Under the pieces are notes generated by a model, which was not told where the DNA came from, made no database searches, and was given only the letters and a program-made list of their open reading frames with translations. Both the position numbers and the translations under genes were made by a program. Positions 1 through 49,013 of a stretch of 49,013 bases of DNA are shown piece after piece. This DNA comes from Candidatus Pacearchaeota archaeon (lineage in GTDB: Archaea > Nanobdellota > Nanobdellia > Pacearchaeales > GW2011-AR1). How positions within the stretch are numbered: position 1 is the stretch's first letter; every line of letters begins with the position of its first letter. The stretch spans positions 1 through 49,013 of the forward strand of contig JACQLK010000026.1 of NCBI GenBank assembly GCA_016204145.1, in the 5' to 3' direction.

Positions 1-348
1 GGTTTTTATTTAGAAGAAAGTTACAACTAACATTGTAATTTTCAGGAGGTTAGCATCTAACCTTCTGTTTATAATAAATTTAGAAATAAAAATCAATCGC
101 AATTCATCCGACGCCTTGAAAGGCGCGGATTTCTTGCGGAATCATTAAATAAATCCCTCTCGCCTTCGGCTCGCCTATTCATGGTTCAAAATCAACTCGC
201 GCCAGATTGGGTTATTAATGAATAAATTTGCCAGAATCAAAGCACTCGGCTTAGCTGAATTTTTCGGTGATGAAAAATATTAATATAAATCTTGCTTATA
301 TTATTATAACGTCGGGTTTTTGGAAGTTAAAATTTAGGTCGCGATTTC
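1..348. other. Non-coding stretch with hairpins and a decayed repeat
   Basis: I see no credible gene here. Several small hairpins are visible: AGGTTAG/CTAACCT around 47-63, CGCCT-TGAA-AGGCG around 112-125, and GATTTC/GGAATC around 128-143. A CTCGCCTTCGGCTCGCC tract lies around 159-175 and resembles the CTTCGCTCGCAA tracts near 10.8, 25.9 and 47.9 kb. From 271 the sequence matches the 5' half of the intergenic repeat family. The dense small hairpins could belong to a structured RNA, but I recognise no known class. Confidence 0.5.
271..343 (+). repeat. Intergenic repeat, copy 1 (degenerate, no G-tail)
   Basis: The block GAAAAATATTAATATAAA is followed by AACGTCGGGTTTTTGG and AGTTAAAATTTAGG. This is the same order as in the copies near 47.4 and 48.9 kb. 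The G-rich tail is missing and the element runs up to the 3' end of gatA. It points along the + strand, opposite to gatA. Confidence 0.5.
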
Positions 349-1662
349 TTAAACTCTCTCGAAGCAATTCGCAATCTGAAGCATTTTCATTTCCTGAAAT
401 TTGTCGCACATTATCTGCATTCCGACAGGAACTCCTTGAATTTCTCCGGAGGGAATTGAGAGTGCGCAGTTCCCCGCAAGATTCGCCGGAATCGTCAGCA
501 TGTCATAAGAATACATTTCCTCGACGGAAATTTTTTCGCCGATTTTGTGCGGAATTCTCGGAACCGTGGGAGAGATTATGCAATCGACGCCTTTGAAAAT
601 TTTTTTCATCTCTGATTCTATTATTTTTTTTACGGCAAGCGACTTGTTGTAATATCTTCCGTGATGCTCCGCTTTTGAAATCTCGCTCCCCCCAAGAATC
701 CTTCTCAAAACCTCCGCTCCCGCGGAATCCTCGATTTTCTTTCCGTATTTTCTTCCGTCGAATCTTCTCGTTCCAGAAAAAAATTCAACATATACAAGAG
801 GATAATATGTTTCAATCGCCAAATCAATGTGGCTTATTGAAATTTTTTTTGTCTTCCACTTGTGCTTTTTCGCCGCCGCCTCAATTTTCTTGCTTATCAA
901 CTCATCAATTCTTTTATCACTTGATTTGAAATCCAAAATTCCAATATTCAAATTTTTTGGAATTTTATCGATTTCATTTGAATTTATTTTTCCTTCTCCT
1001 TCGCTTATCGCGTCGTTCTCGTTTTTTCCGTAAATAACTTCCAAAAGCAGTGCGGCGTCTGAAACATTTCTTGCTATAGGCCCTATTTGGTCTAAAGACA
1101 TTGACAAATCAATCAATCCGTTTCTTGAAACGCTTCCGTAAGTCGGCTTTATCCCGACTACGCCGCAATGGCTTGCTGGATTTCTTATGCTTCCTCCAGT
1201 GTCACTTCCTAAAGCAATGTCGCAAAATCCCGCAGCGACTGCCGCAGCAGAACCGCTTGAGCTTCCTCCCGGAATCAAATTTATATCTTGCGGATTTCTC
1301 GTCGGTCCGAATGCGCTCGTCTCTCCCGAGCCGCCGCACGCAAATTCATCCATGTTTGTGATTCCGATTATCAACCCGTCCTCGTTTTTTATTTTTTTTA
1401 TGACATCGGCGTCGTAAGTTGATTTGTAATTTTCCAATGCCTTTGACGCGCAGCTTGCATTGAGACCGAGAACGTTTATATTCGCTTTCACGGCGATTAT
1501 TTTTCCGGCGAGATTTCCCTTGCTTTTCTTCGCGTCAATAGTCCTCGCCTCTTTCTCAGCGTCGGGATTCAGCTGCAAAAACGCGTTTATCTTTTTCCCG
1601 TTTTTGTCGTTCTTCTCGATTTCTTTGAGGTATTGCTGAAGTTTTTGTAAAGTGGAAGTCAT
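349..1662 (-). CDS. gatA: Asp-tRNA(Asn)/Glu-tRNA(Gln) amidotransferase subunit A
   Basis: GatA is the amidase subunit of GatCAB. It releases ammonia from Gln or Asn so that GatB can convert Asp-tRNA(Asn) (or Glu-tRNA(Gln)) to the amide in the cytoplasm. The amidase-signature Ser-cisSer-Lys triad is visible: Lys59 in VKAN, the GGSSSGS loop at 132-138, and the nucleophile region SDTGGSIR with Ser158. At 437 residues it is near the short end of the family. Its start overlaps the stop of the upstream 157-residue gene by 4 nt, so it is the last gene of a run with the Nudix and NYN genes. A GatC-like gene lies further upstream. With GatD/GatE and a non-discriminating AspRS nearby, Asn-tRNA formation is the likely main job. 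Confidence 0.96.
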   Translation of the reverse strand: MTSTLQKLQQYLKEIEKNDKNGKKINAFLQLNPDAEKEARTIDAKKSKGNLAGKIIAVKANINVLGLNASCASKALENYKSTYDADVIKKIKNEDGLIIGITNMDEFACGGSGETSAFGPTRNPQDINLIPGGSSSGSAAAVAAGFCDIALGSDTGGSIRNPASHCGVVGIKPTYGSVSRNGLIDLSMSLDQIGPIARNVSDAALLLEVIYGKNENDAISEGEGKINSNEIDKIPKNLNIGILDFKSSDKRIDELISKKIEAAAKKHKWKTKKISISHIDLAIETYYPLVYVEFFSGTRRFDGRKYGKKIEDSAGAEVLRRILGGSEISKAEHHGRYYNKSLAVKKIIESEMKKIFKGVDCIISPTVPRIPHKIGEKISVEEMYSYDMLTIPANLAGNCALSIPSGEIQGVPVGMQIMCDKFQEMKMLQIANCFERV

Positions 1663-2132
1663 TTTTTATTTATTGCTTGTTTAACTTTAGAATGTCTCTC
1701 AATTTCATTTAATGCTCTTTGCTTCATTCTTTTATTCTTTTCTGCTCTTATTTTTTCAAATTCTTCGCCGTTTTTCCAAGAAATATCTTTTTTTAGCAAA
1801 TCAATCATGCTGCCTCGGTCTTTTGTTCTTATGACAAGAAAAACTTTTTTATCTCCAAAAAAAACATCTACATCATATTTTTCATTTTTGAATGACCATA
1901 CTCTGTCTGTTATTTCATCTGCATTAACTATCCACTTAATAAAAACAGGGTTTAGGTCGTCGCTATTATCTTCATATTTTTCTTGGAATTTTTTCTTCAA
2001 TTTTTCCCCGTCAAATCCAATATCCCTCATAAATTTTAGGAAAGTGTTCCTAAATTTATTATTTTTCTCAATGGAGTATCTGTGCCAAAATCCGTTATTT
2101 TCTGTTCCAGTCAAAGTAAACTCACTTTTCAT
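1659..2132 (-). CDS. Conserved-looking hypothetical protein, 157 aa
   Basis: I do not recognise this protein. It is soluble and charged with no membrane segment. The N-terminal half (to about residue 65) looks helical. The middle has alternating strands (YDVDVFFGDKKVFLVIRTKD), and the C-terminal 40 residues are a basic helix. It overlaps gatA by 4 nt downstream and the Nudix gene by 4 nt upstream, so the three are probably translationally coupled. The overlap makes a role in tRNA or nucleotide metabolism possible but does not show it. Confidence 0.75.
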   Translation of the reverse strand: MKSEFTLTGTENNGFWHRYSIEKNNKFRNTFLKFMRDIGFDGEKLKKKFQEKYEDNSDDLNPVFIKWIVNADEITDRVWSFKNEKYDVDVFFGDKKVFLVIRTKDRGSMIDLLKKDISWKNGEEFEKIRAEKNKRMKQRALNEIERHSKVKQAINKK

Positions 2133-2533
2133 TTTATCTCTCCCTTTTCAATCAAATAATGAATATTTGGAGCAACATTATATTTTCTTTTTTTAATATC
2201 AGCAATGCCGAGCCACTTAACTTCCCGAATCGGCGGAATCGGCCTGATGTCTTTCTTGTTCAGAAGTTTCGCCATGTAATGAATGAGAACAATGCACATC
2301 TGCTCTTTTGTCTGCGGATTTTTCCACAAGATCATCGGGCTAAGGGGATTCAAAATCTCTATCTGTCCGTTGTTCTCCTCTTTTGTCTCCCGATGACACG
2401 CTTCCTCAAGAGTTTCGACGCCTTCCTCGATTGTCCCGCCGGGAAGCTTATAAAAATCGTCCTTGTCGTCCCGGTTTACCAAAAGCTTTCCGTCCTCGAT
2501 TATCACGGGCCCCGAAGCGATTATGTATTTCAT
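2129..2533 (-). CDS. NUDIX hydrolase
   Basis: A 134-residue Nudix-fold pyrophosphohydrolase. The Nudix box runs from GGTIEEG at about residue 32 to RETKEENNG at about 56. The pattern G-x5-E-x7-RE-x2-EE is intact; the last position is NG rather than the usual G plus hydrophobic. Family members cleave nucleoside diphosphates linked to another group (NTPs, ADP-ribose, RNA caps). The substrate cannot be read from this sequence. It overlaps both neighbours by 4 nt, giving the order NYN, Nudix, unknown, gatA. Pairing with an NYN nuclease hints at RNA or nucleotide turnover, which is inference. Confidence 0.9.
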   Translation of the reverse strand: MKYIIASGPVIIEDGKLLVNRDDKDDFYKLPGGTIEEGVETLEEACHRETKEENNGQIEILNPLSPMILWKNPQTKEQMCIVLIHYMAKLLNKKDIRPIPPIREVKWLGIADIKKRKYNVAPNIHYLIEKGEIK

Positions 2534-3123
2534 TTTTTATTTAATAAGGATTCATCAAAATCTTCTTTAGTTAATGGAATATATTTAGAACAGCAGTTTA
2601 ATAATTCATTTGAAACGGAAAATTTGCTATTTCTTCTTTTGTCAAAATATGAATATAAAATCACTTCCATCTTCCATCTTTTTTTAATATCCCTTATTAC
2701 CGGACAAAAATCCGTATCGGAAGAAACAAGAATTATTTTTTTAACATCTGGGAAATCATCTTTTATGTGGCTTAAATCAATAGTAATTAAGGTATCAACG
2801 CCTTTTTGCTTATATTCTGTATTGCCTTCTGAATTTACTATCCTCTGACATCTTCCTTCTCTTACGGTTATGCTTTTATTTTTTCTAAGCGATTTGAGAA
2901 AATTGTCATATCCCTCTTTTCTTTTTCTTTGTTCATTTGTTGGAGGAGTTTCTTGGAAAGGCGGAGCAGTATAGTAAAATAAATACTTGCAAAAAAGGTT
3001 TTGTTTTTTTGAGATGTTTTCTGCAAGTTTTATTAAATCAAATTTGATGTAAACACCATTGCCAAAATGTTTAGACAGCTTAGAAATAAAACCGCCATCC
3101 AGAAAAACCAAGCAACTGTTCAT
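2530..3123 (-). CDS. NYN domain protein (LabA/DUF88-like putative RNase)
   Basis: This 197-residue protein matches the NYN/PIN-like nuclease fold. The acidic residues expected at the metal site are present: Asp9 in VFLDGGF, Asp110 in KGVDTLITIDL, and Asp136/Asp138 in SSDTDFCPV. NYN proteins are usually ribonucleases acting on tRNA, rRNA or mRNA. The start follows a GGAGGT ribosome binding site by 5 nt, unlike the leaderless genes around it. Upstream is a TATA-like box near 3211-3220 and a TTCG-loop hairpin in the presumed leader. It is the first gene of the run that ends with gatA. Target unknown. Confidence 0.85.
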   Translation of the reverse strand: MNSCLVFLDGGFISKLSKHFGNGVYIKFDLIKLAENISKKQNLFCKYLFYYTAPPFQETPPTNEQRKRKEGYDNFLKSLRKNKSITVREGRCQRIVNSEGNTEYKQKGVDTLITIDLSHIKDDFPDVKKIILVSSDTDFCPVIRDIKKRWKMEVILYSYFDKRRNSKFSVSNELLNCCSKYIPLTKEDFDESLLNKK

Positions 3124-3157
3124 TCAGAACCTCCAAACTCAAGAAATAAAAATTCAT

Positions 3158-3181
3158 CCAGCGACCCCGAAGGATCACTGG
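3158..3181 (-). promoter_or_regulatory. 10-bp hairpin with TTCG tetraloop in the NYN leader
   Basis: On the minus strand CCAGTGATCC-TTCG-GGGTCGCTGG folds into ten consecutive pairs (two of them G-U) closed by a UUCG tetraloop. It lies between a TATA-like box at 3211-3220 and the GGAGGT site of the NYN gene, so it would sit in a leader of about 65 nt. It could regulate the operon, be cut by the NYN nuclease, or help end gatC transcription, since a T-rich stretch follows it. Confidence 0.6.
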
Positions 3182-3250
3182 GGAACATGTTAACGCTAAA
3201 ACAATTGGGGTGTTTATAAATTTTGCCGTTTCTTATGCAAGAGGAGATTT

Positions 3251-3520
3251 TTACCATCCTTTTTTATCCCCGATTATAAAATCCGCATTTTTATTCGGCG
3301 CGTTTTCAAAAACGCGCCTTCTAAAATCATTGTCGGGATTTTTCCCTTCGCCTTCCTTCCTCTCCGATTCGGCGCGCTCAACAAAATTCTCGGAAATTTT
3401 TCCTTCAGCCCTTGAAAGTTTCTTGGAAAAATTATCCATTATCTCCTTCGCTTCTTTTCTTATTCTCTCTTTCTCTTCCTCTGAAACCTTGTGAAACAAA
3501 AAGTCGGACATGAAATCCAA
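3251..3520 (-). CDS. gatC: Probable divergent amidotransferase subunit C (GatC-like)
   Basis: An 89-residue protein of the right length for GatC, the small subunit that wraps around GatA and stabilises the GatCAB complex. The first 45 residues form a charged helix. The C-terminus FENAPNKNADFIIGDKKGW resembles the conserved GatC tail (NAP, a short spacer, then an aromatic and hydrophobic strand). The rest of the canonical N-terminal GatC pattern is weak. It lies upstream of gatA on the same strand, separated by the NYN-Nudix-unknown cassette. Met4 (3511) is an alternative start. Without a profile search this is a reasoned call, not a certain one. Confidence 0.6.
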   Translation of the reverse strand: MDFMSDFLFHKVSEEEKERIRKEAKEIMDNFSKKLSRAEGKISENFVERAESERKEGEGKNPDNDFRRRVFENAPNKNADFIIGDKKGW

Positions 3521-3564
3521 AAGAAGAGGAAGGTTAAAAAATTAACGTTATTCTTGGACAGGCA

Positions 3565-3957
3565 TCAGTAGGGGATAACTTTTAATCCTTTGATGTTCTC
3601 AAAATGCTTGACATTTCTCGTAATAATTTTATCGACGCCATTTGACAAGAAAATAGAAGCCGCCATAGAGTCAAATTTTCCGACAGATTTTCCAATATGT
3701 TGATGATGCCAAAAAATTTCTGCCGCTTTTTTACAAGATACCCTATTTAACGGAAAACTTTCAAAATTCATGTATAAATCATCATAGAATCTTTCTTCTT
3801 CCTTGTGTTTTAAATTCTCGGGGTTTAAGCCGAACATTAATTCCAAATAGCTAATTTCATTAAGGAAAATTTTCTCATCAACCTTATCAAGCAATTCAAG
3901 AATCTCCTTTTTATTTTTAAAAAGGTCTATTAAGGCAGTCGTATCTAATCCGATCAT
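3565..3957 (-). CDS. vapC: VapC-type PIN domain toxin
   Basis: A 130-residue PIN-domain ribonuclease, the toxin half of a type II toxin-antitoxin pair. VapC toxins typically cut tRNA or rRNA. The metal-binding acidic residues are visible: Asp5 in IGLDTTALID, Glu39 in SYLEL, Asp96 in KFDSMAA. The typical C-terminal TRNVKHF motif is also present. The start overlaps the antitoxin stop by 4 nt, the usual coupled arrangement. No lesion is seen, so it should be active when free of antitoxin. Confidence 0.9.
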   Translation of the reverse strand: MIGLDTTALIDLFKNKKEILELLDKVDEKIFLNEISYLELMFGLNPENLKHKEEERFYDDLYMNFESFPLNRVSCKKAAEIFWHHQHIGKSVGKFDSMAASIFLSNGVDKIITRNVKHFENIKGLKVIPY

Positions 3958-4247
3958 TTGACCCTATTTGATTTTTTTCTGGATTTTTCCATATCTCTGC
4001 TTGTTTTATCCATTCTTTCCTCAAATTCTCTCCTAAACCCGACAATTCCCCTTTCTTTTTCTTCCCAATCAACGCCTAATTTTCCAGCTCTTTTAGCAAA
4101 TTCAGCTAAGGATTTTCCACTCCTTTTCATATGAACTCCGCTGCCTTTAAACTCAAGGATAATATCTGAAAAGCTCTTGTCTCCCCCCTTAAGGATTCTC
4201 AAGAATTCATATGCTTCTTTCTTTAGCGAAATATTTATATTCCCCAT
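3954..4247 (-). CDS. vapB: VapB-type antitoxin (DUF217-like)
   Basis: A 97-residue partner of the adjacent VapC. The N-terminus MGNINISLKKEAYEFLRILK looks like a short DNA-binding strand-helix unit of the archaeal VapB/DUF217 kind. The basic C-terminal helix would wrap the toxin. A TATA-like box around 4268-4278 sits about 26 nt upstream, predicting a leaderless mRNA. A palindrome at 4258-4271 lies between box and start, as expected for autoregulation by the VapBC complex. Confidence 0.8.
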   Translation of the reverse strand: MGNINISLKKEAYEFLRILKGGDKSFSDIILEFKGSGVHMKRSGKSLAEFAKRAGKLGVDWEEKERGIVGFRREFEERMDKTSRDMEKSRKKSNRVK

Positions 4248-4257
4248 ATGTGCGTAG

Positions 4258-4271
4258 TATGAGTGCTCATA
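4258..4271 (-). promoter_or_regulatory. vapBC operator palindrome overlapping the TATA region
   Basis: TATGAG-TG-CTCATA is a perfect 6-bp inverted repeat with a 2-nt spacer. It begins 11 nt upstream of the vapB start and overlaps the edge of the TATATAAAC box. The position fits a repressor site bound by VapB or VapBC; binding is inferred. Confidence 0.65.
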
Positions 4272-4308
4272 TATAAACTTTTCGGATTAAAATTTTATCT
4301 GTAAAAAA

Positions 4309-5175
4309 TCAGCCGTATGTTTTCGGATAAAATTTTATGCTTCTTATCTTTCCGCTTTCTTCGTCCAAATCAATCAAAGTGTTGACTTCGCTTCCAAAAC
4401 CGGCGTTAATCACGGTTGTTTTCCCGATTCTGCACTTCCCGAAATGCTCGTGCATGTGCCCTCCGATTGCGAGCAACGGCTGATATTTTTCAACAAGTTC
4501 GCGAGCAATCACAGAACCATAATGAAATCCATATCTTGGAGATTCTTTGTTTGTTATTTTATCCAAGGAAGTATTAAAAGGAACATTATGGGGCATGAAA
4601 ATAACCGGATTTCTTGCTTGTTGAAATAAACTCGTTAATTTTTTCTTTTTTGTTTTATATTCTCTCTTTCTGTCTCTCAATTCTTTTTCTGTCAATATTT
4701 CTTTGTCTTCTTTGTATTGCGGAACTTCAGGACCTGAAACAACGCCGTAGCCAATAATATCAAAATTTTCTAAAGTTCTTCTCTTGAAATGAACATCCCT
4801 TAAATTTTTTAATCCTTTAATCAATCTTGGCCAATTATTTTGTTTGACTCTCTGCCATTCGTATTCTTTCATTCCTGTTTGGTCCCAATTTCCTAGGAAC
4901 AAGATAGACAGGTTTTCCAAAAGAATTAAGAAATTCCAAAATTTTTCTCCCGTCTTTAAGAGATTTTTCAAGCATTTTTTTTGCTTTCTTTTTTCCAATT
5001 TCATCCCACCATTACAAATCATAATCTGAACTCTCTTTTTTCTTTCTTAAATTAATGAAGATATATTTTCTCAATGCGTCGGAGCAAAAATCCCTGGAGC
5101 GATTATCGCGTCAAAATCCTTGAAATGAATCTTTGGTTTGTTTCCGTGCAGGTCGCCGATAATAAGAAGTTTCAT
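4309..5175 (-). pseudogene. Metallophosphoesterase pseudogene with two frameshifts and a stop
   Basis: The gene starts at 5175 with MKLLIIGDLHGN, the Asp-x-His metal motif of calcineurin-like phosphoesterases. Near 5090 a base appears to be lost: APG reads on as IFAPTH-stop, but the next frame continues DFCSDALRKY, restoring the GD motif. That frame meets an in-frame TAA at 5012-5014. It then continues WWDEIGKKKAKKMLEKSL and LNSFGKPVYLVP. At CCTAGGAAATTGGGAC near 4893 one extra base shifts to the last frame, giving GNWDQTG, GGHMHEHFG and the C-terminus. The order of metal motifs (D-H, GD, GNxD, GHxH) matches an intact ancestor of about 285 residues. The open stretch 4309-5022 alone is not a true gene start. 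Confidence 0.85.
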
Positions 5176-5178
5176 GAA

Positions 5179-5511
5179 TTAAACATCAGAAGAATTTTTA
5201 TTTTTAAACCATCCAGAAAATCCAGAGTAACTACCTCCGATACCTTTTGAGTTAGAAATCTTTTTAAGTGGTCTAAAAGTTTTTCTAGACATTTTTAATA
5301 AAGAAAGGGTATCTTTTCTCTTTAAATGTAATTCTTTAGCCAAATCCATAACCTCTTTTGAACTATCTAAATGTCTATTCCCCATCCTAGAATAATCAAC
5401 TATTTCGTGGGTGCCCATATCATTTTTTATAGCGGCACAAAAAATATGTTCTGCTCCGGTCAAACCATCTTTAACTCTTTTGCAATTAGGAAGTTTTTTT
5501 TGTTTTGTCAT
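5179..5511 (-). CDS. Hypothetical protein, 110 aa
   Basis: A small basic protein that I do not recognise. It has a central helical region around EVMDLAKELHLKRKDTLSLL and a Gly/Ser-rich C-terminus. There is no membrane segment or cysteine pair. It ends 3 nt before the start of the metallophosphoesterase pseudogene on the same strand, so the two were probably one operon. Gene status is likely from its length and codon pattern; function unknown. Confidence 0.6.
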   Translation of the reverse strand: MTKQKKLPNCKRVKDGLTGAEHIFCAAIKNDMGTHEIVDYSRMGNRHLDSSKEVMDLAKELHLKRKDTLSLLKMSRKTFRPLKKISNSKGIGGSYSGFSGWFKNKNSSDV

Positions 5512-5600
5512 AGAAATTTGTACAAGAACAATTATTAAAATCTTTCCCTAAGGCGCAATCTTGTTCAGAAAACAAAATCCTGTTTTAATAAAGAAGGTTG

Positions 5601-5822
5601 TCAGTTAAAACTGAACTTAAATGGAAGCTCAAGCTTAATGCCATCGGAACTTGTTCTCTCCTTAAAATTATGAATGGCGATTCCTTTTATTTCATTTGTA
5701 TTTTTATCCACAATTCTAAACAATCCGTTTCCCAAATTATCAAAAAAACAATTGGAAACGTCTCCGTTGGTTATCTCCAAAAAATCGCCTTTCTCGTCAT
5801 AATATATGTTCATGTTTTTCAT
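5601..5822 (-). CDS. DUF2283-like small protein
   Basis: A 73-residue protein. The opening INIYYDEKGDFLEIT-type strand pattern (here MNIYYDEKGDFLEITNG) is typical of DUF2283, a small beta-rich family of unknown role often found next to small nuclease-like genes. Met4 (5813) is an alternative start and would fit the motif better. The 26-nt overlap with the upstream gene indicates coupling, and the pair resembles a toxin-antitoxin layout with this protein as the antitoxin candidate. Confidence 0.75.
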   Translation of the reverse strand: MKNMNIYYDEKGDFLEITNGDVSNCFFDNLGNGLFRIVDKNTNEIKGIAIHNFKERTSSDGIKLELPFKFSFN

Positions 5823-6123
5823 TTGAGCCAGTTATTTTATTTGTGTAAAATGATGTTATTATAAACCCGTCGCCGTTTAAATATTTAACTGAAACAAAAA
5901 GATATCTTTCTCTCGGCTCCATGTTCTTATATTCTCGGTAAAAATAACTGATTTTTTTGCCCGCCCCGTCGTGTCTGACTGTCATAGGATTTTTTATTGT
6001 TTCTTCAATCCTCTCCAAAGATTCGTGCATATGCGGATGTTTTTGAATATGCTTCCATTGTTTTCCTGTTAATTTTATCTTTCTTCTTGTTTTATCGGAG
6101 ATTTCAAACACAATATTGTCCAT
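5797..6123 (-). CDS. Small RelE/barnase-like nuclease candidate (PBECR-type)
   Basis: A 108-residue protein. The pattern IKLTGKQWKHIQKHPHMHE, ETIKNPMTVRHD, YFYREY, RYLFVSVKYL and FIITSFYTN is like the small phage-barnase/EndoU/RelE-like nuclease fold. His and Lys residues in the first helix and the terminal strand pair are where such folds keep their active site. It overlaps the DUF2283 gene by 26 nt. The layout suggests a toxin-antitoxin pair, but I cannot confirm catalysis from sequence. Confidence 0.6.
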   Translation of the reverse strand: MDNIVFEISDKTRRKIKLTGKQWKHIQKHPHMHESLERIEETIKNPMTVRHDGAGKKISYFYREYKNMEPRERYLFVSVKYLNGDGFIITSFYTNKITGSNEKHEHIL

Positions 6124-6163
6124 TCAGTTATTAAAAAAGAGGTATTATAAAAAACTATCAATA

Positions 6164-7483
6164 TCACGGCGTCAACCTATCCCTATCTCTCGGAAACATC
6201 GTCGCCTCTTTCACATTGTCCAAGCCGCAAAGAATCTGCGTCATTCTTTCAAGACCGATGCTCCATCCCGAATGCGGCGGCGCTCCGAATCTGAAGCTGT
6301 CAATGTATGATTTGAAGTCCTTCGGATTCAATCCCTTTGCCTTTATTCTTTCCGCAAGAAGTTCCGGAAGATGGATTCTCTGTCCGCCAGACGAGATTTC
6401 CATTCCGCCATACAAAGCGTCAAAACCCTCGCTGAATTTCGTATTGCTTTTTTCTCCCGACGGCATTATGTAAAACGGCTTCAATGCTGTCGGCCACGAA
6501 TGCGTGAAAACAATGTCTCCCGGAAAAATAGAACAAAGTTTCCTCTCCTGTTCCGGCGTGAAATCCTCTCCAATTTTTCCGCCGGCTTTTTTTATCGCGT
6601 CGTCGTAAGAAAGATAAACTCCCTTCGGAATTTTCAGAGTAACGCCAAGCGTTTTCAATTCCCCCTTGTTTTTTTCCATTACCTCTTTTACAATATGCTG
6701 AACAGCATCTTCAAGCTCTTTCATAACCGCAAACTGGTCTGCAAACGCGACTTCAATGTCCATCTGTCTGATTTCATTAATGTGCCTCGTCGTGTTGTGC
6801 TTCTCCGCTCTCCAAACAGGCGTTATCATAAATGTTTTTTCCATGGAACACGCAATCATCTGCTTGTATAATTGGGGGCTTTGAGCAAGATACGCCTTCT
6901 TTTCAAAATACTGAACAGGAAACAAATCAGTTCCGCCCTCGGAAGATGCGGAAATTATCCCCGGCGGCTGCATTTCTATAAAATCCTTTTTGTAAAAAAA
7001 CTCCCTGAAAGAATTTTCAATCGTGCTTTGAATTTTGAAAATCGCTTGCGTTTTTTTCCTGTGAAAATCCAAAAATCTGTAATCAAGCCGCTTTGCGATT
7101 TCGGTTTTCGAGTTGTCCGACTCGTTGAACGGAATGTCAATCGGCAGCTCATCGGCTTCATTGATTACGATTATCTCTTCGGGATTTATTTCCTTTCCGC
7201 CCGGTGCCTGCTTTGAATCCACAATTTTTCCCTTGACATAAATCACCGACTCTCTCGGTATTTTTTCCATGTCTTTAAAAATTTTTTCCGGTGTCTTTCC
7301 TTTCACCCCGGTTATTTGAATCATTCCCGAAGAGTCCCTCAAAATTATGAACTTTATTTTGCTCAAATCCCGCGAATTGTGAACCCATCCCGCGACTTCA
7401 ACATCTTTTTTCTTCGACGAAAAAACACCTCCGATTAAAATTCTGTTTTTGCTGAATTCGGAAAGGTTGAATTTGTCGGGCAT
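6164..7483 (-). CDS. aspS: Aspartyl-tRNA synthetase, archaeal type, probably non-discriminating
   Basis: A class II synthetase of 439 residues charging tRNA(Asp). Motif 2 is VWRAEKHNTTRHINE and motif 3 is GWSIGLERM. The OB-fold anticodon domain comes first. In archaeal AspRS, discrimination against tRNA(Asn) was linked to Trp26 and Lys85 (Thermococcus numbering), while non-discriminating enzymes have His and Pro. Aligned from memory, this protein has His35 in GWVHNSRDL and Pro94 in KQAPGGKE, the non-discriminating pair. It would also make Asp-tRNA(Asn), which GatCAB then amidates, consistent with gatC/A/B in the same island. A TATA-like box at 7503-7513 predicts a leaderless mRNA. Confidence 0.95.
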   Translation of the reverse strand: MPDKFNLSEFSKNRILIGGVFSSKKKDVEVAGWVHNSRDLSKIKFIILRDSSGMIQITGVKGKTPEKIFKDMEKIPRESVIYVKGKIVDSKQAPGGKEINPEEIIVINEADELPIDIPFNESDNSKTEIAKRLDYRFLDFHRKKTQAIFKIQSTIENSFREFFYKKDFIEMQPPGIISASSEGGTDLFPVQYFEKKAYLAQSPQLYKQMIACSMEKTFMITPVWRAEKHNTTRHINEIRQMDIEVAFADQFAVMKELEDAVQHIVKEVMEKNKGELKTLGVTLKIPKGVYLSYDDAIKKAGGKIGEDFTPEQERKLCSIFPGDIVFTHSWPTALKPFYIMPSGEKSNTKFSEGFDALYGGMEISSGGQRIHLPELLAERIKAKGLNPKDFKSYIDSFRFGAPPHSGWSIGLERMTQILCGLDNVKEATMFPRDRDRLTP

Positions 7484-7502
7484 GAAAAAGAAAAAATAAA
7501 GA

Positions 7503-7513
7503 AATATTTAAAG
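7503..7513 (-). promoter_or_regulatory. aspS TATA-like box (leaderless start)
   Basis: The minus-strand sequence CCTTTAAATATTTC is centred about 25 nt before the aspS ATG, with no ribosome binding site between. An almost identical box precedes gatE (12415-12431). Confidence 0.7.
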
Positions 7514-7609
7514 GTAACTGATTAAAAAAGATAATCCATATTCAATTTAATATTGTCTGTCGACCGAGGTTTCTGTTAAAGAAACATCATCAATAACTTC
7601 AGCAAAGGT

Positions 7610-8077
7610 TTATAATTTATTACAGAGGTTAAGGAATCTTCCACTATGTATTTCTATAGCAATATGTGCATCTACAGCAAAGTCTTGATATTTTCTATAT
7701 TCATCTATTATTTGGTCATTTTTGTTTGTCCAGGGTCTTAATATCTTAAATAGCACTTGAACTAATCTATGGATCTTTTGATAAGCTTTTCTAACATCTT
7801 CATACTTCAATAAATCCCGGTTCAATTTCTTACCTTCAAAATCCTCTATGACACTAATTATGTTGTCTGGAAATCTTCCCCGTTTTTCTGGTTCATAAGG
7901 TTGAGACATCATTCCTCTAATATCAATCCCATAATATGCTCTAGATTCAGTAAGGAAGCTAACTTCTCCGTCCACAGCCTTTTTAACTAAAGAATTCCCT
8001 TTTTGTCTTTCTACGAAATCTCTAGAATTAAGCACCGCATCCTTAGATAGTGTCCCATTTTCAGATGTCCATTTCAT
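7610..8077 (-). CDS. Uncharacterised protein, paralogue of the next gene
   Basis: I start this gene at 8077 (MKWTSENG, 155 residues), because GGAGGAG lies a good distance upstream and the previous gene stops at 8079; a longer form from 8149 would overlap it. It shares a clear pattern with the 226-residue upstream gene: NSLV, YG, EPxKxGxxP, then I-x-x-F and LNxxLLKYEDVRxAY. It lacks the paralogue's two membrane segments. It ends the 7.6-9.3 kb operon. No known family is recognised. Confidence 0.75.
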   Translation of the reverse strand: MKWTSENGTLSKDAVLNSRDFVERQKGNSLVKKAVDGEVSFLTESRAYYGIDIRGMMSQPYEPEKRGRFPDNIISVIEDFEGKKLNRDLLKYEDVRKAYQKIHRLVQVLFKILRPWTNKNDQIIDEYRKYQDFAVDAHIAIEIHSGRFLNLCNKL

Positions 8078-8078
8078 T

Positions 8079-8759
8079 TTATTTCTCTCCTCCAAAAACT
8101 TCTTTTCTAAGTAAATAATTTCTGTAAGTAGACATAAAAGAATCTGCAACGCCAGTTTTATTTTCTAATTTGTAAAATTCTCTTAGATTAGCCGGCATAT
8201 TTTTATTAATTTTATCAATATTAAAAAGGTTGACTGATGTTGCAACAAAAGCCGCAAGGGCGGGAATTATGGAAATAGCTACATTTTTTAGTGAAAATTC
8301 AAAGTTGTATCCAAATGAATTTATTAGAGATTGTGCCTTTTCAGAAAATGCTAAGACGGGACCTGCAACTTCAAGAGCAAACGTAGATAGATAACTTCCA
8401 GTAGTAAGCGCAAGCCATTTATTTCTTGCAAACTTGTCCTGTTTATATGCCGCTCTAACATCTTCGTATTTTAACAAATTTGGATTAAGGGGTTGTTTTT
8501 CATCAAAACAATCAACTATCTCAGTTAAATCTTTAGGATATTTTCCTATTTTTGCAGGTTCTCCTTCTCTCAATCCATCTCTTGTAACGCCGTAAAAATT
8601 GAGACAAGCATTTTCAAGATTCATTCTAACAACATCTCCAAACCCATTTTTAGTTATGTGTTTTTCAGAGATTGAATCCTGAACTAAAGAGTTATCTCTA
8701 TATCTGTCAAGATGCGCGATTTGCCTTTCTATTTGTTCTTGTGATATTTCGTTTGTCAT
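8079..8759 (-). CDS. Uncharacterised protein with two C-terminal membrane segments
   Basis: A 226-residue protein. Residues 1-115 are soluble and carry the EPAKIGKYP and LNPNLLKYEDVRAAY motifs shared with the downstream paralogue. Two hydrophobic stretches follow, at about 120-140 and 160-185 (ISIIPALAAFVATSVNLF), then a basic tail. It overlaps the upstream membrane gene by 4 nt. A soluble domain plus membrane hairpin, with three other membrane or paralogous partners, suggests a membrane complex. Function unknown. Confidence 0.75.
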   Translation of the reverse strand: MTNEISQEQIERQIAHLDRYRDNSLVQDSISEKHITKNGFGDVVRMNLENACLNFYGVTRDGLREGEPAKIGKYPKDLTEIVDCFDEKQPLNPNLLKYEDVRAAYKQDKFARNKWLALTTGSYLSTFALEVAGPVLAFSEKAQSLINSFGYNFEFSLKNVAISIIPALAAFVATSVNLFNIDKINKNMPANLREFYKLENKTGVADSFMSTYRNYLLRKEVFGGEK

Positions 8760-8995
8760 CTTAAATATCTCCTTATATTATCGCGAAAAACTTTTCCTCC
8801 GATGTATGCAGCCGCAGCCCCGCCAATTAAACCAGTATATGCATAAGGATTGGAAATATCCGAAGCTAACTTGTCCAAACTTAAAAGAAAAGTGCCGCTC
8901 CCAAACGCCCCCAATATAAGTGATCCCGTATTCTCAAAGCCAACTCTAAGTAAGAGTTTCTTTTCCAGATTTTCTGTCAAAGTTTTTTGTTTCAT
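8756..8995 (-). CDS. Small membrane protein, 79 aa
   Basis: It has two hydrophobic segments, around residues 22-42 (GSLILGAFGSGTFLLSL) and 52-68 (TGLIGGAAAAYIGGKVF), rich in Gly and Ala, with basic ends. It overlaps both neighbours by 4 nt. No family recognised. Confidence 0.7.
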   Translation of the reverse strand: MKQKTLTENLEKKLLLRVGFENTGSLILGAFGSGTFLLSLDKLASDISNPYAYTGLIGGAAAAYIGGKVFRDNIRRYLR

Positions 8996-9273
8996 TTTAT
9001 TTGCCCATTTATTTTTGATTTTTTAATCAATTCTGAAAGCTCTCTAAAATCCTTATCTCGAAAATGTGAATAAGCGTAAAATCCTGATACCATCAAAACA
9101 GAGCATAACCCTAGAGTTCCATAAACCGCGGTGTTTTCACTGTACCCTTTTTCAATTAAATAATTCATAAGTACTGGTGCCCAAATATCTGATCCCATAA
9201 CTGTCCCCAAAGTAAATCCTAATTCGGTAATGGTAGCACCATCCCTTATCCTAGACATTAAATTATTTGTCAT
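8992..9273 (-). CDS. Small membrane protein, 93 aa
   Basis: It has two hydrophobic segments, about 15-40 and 48-68 (AVYGTLGLCSVLMVSGFYAY), followed by a charged tail. Its ATG overlaps the stop of a short 18-codon reading frame (9270-9326), and its stop overlaps the next start. It is the first full gene of the operon. No family recognised. Confidence 0.7.
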   Translation of the reverse strand: MTNNLMSRIRDGATITELGFTLGTVMGSDIWAPVLMNYLIEKGYSENTAVYGTLGLCSVLMVSGFYAYSHFRDKDFRELSELIKKSKINGQIK

Positions 9274-9326
9274 TTTGTTTTCCTAAATTTCCATATCTGT
9301 GTTTCTTGTTTCGTTTTATTTGTCAT
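9270..9326 (-). CDS. Possible 18-codon leader peptide
   Basis: ATG at 9326 opens MTNKTKQETQIWKFRKTK and stops in a TGA that overlaps the start of the following membrane gene (ATGA). A TATA-like box TTAAATAAG at 9348-9357 is about 27 nt upstream, so transcription would start right at this ATG. A leaderless short peptide would then pass ribosomes on to the membrane operon. The opening MTNK is like the downstream MTNN. It may be translated only for coupling. Confidence 0.5.
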   Translation of the reverse strand: MTNKTKQETQIWKFRKTK

Positions 9327-9387
9327 ATCAAAGTAGTTAAACATACTTATTTAACTTTTTCCCCTAAAAAAGTAAATAATTTGGCAA

Positions 9388-9400
9388 AGTTATATATAGG
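9388..9400 (+). promoter_or_regulatory. TATA-like box of the Lrp-family gene
   Basis: AGTTATATATAGG is centred about 26 nt before the ATG at 9420, with no ribosome binding site in between. Leaderless start predicted. Confidence 0.65.
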
Positions 9401-9419
9401 CATATTCATTAGTTAGAAA

Positions 9420-10355
9420 ATGGATTTGGACGAAAAAAACAAGATTTTGTTTGAGCATTTGCTTGCTTACGCAAGATTTTCAATAAAAGACCTTGCAAAC
9501 GTCTTGGGTGTTTCAAAAGCCACAGTGATAAAGAGAATAAAATTCCTTGAGGAAAACAAATATATTTCAAGATATGACGCGATAATAAACTGGCAAAAAT
9601 TGCCTTTCATAAAAAAGGTTTATTTCTTCAAAATAAGTGAAAAAACAAAAGAGTTTGAAAATCTATTTTTATCAAAAAAAGAAGTATTCTCAATAATTTC
9701 TTTAAACGGATTGTATAATTATTATGTCTGGTGTTTCTTCAAGACAAAAAAACAGCAAAAAGAATTTGAAAAACAATTGAAAAATTTTGATTATGTTGAT
9801 ATGGAAATAAATGAGCTGATTCTTCCAAAAGTTACCTTTTTTGACGTGCCGATAAAAATTCCTTTGCCAAAAGCAAAAAGCGCGGAAATAAAAATGGACA
9901 AAATAGACGTGGCAATTATAAAATACATGGCTCAAGGTCACGGAAGGGATTCTTTGTATGAAATAAGCGAAGCGATAAAGAAAAATTATGACTCTGTAAA
10001 CTATCACGGCAAAAAAATTCTCAATTCTGATTATTTTCTTGGAATAATTGCCCAGCCGGGCGAAAACAAATTTACAATTCAAACAACCTGCCTTGTAATA
10101 TTTTGTTCCGATAAAAAGTTTTCTGAAGAATTGTATAACTCAATACAAAAAATCCAGCATGTTCAATCGGACGCAATAGGAAAAGATAACGTAGTTATAG
10201 TTCACTTTCTTAGCCAGACACACGTGGAATACAGGGAAACTCTGTCAAAAATCCTCTCAATTGACAGAAAAAAGATAAAAAATATTCTTATTTCTCATTG
10301 GAACAAAATTATTCTCAATAACAGATACCCTTTGGAATATTTTTTGGAGAAATAA
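9420..10355 (+). CDS. Lrp/AsnC-like winged-helix transcription regulator
   Basis: A 311-residue DNA-binding protein. The first 60 residues form a winged helix (SIKDLANVLGVSKATVIKRI) like Lrp/AsnC regulators. A second helical unit follows near 160-200 (IDVAIIKYMAQGHGRDSLYEISEAI), so it looks like a tandem arrangement rather than a simple Lrp with one ligand domain. It is divergent from the membrane operon at 7.6-9.3 kb across a 93-nt gap that holds both TATA boxes, so it may regulate that operon. Ligand unknown. Confidence 0.8.
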   Translation: MDLDEKNKILFEHLLAYARFSIKDLANVLGVSKATVIKRIKFLEENKYISRYDAIINWQKLPFIKKVYFFKISEKTKEFENLFLSKKEVFSIISLNGLYNYYVWCFFKTKKQQKEFEKQLKNFDYVDMEINELILPKVTFFDVPIKIPLPKAKSAEIKMDKIDVAIIKYMAQGHGRDSLYEISEAIKKNYDSVNYHGKKILNSDYFLGIIAQPGENKFTIQTTCLVIFCSDKKFSEELYNSIQKIQHVQSDAIGKDNVVIVHFLSQTHVEYRETLSKILSIDRKKIKNILISHWNKIILNNRYPLEYFLEK

Positions 10356-10359
10356 TTAT

Positions 10360-10746
10360 TCAACTGTAAAGAGCCGGCGGCACATTCAAGTCCTTGTCTG
10401 AAAACCAATATCTCCGATTGGCTTTTTCAAGAAGCGACTCTATTTTTTCAACAAACTCAGGATTGTTCTCGTACAAATCCAAAACCTCTCTTTCGATTTC
10501 CGAATGAATTTCTTCGCTGAAAGCCGAGGGATTTTCCGCAAACCCGTCGGTGTGTAAAATAAACCGGGGATGCAGACATACGGCTATTCCTATCAGGTTG
10601 ACAACTTTAAAATCATAATCGAACCTGCTATTAATGGAAAAATTTCTGTCGGCAAGGTTTAATTTCACCCATGAAGTGCCCTCATCAAAATAAATGTTCT
10701 CCGGTTTTAAAAATTCTCTAAAAATCCATTCGGGAAATTCAAGCAT
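10360..10746 (-). CDS. Hypothetical protein, 128 aa
   Basis: An acidic soluble protein. A beta-rich first half contains Trp and Phe-rich strands (WVKLNLADRNFSINSRFDYDF, VCLHPRFILHTDGFAE), and an acidic helix forms the last third. It is convergent with the Lrp-family gene, 4 nt apart. No family recognised. Confidence 0.65.
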   Translation of the reverse strand: MLEFPEWIFREFLKPENIYFDEGTSWVKLNLADRNFSINSRFDYDFKVVNLIGIAVCLHPRFILHTDGFAENPSAFSEEIHSEIEREVLDLYENNPEFVEKIESLLEKANRRYWFSDKDLNVPPALYS

Positions 10747-10830
10747 TAAAATAAATGGTGTTGAAGTTTTTAATTATTTCGCTGATTCAAGTTTGCCCCG
10801 CTTCGCTCGCAAATTAACCAGGCGCTTCAC

Positions 10831-10910
10831 TAAAAAATGTTAATTCAAAATATACGCATTAAACCTAATGAAAGCGGTTATTGGTTAAAATCGGTTTTCT
10901 CGGGGAGAGA
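10831..10910 (+). repeat. Intergenic repeat, copy 2
   Basis: AAAAATGTTAATTCAAAA, then AAGCGGTTATTGGTTAAAATCGG and a weak G tail CGGGGAGAG. It is preceded by the tract TTTGCCCCGCTTCGCTCGCAAA (10793-10813), which has near relatives at 25938 and 47857. Orientation is +, against both flanking minus-strand genes. Confidence 0.55.
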
Positions 10911-10957
10911 TTTTATTTTTGGTATAATTTTACCGACGCCGAAGGCGTTGGAGGTAT

Positions 10958-12397
10958 TCACTTCGCGTATTTTTTAATTATTTCCATGACTTCCTTCCCG
11001 CTTATTTTCCCCTTAAACGCGGACATAACCAAACCCATGTACGCGTTCTCCGAAAGCCCGGGCTTTTCCTTGATTATTCCCCTGATTTTTTCCTCCGCGT
11101 CGTTCGCGTCGGACTTTTCAAACTTGATTGCGTTTTCTTTCGTTTCGCCATTCGCGATTCTTTCAAAAACATTTTTAATTTGCTCCTCTGAAATTTTTTT
11201 GCCTGCAACGAGTTCAGCAACAAATTTCAATATTTCATAATCAAAAATCTCCTCGGATTTCTCGGGAGGGATTTTTTCCTTGCTTGCAATTTCCTTCGGA
11301 TAAGTTATCAAAATCTTTACTGCAATCCTCGGATTTTTCAATATGCTTTCAATTTCCTTGAATTCCTCAATCTTCTCCTCGTCAAGAACGAGTTTTATCA
11401 TTTCGTGATTAAGCCCCAATTTCAAAAGCTCCTCCGACTCGTCTTTCAATTCCGGAAGATTTTTCTTCGCGCCGTCAATCATTGCCCTTGAAATTTTCAG
11501 CAACGGCAAATCCGTTTCGGGATACATTCTCGAAGCGCCCGGCATCGGTCTCAAAAATTCTGTTTCTCCGCTTGGCAAGACCTTTCTAACTTCTGATTTT
11601 ACATTTTGTTTTTTTTCAATCAAATTAAGTTGCCTTTTCGCTTCAAGCTCGACGGATTTTTCAATAAGCTCCGGTTTCTGAACCCCTTTGATTTCAACTC
11701 TCGCTCCTTTTTTTATTGAAACGTTTACGTCTTGTCTTATTGTTCCAAGTCCTCTTTTCACTTTGAAAAGCCGCAAAATTTTTCCAATATGCAAGGCGAC
11801 TTCTTTCGCCTGCTGCGGGTTTTTTATGTCCGGGGCGGTCGCAATTTCAACAAGCGGAATTCCCAGCCGGTCAAGACGATAAAACGATTCTTTGTCCGTA
11901 TTCTGAATTATTCGCGCGGAATCCTCTTCGAGACAGATGGATTCAATCCCGACTTTTCCAAATTTTGTTTCCACGAATCCGTCTCTTGCAATAAGGACAG
12001 TTCTTTGGAATCCCGACGTGTTTGAGCCGTCGATGACTGTTTTCCTCATTATTTGCGTGAGTGGAAAAATTTTCGCATTCAGCAAAATTGAAATTTGCAT
12101 GGCGATTTTCAGCGCGTCTTTGTTTATTTCAAGCGGCGGCGATTCGTCCAACTCGACAAGGCATGTTGAATCGTATCCCTCATAGATAAAATTCTTGTCC
12201 AAAGAAACCTGATATATCGCCGCCTCGTCCACCTCGCCGCTCTGCCCGGCGACGGCGTGAAGTTTTCTTTTTATTTTAAAATCCGGCTCGTCTTTTCTCA
12301 ACAGCGAAGGACAATTGCAAAATAATTTTCTCGTGTCAAGCTGCTGGTGAATTTCAAGTCCGCATTTCAATCCAATTTTTGAGTAGTCCAAATCCAT
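10958..12397 (-). CDS. gatE: Glutamyl-tRNA(Gln) amidotransferase subunit E, short form lacking the AspRS-like insertion
   Basis: GatE is the tRNA-binding kinase/transamidase subunit of the archaeal GatDE enzyme, which converts Glu-tRNA(Gln) to Gln-tRNA(Gln). The GatB-like cradle is clear: GLEIHQQLDTRKLFCNCP, SNTSGFQRT, RLDRLGIPLVEIATAPD, TIRQDVNVSI. GatE is usually about 620 residues with an AspRS-like (GAD) insertion before RPLPGAARMYPETDIP. Here only about 20 residues separate RQLNL (about 255) from RPMPGASRMYPETDLP (283), so the insertion is missing and the protein is 479 residues. The C-terminal YqeY-like tail is kept. The TATA-like box at 12415-12431 gives a leaderless start. Confidence 0.95.
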   Translation of the reverse strand: MDLDYSKIGLKCGLEIHQQLDTRKLFCNCPSLLRKDEPDFKIKRKLHAVAGQSGEVDEAAIYQVSLDKNFIYEGYDSTCLVELDESPPLEINKDALKIAMQISILLNAKIFPLTQIMRKTVIDGSNTSGFQRTVLIARDGFVETKFGKVGIESICLEEDSARIIQNTDKESFYRLDRLGIPLVEIATAPDIKNPQQAKEVALHIGKILRLFKVKRGLGTIRQDVNVSIKKGARVEIKGVQKPELIEKSVELEAKRQLNLIEKKQNVKSEVRKVLPSGETEFLRPMPGASRMYPETDLPLLKISRAMIDGAKKNLPELKDESEELLKLGLNHEMIKLVLDEEKIEEFKEIESILKNPRIAVKILITYPKEIASKEKIPPEKSEEIFDYEILKFVAELVAGKKISEEQIKNVFERIANGETKENAIKFEKSDANDAEEKIRGIIKEKPGLSENAYMGLVMSAFKGKISGKEVMEIIKKYAK

Positions 12398-12414
12398 AAA
12401 AAGAAAAACAAAAA

Positions 12415-12431
12415 GAAATATTTAAAGTTAT
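12415..12431 (-). promoter_or_regulatory. gatE TATA-like box (leaderless start)
   Basis: The minus-strand sequence ATAACTTTAAATATTTC is centred 25 nt before the gatE ATG. The box and the A/T-rich track after it closely resemble those of aspS. Confidence 0.7.
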
Positions 12432-12436
12432 CAGAA

Positions 12437-13246
12437 TTAAGATTGGGGCAATGTTGCTCTTGCGACCATGTCCCTCAAATCTTTATCTCCTACCTTAAAC
12501 CAATCTTCTTCTGCCTCTTCGAAATAATCATCATTAAATCCAACTATCTCCGCCAAAATTCTCAAATCATAAGCGTCGGAAACAAACTTCAGCATTTGTA
12601 CCCTCTTTGAATCTTCTATGTCCTTTGAAACTTGCGCCCTTAAACTGTTTATATTGCTCAAGATGACTCTGACCTCATTTGTAGACATTGATCTCAATCT
12701 TTCGGGCAATAATTTGGAAAATTCCGGATTCCGGTTCAAATAACTCACTGCCCTTACAAGTTTTGGCACCGCTATGTCTTCCGGGCATGCCGAGCGATAT
12801 GTGCCGTCTCTTTCTTCTATTATTTTTTTTCTTGAATTCGAATATTCCCTCTCAAGTGTCTTTTGTTTTCTTTCGAAATCATTTCCGCTTCTTCTTGCAA
12901 ATTCCAAAACAATTCCGCTCGACTTGTCTTCGGGATTTAAATAAAGTCCGAAAGCTCTGCTTCCTTTCACAAAAAGGGTGTCATATCCGCTGTCCCTCAA
13001 GAATTCATCAAGCGGTTTCGCCATTTGCTTAAAATCTGCATAAGTCAGCGGCCTTGCTATTGAAAAATCAAGGTCGGATGTTGGTCTCCTGCATGATGAG
13101 GGAAGATATCCTTGGGTTGCCATGCCTCCGACTAAATAATACGGCTCTTTGCCATTAAGGATGCTGACGGCCTCAAGGGAATCTTTGACTGTTTTCTCGT
13201 CAAACGTCCTTGGTTGAAACATAAATTTATTCAATGTCTTTGACAT
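12437..13246 (-). CDS. Nucleotidyltransferase-like protein (AbiEii/AbiGii-like fold)
   Basis: A 269-residue protein with the nucleotidyltransferase core: GG in YLVGGMATQGYL at about 38-49, and the Asp pair in TSDLDFSIA at about 57-65. A third acidic strand (IVLEFAR) lies near residue 113. The second half is helical. This resembles AbiEii-type toxins, but DPANN genomes also carry stand-alone members with no antitoxin beside them, as here. A role in modifying tRNA or another nucleic acid is possible. The TATA-like box GTTTTTAAACATG near 13271 fits a leaderless start. Confidence 0.7.
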   Translation of the reverse strand: MSKTLNKFMFQPRTFDEKTVKDSLEAVSILNGKEPYYLVGGMATQGYLPSSCRRPTSDLDFSIARPLTYADFKQMAKPLDEFLRDSGYDTLFVKGSRAFGLYLNPEDKSSGIVLEFARRSGNDFERKQKTLEREYSNSRKKIIEERDGTYRSACPEDIAVPKLVRAVSYLNRNPEFSKLLPERLRSMSTNEVRVILSNINSLRAQVSKDIEDSKRVQMLKFVSDAYDLRILAEIVGFNDDYFEEAEEDWFKVGDKDLRDMVARATLPQS

Positions 13247-13361
13247 AACAATTCAAAAAAATTCATGTTTAAAAACCTTCCCATTGTAACTCCTTCTTAG
13301 TCATAACTCATAAGGCATAATAAAAAAAAGTTTTATAATAGTTCAAAGACAACTCATAAAA

Positions 13362-13766
13362 ATGAAAGAGGAATTTAAATTTTTATCTGAAGAGCATCCG
13401 ACATCAAAAATTCCGAGAACTCTCGGGCAAAAAACCTCTGACAATCTGACGAAATGGGCCGGCAGCTGGGCTTTTATAATCCTCTTCGGATTCATGTTGC
13501 TTTCTTGGATTTTGATAAATTCTTACTGGATTTTATTCGGAAGAACTTGGGACCCTTATCCTTTCATTCTTTTGAATTTGGTTTTGTCCTGTCTTGCCGC
13601 GATTCAGGCGCCGGTAATTCTCATGTCGCAAAACAGGCAATCCCAAAAAGACAGAATTAAGGCGCAATATGATTACGCGGTTAATGTAAAAGCCGAAAAA
13701 GAAGTCCGCGAGATAAAAAAAGAGTTGAATGAGATAAAAAGAATTCTTGAAAAGAAAAAATATTAG
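13362..13766 (+). CDS. DUF1003 family membrane protein
   Basis: A 134-residue protein with two membrane segments, around 36-54 (FIILFGFMLLSWILINSYW) and 67-88. The conserved DUF1003 pattern WDPYPFILLNLVLSCLAAIQAPVILMSQNRQ follows, then a basic coiled-coil tail (about 95-134). The family is widespread but its function is unknown. A TATA-like box at 13330-13340 lies about 27 nt before the ATG. The downstream gap up to gatD holds two copies of the intergenic repeat. Confidence 0.9.
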   Translation: MKEEFKFLSEEHPTSKIPRTLGQKTSDNLTKWAGSWAFIILFGFMLLSWILINSYWILFGRTWDPYPFILLNLVLSCLAAIQAPVILMSQNRQSQKDRIKAQYDYAVNVKAEKEVREIKKELNEIKRILEKKKY

Positions 13767-13779
13767 TGCAAAAAATTTA

Positions 13780-13863
13780 TCACGGTTTTATCAATTAATT
13801 TAGAAATTATTATCCCTCATAACATCGCGTTTTATCATTAACTTTTGGTTTTGCGGGACGGGC
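13780..13863 (+). repeat. Intergenic repeat, copy 3
   Basis: ATCGCGTTTTATCATTAAC, then TTTTGGTTTTGCGGGACGGGC. It is closest to the copy near 47.9 kb (CCGCGGTTTTATCATTAAAATTG followed by GGGGCGGG). It lies directly before copy 4. Confidence 0.6.
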
Positions 13864-13880
13864 AACTTCGCGGGAATTTT

Positions 13881-13967
13881 TTGGAAAATATTAATATAAA
13901 CCGCCGTCATAAATTTGATAGAGGTCGTTGTTGGTTAACCTTTCTTAGTGGCGGGCGGGTGGGAGCA
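13881..13967 (+). repeat. Intergenic repeat, copy 4 (good full-length example)
   Basis: AAAATATTAATATAAACC, then CATAAATTTGATAGAGG, then TCGTTGTTGGTTAACC, then TTAGTGGCGGGCGGGTGGGAG. Order and spacing match the copies at 26.2 and 33.2 kb almost base for base in the core. Confidence 0.75.
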
Positions 13968-14075
13968 AATTTGAAAGAATCAGAAAATATTTTTTAGTTT
14001 TGTTGGATGAGTGAACAAAATTGCAAAGTTGTGCGGAGGGTTGTGTGGAATTTTGAGAAGGATATAATTTATTAA

Positions 14076-15350
14076 TCATTCCTGCAATCTCTCATTCAAT
14101 TCATGCGCAAAATTCGTGAGCATTTTCTCCTTGACGGTTTCCCTGTTTTTTGCCCAGTCCCCGTGCCCCAAAACCCAGCCGAGTTTCACAAGCGCGGTTT
14201 CTGAAAGCATGTCCTCGAGAAAAATCACGCCCGCTTCAAGAATCTTTCGCCCGTTGCTATAGACAAGAGGATCAAGCCGCCCGTAAATCGTCTGAGCCGT
14301 GGCGCAAACAATAATTCCCTTTTCCTGAATTTCTTTTAATTTATTCAGCCACGCTTTTTTTGACGGCACATGCCCCAACCCGGTGGTTTCCAAAATCAAA
14401 CCCTTGTATTTGTTTTTCAAATAATAATCCAAAATATTTTCATCTTGTCCGGGATAAACTTTTATCAAAGCGATTTTTTCCTCAAATTTTAAATCCGATT
14501 TTGCTTTCCCGCTGTTTCTTTTTTTGTGCCCCGAAATAATTTCAATTCTGTCCGGAAAAATTTTCGCGAACGGCTTTGAATTTATCGTCTTAAAAGCGTC
14601 TCTTCTCGAGGTGTGCATCTTTCTGACTTTTGTTCCGGGCATCGCGTAGCAAAAATCGTCGTTTGTCGTTCCATGGCCGACGAGCATTACTTCCGCGATG
14701 TCTGAAATCGCCGCCAAAGCCGCGCATCTCAAATTCAAATTCGCGTCGCTGCTCGCCCTGTCAATGCTTCTTTGGCTGTATGTAAGAACAACCGGCTTGT
14801 TCAAATTTCTCAGAAAAAAACTCAATGCCGCGGAAGTGTAATGCAGCGTGTCAGTGCCGTGCGTTATTATAACTCCCTTTATGTTCCCGTCGTTCAAAAA
14901 CTTCTCCGCAACTTTCGCAATTTTCTGCCAGTCGCGAAAATCCATGTCTTCGGAAGATTTCATAAACGGAACCTCGGCTTTAACGACATTCGCTTTCTCA
15001 AATAATTCGGGATAATATTTAAACAATTCCTCGGGCTTTGTCAAGGCGTCGACGCCGCCAGTTCTTGAGTCGTATCGCGAAGCGATAGTTCCGCCCGTTA
15101 TTATCATCGCGACATTCGGCTTGCTCGGGTCCTTTTTTATTTCAAATTCTTTTTGTTTTTGTTTTTCTCTCTTCAGGAATTTTATCTGCAAAATATCCTT
15201 TTTGTTGAACCCGATGTTGTAGCCGGAGTCCAATTTCAAGAGAATAATTCCTTTTTCCGACTCCGGGACTTCAAGCAAAACCCCCTCGTAAATTATTTTT
15301 GAGAGGTGAATTTCAACTCTGTCTCCTAAAGAAGGTTTTTTATTGTCCAT
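14076..15350 (-). CDS. gatD: Glutamyl-tRNA(Gln) amidotransferase subunit D
   Basis: GatD is the asparaginase-like ammonia-generating partner of GatE. This 424-residue protein has a small beta-barrel N-terminal domain (to about 70). The asparaginase core follows: the catalytic-Thr motif ITGGTIASR (Thr88), THGTDTLHYT near 165, SQRSIDRASSDA near 195, and KVRKMHTSRRDAF near 245. The motifs and length are normal for GatD. In most archaea gatD and gatE are adjacent. Here they lie about 1.7 kb apart on the same strand with two unrelated genes between them. Together they supply Gln-tRNA(Gln). Confidence 0.96.
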   Translation of the reverse strand: MDNKKPSLGDRVEIHLSKIIYEGVLLEVPESEKGIILLKLDSGYNIGFNKKDILQIKFLKREKQKQKEFEIKKDPSKPNVAMIITGGTIASRYDSRTGGVDALTKPEELFKYYPELFEKANVVKAEVPFMKSSEDMDFRDWQKIAKVAEKFLNDGNIKGVIITHGTDTLHYTSAALSFFLRNLNKPVVLTYSQRSIDRASSDANLNLRCAALAAISDIAEVMLVGHGTTNDDFCYAMPGTKVRKMHTSRRDAFKTINSKPFAKIFPDRIEIISGHKKRNSGKAKSDLKFEEKIALIKVYPGQDENILDYYLKNKYKGLILETTGLGHVPSKKAWLNKLKEIQEKGIIVCATAQTIYGRLDPLVYSNGRKILEAGVIFLEDMLSETALVKLGWVLGHGDWAKNRETVKEKMLTNFAHELNERLQE

Positions 15351-15402
15351 TAGAAGGATAGTCCTAGCCCCTATAAAAATATAATCATTGAATAAGATAA
15401 AA

Positions 15403-15411
15403 ACTTATAAA
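15403..15411 (+). promoter_or_regulatory. TATA-like box deciding the LysM gene start
   Basis: CTTATAAAG is centred 26 nt before the ATG at 15433. It lies inside the longer reading frame that opens with TTG at 15388, so the box supports the shorter, leaderless start. Confidence 0.65.
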
Positions 15412-15432
15412 GAAAACTCTCCTGAGAAAAAA

Positions 15433-15843
15433 ATGCCGCCAAATCAGTTTTATGAAGTATCCTCTGATAAAAGAAAATTCCTGAGAAAATTCTGGACTTA
15501 TGCGGCGGTTACGGCAATACTTTTGGCGACTTTGGGGGGTTTTGCATATTCTAATAATAAGAAAAACAAGGAAGAGGAAATAAAAAGGAAAAACATAGAA
15601 TCCGTTTTGGGAAGCAGAGAATCGTCTATTGCAAGAAAGGTGGTTCGGGGAGATACTTTTTGGGCATATGCTGCAAGAATCCAGCAAGAGAATGATTGTT
15701 TGAACGGAATTGGCACAAATAACATTGTAAAATATCTCAGAAAAATAAATCCTGGAGCGGAAGATTCAAAACTAAGACCGGGCATGCAAATCCTCTTGCC
15801 AGAATATAATTCTAAAACATGCAAAAGATTGAAGGATTTTTAA
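15433..15843 (+). CDS. Membrane-anchored LysM-like protein
   Basis: Starting at 15433 the product is about 136 residues (MPPNQFYEVSS). A single membrane segment lies at about 20-38 (FWTYAAVTAILLATLGGFAY), then a charged linker. A LysM-like domain follows: RKVVRGDTFWAYAARIQ, then a middle helix, then INPGAEDSKLRPGMQILLPE. LysM domains bind glycan chains or act as envelope anchors. Two cysteines flank the domain and could form a disulphide. A TTG start at 15388 is possible but less likely. Confidence 0.75.
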   Translation: MPPNQFYEVSSDKRKFLRKFWTYAAVTAILLATLGGFAYSNNKKNKEEEIKRKNIESVLGSRESSIARKVVRGDTFWAYAARIQQENDCLNGIGTNNIVKYLRKINPGAEDSKLRPGMQILLPEYNSKTCKRLKDF

Positions 15844-15885
15844 AAAGAACAGAATATTAATAAATAACTTTTTCTATTTCTTCGT

Positions 15886-17247
15886 ATGGTAAAAGTCGGT
15901 CTTGAAATTCACGGATATCTCAACACAAAGGAAAAATTATTCTGCAAATGCAAATCCGAGCACGGGGCGAAATTTTCAAAGCCGAACACGAATATTTGTC
16001 CTGTCTGTACCGGAATGCCGGGCGCAAAGCCGATGCTGCCTAATTCAAATGCCGTCGGGAAAGCGATCGAAATTTCCTTGATTCTCGAATGCAAAATAAA
16101 TCAAAAACTCGCTTGGCAAAGAAAACATTACGACTGGCCTGACATGCCGAAGGGATTTCAAAGCACGATTTCGGGCCCTTACGCAACTCCCGTCGGTGTT
16201 GGCGGAAAATTTCTCGGAATAGGAATTACCGAAGCGCATTTGGAAGAAGATCCCGCCGCGTGGAATCCGCAAACAGGGGAAATTGACTACAACCGTTCCG
16301 GAAGCCCGTTGATTGAAATCGTGACAGAACCGGATTTCAAAAGCGCGGAGCAAGTTGTTTCCTGGCTAAAACAGCTGATAGTCACGCTGGATTACATAAA
16401 AGCCATAGACAAAAATTCCGGAATAAAAGTCGACGTCAATGTTTCTGTTCCCGAAATGAAAACAGAGAGGGTTGAAATAAAAAACGTCAACAGCATGAGC
16501 AATATAATCAACGCGATAAATTACGAGGAAAAAAGGCAGAAAAAAGAAGGGCAGAAAGTCAGGGAAACCAGAATGTACGACGAATCAAAAGGAGTCACGA
16601 TAAAAATGCGCGAAAAGGAGCTTGCCGAGGACTACAGGTTTATCTCGGAGCCGGACCTTCCGGTGCTGAAAATTGAAAAAAACAGGATTGAAAAAATAAG
16701 AGCTTCCCTTCCGGAAACGCCTCATGAAAAACTTGCGAGAATTGTAAAAAAACACAAAATAAAAAAAGAATACGCCGAAATCCTCACGAAAAAACTTGAC
16801 ATCGTTGAATTTTTTGAAAAAATAATCGGAAAAGTGCAAAATCCCGAACTGGCGGTGCATTGGGTTGCCGGAGAACTCTCTCGCGTTTTGAATTACGCGA
16901 AAAAAGAAATCGCCGACGTTGACATAAATCCCGAGCATTTCGTCGAACTTTTGAAAATGATGGAACAAAACGCGATAACTGCATTGAAGGCGAAGGAAAT
17001 ATTAAACGAATTTATTCCAAAATCATTTTCTCCCAAGGAAAAAATTAAAAGTCATGCAAAAATTTCAAGTGGCGAAATTGAAGAAATATGTGAGAAAGTC
17101 ATAAAGGAGAATCCAAAAGCGGTTCAAGATTACAAGCAGGGGAACGCCTCTGCGTTGAATTTCCTCCTCGGACAGATAATGAAAAATTCAAACAAGCGCG
17201 CCGATTCAAAGACGGCGAGGGAAATTTTGGAGAGGATGATAAAATAA
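15886..17247 (+). CDS. gatB: Asp-tRNA(Asn)/Glu-tRNA(Gln) amidotransferase subunit B
   Basis: GatB binds the mischarged tRNA and performs the ATP-dependent transamidation using ammonia from GatA. The 453-residue protein has VGLEIHGYLNT at the start and a zinc-binding set (Cys20, Cys22, Cys38, Cys41 in LFCKCK and NICPVCTGMPG). It also has RKHYDWPDMPKGFQ, the LEEDPA metal site, DYNRSGSPLIEIVTEPD and VDVNVSV. The C-terminal YqeY-like tail is complete. A TATA-like box around 15857-15868 gives a leaderless start. The gene is not adjacent to gatA or gatC but in the same 17-kb island. Confidence 0.96.
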   Translation: MVKVGLEIHGYLNTKEKLFCKCKSEHGAKFSKPNTNICPVCTGMPGAKPMLPNSNAVGKAIEISLILECKINQKLAWQRKHYDWPDMPKGFQSTISGPYATPVGVGGKFLGIGITEAHLEEDPAAWNPQTGEIDYNRSGSPLIEIVTEPDFKSAEQVVSWLKQLIVTLDYIKAIDKNSGIKVDVNVSVPEMKTERVEIKNVNSMSNIINAINYEEKRQKKEGQKVRETRMYDESKGVTIKMREKELAEDYRFISEPDLPVLKIEKNRIEKIRASLPETPHEKLARIVKKHKIKKEYAEILTKKLDIVEFFEKIIGKVQNPELAVHWVAGELSRVLNYAKKEIADVDINPEHFVELLKMMEQNAITALKAKEILNEFIPKSFSPKEKIKSHAKISSGEIEEICEKVIKENPKAVQDYKQGNASALNFLLGQIMKNSNKRADSKTAREILERMIK

Positions 17248-17268
17248 TTATGAAAAAGAAATTTAAAG

Positions 17269-17406
17269 TTATCTTCTGCTCTTTCTCTGCTTGTTCCAAT
17301 ACGGGCTTTTGCATTTTGGACAAACCAGCGGAATTTTATCATTTCTTGGAAACCATTTGTGCTTGCACCTCTCGCAAATAAAACCTTTCAGCATTACCTC
17401 ACCCAT
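17269..17406 (-). CDS. 45-residue zinc-ribbon protein
   Basis: A short gene reading MGEVMLKGFICERCKHKWFP, then PLVCPKCKSPYW and a basic tail. Two CxxC pairs (Cys11/Cys14 and Cys29/Cys32) form a rubredoxin-like zinc ribbon. A TATA-like box around 17424-17440 is centred about 26 nt upstream of the ATG. Met5 is an alternative start. Such tiny zinc ribbons are common in DPANN archaea; the role is unknown, perhaps in nucleic acid binding. It is convergent with gatB. Confidence 0.8.
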   Translation of the reverse strand: MGEVMLKGFICERCKHKWFPRNDKIPLVCPKCKSPYWNKQRKSRR

Positions 17407-17514
17407 AATTTAGTATATTATCTTTAATATATAAATATTCCTCGGTAGCGGTTAGAAACATTTATATACCTATTAGTAATATATTATTAATAAAGTGTAG
17501 AAAAGGGTTTTAAA

Positions 17515-18354
17515 ATGGCGGGAACAAAGAATAATATGGAAAAATTGGGTGAATTGTCTTTGAACGATATCCACGAAGGGGACGCCTTGAAATTATTAAA
17601 AAAATTGCCAAATGATTCAATTGATTTAATGATAACTTCCCCGCCATACGACAAGTTGAGGACATATAACGGATTTAATTTAAATCTAAAAGAGATAAGC
17701 AAAGAATTGTTCAGGGTTATGAAAAATGGCGGAGTTGCGGTAATGGTAATTCAAGACCAAACAAAGAATTTTGGGAAATCATTAACTTCGTTTAGAACTA
17801 TTCTAGACTGGTGCGATTACGGGGGATTTAAATTATTTGAATCGTTAATTTATAGAAAATACGGGGCAGAGGGAGCGTGGTGGAATAAAAGATTCAGAGT
17901 TGACCACGAGTATATGCCTATTTTTCTTAAAGGAGAAAGGCCGCAATATTTTAACAAAGAGCCGTTAAAAATTCCGTCAAAGCATGGCGGTAAAACAATG
18001 ACAGGCGGCGGAACCCGCTTAACAAACGGCATAAGAATAGAGACAAGAGCAATAAAAATAAATCCTATGAAATGTAGGGGAACAATTTGGGAATACATGA
18101 CTGCCGGAGACGGAACTCGCTTGAAGCACAAACATCCTGCAACATTTCCGGATAAACTGCCTTATGATTTTATCCAATGTTTTTGTCCGCCTAAAGGGAT
18201 TGTCTTGGATATTTTTATGGGGAGCGGGACGACGGCATTAGCAGCGATAAAATTGGGAAGAAAATTTTTGGGCTTCGATATATCCAAAGAATACGTCGAC
18301 TTGGCCAAAAAAAGAATAAAAGAAGAATCGGATTTCTATCAAAGAAAATTATAA
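17515..18354 (+). CDS. DNA methyltransferase (TSPPY type, beta-class order)
   Basis: A 279-residue amino-methyltransferase. The catalytic motif IV TSPPYD is at 41-46, and the SAM-binding motif I VLDIFMGSGTTALAA is at about 230. The order IV, target region, I is that of beta-class enzymes. TSPPY is usual for N4-cytosine methylases but also occurs in some adenine ones. A TATA-like box at 17481-17494 is about 27 nt upstream. It is convergent, 2 nt apart, with an unidentified DHH-like protein. It could be an orphan methylase or half of a restriction system. Confidence 0.9.
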   Translation: MAGTKNNMEKLGELSLNDIHEGDALKLLKKLPNDSIDLMITSPPYDKLRTYNGFNLNLKEISKELFRVMKNGGVAVMVIQDQTKNFGKSLTSFRTILDWCDYGGFKLFESLIYRKYGAEGAWWNKRFRVDHEYMPIFLKGERPQYFNKEPLKIPSKHGGKTMTGGGTRLTNGIRIETRAIKINPMKCRGTIWEYMTAGDGTRLKHKHPATFPDKLPYDFIQCFCPPKGIVLDIFMGSGTTALAAIKLGRKFLGFDISKEYVDLAKKRIKEESDFYQRKL

Positions 18355-18356
18355 CG

Positions 18357-19379
18357 TTAAGGCAACTTATCTGGTTTTTCCAAAGTATATTCTATTGCCA
18401 AAGAACTCGTCATGGCCCAAGATAATGGATTCTTGTTTAACAAGTCCTTGAATCTTTTGTTGCTCGGAACTATTGTTCCTTTTTTAAATCGATAAATGGA
18501 AAAATTATCAAACGTCCAGTTTTTACCAATAAATTCCCATCCTGTTAAGTCCTTTAAAATTTTCAAGAGGTTAATTATTTTCTTTTTTTGCTCGTTATTT
18601 ATTGAAAATATCCCGACGGATTTAACGAGATTTATCGGTTTTCCGGAAGAATCGGATATTTTTAACTTGTCTCCGCCTCTTTTTCCTCCATTAATCTCTT
18701 TTAATTTACCGAAGAATTCTCTCAAAGCAATCATTAAAGAAGAAATTGTATAATGGCTGTTAAAAAATAGTTTATTCAACGGGCTGCCCCCTTTATTGGC
18801 TCCTAAAAATTCTAACCAACTTAAACAATTTTCAGGATAATTAAATAAATTCTTAAATGTGCCGTCTGTATACAGCAAAGGACATATTGCGGATTCTTTT
18901 ACCTCTATTTCCTTTATTGAGCCGATTATTCCAAGAAGCAAGTGAATTGAGCCAAAAGGATATTTTAAAGGAAAGTTGTTTTTAGCGTCGTATTCTCTTA
19001 AATTATTTGCTTGTATGCAATTATCCAAATTATTCCAATTTGACGGCTTATCCTTCTTGTTAAATAAAAGCATATGCTGTCCTAAACTTCTTATTTCCTT
19101 TCTGAAAATTTCCATATCCAAAAAAATGCAGTCCTTTGCCTTTAATTTATCTCTAAGGATTAATATCTTGCCGTCATAATAACCGACAATTTTCCAATTA
19201 AAAAAATGAGACATCAACAAGCCGCACAAGAAACCGTCGCTATCGGGGCTTAAGATAACATTTTGATTTTCTTCTATTATCCATGAATATTTTTTTATTA
19301 AATTTTGATAATTAATTGTGACGTCTTTGTTCTCAAGGTCTTTTTCCTCCCGTCCCTTAAAAATATTAAAAATTCCCAT
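18357..19379 (-). CDS. Unidentified protein with DHH-phosphoesterase-like motifs
   Basis: A 340-residue protein. VILSPDSDGFLCGLL at 41-55 looks like motif I of DHH hydrolases (Asp46, Asp48). CIFLDMEIF at 84-92 looks like motif II (Asp88), and GQHMLL with His102 stands where the DHH triad would be, though the first Asp and one His are replaced. Later regions (YPFGSIHLLLGIIG, CPLLYTDG) are not recognised. It is convergent with the methyltransferase, so a restriction or repair partner is conceivable. The region is more AT-rich than its neighbours. No firm family. Confidence 0.7.
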   Translation of the reverse strand: MGIFNIFKGREEKDLENKDVTINYQNLIKKYSWIIEENQNVILSPDSDGFLCGLLMSHFFNWKIVGYYDGKILILRDKLKAKDCIFLDMEIFRKEIRSLGQHMLLFNKKDKPSNWNNLDNCIQANNLREYDAKNNFPLKYPFGSIHLLLGIIGSIKEIEVKESAICPLLYTDGTFKNLFNYPENCLSWLEFLGANKGGSPLNKLFFNSHYTISSLMIALREFFGKLKEINGGKRGGDKLKISDSSGKPINLVKSVGIFSINNEQKKKIINLLKILKDLTGWEFIGKNWTFDNFSIYRFKKGTIVPSNKRFKDLLNKNPLSWAMTSSLAIEYTLEKPDKLP

Positions 19380-19413
19380 AAAAATTCATATTTCTTCCCC
19401 TTAAATTCTTTTC

Positions 19414-20526
19414 CTAAAATCTTCCGACTTCCAAAACAATTCCCGCCAAAAAAATAAAACTTAATATTCCAAAGATAAACCAGTTCATCGGAACAGAATA
19501 TTCCGGTTTTCTGTCTCCGTATTCTTTTGCTTTTAGATTCATGAAGAGTATCATAATTATTGTCAGCCCTCCCGAAACAGCTCCGCCGATTCCGAGAATT
19601 CTTGCAAAATCCGCAACGTCAAAAATATTCATCAAAAAATACAAAAGCAGCGGAAAAAGCGAAACAAAGAAAAAAGAATTGTTCTTCTTTTTCAAGTCGT
19701 AAATGAAGACATTCTTCAGGGAAATTGAAAGAACGAAAAAAGCCGCCATCATTGTGAAAATTCCCAGCGCCGGAATAAAACTCCCCGAAGAAAGCGTCGC
19801 GACTTCTGTCACGTTTTTTCCGAATACGCCGAGGAACGCGAGGCAAAAAATCGCGTAGAGAAATATCGGAATAAAATTCCCGAAAATTATCGCCTTCCCG
19901 AGAAGTTTTTCCTTTTTCAATATTTCAATCCTCATCTCTGGAATGGAGGAAAATCCAAGCAGCGCGAAAAGCACGACGCCGAAAGGAATGAAAAAACTTC
20001 CCGGATTGGAATAGCTCAAGTTTTCAACGTTTATGCCGTTTGCAAAAAAAACAAAAAGAAAAATTATCATCGTTCCCGTAAGAACGACGCCAAACGACTC
20101 TATTTTTTTCAGCCCGGAAATTCCCTCCCTCAACAAAAGAGTCATGACGAACCAAAACCCGAGCGCAAAAGGAATTGAATAATTCGCGTTGTCAAAAAAA
20201 AGCATTGAAAAACTCTGCCCCTCTCCGATAAGGTAAGCGAGCAGTGCGGCGTAAATTCCAAAAAACATCGCGAAGATCATTATTTTCTTTCCCGTCTTTC
20301 CAAGATATTTCTCCATGTATCCCGGGAGTTGATGAATTTTTTTTGTTCTGAGGGTTATTTCGCCGAGGCATAGATTAACGTAAAGAATCAGCAAGCCGAG
20401 AAAAACAAGCCAAAACATTCCGATAATGAAGCCGGATTTTGAAAATACATAAGGCATTCCCAGAATGCCTGCGCCGATCATCGTCCCGCTCAATGTAAGC
20501 GCGGTAGCCCAAAATTTTTTGTCCAA
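19414..20526 (-). CDS. Amino acid permease (aromatic/HAAAP-like)
   Basis: A 370-residue transporter with about 11 membrane segments. The N-terminal TLSGTMIGAGILGMPYVFSKSGF has the GAGILG unwound-helix motif of the APC/AAAP superfamily that binds the amino acid backbone. Similar proteins import aromatic or branched amino acids, and the exact substrate is open. The start is TTG at 20526 with GGTGA about 6 nt upstream, so this gene has a short leader and a ribosome binding site rather than a leaderless start. A TATA-like TTTTTATATATAAAA lies at about 20553-20567. An importer suits an organism that may lack amino acid synthesis. Confidence 0.88.
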   Translation of the reverse strand: MDKKFWATALTLSGTMIGAGILGMPYVFSKSGFIIGMFWLVFLGLLILYVNLCLGEITLRTKKIHQLPGYMEKYLGKTGKKIMIFAMFFGIYAALLAYLIGEGQSFSMLFFDNANYSIPFALGFWFVMTLLLREGISGLKKIESFGVVLTGTMIIFLFVFFANGINVENLSYSNPGSFFIPFGVVLFALLGFSSIPEMRIEILKKEKLLGKAIIFGNFIPIFLYAIFCLAFLGVFGKNVTEVATLSSGSFIPALGIFTMMAAFFVLSISLKNVFIYDLKKKNNSFFFVSLFPLLLYFLMNIFDVADFARILGIGGAVSGGLTIIMILFMNLKAKEYGDRKPEYSVPMNWFIFGILSFIFLAGIVLEVGRF

Positions 20527-20577
20527 TTAAATCACCTGCATAAAACAATATTTTTATATATAAAAATGTTTCAGAAA

Positions 20578-21021
20578 TTATCTTGACAAAGAGTTGCTCC
20601 GCAAATCGCAAAAAGTCGGATGGACTGTTAACTGGAATGGAATGGAAAAATGTGAAATCATATCTTCTATTGCCCTTCCGTGCTCAACAAGCCGGCTAAC
20701 ATCAAGGTCGTGCTGTTCATTCACAAGAATCTCTTTACACTTATATCTTGAATATCCGTGAGAAAGGCAAATCCCGTTATTATCAAAAGAATAAACGTCA
20801 AATAAATGTTCACCCAATTTCTTCTCCTGCAACCTTACAACCAACGGGAAAAGTTTTGAACTTAACTGAGATGGTTCGCGCAAAGTTACTTTGTAAATTC
20901 CCAAATACAATGCGTGCTCCGGCGAGAATTGGGTGCGCGCATCAAGATTTATAGTTCCTGCATCATATTCTTCAAGCGTCGCCTTCTTTCCAGGCGCCTC
21001 AAAAATTCCGTATGAATTCAT
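20578..21021 (-). CDS. Hypothetical protein, 147 aa
   Basis: A soluble protein with no recognised motif. It has an N-terminal mixed region with ALYLGIYKVTLREPSQL, a strand pair (HLFDVYSFDNNGICLSHGYS), and a C-terminal helix with LVEHGRAIEDMISHF. Several Cys and His residues are scattered without a metal-site pattern. A TATA-like box around 21040-21050 fits a leaderless start. Confidence 0.65.
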   Translation of the reverse strand: MNSYGIFEAPGKKATLEEYDAGTINLDARTQFSPEHALYLGIYKVTLREPSQLSSKLFPLVVRLQEKKLGEHLFDVYSFDNNGICLSHGYSRYKCKEILVNEQHDLDVSRLVEHGRAIEDMISHFSIPFQLTVHPTFCDLRSNSLSR

Positions 21022-21056
21022 AAAAATATATTTTAATTGAGTTTTTAAAAATTATT

Positions 21057-21185
21057 GTGATAAAAATATCTTGCATATTATTTATTTTTCAATTTTGGGT
21101 TTCGCGGGGTGGGCGGAGAGCGATTTCGCGTGTAATCCATAAAAGCGAGGTCGCGAGTAGGGGGATTGGAGGTGGGACAAATAAA
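21057..21185 (+). repeat. Intergenic repeat, copy 5 (with hairpin)
   Basis: After GGGTTTCGCGGGGTGGGCGG comes the stem GCGATTTCGC (21120-21129), loop GTGTAATCCATAAAA and GCGAGGTCGC (21145-21154). All ten positions pair as RNA. The element then ends in GGAGGTGGGA. The loop is identical to copy 12 near 47.96 kb. Orientation +, against both flanking genes. Confidence 0.75.
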
Positions 21186-21201
21186 AAGGTCTTAGATTTC
21201 G

Positions 21202-21591
21202 TTATTCCTCATCTAAATATTTTTTCACAGCTATTCTCGTCCCAGAAGTTAAATTTATCTTGCTTTTTGGCGTCCAAAATTTAATATGCCTTATCTCGCT
21301 CTTCGGTTTCGGATTGCCGACAGATTTTACAACAAAAACCTTTGTGTAATTTTTCACTAACTTGCTTTTATGATTGCGCCATTTCTTGCCGACATAACTA
21401 AAAAGATATTTTATTGATTTTATCTTTAATCCTGTTTCCTCGTATAATTCCCTTATCGCAGCTCTTCTTCTGCTTTCAAACATTTTAGCTCCGCCGCCGG
21501 GCAGCATAAATTTTTTTCCGTTGGTGGAAACAATCAGAATTCCTTTTTTGAATTCCACAATTGCAACACCTCTTCTTCTTATTTTTGCCAT
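21202..21591 (-). CDS. NUDIX hydrolase
   Basis: A 129-residue Nudix protein. The box starts at LPGGGAKMFESR and ends RELYEETGL, with the full G-x5-E-x7-RE-x2-EE-x-G pattern apart from Ser in the middle. The substrate is not predictable. The ATG is only 9 nt after the 3' end of the tRNA-Arg gene on the same strand, with no room for its own promoter. It is therefore probably transcribed together with the tRNA and released by 3' processing. Confidence 0.88.
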   Translation of the reverse strand: MAKIRRRGVAIVEFKKGILIVSTNGKKFMLPGGGAKMFESRRRAAIRELYEETGLKIKSIKYLFSYVGKKWRNHKSKLVKNYTKVFVVKSVGNPKPKSEIRHIKFWTPKSKINLTSGTRIAVKKYLDEE

Positions 21592-21600
21592 ATTTTTAAA

Positions 21601-21722
21601 CGAGCCCAGGAGGAATTGAACCTCCGCCTACAGGTTACTCCGAAGCCCGCTCGCGATAAATAAAATTGTCTCGCAAACTTCCTCGCCGAAGCCTGTCATT
21701 CTGTCCGTTAAACTATGGGCCC
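21601..21722 (-). tRNA. tRNA-Arg(UCG) with a 50-nt intron
   Basis: The cloverleaf is complete: acceptor GGGCCCA/TGGGCTC with discriminator G, D stem GTTT/GAAT with GG in the loop, anticodon stem ACAGG/CCTGT, variable loop AGGC, and T stem GGAGG/CCTCC with loop TTCAATT. The mature anticodon loop CTTCGGA gives anticodon UCG. The intron (21636-21685) interrupts position 37/38. CTTC pairs with GGAG as the 4-bp central helix, with 3-nt bulges GGC and TAA, a canonical archaeal bulge-helix-bulge. Exons are 21686-21722 and 21601-21635. No 3' CCA is encoded. A TATA-like box around 21742-21752 is about 25 nt upstream. Confidence 0.93.
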
Positions 21723-21772
21723 GAAATTTCAAAAGAAAAGAGGTTTTTAAACTATAAATTCTTATCTGATTG

Positions 21773-22204
21773 ATGCCGGACAAGAAAGTGGAAACCCCGT
21801 TGGGAGTCAAGATAATTTCTGTTTTGTATCTTCTTGTAGGAGTTTTAGCATTCTTATTTGGTATTTTGTTAATTGCAGGATCATTTCCCGCGGGAGAAAA
21901 AGTTTGGGAAACAATATTAGGTTATAATATACTCCCTTGGTTGATAGTCCTTGAAGGAATAATTTTTACCCCTCTCGGGATATTTATATTTTTTGTAGGA
22001 AGAGGTTTGCAGAAAGGCAAAAACTGGGCAAGAATTATGACAATAATAGTTTCTATTCTTGGATTCCTATTTGCAGATTATCTACTCTCTGAATTAATGA
22101 TATTCAGAGTGATAATTGAAAAAATAATTAGTTTAGCAATAAATATTGTAATCCCCGCATATCTCTTTTTCAATCAAACTGCAAAAGAATTCTTCAACAA
22201 TTAA
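21773..22204 (+). CDS. Small integral membrane protein, 143 aa
   Basis: It has four hydrophobic segments: about 14-34 (ISVLYLLVGVLAFLFGILLI), 52-76, 84-103 and 112-136. The ATG at 21773 is preferred over TTG at 21770, because a TATA-like AACTATAAATT lies about 24 nt upstream. That box overlaps the oppositely oriented promoter of tRNA-Arg. The loop GRGLQKGKNWAR between the second and third segments is a pattern seen in many uncharacterised small membrane proteins. Function unknown. Confidence 0.75.
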   Translation: MPDKKVETPLGVKIISVLYLLVGVLAFLFGILLIAGSFPAGEKVWETILGYNILPWLIVLEGIIFTPLGIFIFFVGRGLQKGKNWARIMTIIVSILGFLFADYLLSELMIFRVIIEKIISLAINIVIPAYLFFNQTAKEFFNN

Positions 22205-22737
22205 TTCTTCCCGAACTTTTTCCTGTAAATCTCGACGGATTTTTTCAAAACCTCGTACGCCGCCTCTTTGTCCTTTATTTCAAGCACCTTGACTTTTTTA
22301 TTTTCAAGTTCCTTGTAGGTTTCAAAAAAATGCTTCAACTCGTTCAATGTGTGCTTGGGAACATCGTTTATTGATTTCACGTCGGAGAACCGCGGGTCTT
22401 TCTCGTAAACGGCGAGAATTTTGTCGTCGCTCTCTCCGTTGTCGTTCATGTGAATCACTCCTATGACTCTCGCGCTTGCCAAAACGCCGGGATAAACCGG
22501 AGTTCCTGTAAGAACAAGCATATCAAGAGGATCTCCGTCTTCCCAATGCGTCTGAGGTATAAATCCGTAGTCCCCGGGATAATGAACCGACGAGTAAAGA
22601 AATCTATCGACTTTTATCAGTCCGGTTTCCTTGTCTATCTCGAATTTTATCTTCGAATCCTTTGGAATTTCTATGATTGCATTTACGCTTTTCGGAAAAT
22701 TTTCGCCGCTTGAAATTTCATGAGTCGCATTTTTCAT
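22201..22737 (-). CDS. ppa: Inorganic pyrophosphatase, family I
   Basis: It hydrolyses pyrophosphate to two phosphates, pulling tRNA charging and nucleic acid synthesis forward. The 178-residue protein has the family signature EDGDPLDMLVL at about 65-75, with the three metal-binding Asp residues. YPGDYGFIPQT lies before it, and DDKILAV and the terminal YRKKF region after it. The length is typical. It is convergent with the membrane protein (4-nt overlap of ends) and divergent from htrA. Confidence 0.96.
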   Translation of the reverse strand: MKNATHEISSGENFPKSVNAIIEIPKDSKIKFEIDKETGLIKVDRFLYSSVHYPGDYGFIPQTHWEDGDPLDMLVLTGTPVYPGVLASARVIGVIHMNDNGESDDKILAVYEKDPRFSDVKSINDVPKHTLNELKHFFETYKELENKKVKVLEIKDKEAAYEVLKKSVEIYRKKFGKN

Positions 22738-22788
22738 CAGAAGGTGCGGAACAACAGATTTATAAATTTTTTTAACGTGCTAAAAAAA

Positions 22789-23661
22789 ATGCCTCTTCAA
22801 AGACATCACAAGATTCTCATAGGAAGCTTCACGACAATAGTCATAATTTTCATGCTGACGACGAGCGTTTTGCTGTATTTGCTGTCGGTAAAACAAAATG
22901 TGAACTACTTGAATTTAAACCAAAAAATCTCCGACATTCAAAAGGAAACAAATTCAAAAATAAGCGAATTGACAGATGGCATAAAAAGCACTAACGACCT
23001 GATATCGGCGGAAGTCGGCTCTTTGAACAAAGAATTAAATCTTGTGAAAGCGTCTGCGGGAGAGGATTTCTCCGGAATAATTGACTCGTCAATTCCTTCG
23101 GTCGTGACGATAAAAACAAGCGCGGGATTTCAGGGAACCGGATTCATAATCAGCGACGACGGATACGCGGTCACAAACGCCCATGTAATCGCAGACCAGG
23201 AAGGAATGCTGGCAAACAGGATAACCGCGATAACTTCAAACGCGGTTTCGCACGACGCGGAATTCATAGGATACGACGGCGATTTTGACATTGCGTTGCT
23301 GAAAATTTCCGGAAGTTACTCTCCGTTAAAATTCGGCGATTCGGACGGATTGCAAATAGGAGAAAAAGTCATAGCGATAGGAAACCCCCTTGGATTGCAA
23401 TTCTCCGTTTCTCAGGGAATAATCTCCGCGATTCACAGAAAGGGCTCAAACGGAATTTCGGCTTACATCCAAACTGATGCCGCATTGAACCCCGGAAATT
23501 CCGGCGGTCCGCTGATAGACAAGGAGGGAAAAGTCATAGGGATAAACAATTTCAAAATCGGCTCCGGCGAAAATCTCGGATTCGCGTTGGAGTCAAATTA
23601 CATAGTCGAAACGATAAACAAAATATCAAGTCAGGAATTAAATCAAACGCTGATAAGTTAA
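22789..23661 (+). CDS. Membrane-anchored HtrA/DegP-like serine protease without PDZ
   Basis: Starting at 22789 the product is 290 residues. One membrane segment (about 10-33) is followed by a coiled-coil linker and a trypsin-like domain. The catalytic triad is visible: His122 in VTNAHV, Asp157 in GDFDIALLK, Ser228 in NPGNSGGPL. The chain ends soon after the protease core, so the usual PDZ domain is absent. An upstream Met at 22720 lies inside ppa. TTTATAAATTT centred 26 nt before 22789 supports the shorter leaderless start. It probably degrades misfolded exported proteins outside the membrane. Confidence 0.92.
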   Translation: MPLQRHHKILIGSFTTIVIIFMLTTSVLLYLLSVKQNVNYLNLNQKISDIQKETNSKISELTDGIKSTNDLISAEVGSLNKELNLVKASAGEDFSGIIDSSIPSVVTIKTSAGFQGTGFIISDDGYAVTNAHVIADQEGMLANRITAITSNAVSHDAEFIGYDGDFDIALLKISGSYSPLKFGDSDGLQIGEKVIAIGNPLGLQFSVSQGIISAIHRKGSNGISAYIQTDAALNPGNSGGPLIDKEGKVIGINNFKIGSGENLGFALESNYIVETINKISSQELNQTLIS

Positions 23662-23678
23662 AATAAAATTTATTTAAA

Positions 23679-23867
23679 ATGTGGAAACCGGAATTTTTCG
23701 ATATCTTCGGGGCAGTCGGATTTTTATATATCATAATATTAAGCATATTCATATTAATAAAAAATAATCTGCCAAAATGGACAGTCATTATATTATTAAT
23801 CATCGGAATTGTCGGATTAATTATTGATGCAACTATTGTAATTAAAACTTATTTAATTAAAAAATGA
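23679..23867 (+). CDS. Small membrane protein, 62 aa
   Basis: Two hydrophobic segments, at about 9-28 (IFGAVGFLYIIILSIFILI) and 35-57, are joined by the short basic loop KNNLPKW. This is a membrane hairpin. It overlaps the proS start by 4 nt and follows htrA closely, so it may be cotranscribed with either. No family recognised. Confidence 0.7.
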   Translation: MWKPEFFDIFGAVGFLYIIILSIFILIKNNLPKWTVIILLIIGIVGLIIDATIVIKTYLIKK

Positions 23868-25333
23868 AAGAAGATATTGTAAAGAAATCAAACCTATCCT
23901 CTCCTTCAAAAAAATCCCAGGAGGGAATGACTGTGAAAAAAGAAAAAGACATTTCAGAATGGTACGCGGAAGTTGTGCAAAAGGCGGAACTCGCGGATTA
24001 CTCGCCGATAAAGGGATTTATGATAATTCGTCCGAATGCGTATTTTATTTGGGAAAAAATACAGGAAAATTTCAATGAATATCTGAAAAAGAAAAACATA
24101 AAAAACGCATATTTCCCGTTGCTGATTCCGGAATCGTTTTTCAGAAGAGAGGCGGAGCACGCAAAGGGTTTTGCTCCGGAACTCGCGTGGATTGAAAAAA
24201 ACAGCGGCGAAGAGGGAGAAAAATTGGCGATTCGCCCGACTTCCGAAACAATAATTTACGATTCGTTCTCAAAATGGATTCGTTCATGGAGGGACTTGCC
24301 CTTGAAAATAAACCAATGGTGCAATGTTTTGAGATGGGAAGTAAAGCAGACAAAGCCGTTTTTGAGAACGCGGGAATTTCTTTGGCAGGAAGGGCATTGC
24401 GTTTACGAAACGGAAAAAGAATGCGACGCGGAAGTTCTTGAAATTCTCGGCGAATATGAAAAACTCTGCAAAGAACTATTGGCAATTCCCGTATTGAAAG
24501 GAAGAAAAACGAAAAACGAAAAATTCGCCGGCGCATATTATACCACGACGATAGAAGCGTTGATGCCCGACGGAAAAGCGCTGCAAATGGGAACGTCCCA
24601 CAATTTAGGGCAAGGATTTGCAAAAGCGTTCAACATAACCTTCAAGGATAAAAATGAAAGAATTCAAACGCCTTGGCAATCAAGCTGGGGAATTTCAACG
24701 CGACTGATAGGCGCTGTAATCTTAACTCACGGCGATGATCGCGGATTGGTTTTGCCGCCGAAAGTCGCGCCGATTCAAATTGCGATAGTTCCGATTCTTC
24801 TCGGAAACAAGAAAAAAATTCTTAAAAAAGCGAGGGAAATAAAAAAATCCCTGAACGAATATTCTGTTGAACTCGACGAAAGGGAAGAGTACACTCCCGG
24901 GTGGAAATTCGCCGAATACGAATTAAAAGGCGTTCCGTTGAGAATTGAACTCGGTCCGAAAGACCTTGAAAAAAATCAGGTTGTTTTTGTCAGAAGAGAC
25001 GACGGAAGCAAGGAAATTGTGAAAATAAAAGACATAAGAAAAAAAATCAGCGATGTTTTCGAAAAGATTCACGATTCCATTTATGAAAAGGCGAAAAAAT
25101 TCCTTTACTCAAGCATGATAAAAACGGAAAAATTCGCCGATTTCGCAAAAGCGATTGAAGAAAGAAAAATTGCTCTGGCGCCTTTTTGCGAAGGAGAAAG
25201 TTGCGAAAATTCAATAAAGGAAAAAACTCTTGCGACATCCCGGCTGATTTCAAATGAAAAGAGTCGCGGAAAAAAATGCGTCAATTGCGGCAAAAGCGCG
25301 GACTTTTTTGTTTATTTCGCAAAAAGCTATTAA
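23864..25333 (+). CDS. proS: Prolyl-tRNA synthetase, archaeal/eukaryotic type
   Basis: A class II synthetase charging tRNA(Pro). It has AELADYSPIKGFMIIRP early, IRPTSETIIYDSFSKWI (motif 2 region) and LRTREFLWQEGHC. TSHNLGQGFAKAF and the motif 3 region SWGISTRLIGAVILTHGDD follow. The C-terminal zinc-binding domain (CEGESC, KCVNCGK) marks the archaeal/eukaryotic form without the bacterial editing insertion. At 489 residues the length is typical. The first 21 residues are low in similarity, and Met22 (23927), after GGAGGG, may be the real start. A T-rich stretch at about 25347-25377 is a likely terminator. Confidence 0.95.
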   Translation: MKEDIVKKSNLSSPSKKSQEGMTVKKEKDISEWYAEVVQKAELADYSPIKGFMIIRPNAYFIWEKIQENFNEYLKKKNIKNAYFPLLIPESFFRREAEHAKGFAPELAWIEKNSGEEGEKLAIRPTSETIIYDSFSKWIRSWRDLPLKINQWCNVLRWEVKQTKPFLRTREFLWQEGHCVYETEKECDAEVLEILGEYEKLCKELLAIPVLKGRKTKNEKFAGAYYTTTIEALMPDGKALQMGTSHNLGQGFAKAFNITFKDKNERIQTPWQSSWGISTRLIGAVILTHGDDRGLVLPPKVAPIQIAIVPILLGNKKKILKKAREIKKSLNEYSVELDEREEYTPGWKFAEYELKGVPLRIELGPKDLEKNQVVFVRRDDGSKEIVKIKDIRKKISDVFEKIHDSIYEKAKKFLYSSMIKTEKFADFAKAIEERKIALAPFCEGESCENSIKEKTLATSRLISNEKSRGKKCVNCGKSADFFVYFAKSY

Positions 25334-25548
25334 TCAAGCTGTCTCTTTTTTCTGTTTTTGTTTTTTTAAGTCCATCTCGTCGCCGTCGCAGTGAGGCACA
25401 GAACTCTCTTCGTCAGTCGTTTCATTGATTGTTAATTTAAGGCGTTGATCGAAACGGCTTCGTTCAATTCGTCTTCAAGACGAAGCGTCGTTTCAATCAG
25501 CACGCTTAACTCCTTTTTCACGCTTTCGTGTTCCATTTCCTTTTTCAT
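25334..25548 (-). pseudogene. Possible broken small gene
   Basis: From ATG at 25548 one frame reads MKKEMEHESVKKELSVLIET and stops at 25432. Another frame carries on with FDQRLKLTINETTDEESSVP and KKQKQKKETA to a stop at 25334, just after proS. Both halves look protein-like (charged, helical). They would join with one frameshift near an imperfect inverted repeat at 25444-25501 (GATCGAAACGGCTTCG and CGAAGCGTCGTTTCAATC). It could instead be two unrelated chance frames. No family recognised. Confidence 0.35.
25347..25377 (+). terminator. T-rich terminator after proS
   Basis: CTTTTTTCTGTTTTTGTTTTTTT follows the proS stop by about 20 nt without a stable hairpin, the usual archaeal oligo-T signal. 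Confidence 0.55.
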
Positions 25549-26223
25549 TATGAAAATTTCCTATTTTTATGCTGAAAAAGTATTTTACTTATTATTTCCT
25601 TTTTCATTATAAAAGTCAGAAATCTCGCGCCTGATTAAATTAGGGTTTAACCGTTCATTTATTCAGACAGGAAAAATCTGAACAAACTAACAGGGTTTAA
25701 TTTTGGCTGTAGCGAGGACTAAACTAAACGCCGAATTCTTCCACACGCAAGTCAGTCCTGTTTGCATAACCGAAAGAGATTATCTGCATTTATAAAATTT
25801 GCCATGGATTTTGTATCACTTTAAAATTATAGAAACAATTTATATACTTTTGATTCGCCAAAGATTTTAGCGCGAATTTTTTGTGAATTTTCAGCGCATA
25901 CTGCATATTGATTTGGATTAAATTGCAAAAATTTGTCTCGCTTCGCTCGCAATATCTTCCTACTTCAAATCCGCCCTCGACAGGATTTTCCGCCAAAAAA
26001 ATTTTAATTGTAAAAACGTCGCGATTAAATGGTTATTGCATTAGAATCTTCTTTAGAAAAAAAATTTGGCGGAGCCGAGCGTTTTGACTTTGACAAATTT
26101 TATTTTATCAATGGTGAAGTCAGGACGCGAGTTGGTTTTGAGCCGTCAATATCTAAACGAAGTGAAGCAAAATTTAGAGGGATATTTGTTTATCGGGCGG
26201 GCAAGCAGTTTTGCGAGAATCAT
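25549..26223. other. Gene-poor stretch
   Basis: No convincing gene. TATTTCCTTTTTCATTAT occurs twice, near 25538 and 25591. A tract TTTGTCTCGCTTCGCTCGCAA lies at about 25934, like those at 10.8 and 47.9 kb. GGGCGGGCAAGC with GTTTTGCGAG near 26196 looks like another decayed tail of the intergenic repeat. A 75-codon frame at 26029-26256 overlaps that repeat-like sequence and I do not count it as a gene. Confidence 0.5.
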
Positions 26224-26369
26224 TTGAAAGATATTAACATAAAACCTCAATCATAAATTTTAATGGAAGTCGTTGTTAGTTAACATTTTTAGGGGTGGGC
26301 GGTCGGAGGATTGGGGGGGAGTTAGTTTTCCATATTCACAACGAGAGGAGTTGTGAGTTGGCGGGATGA
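26224..26369 (+). repeat. Intergenic repeat, copy 6 (with hairpin)
   Basis: GAAAGATATTAACATAAAAC, CATAAATTTTAATGG, then GTCGTTGTTAGTTAAC and GGGGTGGGCGGTCGG. It then has a hairpin TCACAAC-GAGAGGA-GTTGTGA (26336-26356) and a closing GGCGGGATG. It lies in a convergent gap between proS and the ART-like gene. Confidence 0.75.
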
Positions 26370-26395
26370 AGAAAAATATTTGGTTCAATAAATTC

Positions 26396-26848
26396 TTATT
26401 TCTTTTTCCCGTAATTTTTATTCCATTCCTCTTTTTCTTTCTCTGTTGCCCTTCTTATTAAGGAGATATATTCGCTAACGGGCAACCTTTCCATTTTTAT
26501 CGGCTTAACCGGTTTTGGAGAAATCCATTGAGGACTTCCCTGCGGAATATTTGTAAAAGTCCTGGAAGGAAGAGTGTAAAGATAAAAAAATTTTTGCCTC
26601 GGATTTCCTCCGTAAATTACTGCATCCTTAATCTCGGACACCCCGTTGGTTTTTCGCATGTCGATGCTGCTTCCTCTGATACCTCTGCTTTTCAGAATTC
26701 CCATCGCAATCGCCTCTTCTTTTGAATCGGAAGCATAAATCCCTGTTTGTGAATTATCCATAACTCCACCCAAATCCTTCGCTTGCCGCGGCAATAATTT
26801 TCCTCTGATTTTTCTCATGCTTCCGTGATAAACAAATTTTGGTTTCAT
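26396..26848 (-). CDS. Putative ADP-ribosyltransferase-like protein
   Basis: A 150-residue protein. The opening FVYHGSMRKIRGKLLPRQAKD, then GIYASDSKEEAIAMG, resembles the His-Gly-Ser/Thr and Tyr-Ala-Ser strands of small ADP-ribosyltransferases such as Arr and the RNA 2'-phosphotransferase fold. A catalytic Glu is not obvious. The second half (FFYLYTLPSRTF, QWISPKPVKPIKM) is not recognised. It starts 2 nt after the disA stop and is surely in the same operon. The family call is tentative, and the link to c-di-AMP is inferred only from position. Confidence 0.65.
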   Translation of the reverse strand: MKPKFVYHGSMRKIRGKLLPRQAKDLGGVMDNSQTGIYASDSKEEAIAMGILKSRGIRGSSIDMRKTNGVSEIKDAVIYGGNPRQKFFYLYTLPSRTFTNIPQGSPQWISPKPVKPIKMERLPVSEYISLIRRATEKEKEEWNKNYGKKK

Positions 26849-26850
26849 AA

Positions 26851-27954
26851 TTATCTTATATCCTTCCCCATCAAAATCTTTTCCCTCAACCGGTTGATTT
26901 CGGTGTTGAAGAATTCAACCATTTCATTCTTTTCGAAAACCTCAAGGAGTTCCTCGTTTTTGGCGGAAAGAATTCCGCTCAGATTGCTGAACTTTGCAGA
27001 AAGGGAGTTGACATACCTCCCCAATATTTTCGTTTTTCCGAGGAGACGAACGCCTTTCGGAAACATCGGCTTGTCGTAAAGCTCCTCGAAAAGCATCCGC
27101 GAAATGTTTCCCGACTCCAGAAGAAAATCAAAATTCATTTTTTCGAGCATTTCCAGCGCGTTCATGTGATCGGGACCAAGATAATCCAAAAGTATTGTTT
27201 CCTCGTCGTTGTTCAAATTCCCAAGCAACTCCTTGAGCCGCATGCTTATCACGATTCCTTCTTTTCCAAGCTCTATCAGATACCTTTTCACAATGGAGGA
27301 AATTCTTTTTATTATTTCCAAACGCTGAAGAACATTGCAGACGTCGTTTACTGTGACAAGCCCGGACATTTCCAAAATATTGAGGTTTGAAATGAGGTAA
27401 TCATACGACTCCCTTTGTTTTTCCAGAACCTGAAGCGTCTCCGACGCCCTTCTCAAAATCTCCGAGCTTTCCTTTAATTCATATCTCATGTTCCCCCAAT
27501 AAATTGTTATCTTGTGCTTTCTTTCCGAGACCGCGATTACAAGGGAGTTTGTCTGCTTCGCCGTCCTCTCGGCCGCCTTATGTCTCGTCCCGGTTTCTTT
27601 CGTGGATATTTCAACGCTCGGAAAAAGAAGCGTGTTTGCGTAAAGTATTTTTTTTCCGTCGTTGGAAAGGATTATCGCGCCGTCCATTTTTCCCAATTCA
27701 ACCAAGCGCTGCGGAGAAAATTTCGCGTTTATCTTGAATCCCCTTTCAATCACTTCTTTTGTCGCTTCGTTTTCAAAAACAATCAATGCACCCATGTAAG
27801 CGTTGAGCAAGTCATCCAGAGCGGATCTTATCGCGGTTCCGGGAGAAATCGTCTTCAGCATTTCAAGAAATTCCTTTTCCAAATCCCTTTTCTCCGGAAT
27901 TTTTTGCTCCGAGAGAATCAGCTCTTTAACCTCTTTTTCCTGAACCTCTGTCAT
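26851..27954 (-). CDS. disA: DNA integrity scanning diadenylate cyclase DisA
   Basis: It converts two ATP into cyclic di-AMP. This 367-residue protein has the full bacterial DisA layout. The DAC domain (about 25-165) carries DGA at 91-93 in KMDGAIIL and RHK in GTRHKAAERT at 122-130. A helical linker follows, then a C-terminal helix-hairpin-helix region (RLLGKTKILGRYV, LSGILSAKNEELLEVF) for branched DNA. RHK replaces the usual RHR. Many archaea that make c-di-AMP use the unrelated-architecture DacZ, so a full DisA is notable. It is followed after 2 nt by the ART-like gene. Confidence 0.92.
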   Translation of the reverse strand: MTEVQEKEVKELILSEQKIPEKRDLEKEFLEMLKTISPGTAIRSALDDLLNAYMGALIVFENEATKEVIERGFKINAKFSPQRLVELGKMDGAIILSNDGKKILYANTLLFPSVEISTKETGTRHKAAERTAKQTNSLVIAVSERKHKITIYWGNMRYELKESSEILRRASETLQVLEKQRESYDYLISNLNILEMSGLVTVNDVCNVLQRLEIIKRISSIVKRYLIELGKEGIVISMRLKELLGNLNNDEETILLDYLGPDHMNALEMLEKMNFDFLLESGNISRMLFEELYDKPMFPKGVRLLGKTKILGRYVNSLSAKFSNLSGILSAKNEELLEVFEKNEMVEFFNTEINRLREKILMGKDIR

Positions 27955-28237
27955 TTTTTAAAATATTTACCCACCTGATAAATTTAACCCCAAAATAATA
28001 AACAGCCCGTATATAAATATTTTTATGCTTCCGGAATTTTAGGAAAATTCGGAAAAAAATGATTTTTGCGAAAATTTTGCGCGTTTTTTAGGGATATTTT
28101 TTGTTTCAGTAGAAAATTTTGTGGAAATTATTTTAAAGATTAATTTGTAAACACGATTGTAAACATTAAGAAGATTTTGTGTAAAATTAACTTTGATTTG
28201 CTTTGGGGGGGAACAAATTATGGGAATTAAAAGATAT
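27955..28237. other. AT-rich gap between deoxyhypusine synthase and disA
   Basis: No gene seen. It holds the disA promoter region (TTAAATTT about 26 nt before its start) and AT-rich sequence. Near 28173-28212 it has GTAAAATTAAC followed by GCTTTGGGGGGGAAC, a weak match to the intergenic repeat. Confidence 0.5.
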
Positions 28238-29224
28238 TTATAATTTCCCAAACGTCTCCGCGACGAGCAAGGGAAAAAGAATTGTCGCGTCTCCGAAAAC
28301 CTTTATCGCTTCGCCTTTGCTTTTCATTTTTCCCCAAGAAACCGCTTCATCCGGACGCGCATTTGAGTCCGCGCCGTCCCATTCCTCTCCGGAATTAATG
28401 TAAACCGCGTAGTCCGCGCCGTTTCTCATCAGGTTTGCATTGCATATATGATGCTTCATCGCTCCGCCGCCGAGAATTATCATTCCTGTTTTTTTTCTCG
28501 TTATTGCAAATTCGTTCAACTCGTGAATGTCTTTCAAAACATCCATCTTAAAATCCAAATGATTATACATGAAAAAATGAATCATGTCTCCCGTTGAACC
28601 GTCGGTAATCGCGGGACAATAAACCTGAACGTCGTTTTTCCAGCACCAATATAAAATGCTTTCCTCGTTGTTTATTTCCTTTCCAAGAATTTTTATGAAT
28701 TCCGAAACAGAAATTATTTTTCCCGTCTCTTTCTGTTCCTTGTAAATTTTTTCAAGAATCGGCGTGAGGAATTCCTCGTATTTTATGTATCTTGAATTTG
28801 GAACAAAAATATTTCCGGTCCTGTTTATTCCCTCTTCGCGGAGCAACTCTCCCGAAGCCGAAAAATTTCCCAATTTGAAGTCGCCGAAGCATTTTACCAG
28901 ATCCTCCTCGATTCCTCCTGCAGTCGTCACAAAAACGTCGATTTTTTTATGCTGAACAAGATATCTTACAATGTCTCTCACTCCGGAAGTTATCAAATTT
29001 GAAGTGCATCCGAGAAATATCGTGGCTTTTTCTTCAATCATTTTCCCGGCGATTTCAACCGCCTTTCCAAAATGGCTCGCCTGAAATCCCGTCGTTGAAA
29101 AACTCTTTACAATGCTTTCAAAATCAACTCCTTTGTCAAAATCATATCCTTTTATGGAAATTCCCTCCGGTTCCGAGCTTTCTTTTAAAATGTTTTCCCT
29201 CGCTTTTTTTTCGGTTTTCTTCAT
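28238..29224 (-). CDS. dys: Deoxyhypusine synthase
   Basis: It transfers the aminobutyl group of spermidine to a lysine of translation factor aIF5A using NAD. The 328-residue protein has the family patterns: FLGCTSNLITSGVRDIV, TTAGGIEEDLVKC, the NAD-site MIILGGGAMKHHI, and the catalytic region EEWDGADSNARPDEAVSWGK with the enzyme-intermediate Lys at about 299. The length is normal. This enzyme is found only in archaea and eukaryotes with rare exceptions, which supports the domain assignment. A TATA-like box about 26 nt upstream predicts a leaderless mRNA. Confidence 0.96.
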   Translation of the reverse strand: MKKTEKKARENILKESSEPEGISIKGYDFDKGVDFESIVKSFSTTGFQASHFGKAVEIAGKMIEEKATIFLGCTSNLITSGVRDIVRYLVQHKKIDVFVTTAGGIEEDLVKCFGDFKLGNFSASGELLREEGINRTGNIFVPNSRYIKYEEFLTPILEKIYKEQKETGKIISVSEFIKILGKEINNEESILYWCWKNDVQVYCPAITDGSTGDMIHFFMYNHLDFKMDVLKDIHELNEFAITRKKTGMIILGGGAMKHHICNANLMRNGADYAVYINSGEEWDGADSNARPDEAVSWGKMKSKGEAIKVFGDATILFPLLVAETFGKL

Positions 29225-29305
29225 TATTCTGCTAAGAATATCATCTTAAAAATATATGTATTTCCGCACCAAAATGTTTTTAAAACGATTCAAACAATTT
29301 ATTTC

Positions 29306-29521
29306 ATGAATAAATGGACAGAACTCTTGACCGGATTGGTTGTAGTCGTCGGCGCGATTCTCGTCGCGTGGATGTCTTCCGCGAATTCGTGGACGCTTTT
29401 CGGAAAGGACTTTAATCTGTTGTCTTCCGCGTGGACATTTTTCAAAGGCGGGCTTTTCTGGTTTGTTATGATGATTGGCGCCTTGTTTGTTCTCCTCGGA
29501 ATCTCGGATTTGAAGGGATAA
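29306..29521 (+). CDS. Small membrane protein, 71 aa
   Basis: Two membrane segments, at about 8-24 (TGLVVVVGAILVAWM) and 46-66 (GGLFWFVMMIGALFVLLGI), with the linker NSWTLFGKDFNLLSSAW. TTTTTAAAACG centred 25 nt before the ATG fits a leaderless start. Similar small hairpins are common in DPANN genomes; role unknown. It is convergent with spoIIM. Confidence 0.8.
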   Translation: MNKWTELLTGLVVVVGAILVAWMSSANSWTLFGKDFNLLSSAWTFFKGGLFWFVMMIGALFVLLGISDLKG

Positions 29522-29528
29522 ATTTAGT

Positions 29529-30155
29529 TCATCCGGTAAAAACTATCAATGTTCCTTCTATTATTGCCGCAACGGCCAAAAGCGGGACAACAATGAGAAA
29601 AAACGCCTTCAGCGATTTCCAAAAATTTTCCCTTAAAAAATCAAATTTTTTCTTTTGAAAAATAAAAGTGCCCATTTTCAGTCCCATTCCCAAAGAAATG
29701 AAAACCGCGGGCAATTCGAAAATTCCGTGCGGAAGAATTCTCCAAAGGACGAAAATTCCGCTGCTGTTAACGCTTGCAGACGCGACAAACCCCAATATAT
29801 ACCCGTTGATAATTCCTACTGCAAGCGGAAATATTCCGAGAAAAATCCCGAATGCCATGCCCATGAACGAACTTTGGAGGTTGTTGAAAAAAATAAATCC
29901 CATCATGCTTTTGGCGTCCATGTCATTTGTCGTTTCAATCAATTCTTCTATAAATTTTAAAATCTGTTCTGAAATCTGCGAGGGAACGGGAAGGAAAAAA
30001 CTCACAAGCGAAAACGCAAAAAAAATCGCGATTGAGAAAAAGATGAAATTTCTAGAATCCTTTATGTGATTCCACGCCTCGGAATAATTTTTGGAAAAAA
30101 AATTCGCCTTCGTTTTTTTATTTCTGTTTCTTGCCGCGCCTTTTTTATTTTTCAT
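29529..30155 (-). CDS. SpoIIM/DUF95 family membrane protein
   Basis: A 208-residue protein with about five membrane segments. The characteristic block NNLQSSFMGMAFGIFLGIFPL, then GYILGFVASASV and ILPHGIFELPAVFISLGMGLKMG, matches the stage II sporulation M (DUF95) family. In archaea this family has no link to sporulation and its role is unknown, possibly membrane remodelling or cell division. The N-terminal 20 residues are strongly basic. Confidence 0.9.
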   Translation of the reverse strand: MKNKKGAARNRNKKTKANFFSKNYSEAWNHIKDSRNFIFFSIAIFFAFSLVSFFLPVPSQISEQILKFIEELIETTNDMDAKSMMGFIFFNNLQSSFMGMAFGIFLGIFPLAVGIINGYILGFVASASVNSSGIFVLWRILPHGIFELPAVFISLGMGLKMGTFIFQKKKFDFLRENFWKSLKAFFLIVVPLLAVAAIIEGTLIVFTG

Positions 30156-30237
30156 TTTTATTAAAGATTAAATCTGACAAATTCAGGATATTTATATGCT
30201 CCGAATCGCGTTTTTGAATCCGGCGGGAATCGTCTGT

Positions 30238-30377
30238 GAAGAATATTAATGTCAAACCCGGGGCATAATTTCACAATGCCTTGCTTAAAGGACTTAAATA
30301 AAAATCGCATTGAAATCGTCGCTCATGCGAATATGGTGGAGTTATTAGTTAAAATTTTTTGCCTGGCGGGCGGGGAC
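30238..30377 (+). repeat. Intergenic repeat, copy 7
   Basis: GAATATTAATGTCAAAC, then an insert of about 80 nt, then ATGCGAATATGGTGGAGTT, ATTAGTTAAAATTTTTT and CTGGCGGGCGGGG. The last 50 nt are nearly the same as copy 9 at 36.4 kb. Orientation +, antisense to both flanking genes. Confidence 0.7.
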
Positions 30378-30399
30378 AAACAAACTTATTCCCTTTCAC

Positions 30400-31242
30400 T
30401 CATCTGAAATGCCTGCTGATCATTTTCGTCTTATTCGGGAATTTTTTCCTGAGATAAATTCCGTAAAGCAAACCGACGAGAAGCCCGCCGATGTGCGCGC
30501 TGTTTCCTATCGGCAAGTCGACGAAAAATCCTATGATTACAAGCGGAACGATTGCAATTATTGGCAAAAGCCACATCGGAAGCTGAATAGGAACTGCGAG
30601 TTTCCTCATTGAAGGATTGAATGAAAGCATGGCGAAAATCATTACGAAAATTGTTATGTTGATTATTATTCCGAATGCGGCGGAGAAGGATGCCGGAATA
30701 AACGGGCTTGCGATAAATTGCAACAAAAGCAAAATCAGCGGTCCCGCGATAAGGTATATTCTTGAATGAGGGACCAAAACAGCCAAAATGCCGATAAGCC
30801 CGAAAATCGCCCCGCTCGCTCCGACGCCGGGAATGTTGCTGTTAAAAATCATTCCTGAAAAGACAAAAAATATTCCACCGACGATTCCGGAAATAAGATA
30901 AATGAGAAAAAATCTTTTTTTTCCGATGATTCTCTCAAGAAAGTTTCCTATGAAAAACAGCGAGAACATGTTCGCGAAGATGTGGAGAAAATTTGCATGC
31001 ATAAACATACTAGTAAAAATAGTCCAAATGCTTTTTCCCTGCAAAATCAAATTCGGCGTTATCGCAACATTATTCCCAATAAAAGGGTTAATTGTTTTTG
31101 TAAGATTACCATTCACCTCGGTTATCTGGTCAGGAAAACTAATTGACAAAATGATAAAAATAATAAGGTTCGCAAAAATCAATTGCGTCGTAACGCTTAA
31201 ATTTCTGAAAAATCCTCTTTTATCTTCAAAGTTAATTGTCAT
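30400..31242 (-). CDS. Rhomboid family intramembrane serine protease
   Basis: A 280-residue protein with six or seven membrane segments. The catalytic Ser is in GVGASGAIFGLIG and the His in NSAHIGGLLVGLLYG. The HxxxN-type motif HANFLHIFANMFSL lies in the second segment. Rhomboids cut substrate proteins within the membrane; targets are unknown here. It starts 9 nt after the tfe stop, so the two are probably one operon. Confidence 0.93.
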   Translation of the reverse strand: MTINFEDKRGFFRNLSVTTQLIFANLIIFIILSISFPDQITEVNGNLTKTINPFIGNNVAITPNLILQGKSIWTIFTSMFMHANFLHIFANMFSLFFIGNFLERIIGKKRFFLIYLISGIVGGIFFVFSGMIFNSNIPGVGASGAIFGLIGILAVLVPHSRIYLIAGPLILLLLQFIASPFIPASFSAAFGIIINITIFVMIFAMLSFNPSMRKLAVPIQLPMWLLPIIAIVPLVIIGFFVDLPIGNSAHIGGLLVGLLYGIYLRKKFPNKTKMISRHFR

Positions 31243-31250
31243 GCCCGTAA

Positions 31251-31991
31251 TTACTTTCGTTTTCCCTTCTTTTTCATTTTTTTCTTTTTCTTTGCCGGTT
31301 TTTTCGGCTTGATTTTTTTCATCTTCATTTCCTTTTTTTTCAGCAAGTCCCTTTCCTTTTTCTTTTCCATTCTTTTTCTAACTTTCTCGTCTTCTTCTTT
31401 TTTTATTTCCTTAATTTTTCTTTTCTCACCTTTTTCTTTTTCCTTTCCAATTTCCTGCTCGACAATTTCCAATTCCCTCTGCTGTTTTTCCAAATTTTTC
31501 TTCATTTCTTTCAATACCTTAGTGTTGTCCTTTACGGAGAAGACATTTCCGCATTCGTTGCACGTGAAATCCAAAAGAAGCGCGTTCTCCTCGTTGTGCT
31601 CTATTCCGCATCTCTCGCAAATATAAAATGTTTTTTTCTCCCTGCTGCGGATTTGATTTGAAATCTGCTCGATTCTTTTTTTGATCACTTCTTTCAAAAA
31701 TTCCAGCGCTTTTTGAATCTCGAATTTCCAGAAGTAAGTGTACCATCCTTTTTTCTTGTCCTTCTTCCTCGTCGAGGACACAAGCCCGTGCTCCGAAAGT
31801 TTGTAAAGAATGTTCCTTGTCTGGTTTATGTTGTTGTCGAGCTTCTTCGCGATTATGAACTCGTTGACGTATTTTTCAGGATCGAGAAAGTTCACAACCT
31901 CTTCCCCGGGTTTTCCTATCACGCTTACGACAACTTCCTTCAGGAACTCCTTCTTTTCCAAGCTGTCCGCGTCTTTTCCCTTTTTTGCCAT
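31251..31991 (-). CDS. tfe: Transcription initiation factor E, alpha subunit
   Basis: TFE helps RNA polymerase open promoter DNA. Residues 10-100 form the winged helix (VNEFIIAKKL, NQTRNILYKLSEHGLV, WYTYFWKF). A zinc ribbon follows with Cys125, Cys128, Cys144 and Cys147 (ICERCG, TCNECG). After a coiled coil the last 75 residues are an extreme Lys/Glu-rich tail ending in runs of lysines, unlike the shorter tails of usual archaeal TFE. A TATA-like box CTTTATTAAAG is centred 26 nt upstream. Confidence 0.93.
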   Translation of the reverse strand: MAKKGKDADSLEKKEFLKEVVVSVIGKPGEEVVNFLDPEKYVNEFIIAKKLDNNINQTRNILYKLSEHGLVSSTRKKDKKKGWYTYFWKFEIQKALEFLKEVIKKRIEQISNQIRSREKKTFYICERCGIEHNEENALLLDFTCNECGNVFSVKDNTKVLKEMKKNLEKQQRELEIVEQEIGKEKEKGEKRKIKEIKKEEDEKVRKRMEKKKERDLLKKKEMKMKKIKPKKPAKKKKKMKKKGKRK

Positions 31992-32091
31992 TGAAGAAAA
32001 TGATGATGTTCTTTAATAAAGTTATTATTTCAAAAAAATAAAGTTTTTAAACTTATATTTTGTGTTATATACGTTAAGACATAATAATAAA

Positions 32092-32664
32092 ATGGCGTGG
32101 TTTGGCAAAAAAAGAGAGGAGATTGATTCTAACGGAAGCGGCTTGTCTCTGCCTGAGCTCCCGAAACTTCCGGAATTGCCCGACTTGAACAGAATGCAAA
32201 TGAAAAAATCTGGTTCTCTGAATCTTCCGCAGCTTCCTTCATATCCTAACAATCCGCTGGGAGAAAAAATGTCCCAGAATTTCATAAAGGACGCGGTTTC
32301 TGGGGAAAAAGAGGAATACCGGTTTGACGCAGATGAATTTCCCGACGACGAGGAGACGATGCCAAAACCGTTTCAAAACCCCGTGAAAATGTCCTCGATG
32401 CCCGAAGACGACTATTCAAGAAGATTTTCCGCGATGAGAAGTTCAAAACCCGAGCCGGTTTTTGTCCGTTTGGACAAATTTGAAGACGCCCTGAAAATGT
32501 TTGACGATGCGAGGAAAAAAATCTCCGAGATGGAATCAATGCTGAAAAACATAAGAAAAGTCAAGGAAGAAGAGGAAAGGGAATTGAAAGAATGGGAAAG
32601 CGAAGTTCAAAGAATAAAGGGCGAATTTGAAAAAATAAACAGCGAACTTTTTTCCAGAATATAA
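32092..32664 (+). CDS. Hypothetical protein with LPELP repeats and a coiled coil
   Basis: The start at 32092 (MAWFGKKREE, 190 residues) is supported by a TATA-like TGTTATATACG about 24 nt upstream. Residues 20-60 hold short proline-leucine repeats (LPELPKLPELPDL, then LNLPQLPSYP). An acidic middle follows, and a long coiled coil from about 125 to the end. There is no membrane segment. It overlaps the next coiled-coil gene by 1 nt (TAATG). The pair looks like a cytoplasmic complex of unknown role. Confidence 0.75.
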   Translation: MAWFGKKREEIDSNGSGLSLPELPKLPELPDLNRMQMKKSGSLNLPQLPSYPNNPLGEKMSQNFIKDAVSGEKEEYRFDADEFPDDEETMPKPFQNPVKMSSMPEDDYSRRFSAMRSSKPEPVFVRLDKFEDALKMFDDARKKISEMESMLKNIRKVKEEEERELKEWESEVQRIKGEFEKINSELFSRI

Positions 32665-33044
32665 TGGATGAAAAATTGATCCATCTGAAAATCGACTATC
32701 TTGATTCCCTTGAGACGAAAAAAGACATATTGACTTTGCAAAAAGATTTCATCGGCTTAAGGGAAAGAATCGAGAGATTTAATTCTGTAAGAATCGCCGA
32801 GATAAATTCAAAAATAAAACTCGGAATTGCAATGAGAAAAACAATCGACTCGCTGAAAAAAATAAAAGAAATTTTGCCGGAGCCGAAAATCCCAAAGATT
32901 CTTGTTAAAGAAGAAAAGGAAAATCCGGTAAAAAGAGAAAGAAAACTTGACATGAAAATGCAAAAGCTCCGCGATTCTCGCGACATTGAAAGCCAATTGA
33001 GAGATATCCAAAACAAACTCGGCTCGCTTCACAGCCGCAGCTAA
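32664..33044 (+). CDS. Coiled-coil hypothetical protein, 126 aa
   Basis: Almost entirely helical, rich in Lys, Glu and Asp. Coiled coils lie at about 1-70 and 90-122, with a short proline break (ILPEPKIPKIL) between. Its ATG shares a base with the stop of the upstream coiled-coil gene, so they are translationally coupled. No family recognised. Confidence 0.7.
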   Translation: MDEKLIHLKIDYLDSLETKKDILTLQKDFIGLRERIERFNSVRIAEINSKIKLGIAMRKTIDSLKKIKEILPEPKIPKILVKEEKENPVKRERKLDMKMQKLRDSRDIESQLRDIQNKLGSLHSRS

Positions 33045-33390
33045 ATTTTTAAAATATTTTTGTAGATAAGATTATAAAACTTTTTTAATGTAAAACTCCT
33101 TTTTGATTGATATGGGTGATTTTATGGGTTGGCGGTTTCTTGAAAATTTTTTGAGAAATATCAATGTAAACCTTCATCATAAATTTAATAGATGTTGTTG
33201 GTTAACCTTTATTTTTATGGGGTGGGCGAGCGTTTGCACGAGTCATATGTTTGTAATCCAAAACGAGTGCGGGCGTGAGCAGAGGCGGGGATAAATTTGA
33301 AGAATAAAAATTATCTTTTGTTTTCGTCAACCAATTTTCAACAAAACCCGCAACAACTAAATTTTTAAAACATCTTCCCTTTTTCTTTTA
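33045..33390. other. Gap before alaS with an intergenic repeat
   Basis: No gene seen. It holds repeat copy 8 and the alaS TATA-like box (TAAATTTTTAAAAC, centred about 25 nt before the ATG). A first TTATGGGTTGGCGG at 33122 may be the tail of another decayed copy. Confidence 0.6.
33151..33297 (+). repeat. Intergenic repeat, copy 8 (with hairpin)
   Basis: GAGAAATATCAATGTAAACC, CATAAATTTAATAGATG, TTGTTGGTTAACC and GGGGTGGGCG. Then comes the stem CGTTTGCAC (33231-33239) with GTGCGGGCG (33267-33275), nine pairs as RNA. The loop contains TTTGTAATCCAAAA. It closes with GAGGCGGGGA. The stem sequence differs from copies 5 and 12 yet still pairs, and TGTAATCCA is kept. Confidence 0.75.
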
Positions 33391-35184
33391 ATGAACCGCA
33401 GAGAACTCATAAAAAAATATCTGGAATTTTTCGAAAGCAAAGGGCACAAGATAATTCCTTCGGCCTCTCTTGTGCCGGAAAACGACCCTACTGTCCTTTT
33501 CACGACGGCAGGAATGCATCCGCTTGTCCCGTATCTTCTCGGAATGAAGCATCCGCTCGGAAAAAGAATTGCAAACGTGCAGAAATGCATAAGAACAACA
33601 GACATTGACGAAGTCGGGGATTCCACGCACCACACTTTTTTTGAAATGCTCGGAAACTGGAGCATGGGCGACTATTTCAAAAAAGAGGCGATTGAATGGA
33701 GCTTTGAATTCCTGACAAAGGTTTTGAAAATCCCTGTTGAAAGGTTGTCCGTAACATGCTTCGCCGGAGATGAAAACGCGCCGAAGGACGAGGAAGCCGC
33801 AAAAATCTGGCTTTCTCTTGGAATTCCAAAACCTCGGATTGCTTTTCTTCCAAAAAAGGACAACTGGTGGGGCCCTGCCGGAAAAACCGGCCCTTGCGGT
33901 CCGGATACAGAGATGTTTTATTGGAAATCAAAAGAAAAGCCGCCGAAAGATTTCGACACTGAAAATAAAAATTGGGTTGAAATTTGGAATGATGTTTTGA
34001 TGCAATACGTGAAAAATGAAAAAGGAGAATATGTTGAAGCTAAGCAGAAAAATGTTGACACAGGAATGGGAGTTGAACGCACGGTTGCTGTCTTGAACGG
34101 ATTGGATGACAATTATTTGAGCGACTTGTGGCGTCCGATAATCAAGGAAATTGAAAAATTAATCCAAAAAGACGTTGAAAATGCAGTGCTTCGTGCTTTA
34201 GACGGTTCGGATAAATATGGAGGAAATAAACAAACAACAAAAGCTATGAGGATAATCGCGGACCATATCAAAGCCGCGGTTTTCATAATCTCCGACGGCG
34301 TTTCTCCTTCAAACACGGAGAGAGGGTATATTTTAAGGCGGCTGATTCGCCGTGCGATAAGATACGGAAAAGAACTCGGCTTGAAAAATTTCACAAGAGA
34401 AATTGCAGAGCCGGTTTTTGAGATATATGAAAAAGATTATTCCGAACTGAAAAATAATAAAAATAAAATCCTTGAATCAATTGATTTGGAGGAAAAAAGA
34501 TTTTTGGAGACAATTGAGAAAGGAATGAGAATTTTTGAAAACCTTGTGAAAAATAAAAAATCGCTTTCCGGAAAAGAGGCGTTCCTTCTTTATCAAAGCT
34601 ATGGTTTTCCTATTGAATTGGTTGAGGAAGAATGCGGAAACAGAAAAATAAACTTTAACAAAAACGAATTTCTTCAAGAACTCAAAAAGCATCAGGAACT
34701 TTCCCGAACCGCGACAAAGGGAAAGTTCGCCGCAGGACTTGCCGACCATTCTGAACAATCTACAAAATATCATACGGCGACGCACATGCTTCACAAAGCG
34801 CTTAAAATTGTTCTCGGTTCAGAGGTTCAGCAAATGGGAAGCAACATCACACCAGAAAGATTGCGATTTGATTTCAGATACGACAAAAAACTTTCCGAAG
34901 AGCAAATAAAAAAAGTTGAGTCAATCGTCAACGAGCAGATAAAACGCGGATTGAATGTCTCCTACGAGGAAATGCCGTACGCCGACGCTGTTAAATCGGG
35001 CGCGCTTTCTTATTTCCGCGAGCGCTATCCCCCTATTGTGAAGGTTTACACCGTCGGCAATTTCTCAAAAGAAATCTGTACAGGTCCGCATGTTGCAAAC
35101 ACGAAAGATATGGGAAAATTCAAAATTATTAAGGAAGAATCTGTCGCGCAAGGAGTTAGGAGAATAAAGGGGGTTTTGCATTAA
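33391..35184 (+). CDS. alaS: Alanyl-tRNA synthetase, bacterial-like, no C-Ala domain
   Basis: A class II synthetase charging tRNA(Ala). The catalytic domain has PSASLVPENDPTVLFTTAGM and NVQKCIRTTDIDEVGD, as in bacterial AlaRS. The editing domain has the HxxxH motif HTATHMLHKAL and the Cys-His partner CTGPHVANTKDMG. The chain ends at 597 residues directly after the editing domain. The C-Ala dimerisation domain of usual 870-residue AlaRS is missing. Archaeal AlaRS differs in the opening region, so this gene looks like a transfer from bacteria, possibly candidate-phyla bacteria with similarly short forms. The start is leaderless. Confidence 0.94.
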   Translation: MNRRELIKKYLEFFESKGHKIIPSASLVPENDPTVLFTTAGMHPLVPYLLGMKHPLGKRIANVQKCIRTTDIDEVGDSTHHTFFEMLGNWSMGDYFKKEAIEWSFEFLTKVLKIPVERLSVTCFAGDENAPKDEEAAKIWLSLGIPKPRIAFLPKKDNWWGPAGKTGPCGPDTEMFYWKSKEKPPKDFDTENKNWVEIWNDVLMQYVKNEKGEYVEAKQKNVDTGMGVERTVAVLNGLDDNYLSDLWRPIIKEIEKLIQKDVENAVLRALDGSDKYGGNKQTTKAMRIIADHIKAAVFIISDGVSPSNTERGYILRRLIRRAIRYGKELGLKNFTREIAEPVFEIYEKDYSELKNNKNKILESIDLEEKRFLETIEKGMRIFENLVKNKKSLSGKEAFLLYQSYGFPIELVEEECGNRKINFNKNEFLQELKKHQELSRTATKGKFAAGLADHSEQSTKYHTATHMLHKALKIVLGSEVQQMGSNITPERLRFDFRYDKKLSEEQIKKVESIVNEQIKRGLNVSYEEMPYADAVKSGALSYFRERYPPIVKVYTVGNFSKEICTGPHVANTKDMGKFKIIKEESVAQGVRRIKGVLH

Positions 35185-36306
35185 TCATCCAATCTCATAA
35201 CTTCCCCCAATATTATATTTCTTCCTAATCTCGTTGTATTTCCACACTCTGAACGGATTTATTATTCTCCCGCCGTTGTTCAAATCGCTTCTCATTTTCA
35301 TCATGAATTCCGCGTCTTCATATTCTTGCATATTTTCCGGAAGCGACTTTCCTTCTGAAAGAATCATTGTCTCCGGCTTTGAATTTATTTTTATTCCTCC
35401 CGCATATTCTATCGTCGAGTCGGAAATTATCGCCGGTCCCGACGTTTCAATGAAACAATATCCCGTTTCATGCCAGCTTTTTTCCAAAGGACATTTTATC
35501 CCGACCGACTCATGATTCTCCTCTGCATTGTAAAATATCGCGACGCCGTATCCCATTTCTTTCAAAAGAAATGCAAGCAATTCTGATTTCTCGCCGCAAA
35601 CGCCCATTGAATCGTAGACAACCTCGTAAGGGTATCTTGAATAACCGACGCCGAATCTTTGGTATCTTCCCGTTTTATTTGAATTTCCCCATTCGATATT
35701 TTGCACTATGCTCGTCGCAATCCTCAATTGGTCAAGGTCTGTTTTCGCAGCATTCCGGATTTCAACAACAAGAGGCATAAGCAATTCTCTTTGATTTTTT
35801 TCAGAGATGTCTCGGAGTTTAAAATCCCTTCTCGACGGAATCTCGTCGTTGCGGTAAGAAATTTGCTCAGAAAGGGAAGAAAGATAATTCACAAGTCCGT
35901 TGTATGCTGTAAAATTTATTTCACTTTCATTTCCGTTGATAAAATATTTCAGATTTATCTCTCTTGGATTATTCATATAATCGGAAATGCAAACGTCTCG
36001 GTCTTTTTTCATTCCGGCAGGACAGCCGCAAACGGAAGCATTTGAATAAAGAATTCCTTCGCCGGAACAGTAATACGGTTTATTCAAAGAGCACGACTCG
36101 TTAAGCGAACCGTCGCCGCATGATATTGTCTTTTCCTCGTAAGGAATTGTCTCGCGGTTTGTCTTAAAAAAAACAAAAACCGCAATCAAAGCGACAAGAA
36201 AAATAACAAAAATAATCTTTCTCCAATTTATGCCTTCCAAAAAACCGAAGTATTCCAGCTGCAGAGATCTGATTGCGGAAGGCCTTTCTTCAGAATAGCC
36301 AGCCAT
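35185..36306 (-). CDS. Membrane-anchored transglutaminase-like protein
   Basis: A 373-residue protein with an N-terminal membrane anchor (about 31-48, IIFVIFLVALIAVFVFFK). A Cys-rich segment follows (about 61-107, six or more Cys), then a transglutaminase-like domain. The Cys nucleophile is in DSMGVCGEKSELLAFLL at about 239, and the His in ENHESVGIKC at about 267. An acidic partner is not certain. Such domains act as proteases or crosslinkers, here outside the cell. GAGGG about 6 nt before the ATG gives a ribosome binding site, and the promoter box is about 46 nt upstream, so this mRNA has a leader. Confidence 0.82.
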   Translation of the reverse strand: MAGYSEERPSAIRSLQLEYFGFLEGINWRKIIFVIFLVALIAVFVFFKTNRETIPYEEKTISCGDGSLNESCSLNKPYYCSGEGILYSNASVCGCPAGMKKDRDVCISDYMNNPREINLKYFINGNESEINFTAYNGLVNYLSSLSEQISYRNDEIPSRRDFKLRDISEKNQRELLMPLVVEIRNAAKTDLDQLRIATSIVQNIEWGNSNKTGRYQRFGVGYSRYPYEVVYDSMGVCGEKSELLAFLLKEMGYGVAIFYNAEENHESVGIKCPLEKSWHETGYCFIETSGPAIISDSTIEYAGGIKINSKPETMILSEGKSLPENMQEYEDAEFMMKMRSDLNNGGRIINPFRVWKYNEIRKKYNIGGSYEIG

Positions 36307-36391
36307 AAAAACCCTCTTTTGTCGACATAAACCAAAATGGAAAAAGAATTATAAAAATCTTCTTATGGAGACGTTCGCAGGGGGATTTTTT

Positions 36392-36522
36392 AAAAGATAT
36401 TGGTGCAATGCTATAATGCGAATATGGCAGAGTTGTTAGTTAACATTTATTTGTCTGGCGGGCGGGAAATCTTTTTGTGAGATTAAAATTTTCCGACAGG
36501 CGGGAGCATTGGATGGCGGGAT
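36392..36522 (+). repeat. Intergenic repeat, copy 9
   Basis: AAAAGATATTGGTGCAATG, ATGCGAATATGGCAGAGTT, GTTAGTTAACATTTATTTG, CTGGCGGGCGGG. A small hairpin AATCT/AGATT follows, and a second G tail GGATGGCGGGATT. It is very close to copy 7. Orientation +, antisense to both flanking minus-strand genes. Confidence 0.75.
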
Positions 36523-36574
36523 TAAGCTCCTTGATAAAATGCATGATTACGGATGGAGGTTAAAGGTTATTTTT

Positions 36575-39382
36575 TCATTCAACATAAATCGCCGGTTTTC
36601 CCGGCTTCGCCTTTGACGATTTCTTTTCAGGATCGTATTTGTTTTTGTCATTTACCGCAAAAATTTTAACGTTAAGATTTAGTTTTTTCGATATAAAATC
36701 AAGGTTTTCCGAGAACATTTCTTTCTCGTTTGGCAAAGAGTAAATAAATATTTTTTTCGCGCTCTTTTGTTTTTCTTTTATTATTTTCAGAATATTATTT
36801 ATGTCGCCGACAAGCTGCTCGACCGCCTTTTCCTCTTTTTCGAATTTTTCGTTTATTTTTTTCTCGTCGCATTTCGGCCATTCGGCAATGGATATGAATT
36901 CTTTGTTTCCGAGATTTTCCCAAATTTCTTCCGTGACAAAAGGACAATAAATATGAAGCATTTTCAAAAACGATTCCGCCGTTTTTTTGTCAATTTCTTT
37001 ATCGTAAAAATAACTGAACAAATTTCTGATTTTTATCACGGCAAGATTGTGCGCAAAATCCTCCGCATAAGACGCAACTTCTTTTATTGTTCTGTTCAAT
37101 TTGTTATCGACTCTTGCGTCGGATTTTCCCGCCTTGAAATTTGCAAAATAATCGCATACCTTGCTTGTAAAATTAAAGCTGTTTTGAATTTCCTTCTCGC
37201 TCCAATCAAAATCCCTGTCTGAAGACGAGTTTGAAACCAAATACAACCTGAGCGAATCCGCGCCGAATTTATTTATTGTTTCAAGCGGCTCCACCACGTT
37301 TCCCTTGGATTTTGACATCTTTTCTCCGTCGCTTCCGCGAACAAGACCTTGGGTGAAATACCTCAATGCCGGCTCCCTGAATTTTATCAATCCCAAATCG
37401 GCGAGGAACTTTGTATAAAACCTTGCGTAAATCAAATGCGCTGTTATGTGCTCGGGACCGCCGATGTACATATCAACCGGCGCCCAGTAATTTGCCTTTT
37501 TCGTTTCAAAAATTTTTTTATCGTTCCTTGGATCCGCGTATCTCAAATAATACCATGAAGAATTTACAAAAGTGTCCATTGTGTCGGTTTCTCTTCTTCC
37601 AAATTTTCCGCATCTCGGGCATTTTACATTTATCCATTTCTCGTTTGTGGCAAGAGGATTTCCCTTTCCAAATTTAACATTATTGGGAAGTTTGACGGGC
37701 AAATCTTTTTCGGGAACGGGAACAATTCCGCATTTGTCGCAATAAACAATCGGAATCGGAGTTCCCCAATATCTCTGCCTTGAAACAAGCCAATCTCTTA
37801 ATTTGTATTGTGTAACTTTTCTCCCAAATTTTTTCGCTTCAAGCGCCTTGACGATATGTTCTTTCGCCTCTTCTGAAAACAAGCCGTTAAACTCGTCTGA
37901 GTTAACCAAAATCCCAAAGTCTGTATGAACAATTAAATCAGTATAAAAACTATTTTCCGCAAGCCATTTCCAGACGCAGGATTTGTTCCATTTTGATTCT
38001 TTCATAAAATCATGAGCTAATTTGTCTACTTCTTCTTCGGTATCATCATTCAAAATTAATCTTTTAATTTTACCACTATTAAATTTAAATATAAAAACGA
38101 TTTCTTCTCCAAGATATTCGTTCCAAAAACCATCGTCCATTTTTTCAGTTATCAGTTTTTCATAATCTTTTAATCTAGTCTTAGGAATTTCTATTTTAAA
38201 GTCTCCATCTTTAGTTTTCTCAATTATTTTTATCTCCAAATTTATTAAATCGGAATCTTTTATTTTTGAAGCGCCCATTAAATAACTTCTTACAGGGGCT
38301 TTCTCTTTTCTTATGACTTGTTTTATCGGCAGCTTGTATTTCTTCGCAAATTCTAAATCCCTTTGGTCGTGCGCTGGGACAGCCATGACGATTCCGCTTC
38401 CGTATTCCGCAAGAACAAAATTCCCAATCCATACGGGAATTTTTTCTTTCGTCAGAGGATGAATCGCGAAACTCCCCGAGAAAACTCCTTCCTTGTCGAG
38501 TTTTTCAACCTCTTCCCGTTTCGTTGACTTTATTTTTTTCAAAAAATTCTCAACGTCTTTTTTTTGCTTTTGTTTGACGAAATTTGCCAATTCCGAATGT
38601 TGCGCGGAGACAACAAGAAAAGTCACTCCGAACAAAGTGTCAGGTCGCGTCGTGAAAATTGGGTATTTTTTGCCTTCAATTTCAAATAAAATTTCCGCGC
38701 CCTCCGATTTTCCAATCCAGTTTCTCTGCATCGTCTTCGCCCTCTCCGGCCAATCCAAATTGTCAAGGCATTTCAAAAGCTCCCCGGCGTAATTTGTGGT
38801 TTTGAAAAACCATTGCTCCAAATTTTTTATTTCAACTTCTGTATCGTCATGTCTCCAGCATTTTCCGTTGACAACTTGCTCGTTTGCGAGAACCGTGTCG
38901 CATTTTTTGCAAAAATTCACGGGCGCTTTTTTTCGGTAAGCAAGTCCTTTTTTCATCATTTGAAGAAAGAGCCATTGGTCCCATTTGTAATATTCCTGCG
39001 TCGAGGTGTTTATCATTCTGCTCCAATCGTAGCTCCATCCCATCGCCTTTTGCTGTTTCATGAAATTCGCGATTGATTTTTTAGTGTATTCTTCCGGATG
39101 AATCCCGACTTTTATCGCGGCGTTTTCAGCCGGCAACCCGAGAGCGTCGTAGCCGATTGGATAAAGAACATTGAATCCCTGCATTCTCTTGAATCGCGCG
39201 AAAATATCTCCCAGTGTGAAAACAAACGCATGCCCCATATGCAATCCGGTTCCGGAGGGATACGGAAACATGTCCAGGCAATAGAATTTTTTTTTCTTTG
39301 GATTTTCTTTCGCGGAAAAAACTTTTTTCTCTTCCCACCTCTTCTGCCACTTATTTTCTATTTTTTTGAAATCGTAAGACAT
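36575..39382 (-). CDS. leuS: Leucyl-tRNA synthetase, bacterial type, with an insertion in the editing domain
   Basis: A class I synthetase charging tRNA(Leu), 935 residues. The HIGH motif is MFPYPSGTGLHMGH (about 39-52). KMSKS is DGEKMSKSKGN at about 690. The bacterial signatures RDWLVSRQRYWGTPIPIVYCDKCG and FTTRPDTLFG are clear; archaeal LeuRS is organised differently. Between KKYKLPIKQVI (about 360) and HTDFGILVNSDEFNG (about 482) lies an extra segment of about 110 residues (EIPKTRLKDYEKLI, EYLGEEIVFIFKF). Its DNA looks more AT-rich than the rest. The gene was probably acquired from bacteria. The start is leaderless. Confidence 0.95.
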   Translation of the reverse strand: MSYDFKKIENKWQKRWEEKKVFSAKENPKKKKFYCLDMFPYPSGTGLHMGHAFVFTLGDIFARFKRMQGFNVLYPIGYDALGLPAENAAIKVGIHPEEYTKKSIANFMKQQKAMGWSYDWSRMINTSTQEYYKWDQWLFLQMMKKGLAYRKKAPVNFCKKCDTVLANEQVVNGKCWRHDDTEVEIKNLEQWFFKTTNYAGELLKCLDNLDWPERAKTMQRNWIGKSEGAEILFEIEGKKYPIFTTRPDTLFGVTFLVVSAQHSELANFVKQKQKKDVENFLKKIKSTKREEVEKLDKEGVFSGSFAIHPLTKEKIPVWIGNFVLAEYGSGIVMAVPAHDQRDLEFAKKYKLPIKQVIRKEKAPVRSYLMGASKIKDSDLINLEIKIIEKTKDGDFKIEIPKTRLKDYEKLITEKMDDGFWNEYLGEEIVFIFKFNSGKIKRLILNDDTEEEVDKLAHDFMKESKWNKSCVWKWLAENSFYTDLIVHTDFGILVNSDEFNGLFSEEAKEHIVKALEAKKFGRKVTQYKLRDWLVSRQRYWGTPIPIVYCDKCGIVPVPEKDLPVKLPNNVKFGKGNPLATNEKWINVKCPRCGKFGRRETDTMDTFVNSSWYYLRYADPRNDKKIFETKKANYWAPVDMYIGGPEHITAHLIYARFYTKFLADLGLIKFREPALRYFTQGLVRGSDGEKMSKSKGNVVEPLETINKFGADSLRLYLVSNSSSDRDFDWSEKEIQNSFNFTSKVCDYFANFKAGKSDARVDNKLNRTIKEVASYAEDFAHNLAVIKIRNLFSYFYDKEIDKKTAESFLKMLHIYCPFVTEEIWENLGNKEFISIAEWPKCDEKKINEKFEKEEKAVEQLVGDINNILKIIKEKQKSAKKIFIYSLPNEKEMFSENLDFISKKLNLNVKIFAVNDKNKYDPEKKSSKAKPGKPAIYVE

Positions 39383-39404
39383 GCGAAAGAAACAAAATCC
39401 AAAT

Positions 39405-39662
39405 TTAAATTACTTTTGATGCCCGTTTAAATGGGGCATTTTCAAAAAATTTGCATGTTGATTCATATTTCTCAAGTGCGTTTTGCGTTTCCGAATCAAT
39501 TTCGATTATGTCTTCTTCTGATTTCGAATCTAAATTCCTCAAAAAATTGTAAACTCCCCTTATGTTTTTAATATGCCTTCCGTAAAAATTCCATGCTCCC
39601 CCCTTGTCTGGCTTCAGCACTTGATATTCTTCGTTTCTTTCAATGATTCTTCTGATGCTCAT
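39405..39662 (-). CDS. Hypothetical protein, 85 aa
   Basis: A soluble helical protein. Met8 of the longest frame (39662, MSIRRIIERNEEYQVLK) is the better start, because the shared TATA-like box at 39685-39697 lies about 29 nt upstream of it and only a few bases from the first Met at 39683. GAWNFYGRHIKNIRGVYNFL is the most distinctive stretch. It is divergent from endA. No family recognised. Confidence 0.6.
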   Translation of the reverse strand: MSIRRIIERNEEYQVLKPDKGGAWNFYGRHIKNIRGVYNFLRNLDSKSEEDIIEIDSETQNALEKYESTCKFFENAPFKRASKVI

Positions 39663-39684
39663 CTTCGATTCTGCATTCAACAAC

Positions 39685-39697
39685 TTTTAAATATTCT
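39685..39697. promoter_or_regulatory. Shared bidirectional TATA-like box (endA and divergent gene)
   Basis: CTTTTAAATATTC is centred about 25 nt before the endA ATG on the + strand. Read backwards (GAATATTTAAAAG), it stands at a fitting distance from the 39662 start on the minus strand. The core TTTAAA is palindromic, so one box may serve both genes. Confidence 0.55.
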
Positions 39698-39714
39698 CTT
39701 TCTTTATTTCAGAA

Positions 39715-40227
39715 ATGATAACCGCGCACCTCTCCGGAGAATTGATTTACAGCAACTCTTCCGAAGCGTATTCTCTCTTTGAAAAAAGTTCTTTCGGCGA
39801 AAGGGTCGGCGACAAAATCCAATATTCTTTTTCCGAGGCGATTTACCTCTGCGAAAAGGGAAAAATGGAAATTTTCTCAAGAGGCAAAAAAATTCCGCAG
39901 AGGGAAATTATGAAAAAAATTCAAAACATTGACAAAAGGATTCAAATAAAATATCCTGTTTTCCGCGATTTGAGAAACAAGGGATATGTCGTGAAAACCG
40001 CGCTGAAATTCGGCGCCGATTTCAGGGTTTATGAAAAAGGCGCGAAAGTCGGAGACAAGCACTCAAAATGGATTGTTTTCTGCGACCACGAATCAAAGCG
40101 CCTCACTTGGCACGATTTCTCGGCGAAGAACAGAGTCGCACACTCGACGAAAAAAAATCTCCTTCTCGCGATTGTCGACGAAGAAGGCGACGTGACATAT
40201 TACGAAGTGAGATGGATTAAGACATAA
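39715..40227 (+). CDS. endA: tRNA-splicing endonuclease
   Basis: It cuts bulge-helix-bulge motifs to remove archaeal tRNA introns. The 170-residue protein has the usual catalytic Tyr (ADFRVYEKG, about 106), His (KHSKWIVF, about 116) and Lys (AHSTKKNLLLAIVD, about 146-147). The terminal strand pair VTYYEVRW is used in assembly. This length suits a homotetrameric type or a catalytic subunit. It would process the intron of the tRNA-Arg gene at 21.6 kb in this window. The start is leaderless. Confidence 0.94.
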   Translation: MITAHLSGELIYSNSSEAYSLFEKSSFGERVGDKIQYSFSEAIYLCEKGKMEIFSRGKKIPQREIMKKIQNIDKRIQIKYPVFRDLRNKGYVVKTALKFGADFRVYEKGAKVGDKHSKWIVFCDHESKRLTWHDFSAKNRVAHSTKKNLLLAIVDEEGDVTYYEVRWIKT

Positions 40228-41364
40228 TTATTTAGCCCGTCTATATCTTTCAATTCCATCAATGGTTGGTTCAATTCCATCAACAATTTCGGGATGCCAC
40301 GGCTGTATTTCCGAATGCACTTGCAACAATTCCCTAAGAAAATCAGAGTCATAATTTTCTGGTATATTTCTTGACATTTTATTCATCCTGTTTTTTCTGT
40401 GTCTTCCGATGTTCTTTATTGAAAATTTGACAATATCCGAATTAATCCTGTGCAACGCCCTCAAACTTTCTCCTGCAAGATAATTTCTTTCTCCTGTTTG
40501 TTTTTCCATCGCATCATAAATTGGCTTTATGCAATCAATGTCCTGAATTCTCGGCAACTCATTGACAGCCATGCATAATCTCTCAAGCCCCACTGCGCCT
40601 ATAGTAAAATCACAAGAGGCGTCTTCCAATCCGACAATTCTGTCCCCTTCGTAGACAGGTTTCCAAACAAATCTTTCAAGAGTTCCAGTATCCAATAATT
40701 TTCCACTGGGCATCAAAATATTTATTTCATTCCTGTAACCCCAACCGTTGTGAACCAGAGAAACTCCCCACTTCGGTTCTTCTTTTCTCAAATTTACCGA
40801 GAGAAAAGTATCTCTGCTTTTATCTGAGATTAAATTATTTTCAGGGACGCCGGCGGATAAAAACCCCTCTTTTGAAATTATATCTCTTGGAATTTGAAAA
40901 TCAAAATTGTATTTTCCATTTGTTAATTCTTTAACGTTCCCGCCGGCGCAATAATTTGGATAAATTCTTTCCGGAGGAATTCTGCACATTCCAAAAAAAG
41001 ATACCAAATCAGATATCTGATTTTTATGAATTTTATCTGAATAAGATTTGCTCTTTAATGCGACAGCCCCGTTCATATCTGCCATTTCAAAAACGCCGAG
41101 ATATTTCCATGATTTTTCCGTTCCGATAAGGGGGATATCTTCAGGTCTTATGCAGCTTTGAATTGTTGAAAAAACAAAATCATGATCAAAATCAACATAT
41201 TTCCCATATTCTTTGAGCCAATGATATTCTGTGAAACTCAAATTGAACGTCCCGGGAAATCCCTCGTGAATTAACGGAGCTCTTTCTACTTTTATGCAAT
41301 CCAGAGGTTTGTCGCGATATCTCATAATTTCACGAAGTTGTTGATAAGATATTTTATCTTTCAT
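40228..41364 (-). CDS. AlaRS-like stand-alone class II catalytic protein
   Basis: A 378-residue protein. The segment VFSTIQSCIRPEDIPLIG, then WKYLGVFEMADMNG, resembles the AlaRS motif 2 region (NVQKCIRTTDIDEVGD, then FFEMLGNW). IGAVGLERLCMAVNEL resembles a motif 3 Gly-x-Glu-Arg. It lacks the HxxxH editing domain and any C-Ala domain. It is not a duplicate of the alaS in this window, which is complete for catalysis. It follows two small unknown genes on the same strand (gap 10 nt). It may aminoacylate or adenylate something other than tRNA(Ala). The family call is tentative. Confidence 0.7.
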   Translation of the reverse strand: MKDKISYQQLREIMRYRDKPLDCIKVERAPLIHEGFPGTFNLSFTEYHWLKEYGKYVDFDHDFVFSTIQSCIRPEDIPLIGTEKSWKYLGVFEMADMNGAVALKSKSYSDKIHKNQISDLVSFFGMCRIPPERIYPNYCAGGNVKELTNGKYNFDFQIPRDIISKEGFLSAGVPENNLISDKSRDTFLSVNLRKEEPKWGVSLVHNGWGYRNEINILMPSGKLLDTGTLERFVWKPVYEGDRIVGLEDASCDFTIGAVGLERLCMAVNELPRIQDIDCIKPIYDAMEKQTGERNYLAGESLRALHRINSDIVKFSIKNIGRHRKNRMNKMSRNIPENYDSDFLRELLQVHSEIQPWHPEIVDGIEPTIDGIERYRRAK

Positions 41365-41374
41365 GAAAAAAATT

Positions 41375-41758
41375 TTAAAATGGGGCGTCTCTAAATTTAG
41401 ATTCGTAAGTGTAGGATATTATTTTTATATCGGGCACGTTAATTCTCGCCTCTCCCTGAGGGACTAATTCATAATCCGTTTTATAACAAGAGTAATACGC
41501 ATTATCTCTCTCGTCACATCTAAAAGTATTTTTTATAACAAATAATTTTGAATTAAAAGACGTTGAAATTTTTTTAAGAGCTTCTTCCAATGTTCTAGGG
41601 TATCCGTCGAATGAAAGGACCATATCTATACATCTTTCGAATTCTCCCGTTGCATCAACAGTAGCAGATTCTATCCTTATCCCATTACCAAGTTGCTCAG
41701 TTAACTTACTCAATATCCCTATGCAAATTTTTCCACTAGGTTTAAAATTGTCGTTCAT
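41375..41758 (-). CDS. Hypothetical protein, 127 aa
   Basis: The start at 41758 (MNDNFKPSGK) shares a base with the stop of the upstream gene (TAATG), a common coupled arrangement; a Met 12 nt earlier is less likely. It is mixed alpha/beta with a C-terminal strand region (RINVPDIKIISYTYES) and no membrane segment. It lies in the operon of the AlaRS-like gene, whose partner or substrate carrier it might be. No family recognised. Confidence 0.65.
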   Translation of the reverse strand: MNDNFKPSGKICIGILSKLTEQLGNGIRIESATVDATGEFERCIDMVLSFDGYPRTLEEALKKISTSFNSKLFVIKNTFRCDERDNAYYSCYKTDYELVPQGEARINVPDIKIISYTYESKFRDAPF

Positions 41759-42069
41759 TATAGCCCCCATACGGAACCCATCATATAATCCGCAGCCTCC
41801 TTAGCGCTTTCATAGCTTCTGGCCCACTCTTCTAATTTACAAAAATATTCTACTTTTTTGGGATCACTAATACGTTTTGCAAGAATTCCCGCCATTGCAT
41901 AATGGGAAGACCAACCAATAGGTTTTTCTCCTTTTCTAGAATTTTCACAAGCCTCATAAAAGTCAGATAATAGTCCCTGTATCGACTCTAGATTACTTTC
42001 TCTTCCGTCCGTAACTTCCGCTTCAAGCAGTTTTCTTATTTTATCTCCTAAATCAAATTCTGATGTCAT
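41758..42069 (-). CDS. Hypothetical protein, 103 aa
   Basis: An acidic helical protein with the start supported by GGAGT 7 nt upstream. Helices at about 5-20, 30-42, 55-68 and 72-98 make it look like a small helical bundle. It is the first gene of a three-gene operon ending in the AlaRS-like protein. No family recognised. Confidence 0.65.
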   Translation of the reverse strand: MTSEFDLGDKIRKLLEAEVTDGRESNLESIQGLLSDFYEACENSRKGEKPIGWSSHYAMAGILAKRISDPKKVEYFCKLEEWARSYESAKEAADYMMGSVWGL

Positions 42070-42126
42070 TTAACTACTCCATAATTAAGACATATCATAA
42101 AGTATTATAAATTTATGGTGTAAAAA

Positions 42127-42147
42127 ATATTACAACAAAAGTAATAT
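42127..42147 (+). promoter_or_regulatory. Dyad over the trmB-like promoter (possible operator)
   Basis: ATATTAC-AACAAAA-GTAATAT is a perfect 7-bp inverted repeat with a 7-nt spacer that overlaps the TATA-like sequence AATATTTAAAT (42144-42153). A regulator bound here would block the promoter. Autoregulation by the TrmB-family protein is the obvious candidate. Confidence 0.6.
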
Positions 42148-42175
42148 TTAAATAATGCAAAAACGCAATAAAGAA

Positions 42176-42925
42176 ATGGAAATTGAACCGAAACTTGAAA
42201 AAATCGGATTGAGCAAAACAGAAGCAAAGACATATCTCAGTGCGCTAAAACTCGGCCTGGCAAAGGTGTCTGAAATAGGGCAAAAAGCCGGAGTGAAAAG
42301 AGAAGCGGCATACTACATTCTGAAAGGTCTGCAAGAAAAAGGATTTATCGGAGAAATGATTAAATCTGGGGTGAAATATTATTCCGCAAGTTCTCCAAAA
42401 AGAATACTTGAAATCTTAGAAGAGGAAAAAGAGCAAAAGGCAATTACAATAAGGGAAATTCTCCCGGAACTTGATTCTTTGCAAAAAATTGCGATAACAA
42501 AGCCAAAAATAGAGTTTTACGAGGGCGAAGAAGGTCTCAAAACCGCGGCTTCAATCATGACGCAAAAAGAAAATCAAGTCATTTATGCATATGTTACTGA
42601 AAAGATATTGAAGTTTATTCCGTATTTTCATCCTTTATTCAGAATGAGGAGAAAAGAAAGGAAAATAAAATTAAAAGTGATAACTGAAAAAACAAGATTT
42701 ACAGTTGAAGAAATAAAGAAGAAAGATAAAAAAGAATTGAGGGAGACAAGATTCAACAACGAGATAATAAATTCAATAGACAGCTGTTATTACATTCTTC
42801 CAGAAGGGATTATAATCCTGAAAGCAAATGAAAAAGAGCAATTGGGAATCTATATTCAAGAGCCAAGCACGGCGAAATTGCAAAAGAATATTTTTGAACA
42901 AATCTGGAATAAATCAAAACCTTGA
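42176..42925 (+). CDS. TrmB family transcription regulator
   Basis: The start at 42176 (MEIEPKLEKIG, 249 residues) is preferred to 42155, because the TATA-like box is centred about 27 nt upstream. The N-terminal winged helix is KIGLSKTEAKTYLSALKLG, then VSEIGQKAGVKREAAYYILKGLQEKG, typical of TrmB. A coiled-coil linker follows (about 85-110), then a PLD-like effector domain starting IEFYEGEEGLKTA. TrmB proteins usually control sugar or other metabolic operons. A dyad overlaps its own promoter. Confidence 0.88.
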   Translation: MEIEPKLEKIGLSKTEAKTYLSALKLGLAKVSEIGQKAGVKREAAYYILKGLQEKGFIGEMIKSGVKYYSASSPKRILEILEEEKEQKAITIREILPELDSLQKIAITKPKIEFYEGEEGLKTAASIMTQKENQVIYAYVTEKILKFIPYFHPLFRMRRKERKIKLKVITEKTRFTVEEIKKKDKKELRETRFNNEIINSIDSCYYILPEGIIILKANEKEQLGIYIQEPSTAKLQKNIFEQIWNKSKP

Positions 42926-42975
42926 TTCTGATGAAACATAACAAAAATTATATACTTCCTGATTTTTATTTTTAA

Positions 42976-43908
42976 ATGCCGACGCAGAATATTCCCCAGG
43001 TTAAAGACAGAATTCTTTATTATTTGAAGACAAAAGGCCCTTCTTTGCCGATTCATATCTCAAAGGCGATTGGATACAATCTGTTGTTCTCGTCCGCGTT
43101 CATTTCCGAAATGCTTTCTGAAAAAAGCGTGAAAATGAGTCACATGAGAATCGGCAGCTCGCCATTGTATTTTCTCGAGGGGCAGGAAAGCATGCTGGAA
43201 AGGTTCTCCGAACATTTGAAAAGCAGGGAGAAGGATGCGTTTAATCTGTTAAAAGAAAAAAAATTGCTCAAGGACTCTGAGCAGGAGCCGGCAATCAGAG
43301 TTGCTTTGAGAGCGATAAGGGATTTCGCGATTCCGTTCACGCATAATGAAGAAGGATATTGGAAATATTTTACCGCGAGTGAAGGTGAATTGGGAATAAA
43401 GCCGGTTGCAATAGAAATGAAAATTACGGCATTGGAAAAACCGGTCGAAGAAATCGCCGCGGAAAGACCGCAAGTTGGGATTGCGGAAATCGTTGAAATA
43501 AAAAACAACGAAATTGAAAAAGAGCCGGAAAATATTCCGGGGGCTGAAATTAAAGCGCCAAAAGCAAAAAGCCGCGTCAAAAAAAGAGAGCCGAGAAAGT
43601 CAAAGCAGGACGAAAAATTCCTGGAAAAGGTAAAAGAATTTCTCTCGAAATCGTCTGTTGAAATAATTAACGTCGAAGGGTTCAAAAACGACGAAATTTC
43701 GCTTCTTGTGAAAATAAAGGGCGAAGAGCAAATTCTTTTTGCCTACAAAAAAAGAAAAATAACCGACGCGGACATAGTAAAAGCGGCAAAAAAGGCGGAA
43801 AAGCTCAAGATGAAATACTCGATTCTCTCTCCCGGAGAGCTTCCGAAAAAAATCTCAGAATTGATGGAAGCGCTTAAGGGAATAAAAGAGATAAAAAAGA
43901 TGGAGTAG
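42976..43908 (+). CDS. Winged-helix protein with a C-terminal nuclease-like domain
   Basis: A 310-residue protein. Residues 1-75 look like a winged helix (RILYYLKTKGPSLPIHISKAIGYN, FISEMLSEKSVKMSHMRIG). A Lys/Glu/Pro-rich linker lies at about 150-215. The last 95 residues (VEIINVEGFKNDEISLLVKI, then EEQILFAYKKRKITDADI) resemble a PD-(D/E)xK or Mrr-like core, with Asp/Glu and Lys in plausible places. The layout suggests a DNA-binding protein. TTATATACTTCC about 24 nt upstream fits a leaderless start. The nuclease call is tentative. Confidence 0.7.
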   Translation: MPTQNIPQVKDRILYYLKTKGPSLPIHISKAIGYNLLFSSAFISEMLSEKSVKMSHMRIGSSPLYFLEGQESMLERFSEHLKSREKDAFNLLKEKKLLKDSEQEPAIRVALRAIRDFAIPFTHNEEGYWKYFTASEGELGIKPVAIEMKITALEKPVEEIAAERPQVGIAEIVEIKNNEIEKEPENIPGAEIKAPKAKSRVKKREPRKSKQDEKFLEKVKEFLSKSSVEIINVEGFKNDEISLLVKIKGEEQILFAYKKRKITDADIVKAAKKAEKLKMKYSILSPGELPKKISELMEALKGIKEIKKME

Positions 43909-43938
43909 GGAAAATCGGGAGATTAAGTTAAGTAATAT

Positions 43939-44076
43939 TTAATTTATAGCTGTAGATTCTTCTTCAATAAATTTTTCCAATTTTTTTACAAATTCACTAT
44001 CCTTACGAGATTTTTCAATCCAATTATCTAATTTATCTAAATCTTCTGTCTTATTTTGAAATTTATCCTCATTCAT
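43939..44076 (-). CDS. 45-residue helical protein overlapping the SDH protease
   Basis: A short frame from ATG at 44076 reads MNEDKFQNKTEDLDKLDNWI, then EKSRKDSEFVKKLEKFIEEE, to TAA at 43939. It overlaps the 3' end of the SDH protease by 8 nt on the same strand, so translation is probably coupled. Its codon use matches the AT-rich protease gene. It may be an adaptor or inhibitor of the protease, which is a guess from position only. Confidence 0.55.
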   Translation of the reverse strand: MNEDKFQNKTEDLDKLDNWIEKSRKDSEFVKKLEKFIEEESTAIN

Positions 44077-44956
44077 GTCTGTTCACCCCTATCTTACATT
44101 CATTTGGGATATAATATCTTATTATATGCTTGTCTGCACCCTTTAATAAATATTTAGCCAACCATTTTCTTAAAACTTGTCTTTCATTTTTATACATTGT
44201 ATCCCTTGCTATATTCAATCCTAAATCTCTTGCTTTAGCAGAATTTATTACTTGTCCGTGGGTATGAAAGCCATTAACTAATTGTTTACTAATTTCTTTT
44301 GATTTATTTTTTTCCATTTTCCCTAATTCCAATATTTCTTGGGCATATTCTTCCATCATCTTTAAACCTGAAAGTGCAGAAACAAATTCGTCAGGACTAA
44401 ATTTGTCAGATAATGCTTTTAATGGATAAGGAATATCTTGTTCTTCCACGTTTTCTAATTCCCCCATAACAAAATTAAATCCTCTTTTTATAGATAATGC
44501 AGAAGTATCCCCTTGGGATGGGTCTATTGGACCTAATTGACTCATCATACCCATTACAATTTCATTGCCAACTAATGATATTAAAGTCCCACCACTTGAA
44601 GCTTCATATGGAACAAAAACAATTATCTTTTCAAAATTTTCTCTTAATGCTCTTGCCATTTTATAAGATGACTTTACATATCCTCCCGGACTATTTATCA
44701 TTAAAATAAGATTTTTACAATTTGTCTGTTCTTTTATTTTTGTTATAGCTTCTTCAACCCCAAACTCTTCAGATACACCCAAACTCGCACTTAAAACTCG
44801 TGATGGGCTAACTTTTACCCCGTAGTACGGGGCAATGAGTGCTAAAAAAATAAATTCTTCCTTACAAGTTAATGTTCCAATTTCCTCTATAACATCTTTA
44901 TCTTTTTCTTCATCAACATCTAAAATTTCAGATAATTCTTTACTTATATCAATCAT
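44069..44956 (-). CDS. SDH/ClpP-class serine protease
   Basis: A 295-residue protein of the serine dehydrogenase proteinase group in the ClpP/crotonase-like class. It has the substrate-loop INSPGGYVKSSYKMA at 88-101 and the nucleophile region YEASSGGTLISLVGNEIVMG around Ser120/121. MSQLGPIDPS and a helical cap follow. It has no signal peptide or membrane helix, so it is cytoplasmic or peripheral. A 45-residue gene overlaps its end. The region is AT-rich relative to neighbours, which may mean recent acquisition. A TATA-like box lies about 28 nt upstream. Confidence 0.88.
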   Translation of the reverse strand: MIDISKELSEILDVDEEKDKDVIEEIGTLTCKEEFIFLALIAPYYGVKVSPSRVLSASLGVSEEFGVEEAITKIKEQTNCKNLILMINSPGGYVKSSYKMARALRENFEKIIVFVPYEASSGGTLISLVGNEIVMGMMSQLGPIDPSQGDTSALSIKRGFNFVMGELENVEEQDIPYPLKALSDKFSPDEFVSALSGLKMMEEYAQEILELGKMEKNKSKEISKQLVNGFHTHGQVINSAKARDLGLNIARDTMYKNERQVLRKWLAKYLLKGADKHIIRYYIPNECKIGVNRHE

Positions 44957-45077
44957 TATCTTTTTTGCTATTTTGAATTTTTAAGCATTATTGCGATTTA
45001 CATCACTTGTCCAGTAATCATCAACACCCAAAACCTCCCCTAAAAACCTTTAAATACCAATTCTCTAATATTAAATC

Positions 45078-45290
45078 ATGGGAAAAATAAAGTCAAAAAT
45101 GATTAGAAGGAGCGCAAAATCGCTTGTGCAAAAAGGAATTCAATTTACACAAAAGTTCGACGACAACAAGCTCGTTCTTGGGAACATTTTGCCGAGCAAA
45201 AAGATAAGAAACCAGATTGCGGGACTTCTTGCCAAGATGAAACAATTCGAGGCGATAAAAGAGAAAAATCTCCAGAAATCTTTGAAATAA
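45078..45290 (+). CDS. rps17e: Ribosomal protein eS17
   Basis: A 70-residue small-subunit protein. MGKIKSKMIRRSAKSLVQKG, then FDDNKLVLGNILPSKKIRNQIAGLL, is the standard archaeal eS17 pattern. CTTTAAATACC centred 24 nt upstream gives a leaderless start. The Alba gene follows 15 nt later on the same strand. Confidence 0.95.
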   Translation: MGKIKSKMIRRSAKSLVQKGIQFTQKFDDNKLVLGNILPSKKIRNQIAGLLAKMKQFEAIKEKNLQKSLK

Positions 45291-45305
45291 ATTTAGCGAT
45301 TAAAA

Positions 45306-45599
45306 GTGGAAAAAAAAGAAGGCAATGAAAACGTTGTTTTTATCGGCTCAAAGCCGTTTATGAATTACATTACGGGAGTTGTGATGCAATTCACGACAAA
45401 AAATCGCGATGAAGTTATTGTAAAGGCGAGGGGAAAATGGATATCGCGCGCCGTTGATGTCGTAGAAGCGGCGAGAAAAAAATTTCTGAAAGACAAAAAT
45501 CTCAGGATAAAAAATGTTTTGATTGACAGCGCGGAAATGGAAACCGACGATGGAAAAAAAATGAATGTTTCATCTATTGAGATAACTCTGGGGAAATAG
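45306..45599 (+). CDS. albA: Alba-family DNA/RNA-binding chromatin protein
   Basis: A 97-residue protein. NVVFIGSKPFMNYITGVVMQF, then EVIVKARGKWISRAVDVVEAA, is the classic Alba pattern, including the Lys in the SKPxMNY loop that is acetylated in some archaea. It compacts chromosomal DNA and binds RNA. The start is GTG at 45306, close behind eS17, so the two are probably one transcript. Confidence 0.95.
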   Translation: MEKKEGNENVVFIGSKPFMNYITGVVMQFTTKNRDEVIVKARGKWISRAVDVVEAARKKFLKDKNLRIKNVLIDSAEMETDDGKKMNVSSIEITLGK

Positions 45600-45647
45600 T
45601 GCTGTGAAGGACATAAAACCTTTTAATGTGAATTTATATCTGAATTT

Positions 45648-45989
45648 ATGGACAATTATATAACATCTCTTTTAGGTGGAGAGAATATACCACTTGCACA
45701 CACTGAAATCCCAGTCGCTCGCTATTGTCCTATAGATAAAACACAATTATTTAAAGAGAAGATTGGGCGTGAAGGTCCTGAATATCGTTGTGTAACCTGT
45801 GATGCATCTTACCCCCTTGAAAATAATGAAATTTCCGAAGAAGAATTAAGAAGACAGGCATTAATTCACTTTAATTCAATAGAAGAAAAATTAAACGACA
45901 TAAATCGAGAATTGCCTGCAATGGAAAAACTAAAAAGTAAATTACTAAAAATAATTGCTCTTGCAGAGCAAAATTCTCTTACTTCTTAA
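45648..45989 (+). CDS. Zinc-ribbon and coiled-coil hypothetical protein
   Basis: A 113-residue protein. Two Cys pairs, CPIDKTQL with an upstream Cys-free start and CVTCDASYP, suggest a partial zinc ribbon (Cys28, Cys49, Cys52); the fourth ligand is unclear. The second half is a coiled coil. A TATA-like CTTTTAATGTG is about 26 nt upstream. The gene is AT-rich. No family recognised. Confidence 0.7.
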   Translation: MDNYITSLLGGENIPLAHTEIPVARYCPIDKTQLFKEKIGREGPEYRCVTCDASYPLENNEISEEELRRQALIHFNSIEEKLNDINRELPAMEKLKSKLLKIIALAEQNSLTS

Positions 45990-46015
45990 ATAAAGAATAT
46001 GGGGCATCTATATTT

Positions 46016-46489
46016 TTATTTTCGCTTTGAAAGTTTTGAAGGAACTCCTCTCAGCTGACCTCTAAATGGTTTTGGAAAGATATCTTTCAAAAAGGTATAA
46101 TATACTGTCTCTCTTTTCTCATCAGCCACAATATATTTGAAATTTCCGTCGGCAAATTCGCTCAAAAATTGCAAACATACACCGCATTGAGTTATTCCTT
46201 TATCTGTATTTTCTTCAAACGGGACTATGGCAATTTTAGTCAACTTAACATTTCCGTCGCCAACAGCATTGCAAGCGGCGGCAACTTCTGCATGAACATT
46301 TAATGTTGATGTGACATTCCCGACGTTAACTCCGGTATAAATTTTCCCGTTTGCAGTTTTAACAGCCGCGCCAACTTTCGCGCCGGAACGGGTTGAATAA
46401 CCAAATTTCCTTACGGCAATTGCCTCATTTATCAATTCTTTTTCGTCTTCAGGTAATTTATCAAAACTTATTTTATACTCTCTAAACAT
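46016..46489 (-). CDS. cdd: Cytidine deaminase
   Basis: It deaminates cytidine or deoxycytidine to uridine in pyrimidine salvage. The 157-residue protein has the zinc motif NVHAEVAAACNAV (His-Ala-Glu) and QCGVCLQFLSEF with the Cys pair, plus GAKVGAAVKTANGKIYTGVNV before them. It is slightly longer than the usual 130 residues, with a short C-terminal tail. TTTTATAAATT centred 25 nt upstream gives a leaderless start. Confidence 0.93.
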   Translation of the reverse strand: MFREYKISFDKLPEDEKELINEAIAVRKFGYSTRSGAKVGAAVKTANGKIYTGVNVGNVTSTLNVHAEVAAACNAVGDGNVKLTKIAIVPFEENTDKGITQCGVCLQFLSEFADGNFKYIVADEKRETVYYTFLKDIFPKPFRGQLRGVPSKLSKRK

Positions 46490-46538
46490 TATATTTAGAA
46501 AGATAAATAATTTATAAAACTTCCATTATAGAAAATAA

Positions 46539-46757
46539 TCAAATAGAATATCTGCCGTGCAAATCTTCGGAATTTTTCTGCGTCAATTCTTTATTCGCAG
46601 AATTTCTCGTCCTGTAATTGGAATAACCCCATTTTGCAAGACCGTATAATGAAAGACCCGCCACTGCGACTTCTGCGATTGCAAATACAGCCAAAGGACC
46701 CATTAGCTCAGGAGGATAATCGTTAGCAAGATTAGAGAAAATTGTTTCCAAATCCAT
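46539..46757 (-). CDS. Small membrane protein, 72 aa
   Basis: The start at 46757 (MDLETIFSNL) is chosen because CTTATAAAG lies about 25 nt upstream; an ATG 45 codons earlier would place the promoter box inside the gene. One membrane segment lies at about 20-41 (GPLAVFAIAEVAVAGLSLYGL), with a basic hydrophilic tail. No family recognised. Confidence 0.65.
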   Translation of the reverse strand: MDLETIFSNLANDYPPELMGPLAVFAIAEVAVAGLSLYGLAKWGYSNYRTRNSANKELTQKNSEDLHGRYSI

Positions 46758-46809
46758 TTTCACAAACAGCAAAGGCACTTTATAAGTATTATTATAAATT
46801 AAAATAATT

Positions 46810-46857
46810 ATCACGTCGGATTTTAGAATCAAAATGGATTTCTCGGGAGGGCGGGAC
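46810..46857 (+). repeat. Intergenic repeat, copy 10 (short form)
   Basis: ATCACGTCGGATTTTAGAATC, AAAATGGATTTCTCGGGAGGGCGGGA. It aligns with the second half of copies 11 and 13 (CGCGTCGG, TTTTAGGATTAAC, GGGCGGG). It has no 5' AT block because the next gene's promoter lies there. Confidence 0.55.
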
Positions 46858-46881
46858 ACTAAACCGCATAGAAAATTCTTT

Positions 46882-47241
46882 TTACTCAACAAAAACCCCG
46901 TTCAAATTTCCTTCTTGCGTCGGGCGGTTTGTGATTCTGACTTTTCCAGCGTCGGTCTCAACAATTGTTCCTTTTGTGATTATGTTTTGCCTCGCGAGGA
47001 ATCGGTTTGACGGCGTCTCGACGACGTTTTTTATTTCCGCCTTTTTCGTTTTCCCTTTTGTTTGAATGTTCACGGTTTTCGCCCTGAGCAAAAACGCCTT
47101 TACATTTCCGCCGCGGACTATTTTTATTTTTCTTTTGTCTTCGCCGAGTCGGACGTTCTTCTTCTGTCCTGTAAGTTCAAACAGTTTTTTCTTTCTGCTT
47201 TTGATGTATTTCCCGCCTGTGATTTTTCTTCCTTTATTCAT
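46882..47241 (-). CDS. rps8e: Ribosomal protein eS8
   Basis: A 119-residue small-subunit protein: MNKGRKITGGKYIKSRKKKL, then VRGGNVKAFLLRAKTVNI and RFLARQNIITKGTIVETDAG, typical of archaeal eS8. GCAGGT about 5 nt upstream of the ATG acts as a ribosome binding site. It is divergent from LSm across a 319-nt gap. Confidence 0.95.
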   Translation of the reverse strand: MNKGRKITGGKYIKSRKKKLFELTGQKKNVRLGEDKRKIKIVRGGNVKAFLLRAKTVNIQTKGKTKKAEIKNVVETPSNRFLARQNIITKGTIVETDAGKVRITNRPTQEGNLNGVFVE

Positions 47242-47560
47242 CTTACCTGCAAGTGAATTCTACAAAATTTTTTAATTTTAGTTTGTGCATAAAGATATAT
47301 CCCTAAGAATTATTTAAATAGCTTTCTGTGAAGCTTTGTTAAAAAACCCAAGTAGTTTTAATTTGTTTAAATGAATAATTTTCTCAAATTTTCTGAAAAA
47401 GGGTTAATGTAAAAGAACTATCGCGTCGGGCTTTGGAGTTAACGCCGGATTCTTAGGGGCGGAGTGATGGCGGCGGGAGAATAAAATTATTCGCATCACA
47501 AAAAGATTTATAAACGAATCATTCAAATAACTTGTATAAATATTCCATAATTTGGACAAA
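47242..47560. other. Divergent gap between eS8 and LSm with repeat copy 11
   Basis: No gene seen. It holds the eS8 promoter region (AAAATTAAAAAATTTT near 47268), repeat copy 11 and the LSm TATA-like box (TATAAATATT centred 25 nt before 47561). Confidence 0.55.
47393..47480 (+). repeat. Intergenic repeat, copy 11
   Basis: GAAAAAGGGTTAATGTAAAA, ATCGCGTCGGGCTTTGGAG, TTAACGCCGGATTCTTAGGGG, CGGAGTGATGGCGGCGGGAG. It is close to copy 13. The core GGAGTTAACG is intact. Confidence 0.7.
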
Positions 47561-47809
47561 ATGGCTAACGGAATCGAAAGACCTTTGGATTTGCTGAACA
47601 ACTCGAAACACAAGGAAGTTCTTGTTCAATTGAAAGGGGACAAGCAATTCGTCGGAACGCTTCTCGCTTTTGACATTCACATAAATCTTGTTCTTGACAA
47701 CACGAAGGAAATGCAAAACAACGAGGTGAAGAGAAACATCGGTCTCACTTTTTTAAGGGGTGACACGATCATTTTCATCTCTCCCGCTTCCACGATGATG
47801 AAGAAATAA
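47561..47809 (+). CDS. LSm (Sm-like) RNA-binding protein
   Basis: An 82-residue archaeal Sm protein starting at 47561 (MANGIERPLDLL). The first in-frame start is TTG, and the TATA-like box is 25 nt before the ATG. The Sm1 motif VLVQLKGDKQFVGTLLAFDIHINLVL and the Sm2-like FLRGDTIIFISP are clear. It forms heptameric rings that bind U-rich RNA and tRNA-like species. Confidence 0.95.
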   Translation: MANGIERPLDLLNNSKHKEVLVQLKGDKQFVGTLLAFDIHINLVLDNTKEMQNNEVKRNIGLTFLRGDTIIFISPASTMMKK

Positions 47810-47851
47810 TTCTTAAGTTTGATTTAATAAGAAAACTTCGTTTAAATTTGC

Positions 47852-48016
47852 AACAAAAAAACTTGTCTCCTTCGCTCGCAAAAATAAAGAATGATAACTA
47901 TAAATCCGCGGTTTTATCATTAAAATTGTTCCTATGGGGCGGGTGGCGAGCGATTTTGCGTGTAATCCATAAAAGCGAAGTCGCGAGCATGGGATTTTGG
48001 AGGCGGGATGAAATTT
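47852..48016 (+). repeat. Intergenic repeat, copy 12 (with covarying hairpin)
   Basis: After ACTTGTCTCCTTCGCTCGCA and CCGCGGTTTTATCATTAAAA comes GGGGCGGGTGGC. Then the stem GCGATTTTGC (47950-47959), loop GTGTAATCCATAAAA and GCGAAGTCGC (47975-47984), with all ten positions paired. It ends GGAGGCGGGA. Compared with copy 5, one G-U pair becomes A-U and one C-G becomes U-G, keeping pairing. Confidence 0.75.
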
Positions 48017-48070
48017 TTAAACAAATTCTTTCTCACATAATTTTATAAATACCTTCTGTAAATTTCTTTT

Positions 48071-48880
48071 ATGGTTTTGGGATACGACGAGCCGCGTCCA
48101 ACGAGGAAAAATTACGATTCTTTCCTTGAAAGATTAGTCGCCGGGCTTGAAAAATTAAACAATCCTGAAATATGCCTGATGCTCTATGGCTCTTATGTTC
48201 GTGAGGACTTCGTTCCCGGAAGAAGCGACATTGACGGAGTTTTAATTTTCCCGCGAGATGTCATAATCGGAAAAAGCGTTATGAGATACTTGTCTAAAAC
48301 CATTGCAAACGCGCAAAGAGGAAACAACGTTCCAATTCAAATAACGCCAACCGACTTAAGGACAATGTCCGACGGAAGATTTAATTCATATGAAGAAAAT
48401 TTCAAAAATTATTTCAAAGAAGAGGGAAAAATTATTTTTGGTCATGACTACAGAGATAGATTTAGATTTGAACCCCCCTCAATTTCAGAACAAACTCCGC
48501 TAAGATTTAATCTAAGAAAGTCAAGAATCGGTTTGTTGCATTCAGAATATGATAAAGAAAAAAATTACGGAAAATTTTTAGAAAATTTAAACAAAGCAAT
48601 GAACGCCGCAAGCCGCGGCTCAAAGCAAATTCTTTTCCTGATGGACGGAAAATTAAGAAAAAACAGATTTTCTGCGCTTGACGAAATCCGTAATATCTTT
48701 CCTCAAGTTGATACTAAACCCTTGAAAAGAATAAAAGATATCTACGACAATCCTAGAAAATTGGACGGGGTTTACAAAAGCCCCATACAAGCAACGAGAT
48801 TATTTTACAATTCAGTAACCTTTTTTGAAGAAATGATAAAAGCGTATCTTGACGCAAATCCACGAAGTCAAGAGAGATAA
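48071..48880 (+). CDS. Nucleotidyltransferase domain protein
   Basis: A 269-residue protein. MLYGSYVREDFVPGRSDIDGVLIF at about 37-60 has the GS...DxD core of the polymerase-beta nucleotidyltransferase fold. The rest is helical (about 150-265), possibly a HEPN-like or nucleic acid binding part. A TATA-like TTTTATAAATACC is centred about 24 nt upstream. It could be a nucleic acid or protein modifying enzyme; no close family recognised. Confidence 0.75.
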   Translation: MVLGYDEPRPTRKNYDSFLERLVAGLEKLNNPEICLMLYGSYVREDFVPGRSDIDGVLIFPRDVIIGKSVMRYLSKTIANAQRGNNVPIQITPTDLRTMSDGRFNSYEENFKNYFKEEGKIIFGHDYRDRFRFEPPSISEQTPLRFNLRKSRIGLLHSEYDKEKNYGKFLENLNKAMNAASRGSKQILFLMDGKLRKNRFSALDEIRNIFPQVDTKPLKRIKDIYDNPRKLDGVYKSPIQATRLFYNSVTFFEEMIKAYLDANPRSQER

Positions 48881-48908
48881 TTTTGATTTCTAAATTTAAT
48901 TAGAATTA

Positions 48909-49013
48909 TTTGAAAAATGTTAATATAAAAGTAAATATGAATATTAATGGAAATTTATATCGTCGCGTCGGTTTTAGGATTAACATCTGTTCTCAAGGGC
49001 GGGTGGGCGGGGA
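48909..49013 (+). repeat. Intergenic repeat, copy 13 (reaches the window end)
   Basis: TTTGAAAAATGTTAATATAA, an insert, ATCGTCGCGTCGGTTTTAGG, ATTAACATCTGTTCTCAAGG, GCGGGTGGGCGGGGA. It may continue beyond the window. Confidence 0.7.

Follow-up and report, generated by a model that had tools for sequence, protein, structure and literature searches.

A uniformly oriented intergenic repeat family in a Pacearchaeota genome, with a possible origin as a small mobile element

Small interspersed repeats are normally present in both orientations, and it is unusual for MITEs to keep to one direction across hundreds of kb. KOPS, which are short G-rich words, are oriented over long distances and keep a constant relation to replication. 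To our knowledge, DPANN archaea have hardly been studied with respect to replication or DNA exchange. Lagging-strand insertion of the IS200/IS605 type is known to produce a bias in orientation (PMC5371812), and integrons are known in Nanoarchaeota (PMC9668308). As far as the cited accounts describe them, successive REPs of a BIME face alternate ways (PMC2817692) and BOX elements have been proposed to be parasitic mobile elements (PMC3049150).

The repeat considered here is a previously unnamed short non-coding family located between the genes of a small symbiont-type archaeon. A genome-wide profile search found 91 copies in the 756-kb genome of this Pacearchaeota MAG (G000), and 70 copies were found by profile search in a genome of the same genus (G001). 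The window, that is, the whole analysed stretch of 49,013 nucleotides, is rich in copies relative to the genome-wide density of about one per 8 kb. An earlier note had listed 13 intergenic copies, and each of them was located on the + strand of this stretch (table 1); in the genome-wide profile search, 10 of the 13 are individually strong (E 3.7e-5 to 2.3e-15) and the copy at 30.3 kb is moderate (E 1.3e-4). The core word GTTGTTGGTTAAC, with two mismatches or fewer, occurs six times against 0.75 expected. The extrapolation from about one copy per 3.8 kb to hundreds per genome was too high, the actual number being tens per genome. Across G000 the density is uneven, with 8 copies in 20 kb at one extreme and 2-3 in 44-55 kb at the other, and the copies are mostly old and diverged (~65% identity).

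Table 1. Repeat copies in the window and element-filled gene junctions compared between G000 and G001
Feature	Position	Strand	Support or counterpart
Copy; left arm GAAAAATATTAATATAAAT, right arm/G tail poor	258..335	+	R1 E 1.0e-4; nhmmer E 0.08
Copy between two - genes	10820..10909	+	nhmmer E 8e-11
Tandem pair, unit 1, at convergent gene end	13752..13864	+	nhmmer E 4.1e-7
Tandem pair, unit 2, terminating in GGCGGGCGGGTGGGA	13863..13993	+	nhmmer E 6.2e-13
Degenerate copy; G tail GGGGTGGGCGG and second hairpin (GCGATTTCGC/GCGAGGTCGC)	21043..21163	+	Core weak, E 0.05
Strong type-A copy	26198..26318	+	nhmmer E 2.3e-15
14th, candidate copy, absent from the earlier list	28135..28212	+	R1 E 2.4e-4; nhmmer only E 0.46
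Insertion containing copy 30265-30382; possible TCAT duplication	30156..30399 (C20:30156)	+	Flanking genes overlap by 4 bases (ATGA) in sister genome
Copy with second hairpin (GCGTTTGCAC/GTGCGGGCGT), upstream of AlaRS	33133..33260	+	nhmmer E 4.7e-11
Copy between two - genes, position common to G001	36376..36493	+	nhmmer E 1.3e-6
Copy with tail CGGGAGGGCGGGA	46787..46859	+	nhmmer E 3.7e-5
Copy in divergent gap before LSm gene	47373..47500	+	nhmmer E 4.1e-9
Type-B copy (CCGCGG loop) with second hairpin	47857..47993	+	nhmmer E 1.2e-9
Copy with canonical three-tetrad G4 tail GGGCGGGTGGGCGGGG	48899..49012	+	nhmmer E 5.7e-11
Filled junction	C5:6023		Gap in G001 20 bp
Filled junction	C5:1871		Gap in G001 22
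Filled junction	C21:12196		Counterpart gap 0
Filled junction	H22:16500		Counterpart gap 23
Filled junction	H23:5552		Counterpart gap 29

The unit is ~110 nt long and modular, consisting of AAATGTTAATGTAAAA, a loop, TTTTATGTTAACATTTG, a T-run and GGGGCGGGCGGGA. The AT block and the GTTAAC core that the earlier note had distinguished form a single imperfect palindrome, of which each is one arm. Units are often arranged in tandem, with variable ends around tandem internal units, and head-to-tail units share junctions at the G tail; some carry a second hairpin and, optionally, a second G-run. The G tail and hairpin of the 21.1 kb copy are 88% identical over 58 nt to positions 47936-47993 of the 47.9 kb copy, and G001 has near-identical units (85-90%) that are preceded by different partner units. 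The copy upstream of AlaRS is also present in G001, there as a three-unit tandem (L128 9614-9912). To the left of some copies lies an inverted hairpin module. In the window, a left-side hairpin module (F4/F6) at 196 precedes the first copy.

The single orientation extends far beyond the 49 kb of the window. On contigs with two or more copies the minority orientation accounts for 1/87 copies in G000 and 5/67 in G001, where 28.4 +/- 2.9 and 23.6 +/- 2.5 minority copies are expected by chance, and restriction to copies with E<=1e-5 leaves 0/58 and 3/39. Other interspersed or intergenic repeat families of the same genome, taken as a control, are mixed (minority 7/27 and 3/14). Random orientation throughout the genome, which had been named beforehand as a refuting observation, is in the literal sense not what is found. 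Convergent, divergent and tandem contexts are used roughly as available and the strands of the flanking genes are mixed, which bears out the view that the repeats are not UTRs or terminators of their neighbours. Where gene blocks are inverted between the species, the orientation of the element tracks the local domain and not the genes (C3:63485 vs H9:21-22k; C13:46461 vs H1:2.3-2.6k; C6:5 vs H2:1.8k). The proposed link to replication direction does not hold as a simple rule: orientation is uniform on almost every contig, but among the 12 significant contigs of the draft genome, with the leading strand inferred from 4-fold GC skew, it is opposite to the G-rich (compositional leading) strand on C3, C5, C9, C13, C20 and C22 and the same on C12, C14, C21, C28, C32 and C34. 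Neither whole-contig GC skew nor gene strand is consistently related to orientation, and TA skew gives a weak trend only, which fails along the orc1 chain of contigs. Switches of orientation are few (H1 in G001, the C31 and C2 joins in G000), and none was matched to a mapped origin or terminus.

Insertions of 150-400 bp, comprising one to three units each, occupy junctions whose flanking genes lie close together or even overlap in the sister genome. In this comparison, which involves a single sister genome at ~65% protein identity, 12 element-filled junctions have short element-free counterparts, the presence/absence pattern expected of MITE-type repeats. The best case is H19:32594, where the flanks align well and AAAATTAA, the insert and ATTAACAATAG correspond to AAAATTAACAATAG in the other genome. 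Apparent target-site duplications are short (2-5 bp) and inconsistent (ATTAA, TCAT, ATT, AT), and the 5' boundaries vary. Synteny breakpoints are not marked by elements (13/41 broken vs 68/258, p=0.46), and therefore the elements appear to move without genes. In searches of 37 genomes taken as relatives, of two more genomes and of 38 additional AlaRS loci, the repeat was found only in the two genomes of the same genus; other members of the taxonomic family gave at most three weak matches, and the AlaRS-close genomes G037 and G038 reached only E 0.05-0.1. The plasmid and phage collections searched contain no match to the repeat. A match to a known transposon-derived repeat, the other observation named as refuting, was not found among named transposon repeats.

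In view of the insertion polymorphism, with junctions filled in one genome and empty in the other, a mobile origin fits better, and we consider it probable that the repeat is a mobile element. The whole explanation, namely a genus-restricted, non-autonomous, MITE-like small element with polarised insertion, has in our judgement an even chance of being correct, and a mechanism based on single-strand polarity is doubtful. According to this explanation, units are gained and lost in intergenic gaps and would be moved by an enzyme supplied in trans; they also join head-to-tail at the G tail, owing to which tandem copies keep one orientation. Insertion would be polar and would use one chromosome strand over long domains, the target being most likely single-stranded or replication-associated. 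No transposase common to both genomes was detected, G001 (~89% complete) has no match to a tyrosine recombinase, Y1 transposase or reverse transcriptase, and no autonomous partner element was found for the repeat ends. A retroelement was considered and rejected: the sole reverse transcriptase of G000 adjoins DGR-like variable-protein genes, and G001 has none.

Orientation that is uniform on nearly all contigs of two species could also reflect a selected, KOPS-like guide for segregation, with one orientation per arm, which a DNA translocase or replication protein reads directionally. Comparison with the sister genome suggests 24 contig joins, over 19 of which the orientation domains continue, and in the chain C9-C17-C5-C13-rcC20-rcC3-rcC10, which starts with orc1/cdc6, all copies point towards orc1. 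However, a signal read during replication should have a constant relation to the leading strand, whereas six contigs are anti and six are co; with the uneven density and the free loss of copies between sister species, this makes such a guide quite unlikely. That the copies are independent genes for small RNAs ending in a G-quadruplex tail is very unlikely. The AT-rich block might be taken for a TATA box, a second hairpin, with G-T pairs on one strand, is clear in some copies, and four runs of G2+ are present in 73 of 161 elements on the element strand and in none on the other (3.6% of control intergenic strands). However, RNA genes are not expected to show long-range strand uniformity, and the structured RNA suggested earlier finds no support: the RNAalifold consensus of the copies predicts no pairs, the palindrome arms do not covary, folding of the core does not exceed shuffled energies (z -0.14, no strand difference) and an Rfam search with the copies gave no match. 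Our initial reading of the palindrome as an RNA hairpin was unsupported by the pair count, and AAATGTTAATGTAAAA ... TTTTATGTTAACATTTG is probably a protein-recognised dyad rather than folded RNA. The suggestion of a G-quadruplex element survives in part, since four-run potential does lie on one strand and exceeds what base composition gives (39% vs 24% in composition shuffles), but the predicted potential of the G tail is moderate, and the three-tetrad motif occurs in only 25 elements.

Two further explanations invoke known enzymes. In an IS200/IS605-like or REP-like single-stranded DNA element, an HUH Y1 enzyme would place the top strand in the template of the lagging strand, and orientation would thereby record replication direction; G000 carries two Y1 transposase genes, and the elements contain hairpins and are stacked all one way. 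Both Y1 genes, however, have flanking hairpin ends of their own that differ from the repeat, on which ground an IS200-derived MITE was rejected; moreover, G001 holds 70 copies despite having no Y1 match, the arms do not covary, and the draft-genome GC skew shows no constant relation between orientation and the compositional leading strand (6 anti, 6 co). We regard this origin as decidedly improbable. Integron attC sites, or a chromosomal CALIN, would explain the single orientation, as cassettes are always inserted in one direction, and the palindromic GTTAAC arms with a variable loop and the head-to-tail arrays made this reading attractive. It failed on the R box (the core matches GTTRRRY in 0/104), on the integrase (the three tyrosine recombinases of G000 are archaeal XerA or weaker matches below the integron-integrase cut-off, and G001 has no match) and on cassettes (core genes on mixed strands separate the copies, which do not lie at breakpoints), and we consider it extremely unlikely.

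The polarised mobile element, as the preferred reading, has a wider implication. A family that is freely gained and lost between sister species, and yet is one-directional across hundreds of kb and independent of genes, amounts to a natural recorder of strand polarity, which could tell which strand of a DPANN chromosome is exposed as single-stranded DNA and whether replication is conventional. It is unlikely that the copies keep a single rotational sense round nearly all of the chromosome, without a switch between replichores; if they did, some DNA transaction, such as unidirectional or rolling-circle replication or the transfer of a chromosome as a single strand, would treat one entire chromosomal strand differently during part of the life cycle, and the repeats would be its fossil record.

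Compared with known systems, the repeats share with KOPS their G-richness and their orientation over long distances, but lack the constant relation to replication. With IS200/IS605-derived MITEs they have in common orientation bias, hairpins and the absence of a long target duplication; on the other hand, the resident Y1 elements have other ends, and the repeats have no fixed leading-strand relation. Like the REPs and REPINs of REP-RAYT systems they are abundant short extragenic palindromes, but no RAYT-type gene flanked by repeat units was found, nor any Y1 match in G001, and their orientation is uniform, whereas REPs, as the cited account presents them, alternate in BIMEs (PMC2817692). They resemble attC arrays and CALINs, including archaeal ones (PMC9668308), in their one orientation, palindromic arms, variable loop and tandem arrays, but differ in having no R-box match, IntI or cassettes. 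Pneumococcal BOX elements, in the parts of the source relied on here, have a terminal inverted repeat and a candidate IS partner, which was not found for the repeats, and no chromosome-scale uniform orientation is reported there (PMC3049150). Nevertheless, BOX elements, whose modular structure is A-Bn-C, are likewise small, composite intergenic repeats built of modules with tandem internal units, a likeness of modular description in which no sequence relation is apparent.

The repeat family and its one-way orientation are real, well beyond chance. An iterated profile HMM placed 91 non-overlapping copies in the genome of the window (the window being contig C20 of a draft archaeal genome of 756 kb in 34 contigs, 88% complete; E<1e-3) and 70 in its same-genus sister genome (89% complete; E<2e-3), about 11% being missing from each. 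Where contigs bear two or more copies, 1/87 and 5/67, respectively, face the less common way, while coin flips would give 28.4 ± 2.9 and 23.6 ± 2.5; the uniformity that the earlier note had described for the window extends, contig by contig, well beyond it. Per-contig counts are 12/0, 11/0, 0/12, 0/8 and 0/5 in the former and 15/0, 0/12 and 0/9 in the latter; among strong copies (E<=1e-5) the minority falls to 0/58 and 3/39. Other interspersed modules of the same genome are mixed (minority 7/27 and 3/14), and the uniformity is therefore a property of this unit. Its proposed independence from neighbouring genes is also confirmed, the gaps around two-flank copies in the genome of the window being tandem in 49 cases, convergent in 18 and divergent in 13, near the proportions of available gaps. 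The exceptions in the sister genome include a tandem at H1:2.3-2.6 kb, opposite to three other copies at H1:15-26 kb. The sole clear within-contig switch, from three - to three + copies, lies on this contig (C1 of the sister, 2.6-15.4 kb), where the copies flank a stretch without orthologs in the genome of the window; a terminus, an inversion or a misassembly might account for it.

A link to replication direction was not borne out as a single rule. Along the synteny chain C9-C17-C5-C13-rcC20-rcC3-rcC10 (about 240 kb; rc, reverse-complemented) all copies point towards orc1, and GC skew at four-fold sites, after correction for coding strand, places them opposite the G-rich strand. Contigs C12, C14, C21, C28, C32 and C34 show the significantly reverse relation, with elements on the G-rich strand, and a single leading-strand relation is therefore unsupported. 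A nearly chromosome-wide single direction fits the genome of the window at least as well, both readings being limited by the draft genomes. Of 24 contig joins deduced from the sister genome, 19 keep the orientation; four of the five discontinuous joins represent two small translocated segments, and one has an 11-kb gap. In the reciprocal test, which used contigs of the genome of the window to join those of the sister, 6/12 joins agree, and most of the failures again involve the C3/H9 and C34/H22 segments.

Junctions were compared through 431 reciprocal best pairs (median identity 65%), with ORFs of 80 aa or more crudely called in both genomes. Twelve junctions that hold elements in one genome are short and element-free in the other; at one, C5:6813, a degenerate unit is still visible in the sister. 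In the clearest case, H19:32594-32941, AAAATTAA is followed by some 300 bp holding element units and then by ATTAACAATAGTTACCC, where the genome of the window has AAAATTAACAATAGTTACCC. Another insertion is window 30156-30399, at a junction where the sister's two genes have a four-base overlap. What look like target duplications (ATTAA, TCAT, ATT, AT) are short and inconstant, 5' ends are variable, and synteny breakpoints show no element enrichment (p=0.46). Of the copies at some 14 positions common to both genomes, most have the same orientation relative to genes. Three positions are discordant (C3:63485/H9, C13:46461/H1, C6:5/H2): there the genes have been inverted or relocated as a block, and in each genome the copies keep the direction of the contig they lie on (in the case of H1, of its local end). 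These few cases therefore suggest that the chromosomal domain sets the orientation and turnover restores it, and that it is not passed on together with the genes.

The consensus of 50 copies reads AAAAATnTTAATGTAAAA, a loop containing AATnATAAA, and GTTTTnnGTTAACATTGGTTTnTTGGGGnGGGnGGG; read directly, its left block and GTTAAC core are inverted repeats at 14/16 positions. The loop is of three types: AATCATAAATTTTAATGG, a tight CCGCGG, and ATCGCGTCGG. Successive units lie head to tail at a spacing of about 95-130 nt, joined by GAGCAACTTTGCGAGAGAAATTTATTTGAA, and the terminal unit of an array ends in GGGTGGGCGGGTGGGA. Some copies carry a second hairpin 3' of the tail (GCAATTTCGC...GCGGGGTTGC), an inverted relative of which occurs on the left side of some copies.

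Features of the two genomes (C, contigs of the genome of the window unless marked; H, sister contigs)
Feature	Location	Strand	Remark
orc1/cdc6	C9:1640-1963		
orc1/cdc6	C13:18500 (sister)		
Tandem array	H22:31824-32160		
Tandem array	H10:76096-76433		
Tandem array	L128:9614-9912		sister locus by AlaRS, three units
XerA-type recombinase	C24:12507-13343		
XerA-type recombinase	C26:7030-7854		
XerA-type recombinase	C6:18176-19486		
IS200-type Y1 transposase	C3:48421-48858		strong terminal hairpins
IS200-type Y1 transposase	C27:26503-26940		strong terminal hairpins
Reverse transcriptase ORF	L051 (C21:20001-26643), 5768-6586		
Variable-protein-like ORFs	L051, 641-4001		
tRNA gene	window 21601-21722	-	match over 122 bases; missed by ARAGORN
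Unnamed intergenic family F2	e.g. C3:26169-26242, window 25539		AT-rich palindromic core
Unnamed intergenic family F3	e.g. C13:5279-5373		mixed orientation

An independent RNA, which the earlier note had considered, finds no support: no consensus secondary structure was found for the repeat, pairing between its arms does not exceed that of shuffles (68.8% against 69.4%), and the core shows neither a folding excess nor a strand-dependent one. The suggested G-quadruplex gained partial support, the G tail matching a loosely defined four-run pattern on the element strand in 73/161 copies, whereas no copy matches it on the opposite strand. As shared movers, the tyrosine recombinases (XerA type) and the reverse transcriptase fail, being found in the genome of the window but not in the sister, as far as its 89% completeness shows, and the Y1 transposases fail because their element ends are unrelated to the repeat. 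Related elements were absent from phage and plasmid collections and from 38 further AlaRS loci, and 35 other relatives gave weak matches at most. The AlaRS encoded in the window shares 75% identity with its counterpart in Candidatus Pacearchaeota archaeon NC_groundwater_178.

Several contigs share the region of the C27 Y1 element at their ends, and the assembly breaks there. The reverse transcriptase adjoins several related proteins with WNPSGA..ALGVR-like tails and a MoxR-like ATPase, and its locus looks like a diversity-generating retroelement; 128-140 bp at its contig end recur identically at the ends of C16 and C19, perhaps as template/variable repeats. The tRNA gene probably contains an intron, given the span of its match.

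Our best reading, to which we give even chances, is one of small mobile repeats lying in one direction. We do not class them with integrons, REP-RAYT, IS200/IS605 or ncRNA, because for each of these a defining feature was looked for and is lacking. Replication-related orientation bias is known for transposons such as IS608, ISDra2, Tn7 and others (PMC5371812), and the bias as such is therefore not new; we could not match one this complete over whole contigs without a fixed leading-strand relation. Among known kinds, it is MITEs or BOX-type composite repeats (PMC3049150) that this repeat works most like.

Follow-up and report, generated by a model that had tools for sequence, protein, structure and literature searches.

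The Rickettsia palindromic elements (RPE; Ogata et al. 2000, 2002) are short stem-loop repeats of 105–146 bp that occur between genes, in frame within protein genes and within RNA genes (reviewed in PMC2229807 and PMC10969869). REPs tagged by GTAG or CGTC, described from bacterial phyla, are small multi-copy hairpins that carry a constant tetranucleotide, one-ended and unpaired, and are sometimes intragenic; those of the CGTC type have no dedicated transposase and include RPE-4 and RPE-6 (PMC3733652). Bacterial MITEs such as YPAL/RU-2 are associated with target duplications of variable size, ranging from 3 to 26 bp in YPAL (PMC2229807). For one archaeal tRNA, a mobile-element origin of the intron has been proposed, involving a recombinase-bearing plasmid-like element (PMC3293823).

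Here we analyse a contig of 49,013 nucleotides from a Candidatus Pacearchaeota archaeon (hereafter the window), in which G-rich repeats enclose hairpins with variable but paired stems. With a probability of about 0.8, we read these hairpins as the core of a short (~60–70 nt), non-autonomous mobile palindromic element whose folded plus strand is needed for spread, so that the structure belongs to a dispersed mobile repeat lineage and not to a host RNA at fixed loci. No such elements were found described in archaea, including Pacearchaeota and other DPANN, in the open-licence papers searched. Likened by behaviour alone, with no membership or sequence relation claimed, the element appears to work most like RPE: it is a dispersed, multi-copy palindromic stem-loop with intergenic copies, and for neither is a mobilising enzyme known. 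It differs from RPE in its archaeal host, its length, four CGAG boxes, a U·G-rich stem and the use of copies as tRNA introns. As in the GTAG- and CGTC-tagged REPs, the hairpin is small, multi-copy, tagged and sometimes intragenic, but the box is CGAG, present four times and in G·A-pairable positions, instead of GTAG or CGTC at one end, and the loop spans ~15–35 nt. It shares with YPAL/RU-2 its non-autonomous nature, inverted repeats within the unit and fusions in frame with genes. Putative target duplications that vary in size, a further feature of YPAL/RU-2, occur here at a minority of copies only, and neither a related full-length insertion sequence nor terminal inverted repeats came to light at the copies inspected.

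Three window copies (5, 8 and 12) share a 10-bp stem whose sequence varies while pairing is kept, located where a preliminary description, made from the sequence alone, had placed it (Table 1). The plus strand of each folds better than shuffled sequence; the minus strands of the copies at 33224 and 47944 fold no better than shuffles (z 0.2 and -0.4), and that of the copy at 21114 is weaker than its plus strand (-9.9 versus -15.7 kcal/mol). The same description had taken the loop TGTAATCCA to be fixed. Across the family the loop is variable and TGTAATCCA is present in only 4 of 95 copies, its occurrence in the window copies reflecting local ancestry. A further repeat, copy 6, had been described as bearing a different stem in the same place; its nhmmer match is limited to profile positions 35–61, and it is probably just the 3' half of the element, locally re-paired.

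Table 1. Copies of the element and associated features in the window.
Feature	Position	Strand	Layout	Support
Element core, copy 5	21114–21162	+	Stem 21120–21129/21145–21154; loop 21130–21144; GCGAGTAG end	CM R1 56.4 bits, E 1e-12; fold z -2.79
Element core, copy 8	33224–33284	+	Stem 33230–33239/33267–33276; outer and inner CGAG-type boxes	CM R1 70.4 bits; fold z -2.06
Element core, copy 12	47944–47992	+	Stem 47950–47959/47975–47984	CM R1 51.4 bits; fold z -2.81
Probable 3' half of element (copy 6)	26334–26360	+	Refolded as TCACAAC/GTTGTGA	nhmmer; fold z -3.71
Diverged element copy	26073–26135	+		CM R1 25.7 bits, E 5e-4
G-rich host repeat around copy 5	21106–21177	+	Core apparently nested inside (GGGGTGGGCGG ... 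GGGGGATTGGAGGTGGGA)	85% match to 47936–48008
G-rich host repeat around copy 12	47936–48008	+		
tRNA-Arg gene	21600–21723	-	Intron is an element copy	Rfam tRNA 51.3 bits; ARAGORN 50-nt intron
Element copy within tRNA-Arg intron	21635–21688	-		CM R1 29.8 bits, E 4e-5

The element is accompanied by other repeats. Core-less forms of the G-rich host repeat occur elsewhere in the window's genome. A second dispersed repeat (AAATATTAATATAAAACC...CATAAATTTAATAGA..GTTGTTGGTTAAC; window positions 13875–13930, 26215–26301, 33145–33200 and 48904–48959) is frequently stacked directly upstream of the G-rich repeat, and another inner hairpin module, TGACTTTAACTATTTTAAAATTATTAATAATAAAGTC, lies inside or beside the CGAG stem at L036 (3125–3188), L005 (8804–8867) and L184 (upstream of 12149). 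One subfamily (L228, L222 and L083) carries a 5' hairpin, GGATGAGAACC-NNN-GGTTCGACGAGC, similar to a tRNA T-arm, and two of its copies follow a duplicated tRNA 3' end.

Contigs totalling 755,945 bases, nearly the whole of the window's genome, were searched with a profile of the core and yielded ~21 full copies. In 21 own-genome copies, pairing holds in 96% of the 10-bp stem, with 27 double-sided changes, and the covariation score reaches 0.549, compared with 0.276 for shuffled sequences and no more than 0.13 when partners are slid. We then applied our own imitation of R-scape to 95 cores from many genomes, building a tree and simulating independent columns along it (60 simulations). In six stem pairs the covariation exceeds this tree-based null (E<0.02), while no pair outside the stem is significant or reaches E 0.05; the covariation noticed in the window thus holds in the larger alignment. 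Across the 95 copies, 911 of 948 stem cells are paired, 678 as Watson-Crick and 233 as G·U pairs, and just 11 are A·C, an imbalance that identifies the plus strand as the folding strand. The wobbles are strongly one-sided, with U in the 5' arm and G in the 3' arm in 216 of the 233, and one stem U is invariant (95/95). Two facing CGAG boxes flank the stem on each side, and the four G·A cells are conserved in 83–90 of the 95 copies; judged by sequence, a 5'-CGAG/5'-CGAG match would allow two G·A pairs enclosed by two standard ones. The mean fold z of the plus strand is -1.91 with RNA parameters and -0.62 with DNA parameters, a modelled difference that favours RNA without proving it.

A covariance model, R1, served as the search model for the element across genomes. 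In the window's own genome it matched 20 times at E<=1e-3, and it detected the element in 56 of 231 related genomes, all within one Pacearchaeota-like family, with a highest copy number of at least 22 per genome. In a phylum-wide sample, 21 of 371 genomes were positive, all in the same family, and a weak match was seen in one Pacearchaeota-named record. From this match and from the window's LeuRS, whose nearest records (67–70%) bear the names Nanoarchaeota and Pacearchaeota, the lineage was assigned by inference. An exact-pattern search of viral contigs gave no match, and a viral origin was rejected on that absence. Within the window, Rfam returned nothing above the gathering threshold except a tRNA, the best weak matches at copy 5 lying below threshold (E 0.99 and 3.7), and a known Rfam RNA family was accordingly rejected.

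Copy positions are largely species-specific. Between the window's genome (G000) and a congener (G001; median ortholog identity 65%), copy-bearing intergenic intervals have one common copy (C19:5554 / G1C10:52149) among ~30 syntenic sites. The remaining comparable intervals carry the element in one species only, with filled and empty lengths of, for some, 377/21, 376/23 and 381/3 bp. Since these loci are not common to the two species, the compensatory changes do not stem from long selection at fixed loci but belong to a replicating lineage. In another genus (g17), neither of two sister species, G112 and G132, has the L225 insert of G017, which is flanked by a 57-bp perfect target duplication; other repeats are stacked at this site, and part of the duplication belongs to another dispersed repeat. 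An unrelated ~56-bp repeat (ACTCGACCACGCTTGGGCGAGTTTGTTGAAAAACTTCC...), present more than 20 times in g17, also lies at L225 (query 1060–1121; G017 and G112). A search for an empty site of L227 in G028 found no ortholog, and at single filled/empty sites loss instead of gain is possible. Taken as a family, the copies resemble MITEs: they are non-autonomous and mobile, and relatives have empty sites.

In 8 of 99 copies, against 0.15 expected, a direct repeat of 10 bp or more begins within 0–3 nt of the 3' end. The count includes an 11-bp repeat at a reverse-transcriptase insertion in G109, which by itself was discounted, since both of its copies look like native reverse-transcriptase sequence; most element copies show no clear target duplication. 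Five of the eight duplicate the 3' end of an adjacent tRNA gene. Targeting of tRNA genes was rejected on the intergenic baseline of two nearly whole genomes, with 6 copies near tRNA genes against 3.3 expected (P ~0.1). Copies are randomly oriented with respect to the genes beside them, 14 of the 41 intergenic ones being antisense to both neighbours, and this speaks against a cis RNA function. Integron attC sites were set aside on the lack of a cassette-like order, as seen in this random orientation.

As in RPE, copies are found in frame in conserved protein genes. In G112, an RsmB/F-type methyltransferase contains 21 extra in-frame residues encoded by the element, with near-identical flanks in G132, and the methionine aminopeptidase holds two tandem in-frame elements where that of G132 has none. 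Further in-frame copies lie in ArgRS of G132, in RsmB/F of G001 (the G000 ortholog is without a copy), in a DUF763 gene of G106 and, antisense, in a Dus gene of G093. Because these copies were found by seeking open frames, disruptive insertions are under-counted; one is the copy at L232 (1480–1546; G109), which breaks the reverse-transcriptase gene mentioned above. The broken gene resembles the reverse transcriptases of diversity-generating retroelements.

The parallel with RPE extends to RNA genes. The copy that forms the intron of the window's tRNA-Arg gene has an 8-bp direct repeat, GGCTTCGG, at both ends (21640–21647 and 21686–21693), and the syntenic tRNA-Arg(TCG) of G001 is intronless; a second tRNA-intron copy occurs in G084. 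The proposed mobile-element intron of PMC3293823 is similar in that the tRNA gene is interrupted in one lineage but whole in a related one, and in that direct repeats derived from the tRNA are present. Here, by contrast, a member of a multi-copy hairpin family forms the intron itself. Of the 34 tRNA genes in G000, about half are given an intron by ARAGORN, and most of these introns are something other than element copies.

An improbable alternative is that an IS200/IS605-like Y1 (RAYT) transposase moves the element as a REP-type hairpin of single-stranded DNA. Short palindromic repeats with constant tetranucleotides beside the stem would fit such a system, as would the presence of Y1 genes in 44 of 150 relatives, including two in the window's own genome; in G104, one copy and a Y1 gene lie ~130 bp apart. 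However, this is the only such neighbouring pair, and the other Y1 genes among the matches listed do not adjoin copies; the hairpin is far weaker under DNA than under RNA parameters, and direct repeats of 10–57 bp, seen at some copies, are unexpected for Y1 elements. Moreover, the copy-rich genomes G001, G014 and G017, all incomplete, have no Y1 match, on which grounds the Y1 transposase was rejected as mobiliser. Reverse transcriptase, with genes in 44 of 150 genomes, was likewise rejected as mobiliser, none having turned up in the same three incomplete genomes.

Still harder to sustain is a host regulatory or structural RNA, either a cis UTR element or a small RNA gene, that has multiplied in the genome. 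It would account for the strong covariation, the single functional strand and G·U pairs typical of functional RNA, and since no Rfam match exceeds threshold, the family could be an undescribed one. Against it, loci are almost never common to the two congeners, orientation is random, copies lie within coding and tRNA genes and the loop is not conserved. The proposal in the preliminary description of a functional RNA or a protein-recognised single-stranded DNA hairpin therefore survives in part. Selection on a single-stranded fold is supported by the covariation, the one-sided G·U pairs, the conserved G·A boxes and better folding as RNA than as DNA; protein recognition of a fixed loop is not. 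Nor is a host RNA at each locus, because sites are rarely common to species, orientation is random and copies lie inside protein and tRNA genes.

It is very unlikely that the palindrome arises by mutation or replication template switching, its pairing being kept by correction at the DNA level and not by selection on the fold: the layered repeats and duplications that surround copies and an inverted T-arm-like sequence at L086 would suit such a process, but correction would give perfect palindromes, yet U·G pairs stand at set positions, one with its U in every copy, and strand-symmetric mutation predicts equal T·G and C·A where A·C is nearly absent, a one-sided wobble pattern that speaks against at least the simple form.

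In the mobile palindromic element that we favour, the plus strand folds into a stem of ~10 bp that is rich in U·G pairs at its centre, with facing CGAG boxes on either side that are predicted to form tandem G·A pairs. The element would spread in single-stranded, structured form, most likely as RNA, and this folded form would be recognised by a putative trans-acting enzyme. Copies insert in either orientation, into intergenic DNA, into tRNA genes, where a copy can serve as an intron, and in frame into protein genes. Compensatory changes would then accumulate in the replicating lineage because folding would be required for spread and not for a function at each locus. More tentatively, and with low probability, the element may be a short retroelement of archaea: a structured RNA, framed by tandem G·A motifs, that is copied into DNA again, its 3' end fixed and its target duplications varying in length.

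Gene-invading in-frame palindromes are best known from Rickettsia and Wolbachia, and nearly the same behaviour is seen here in another lineage that has reduced genomes and is probably symbiotic, and whose sister species differ in filled and empty alleles. The family also illustrates that covariation can mark the spreading form of a mobile element instead of a host RNA. The element offers a testable source for archaeal tRNA introns, whose origin is debated, and a testable route for in-frame protein inserts in small genomes, which are also debated. If the retroelement reading were true, invasion of tRNA and protein genes would yield new tRNA introns and in-frame protein segments in DPANN archaea.
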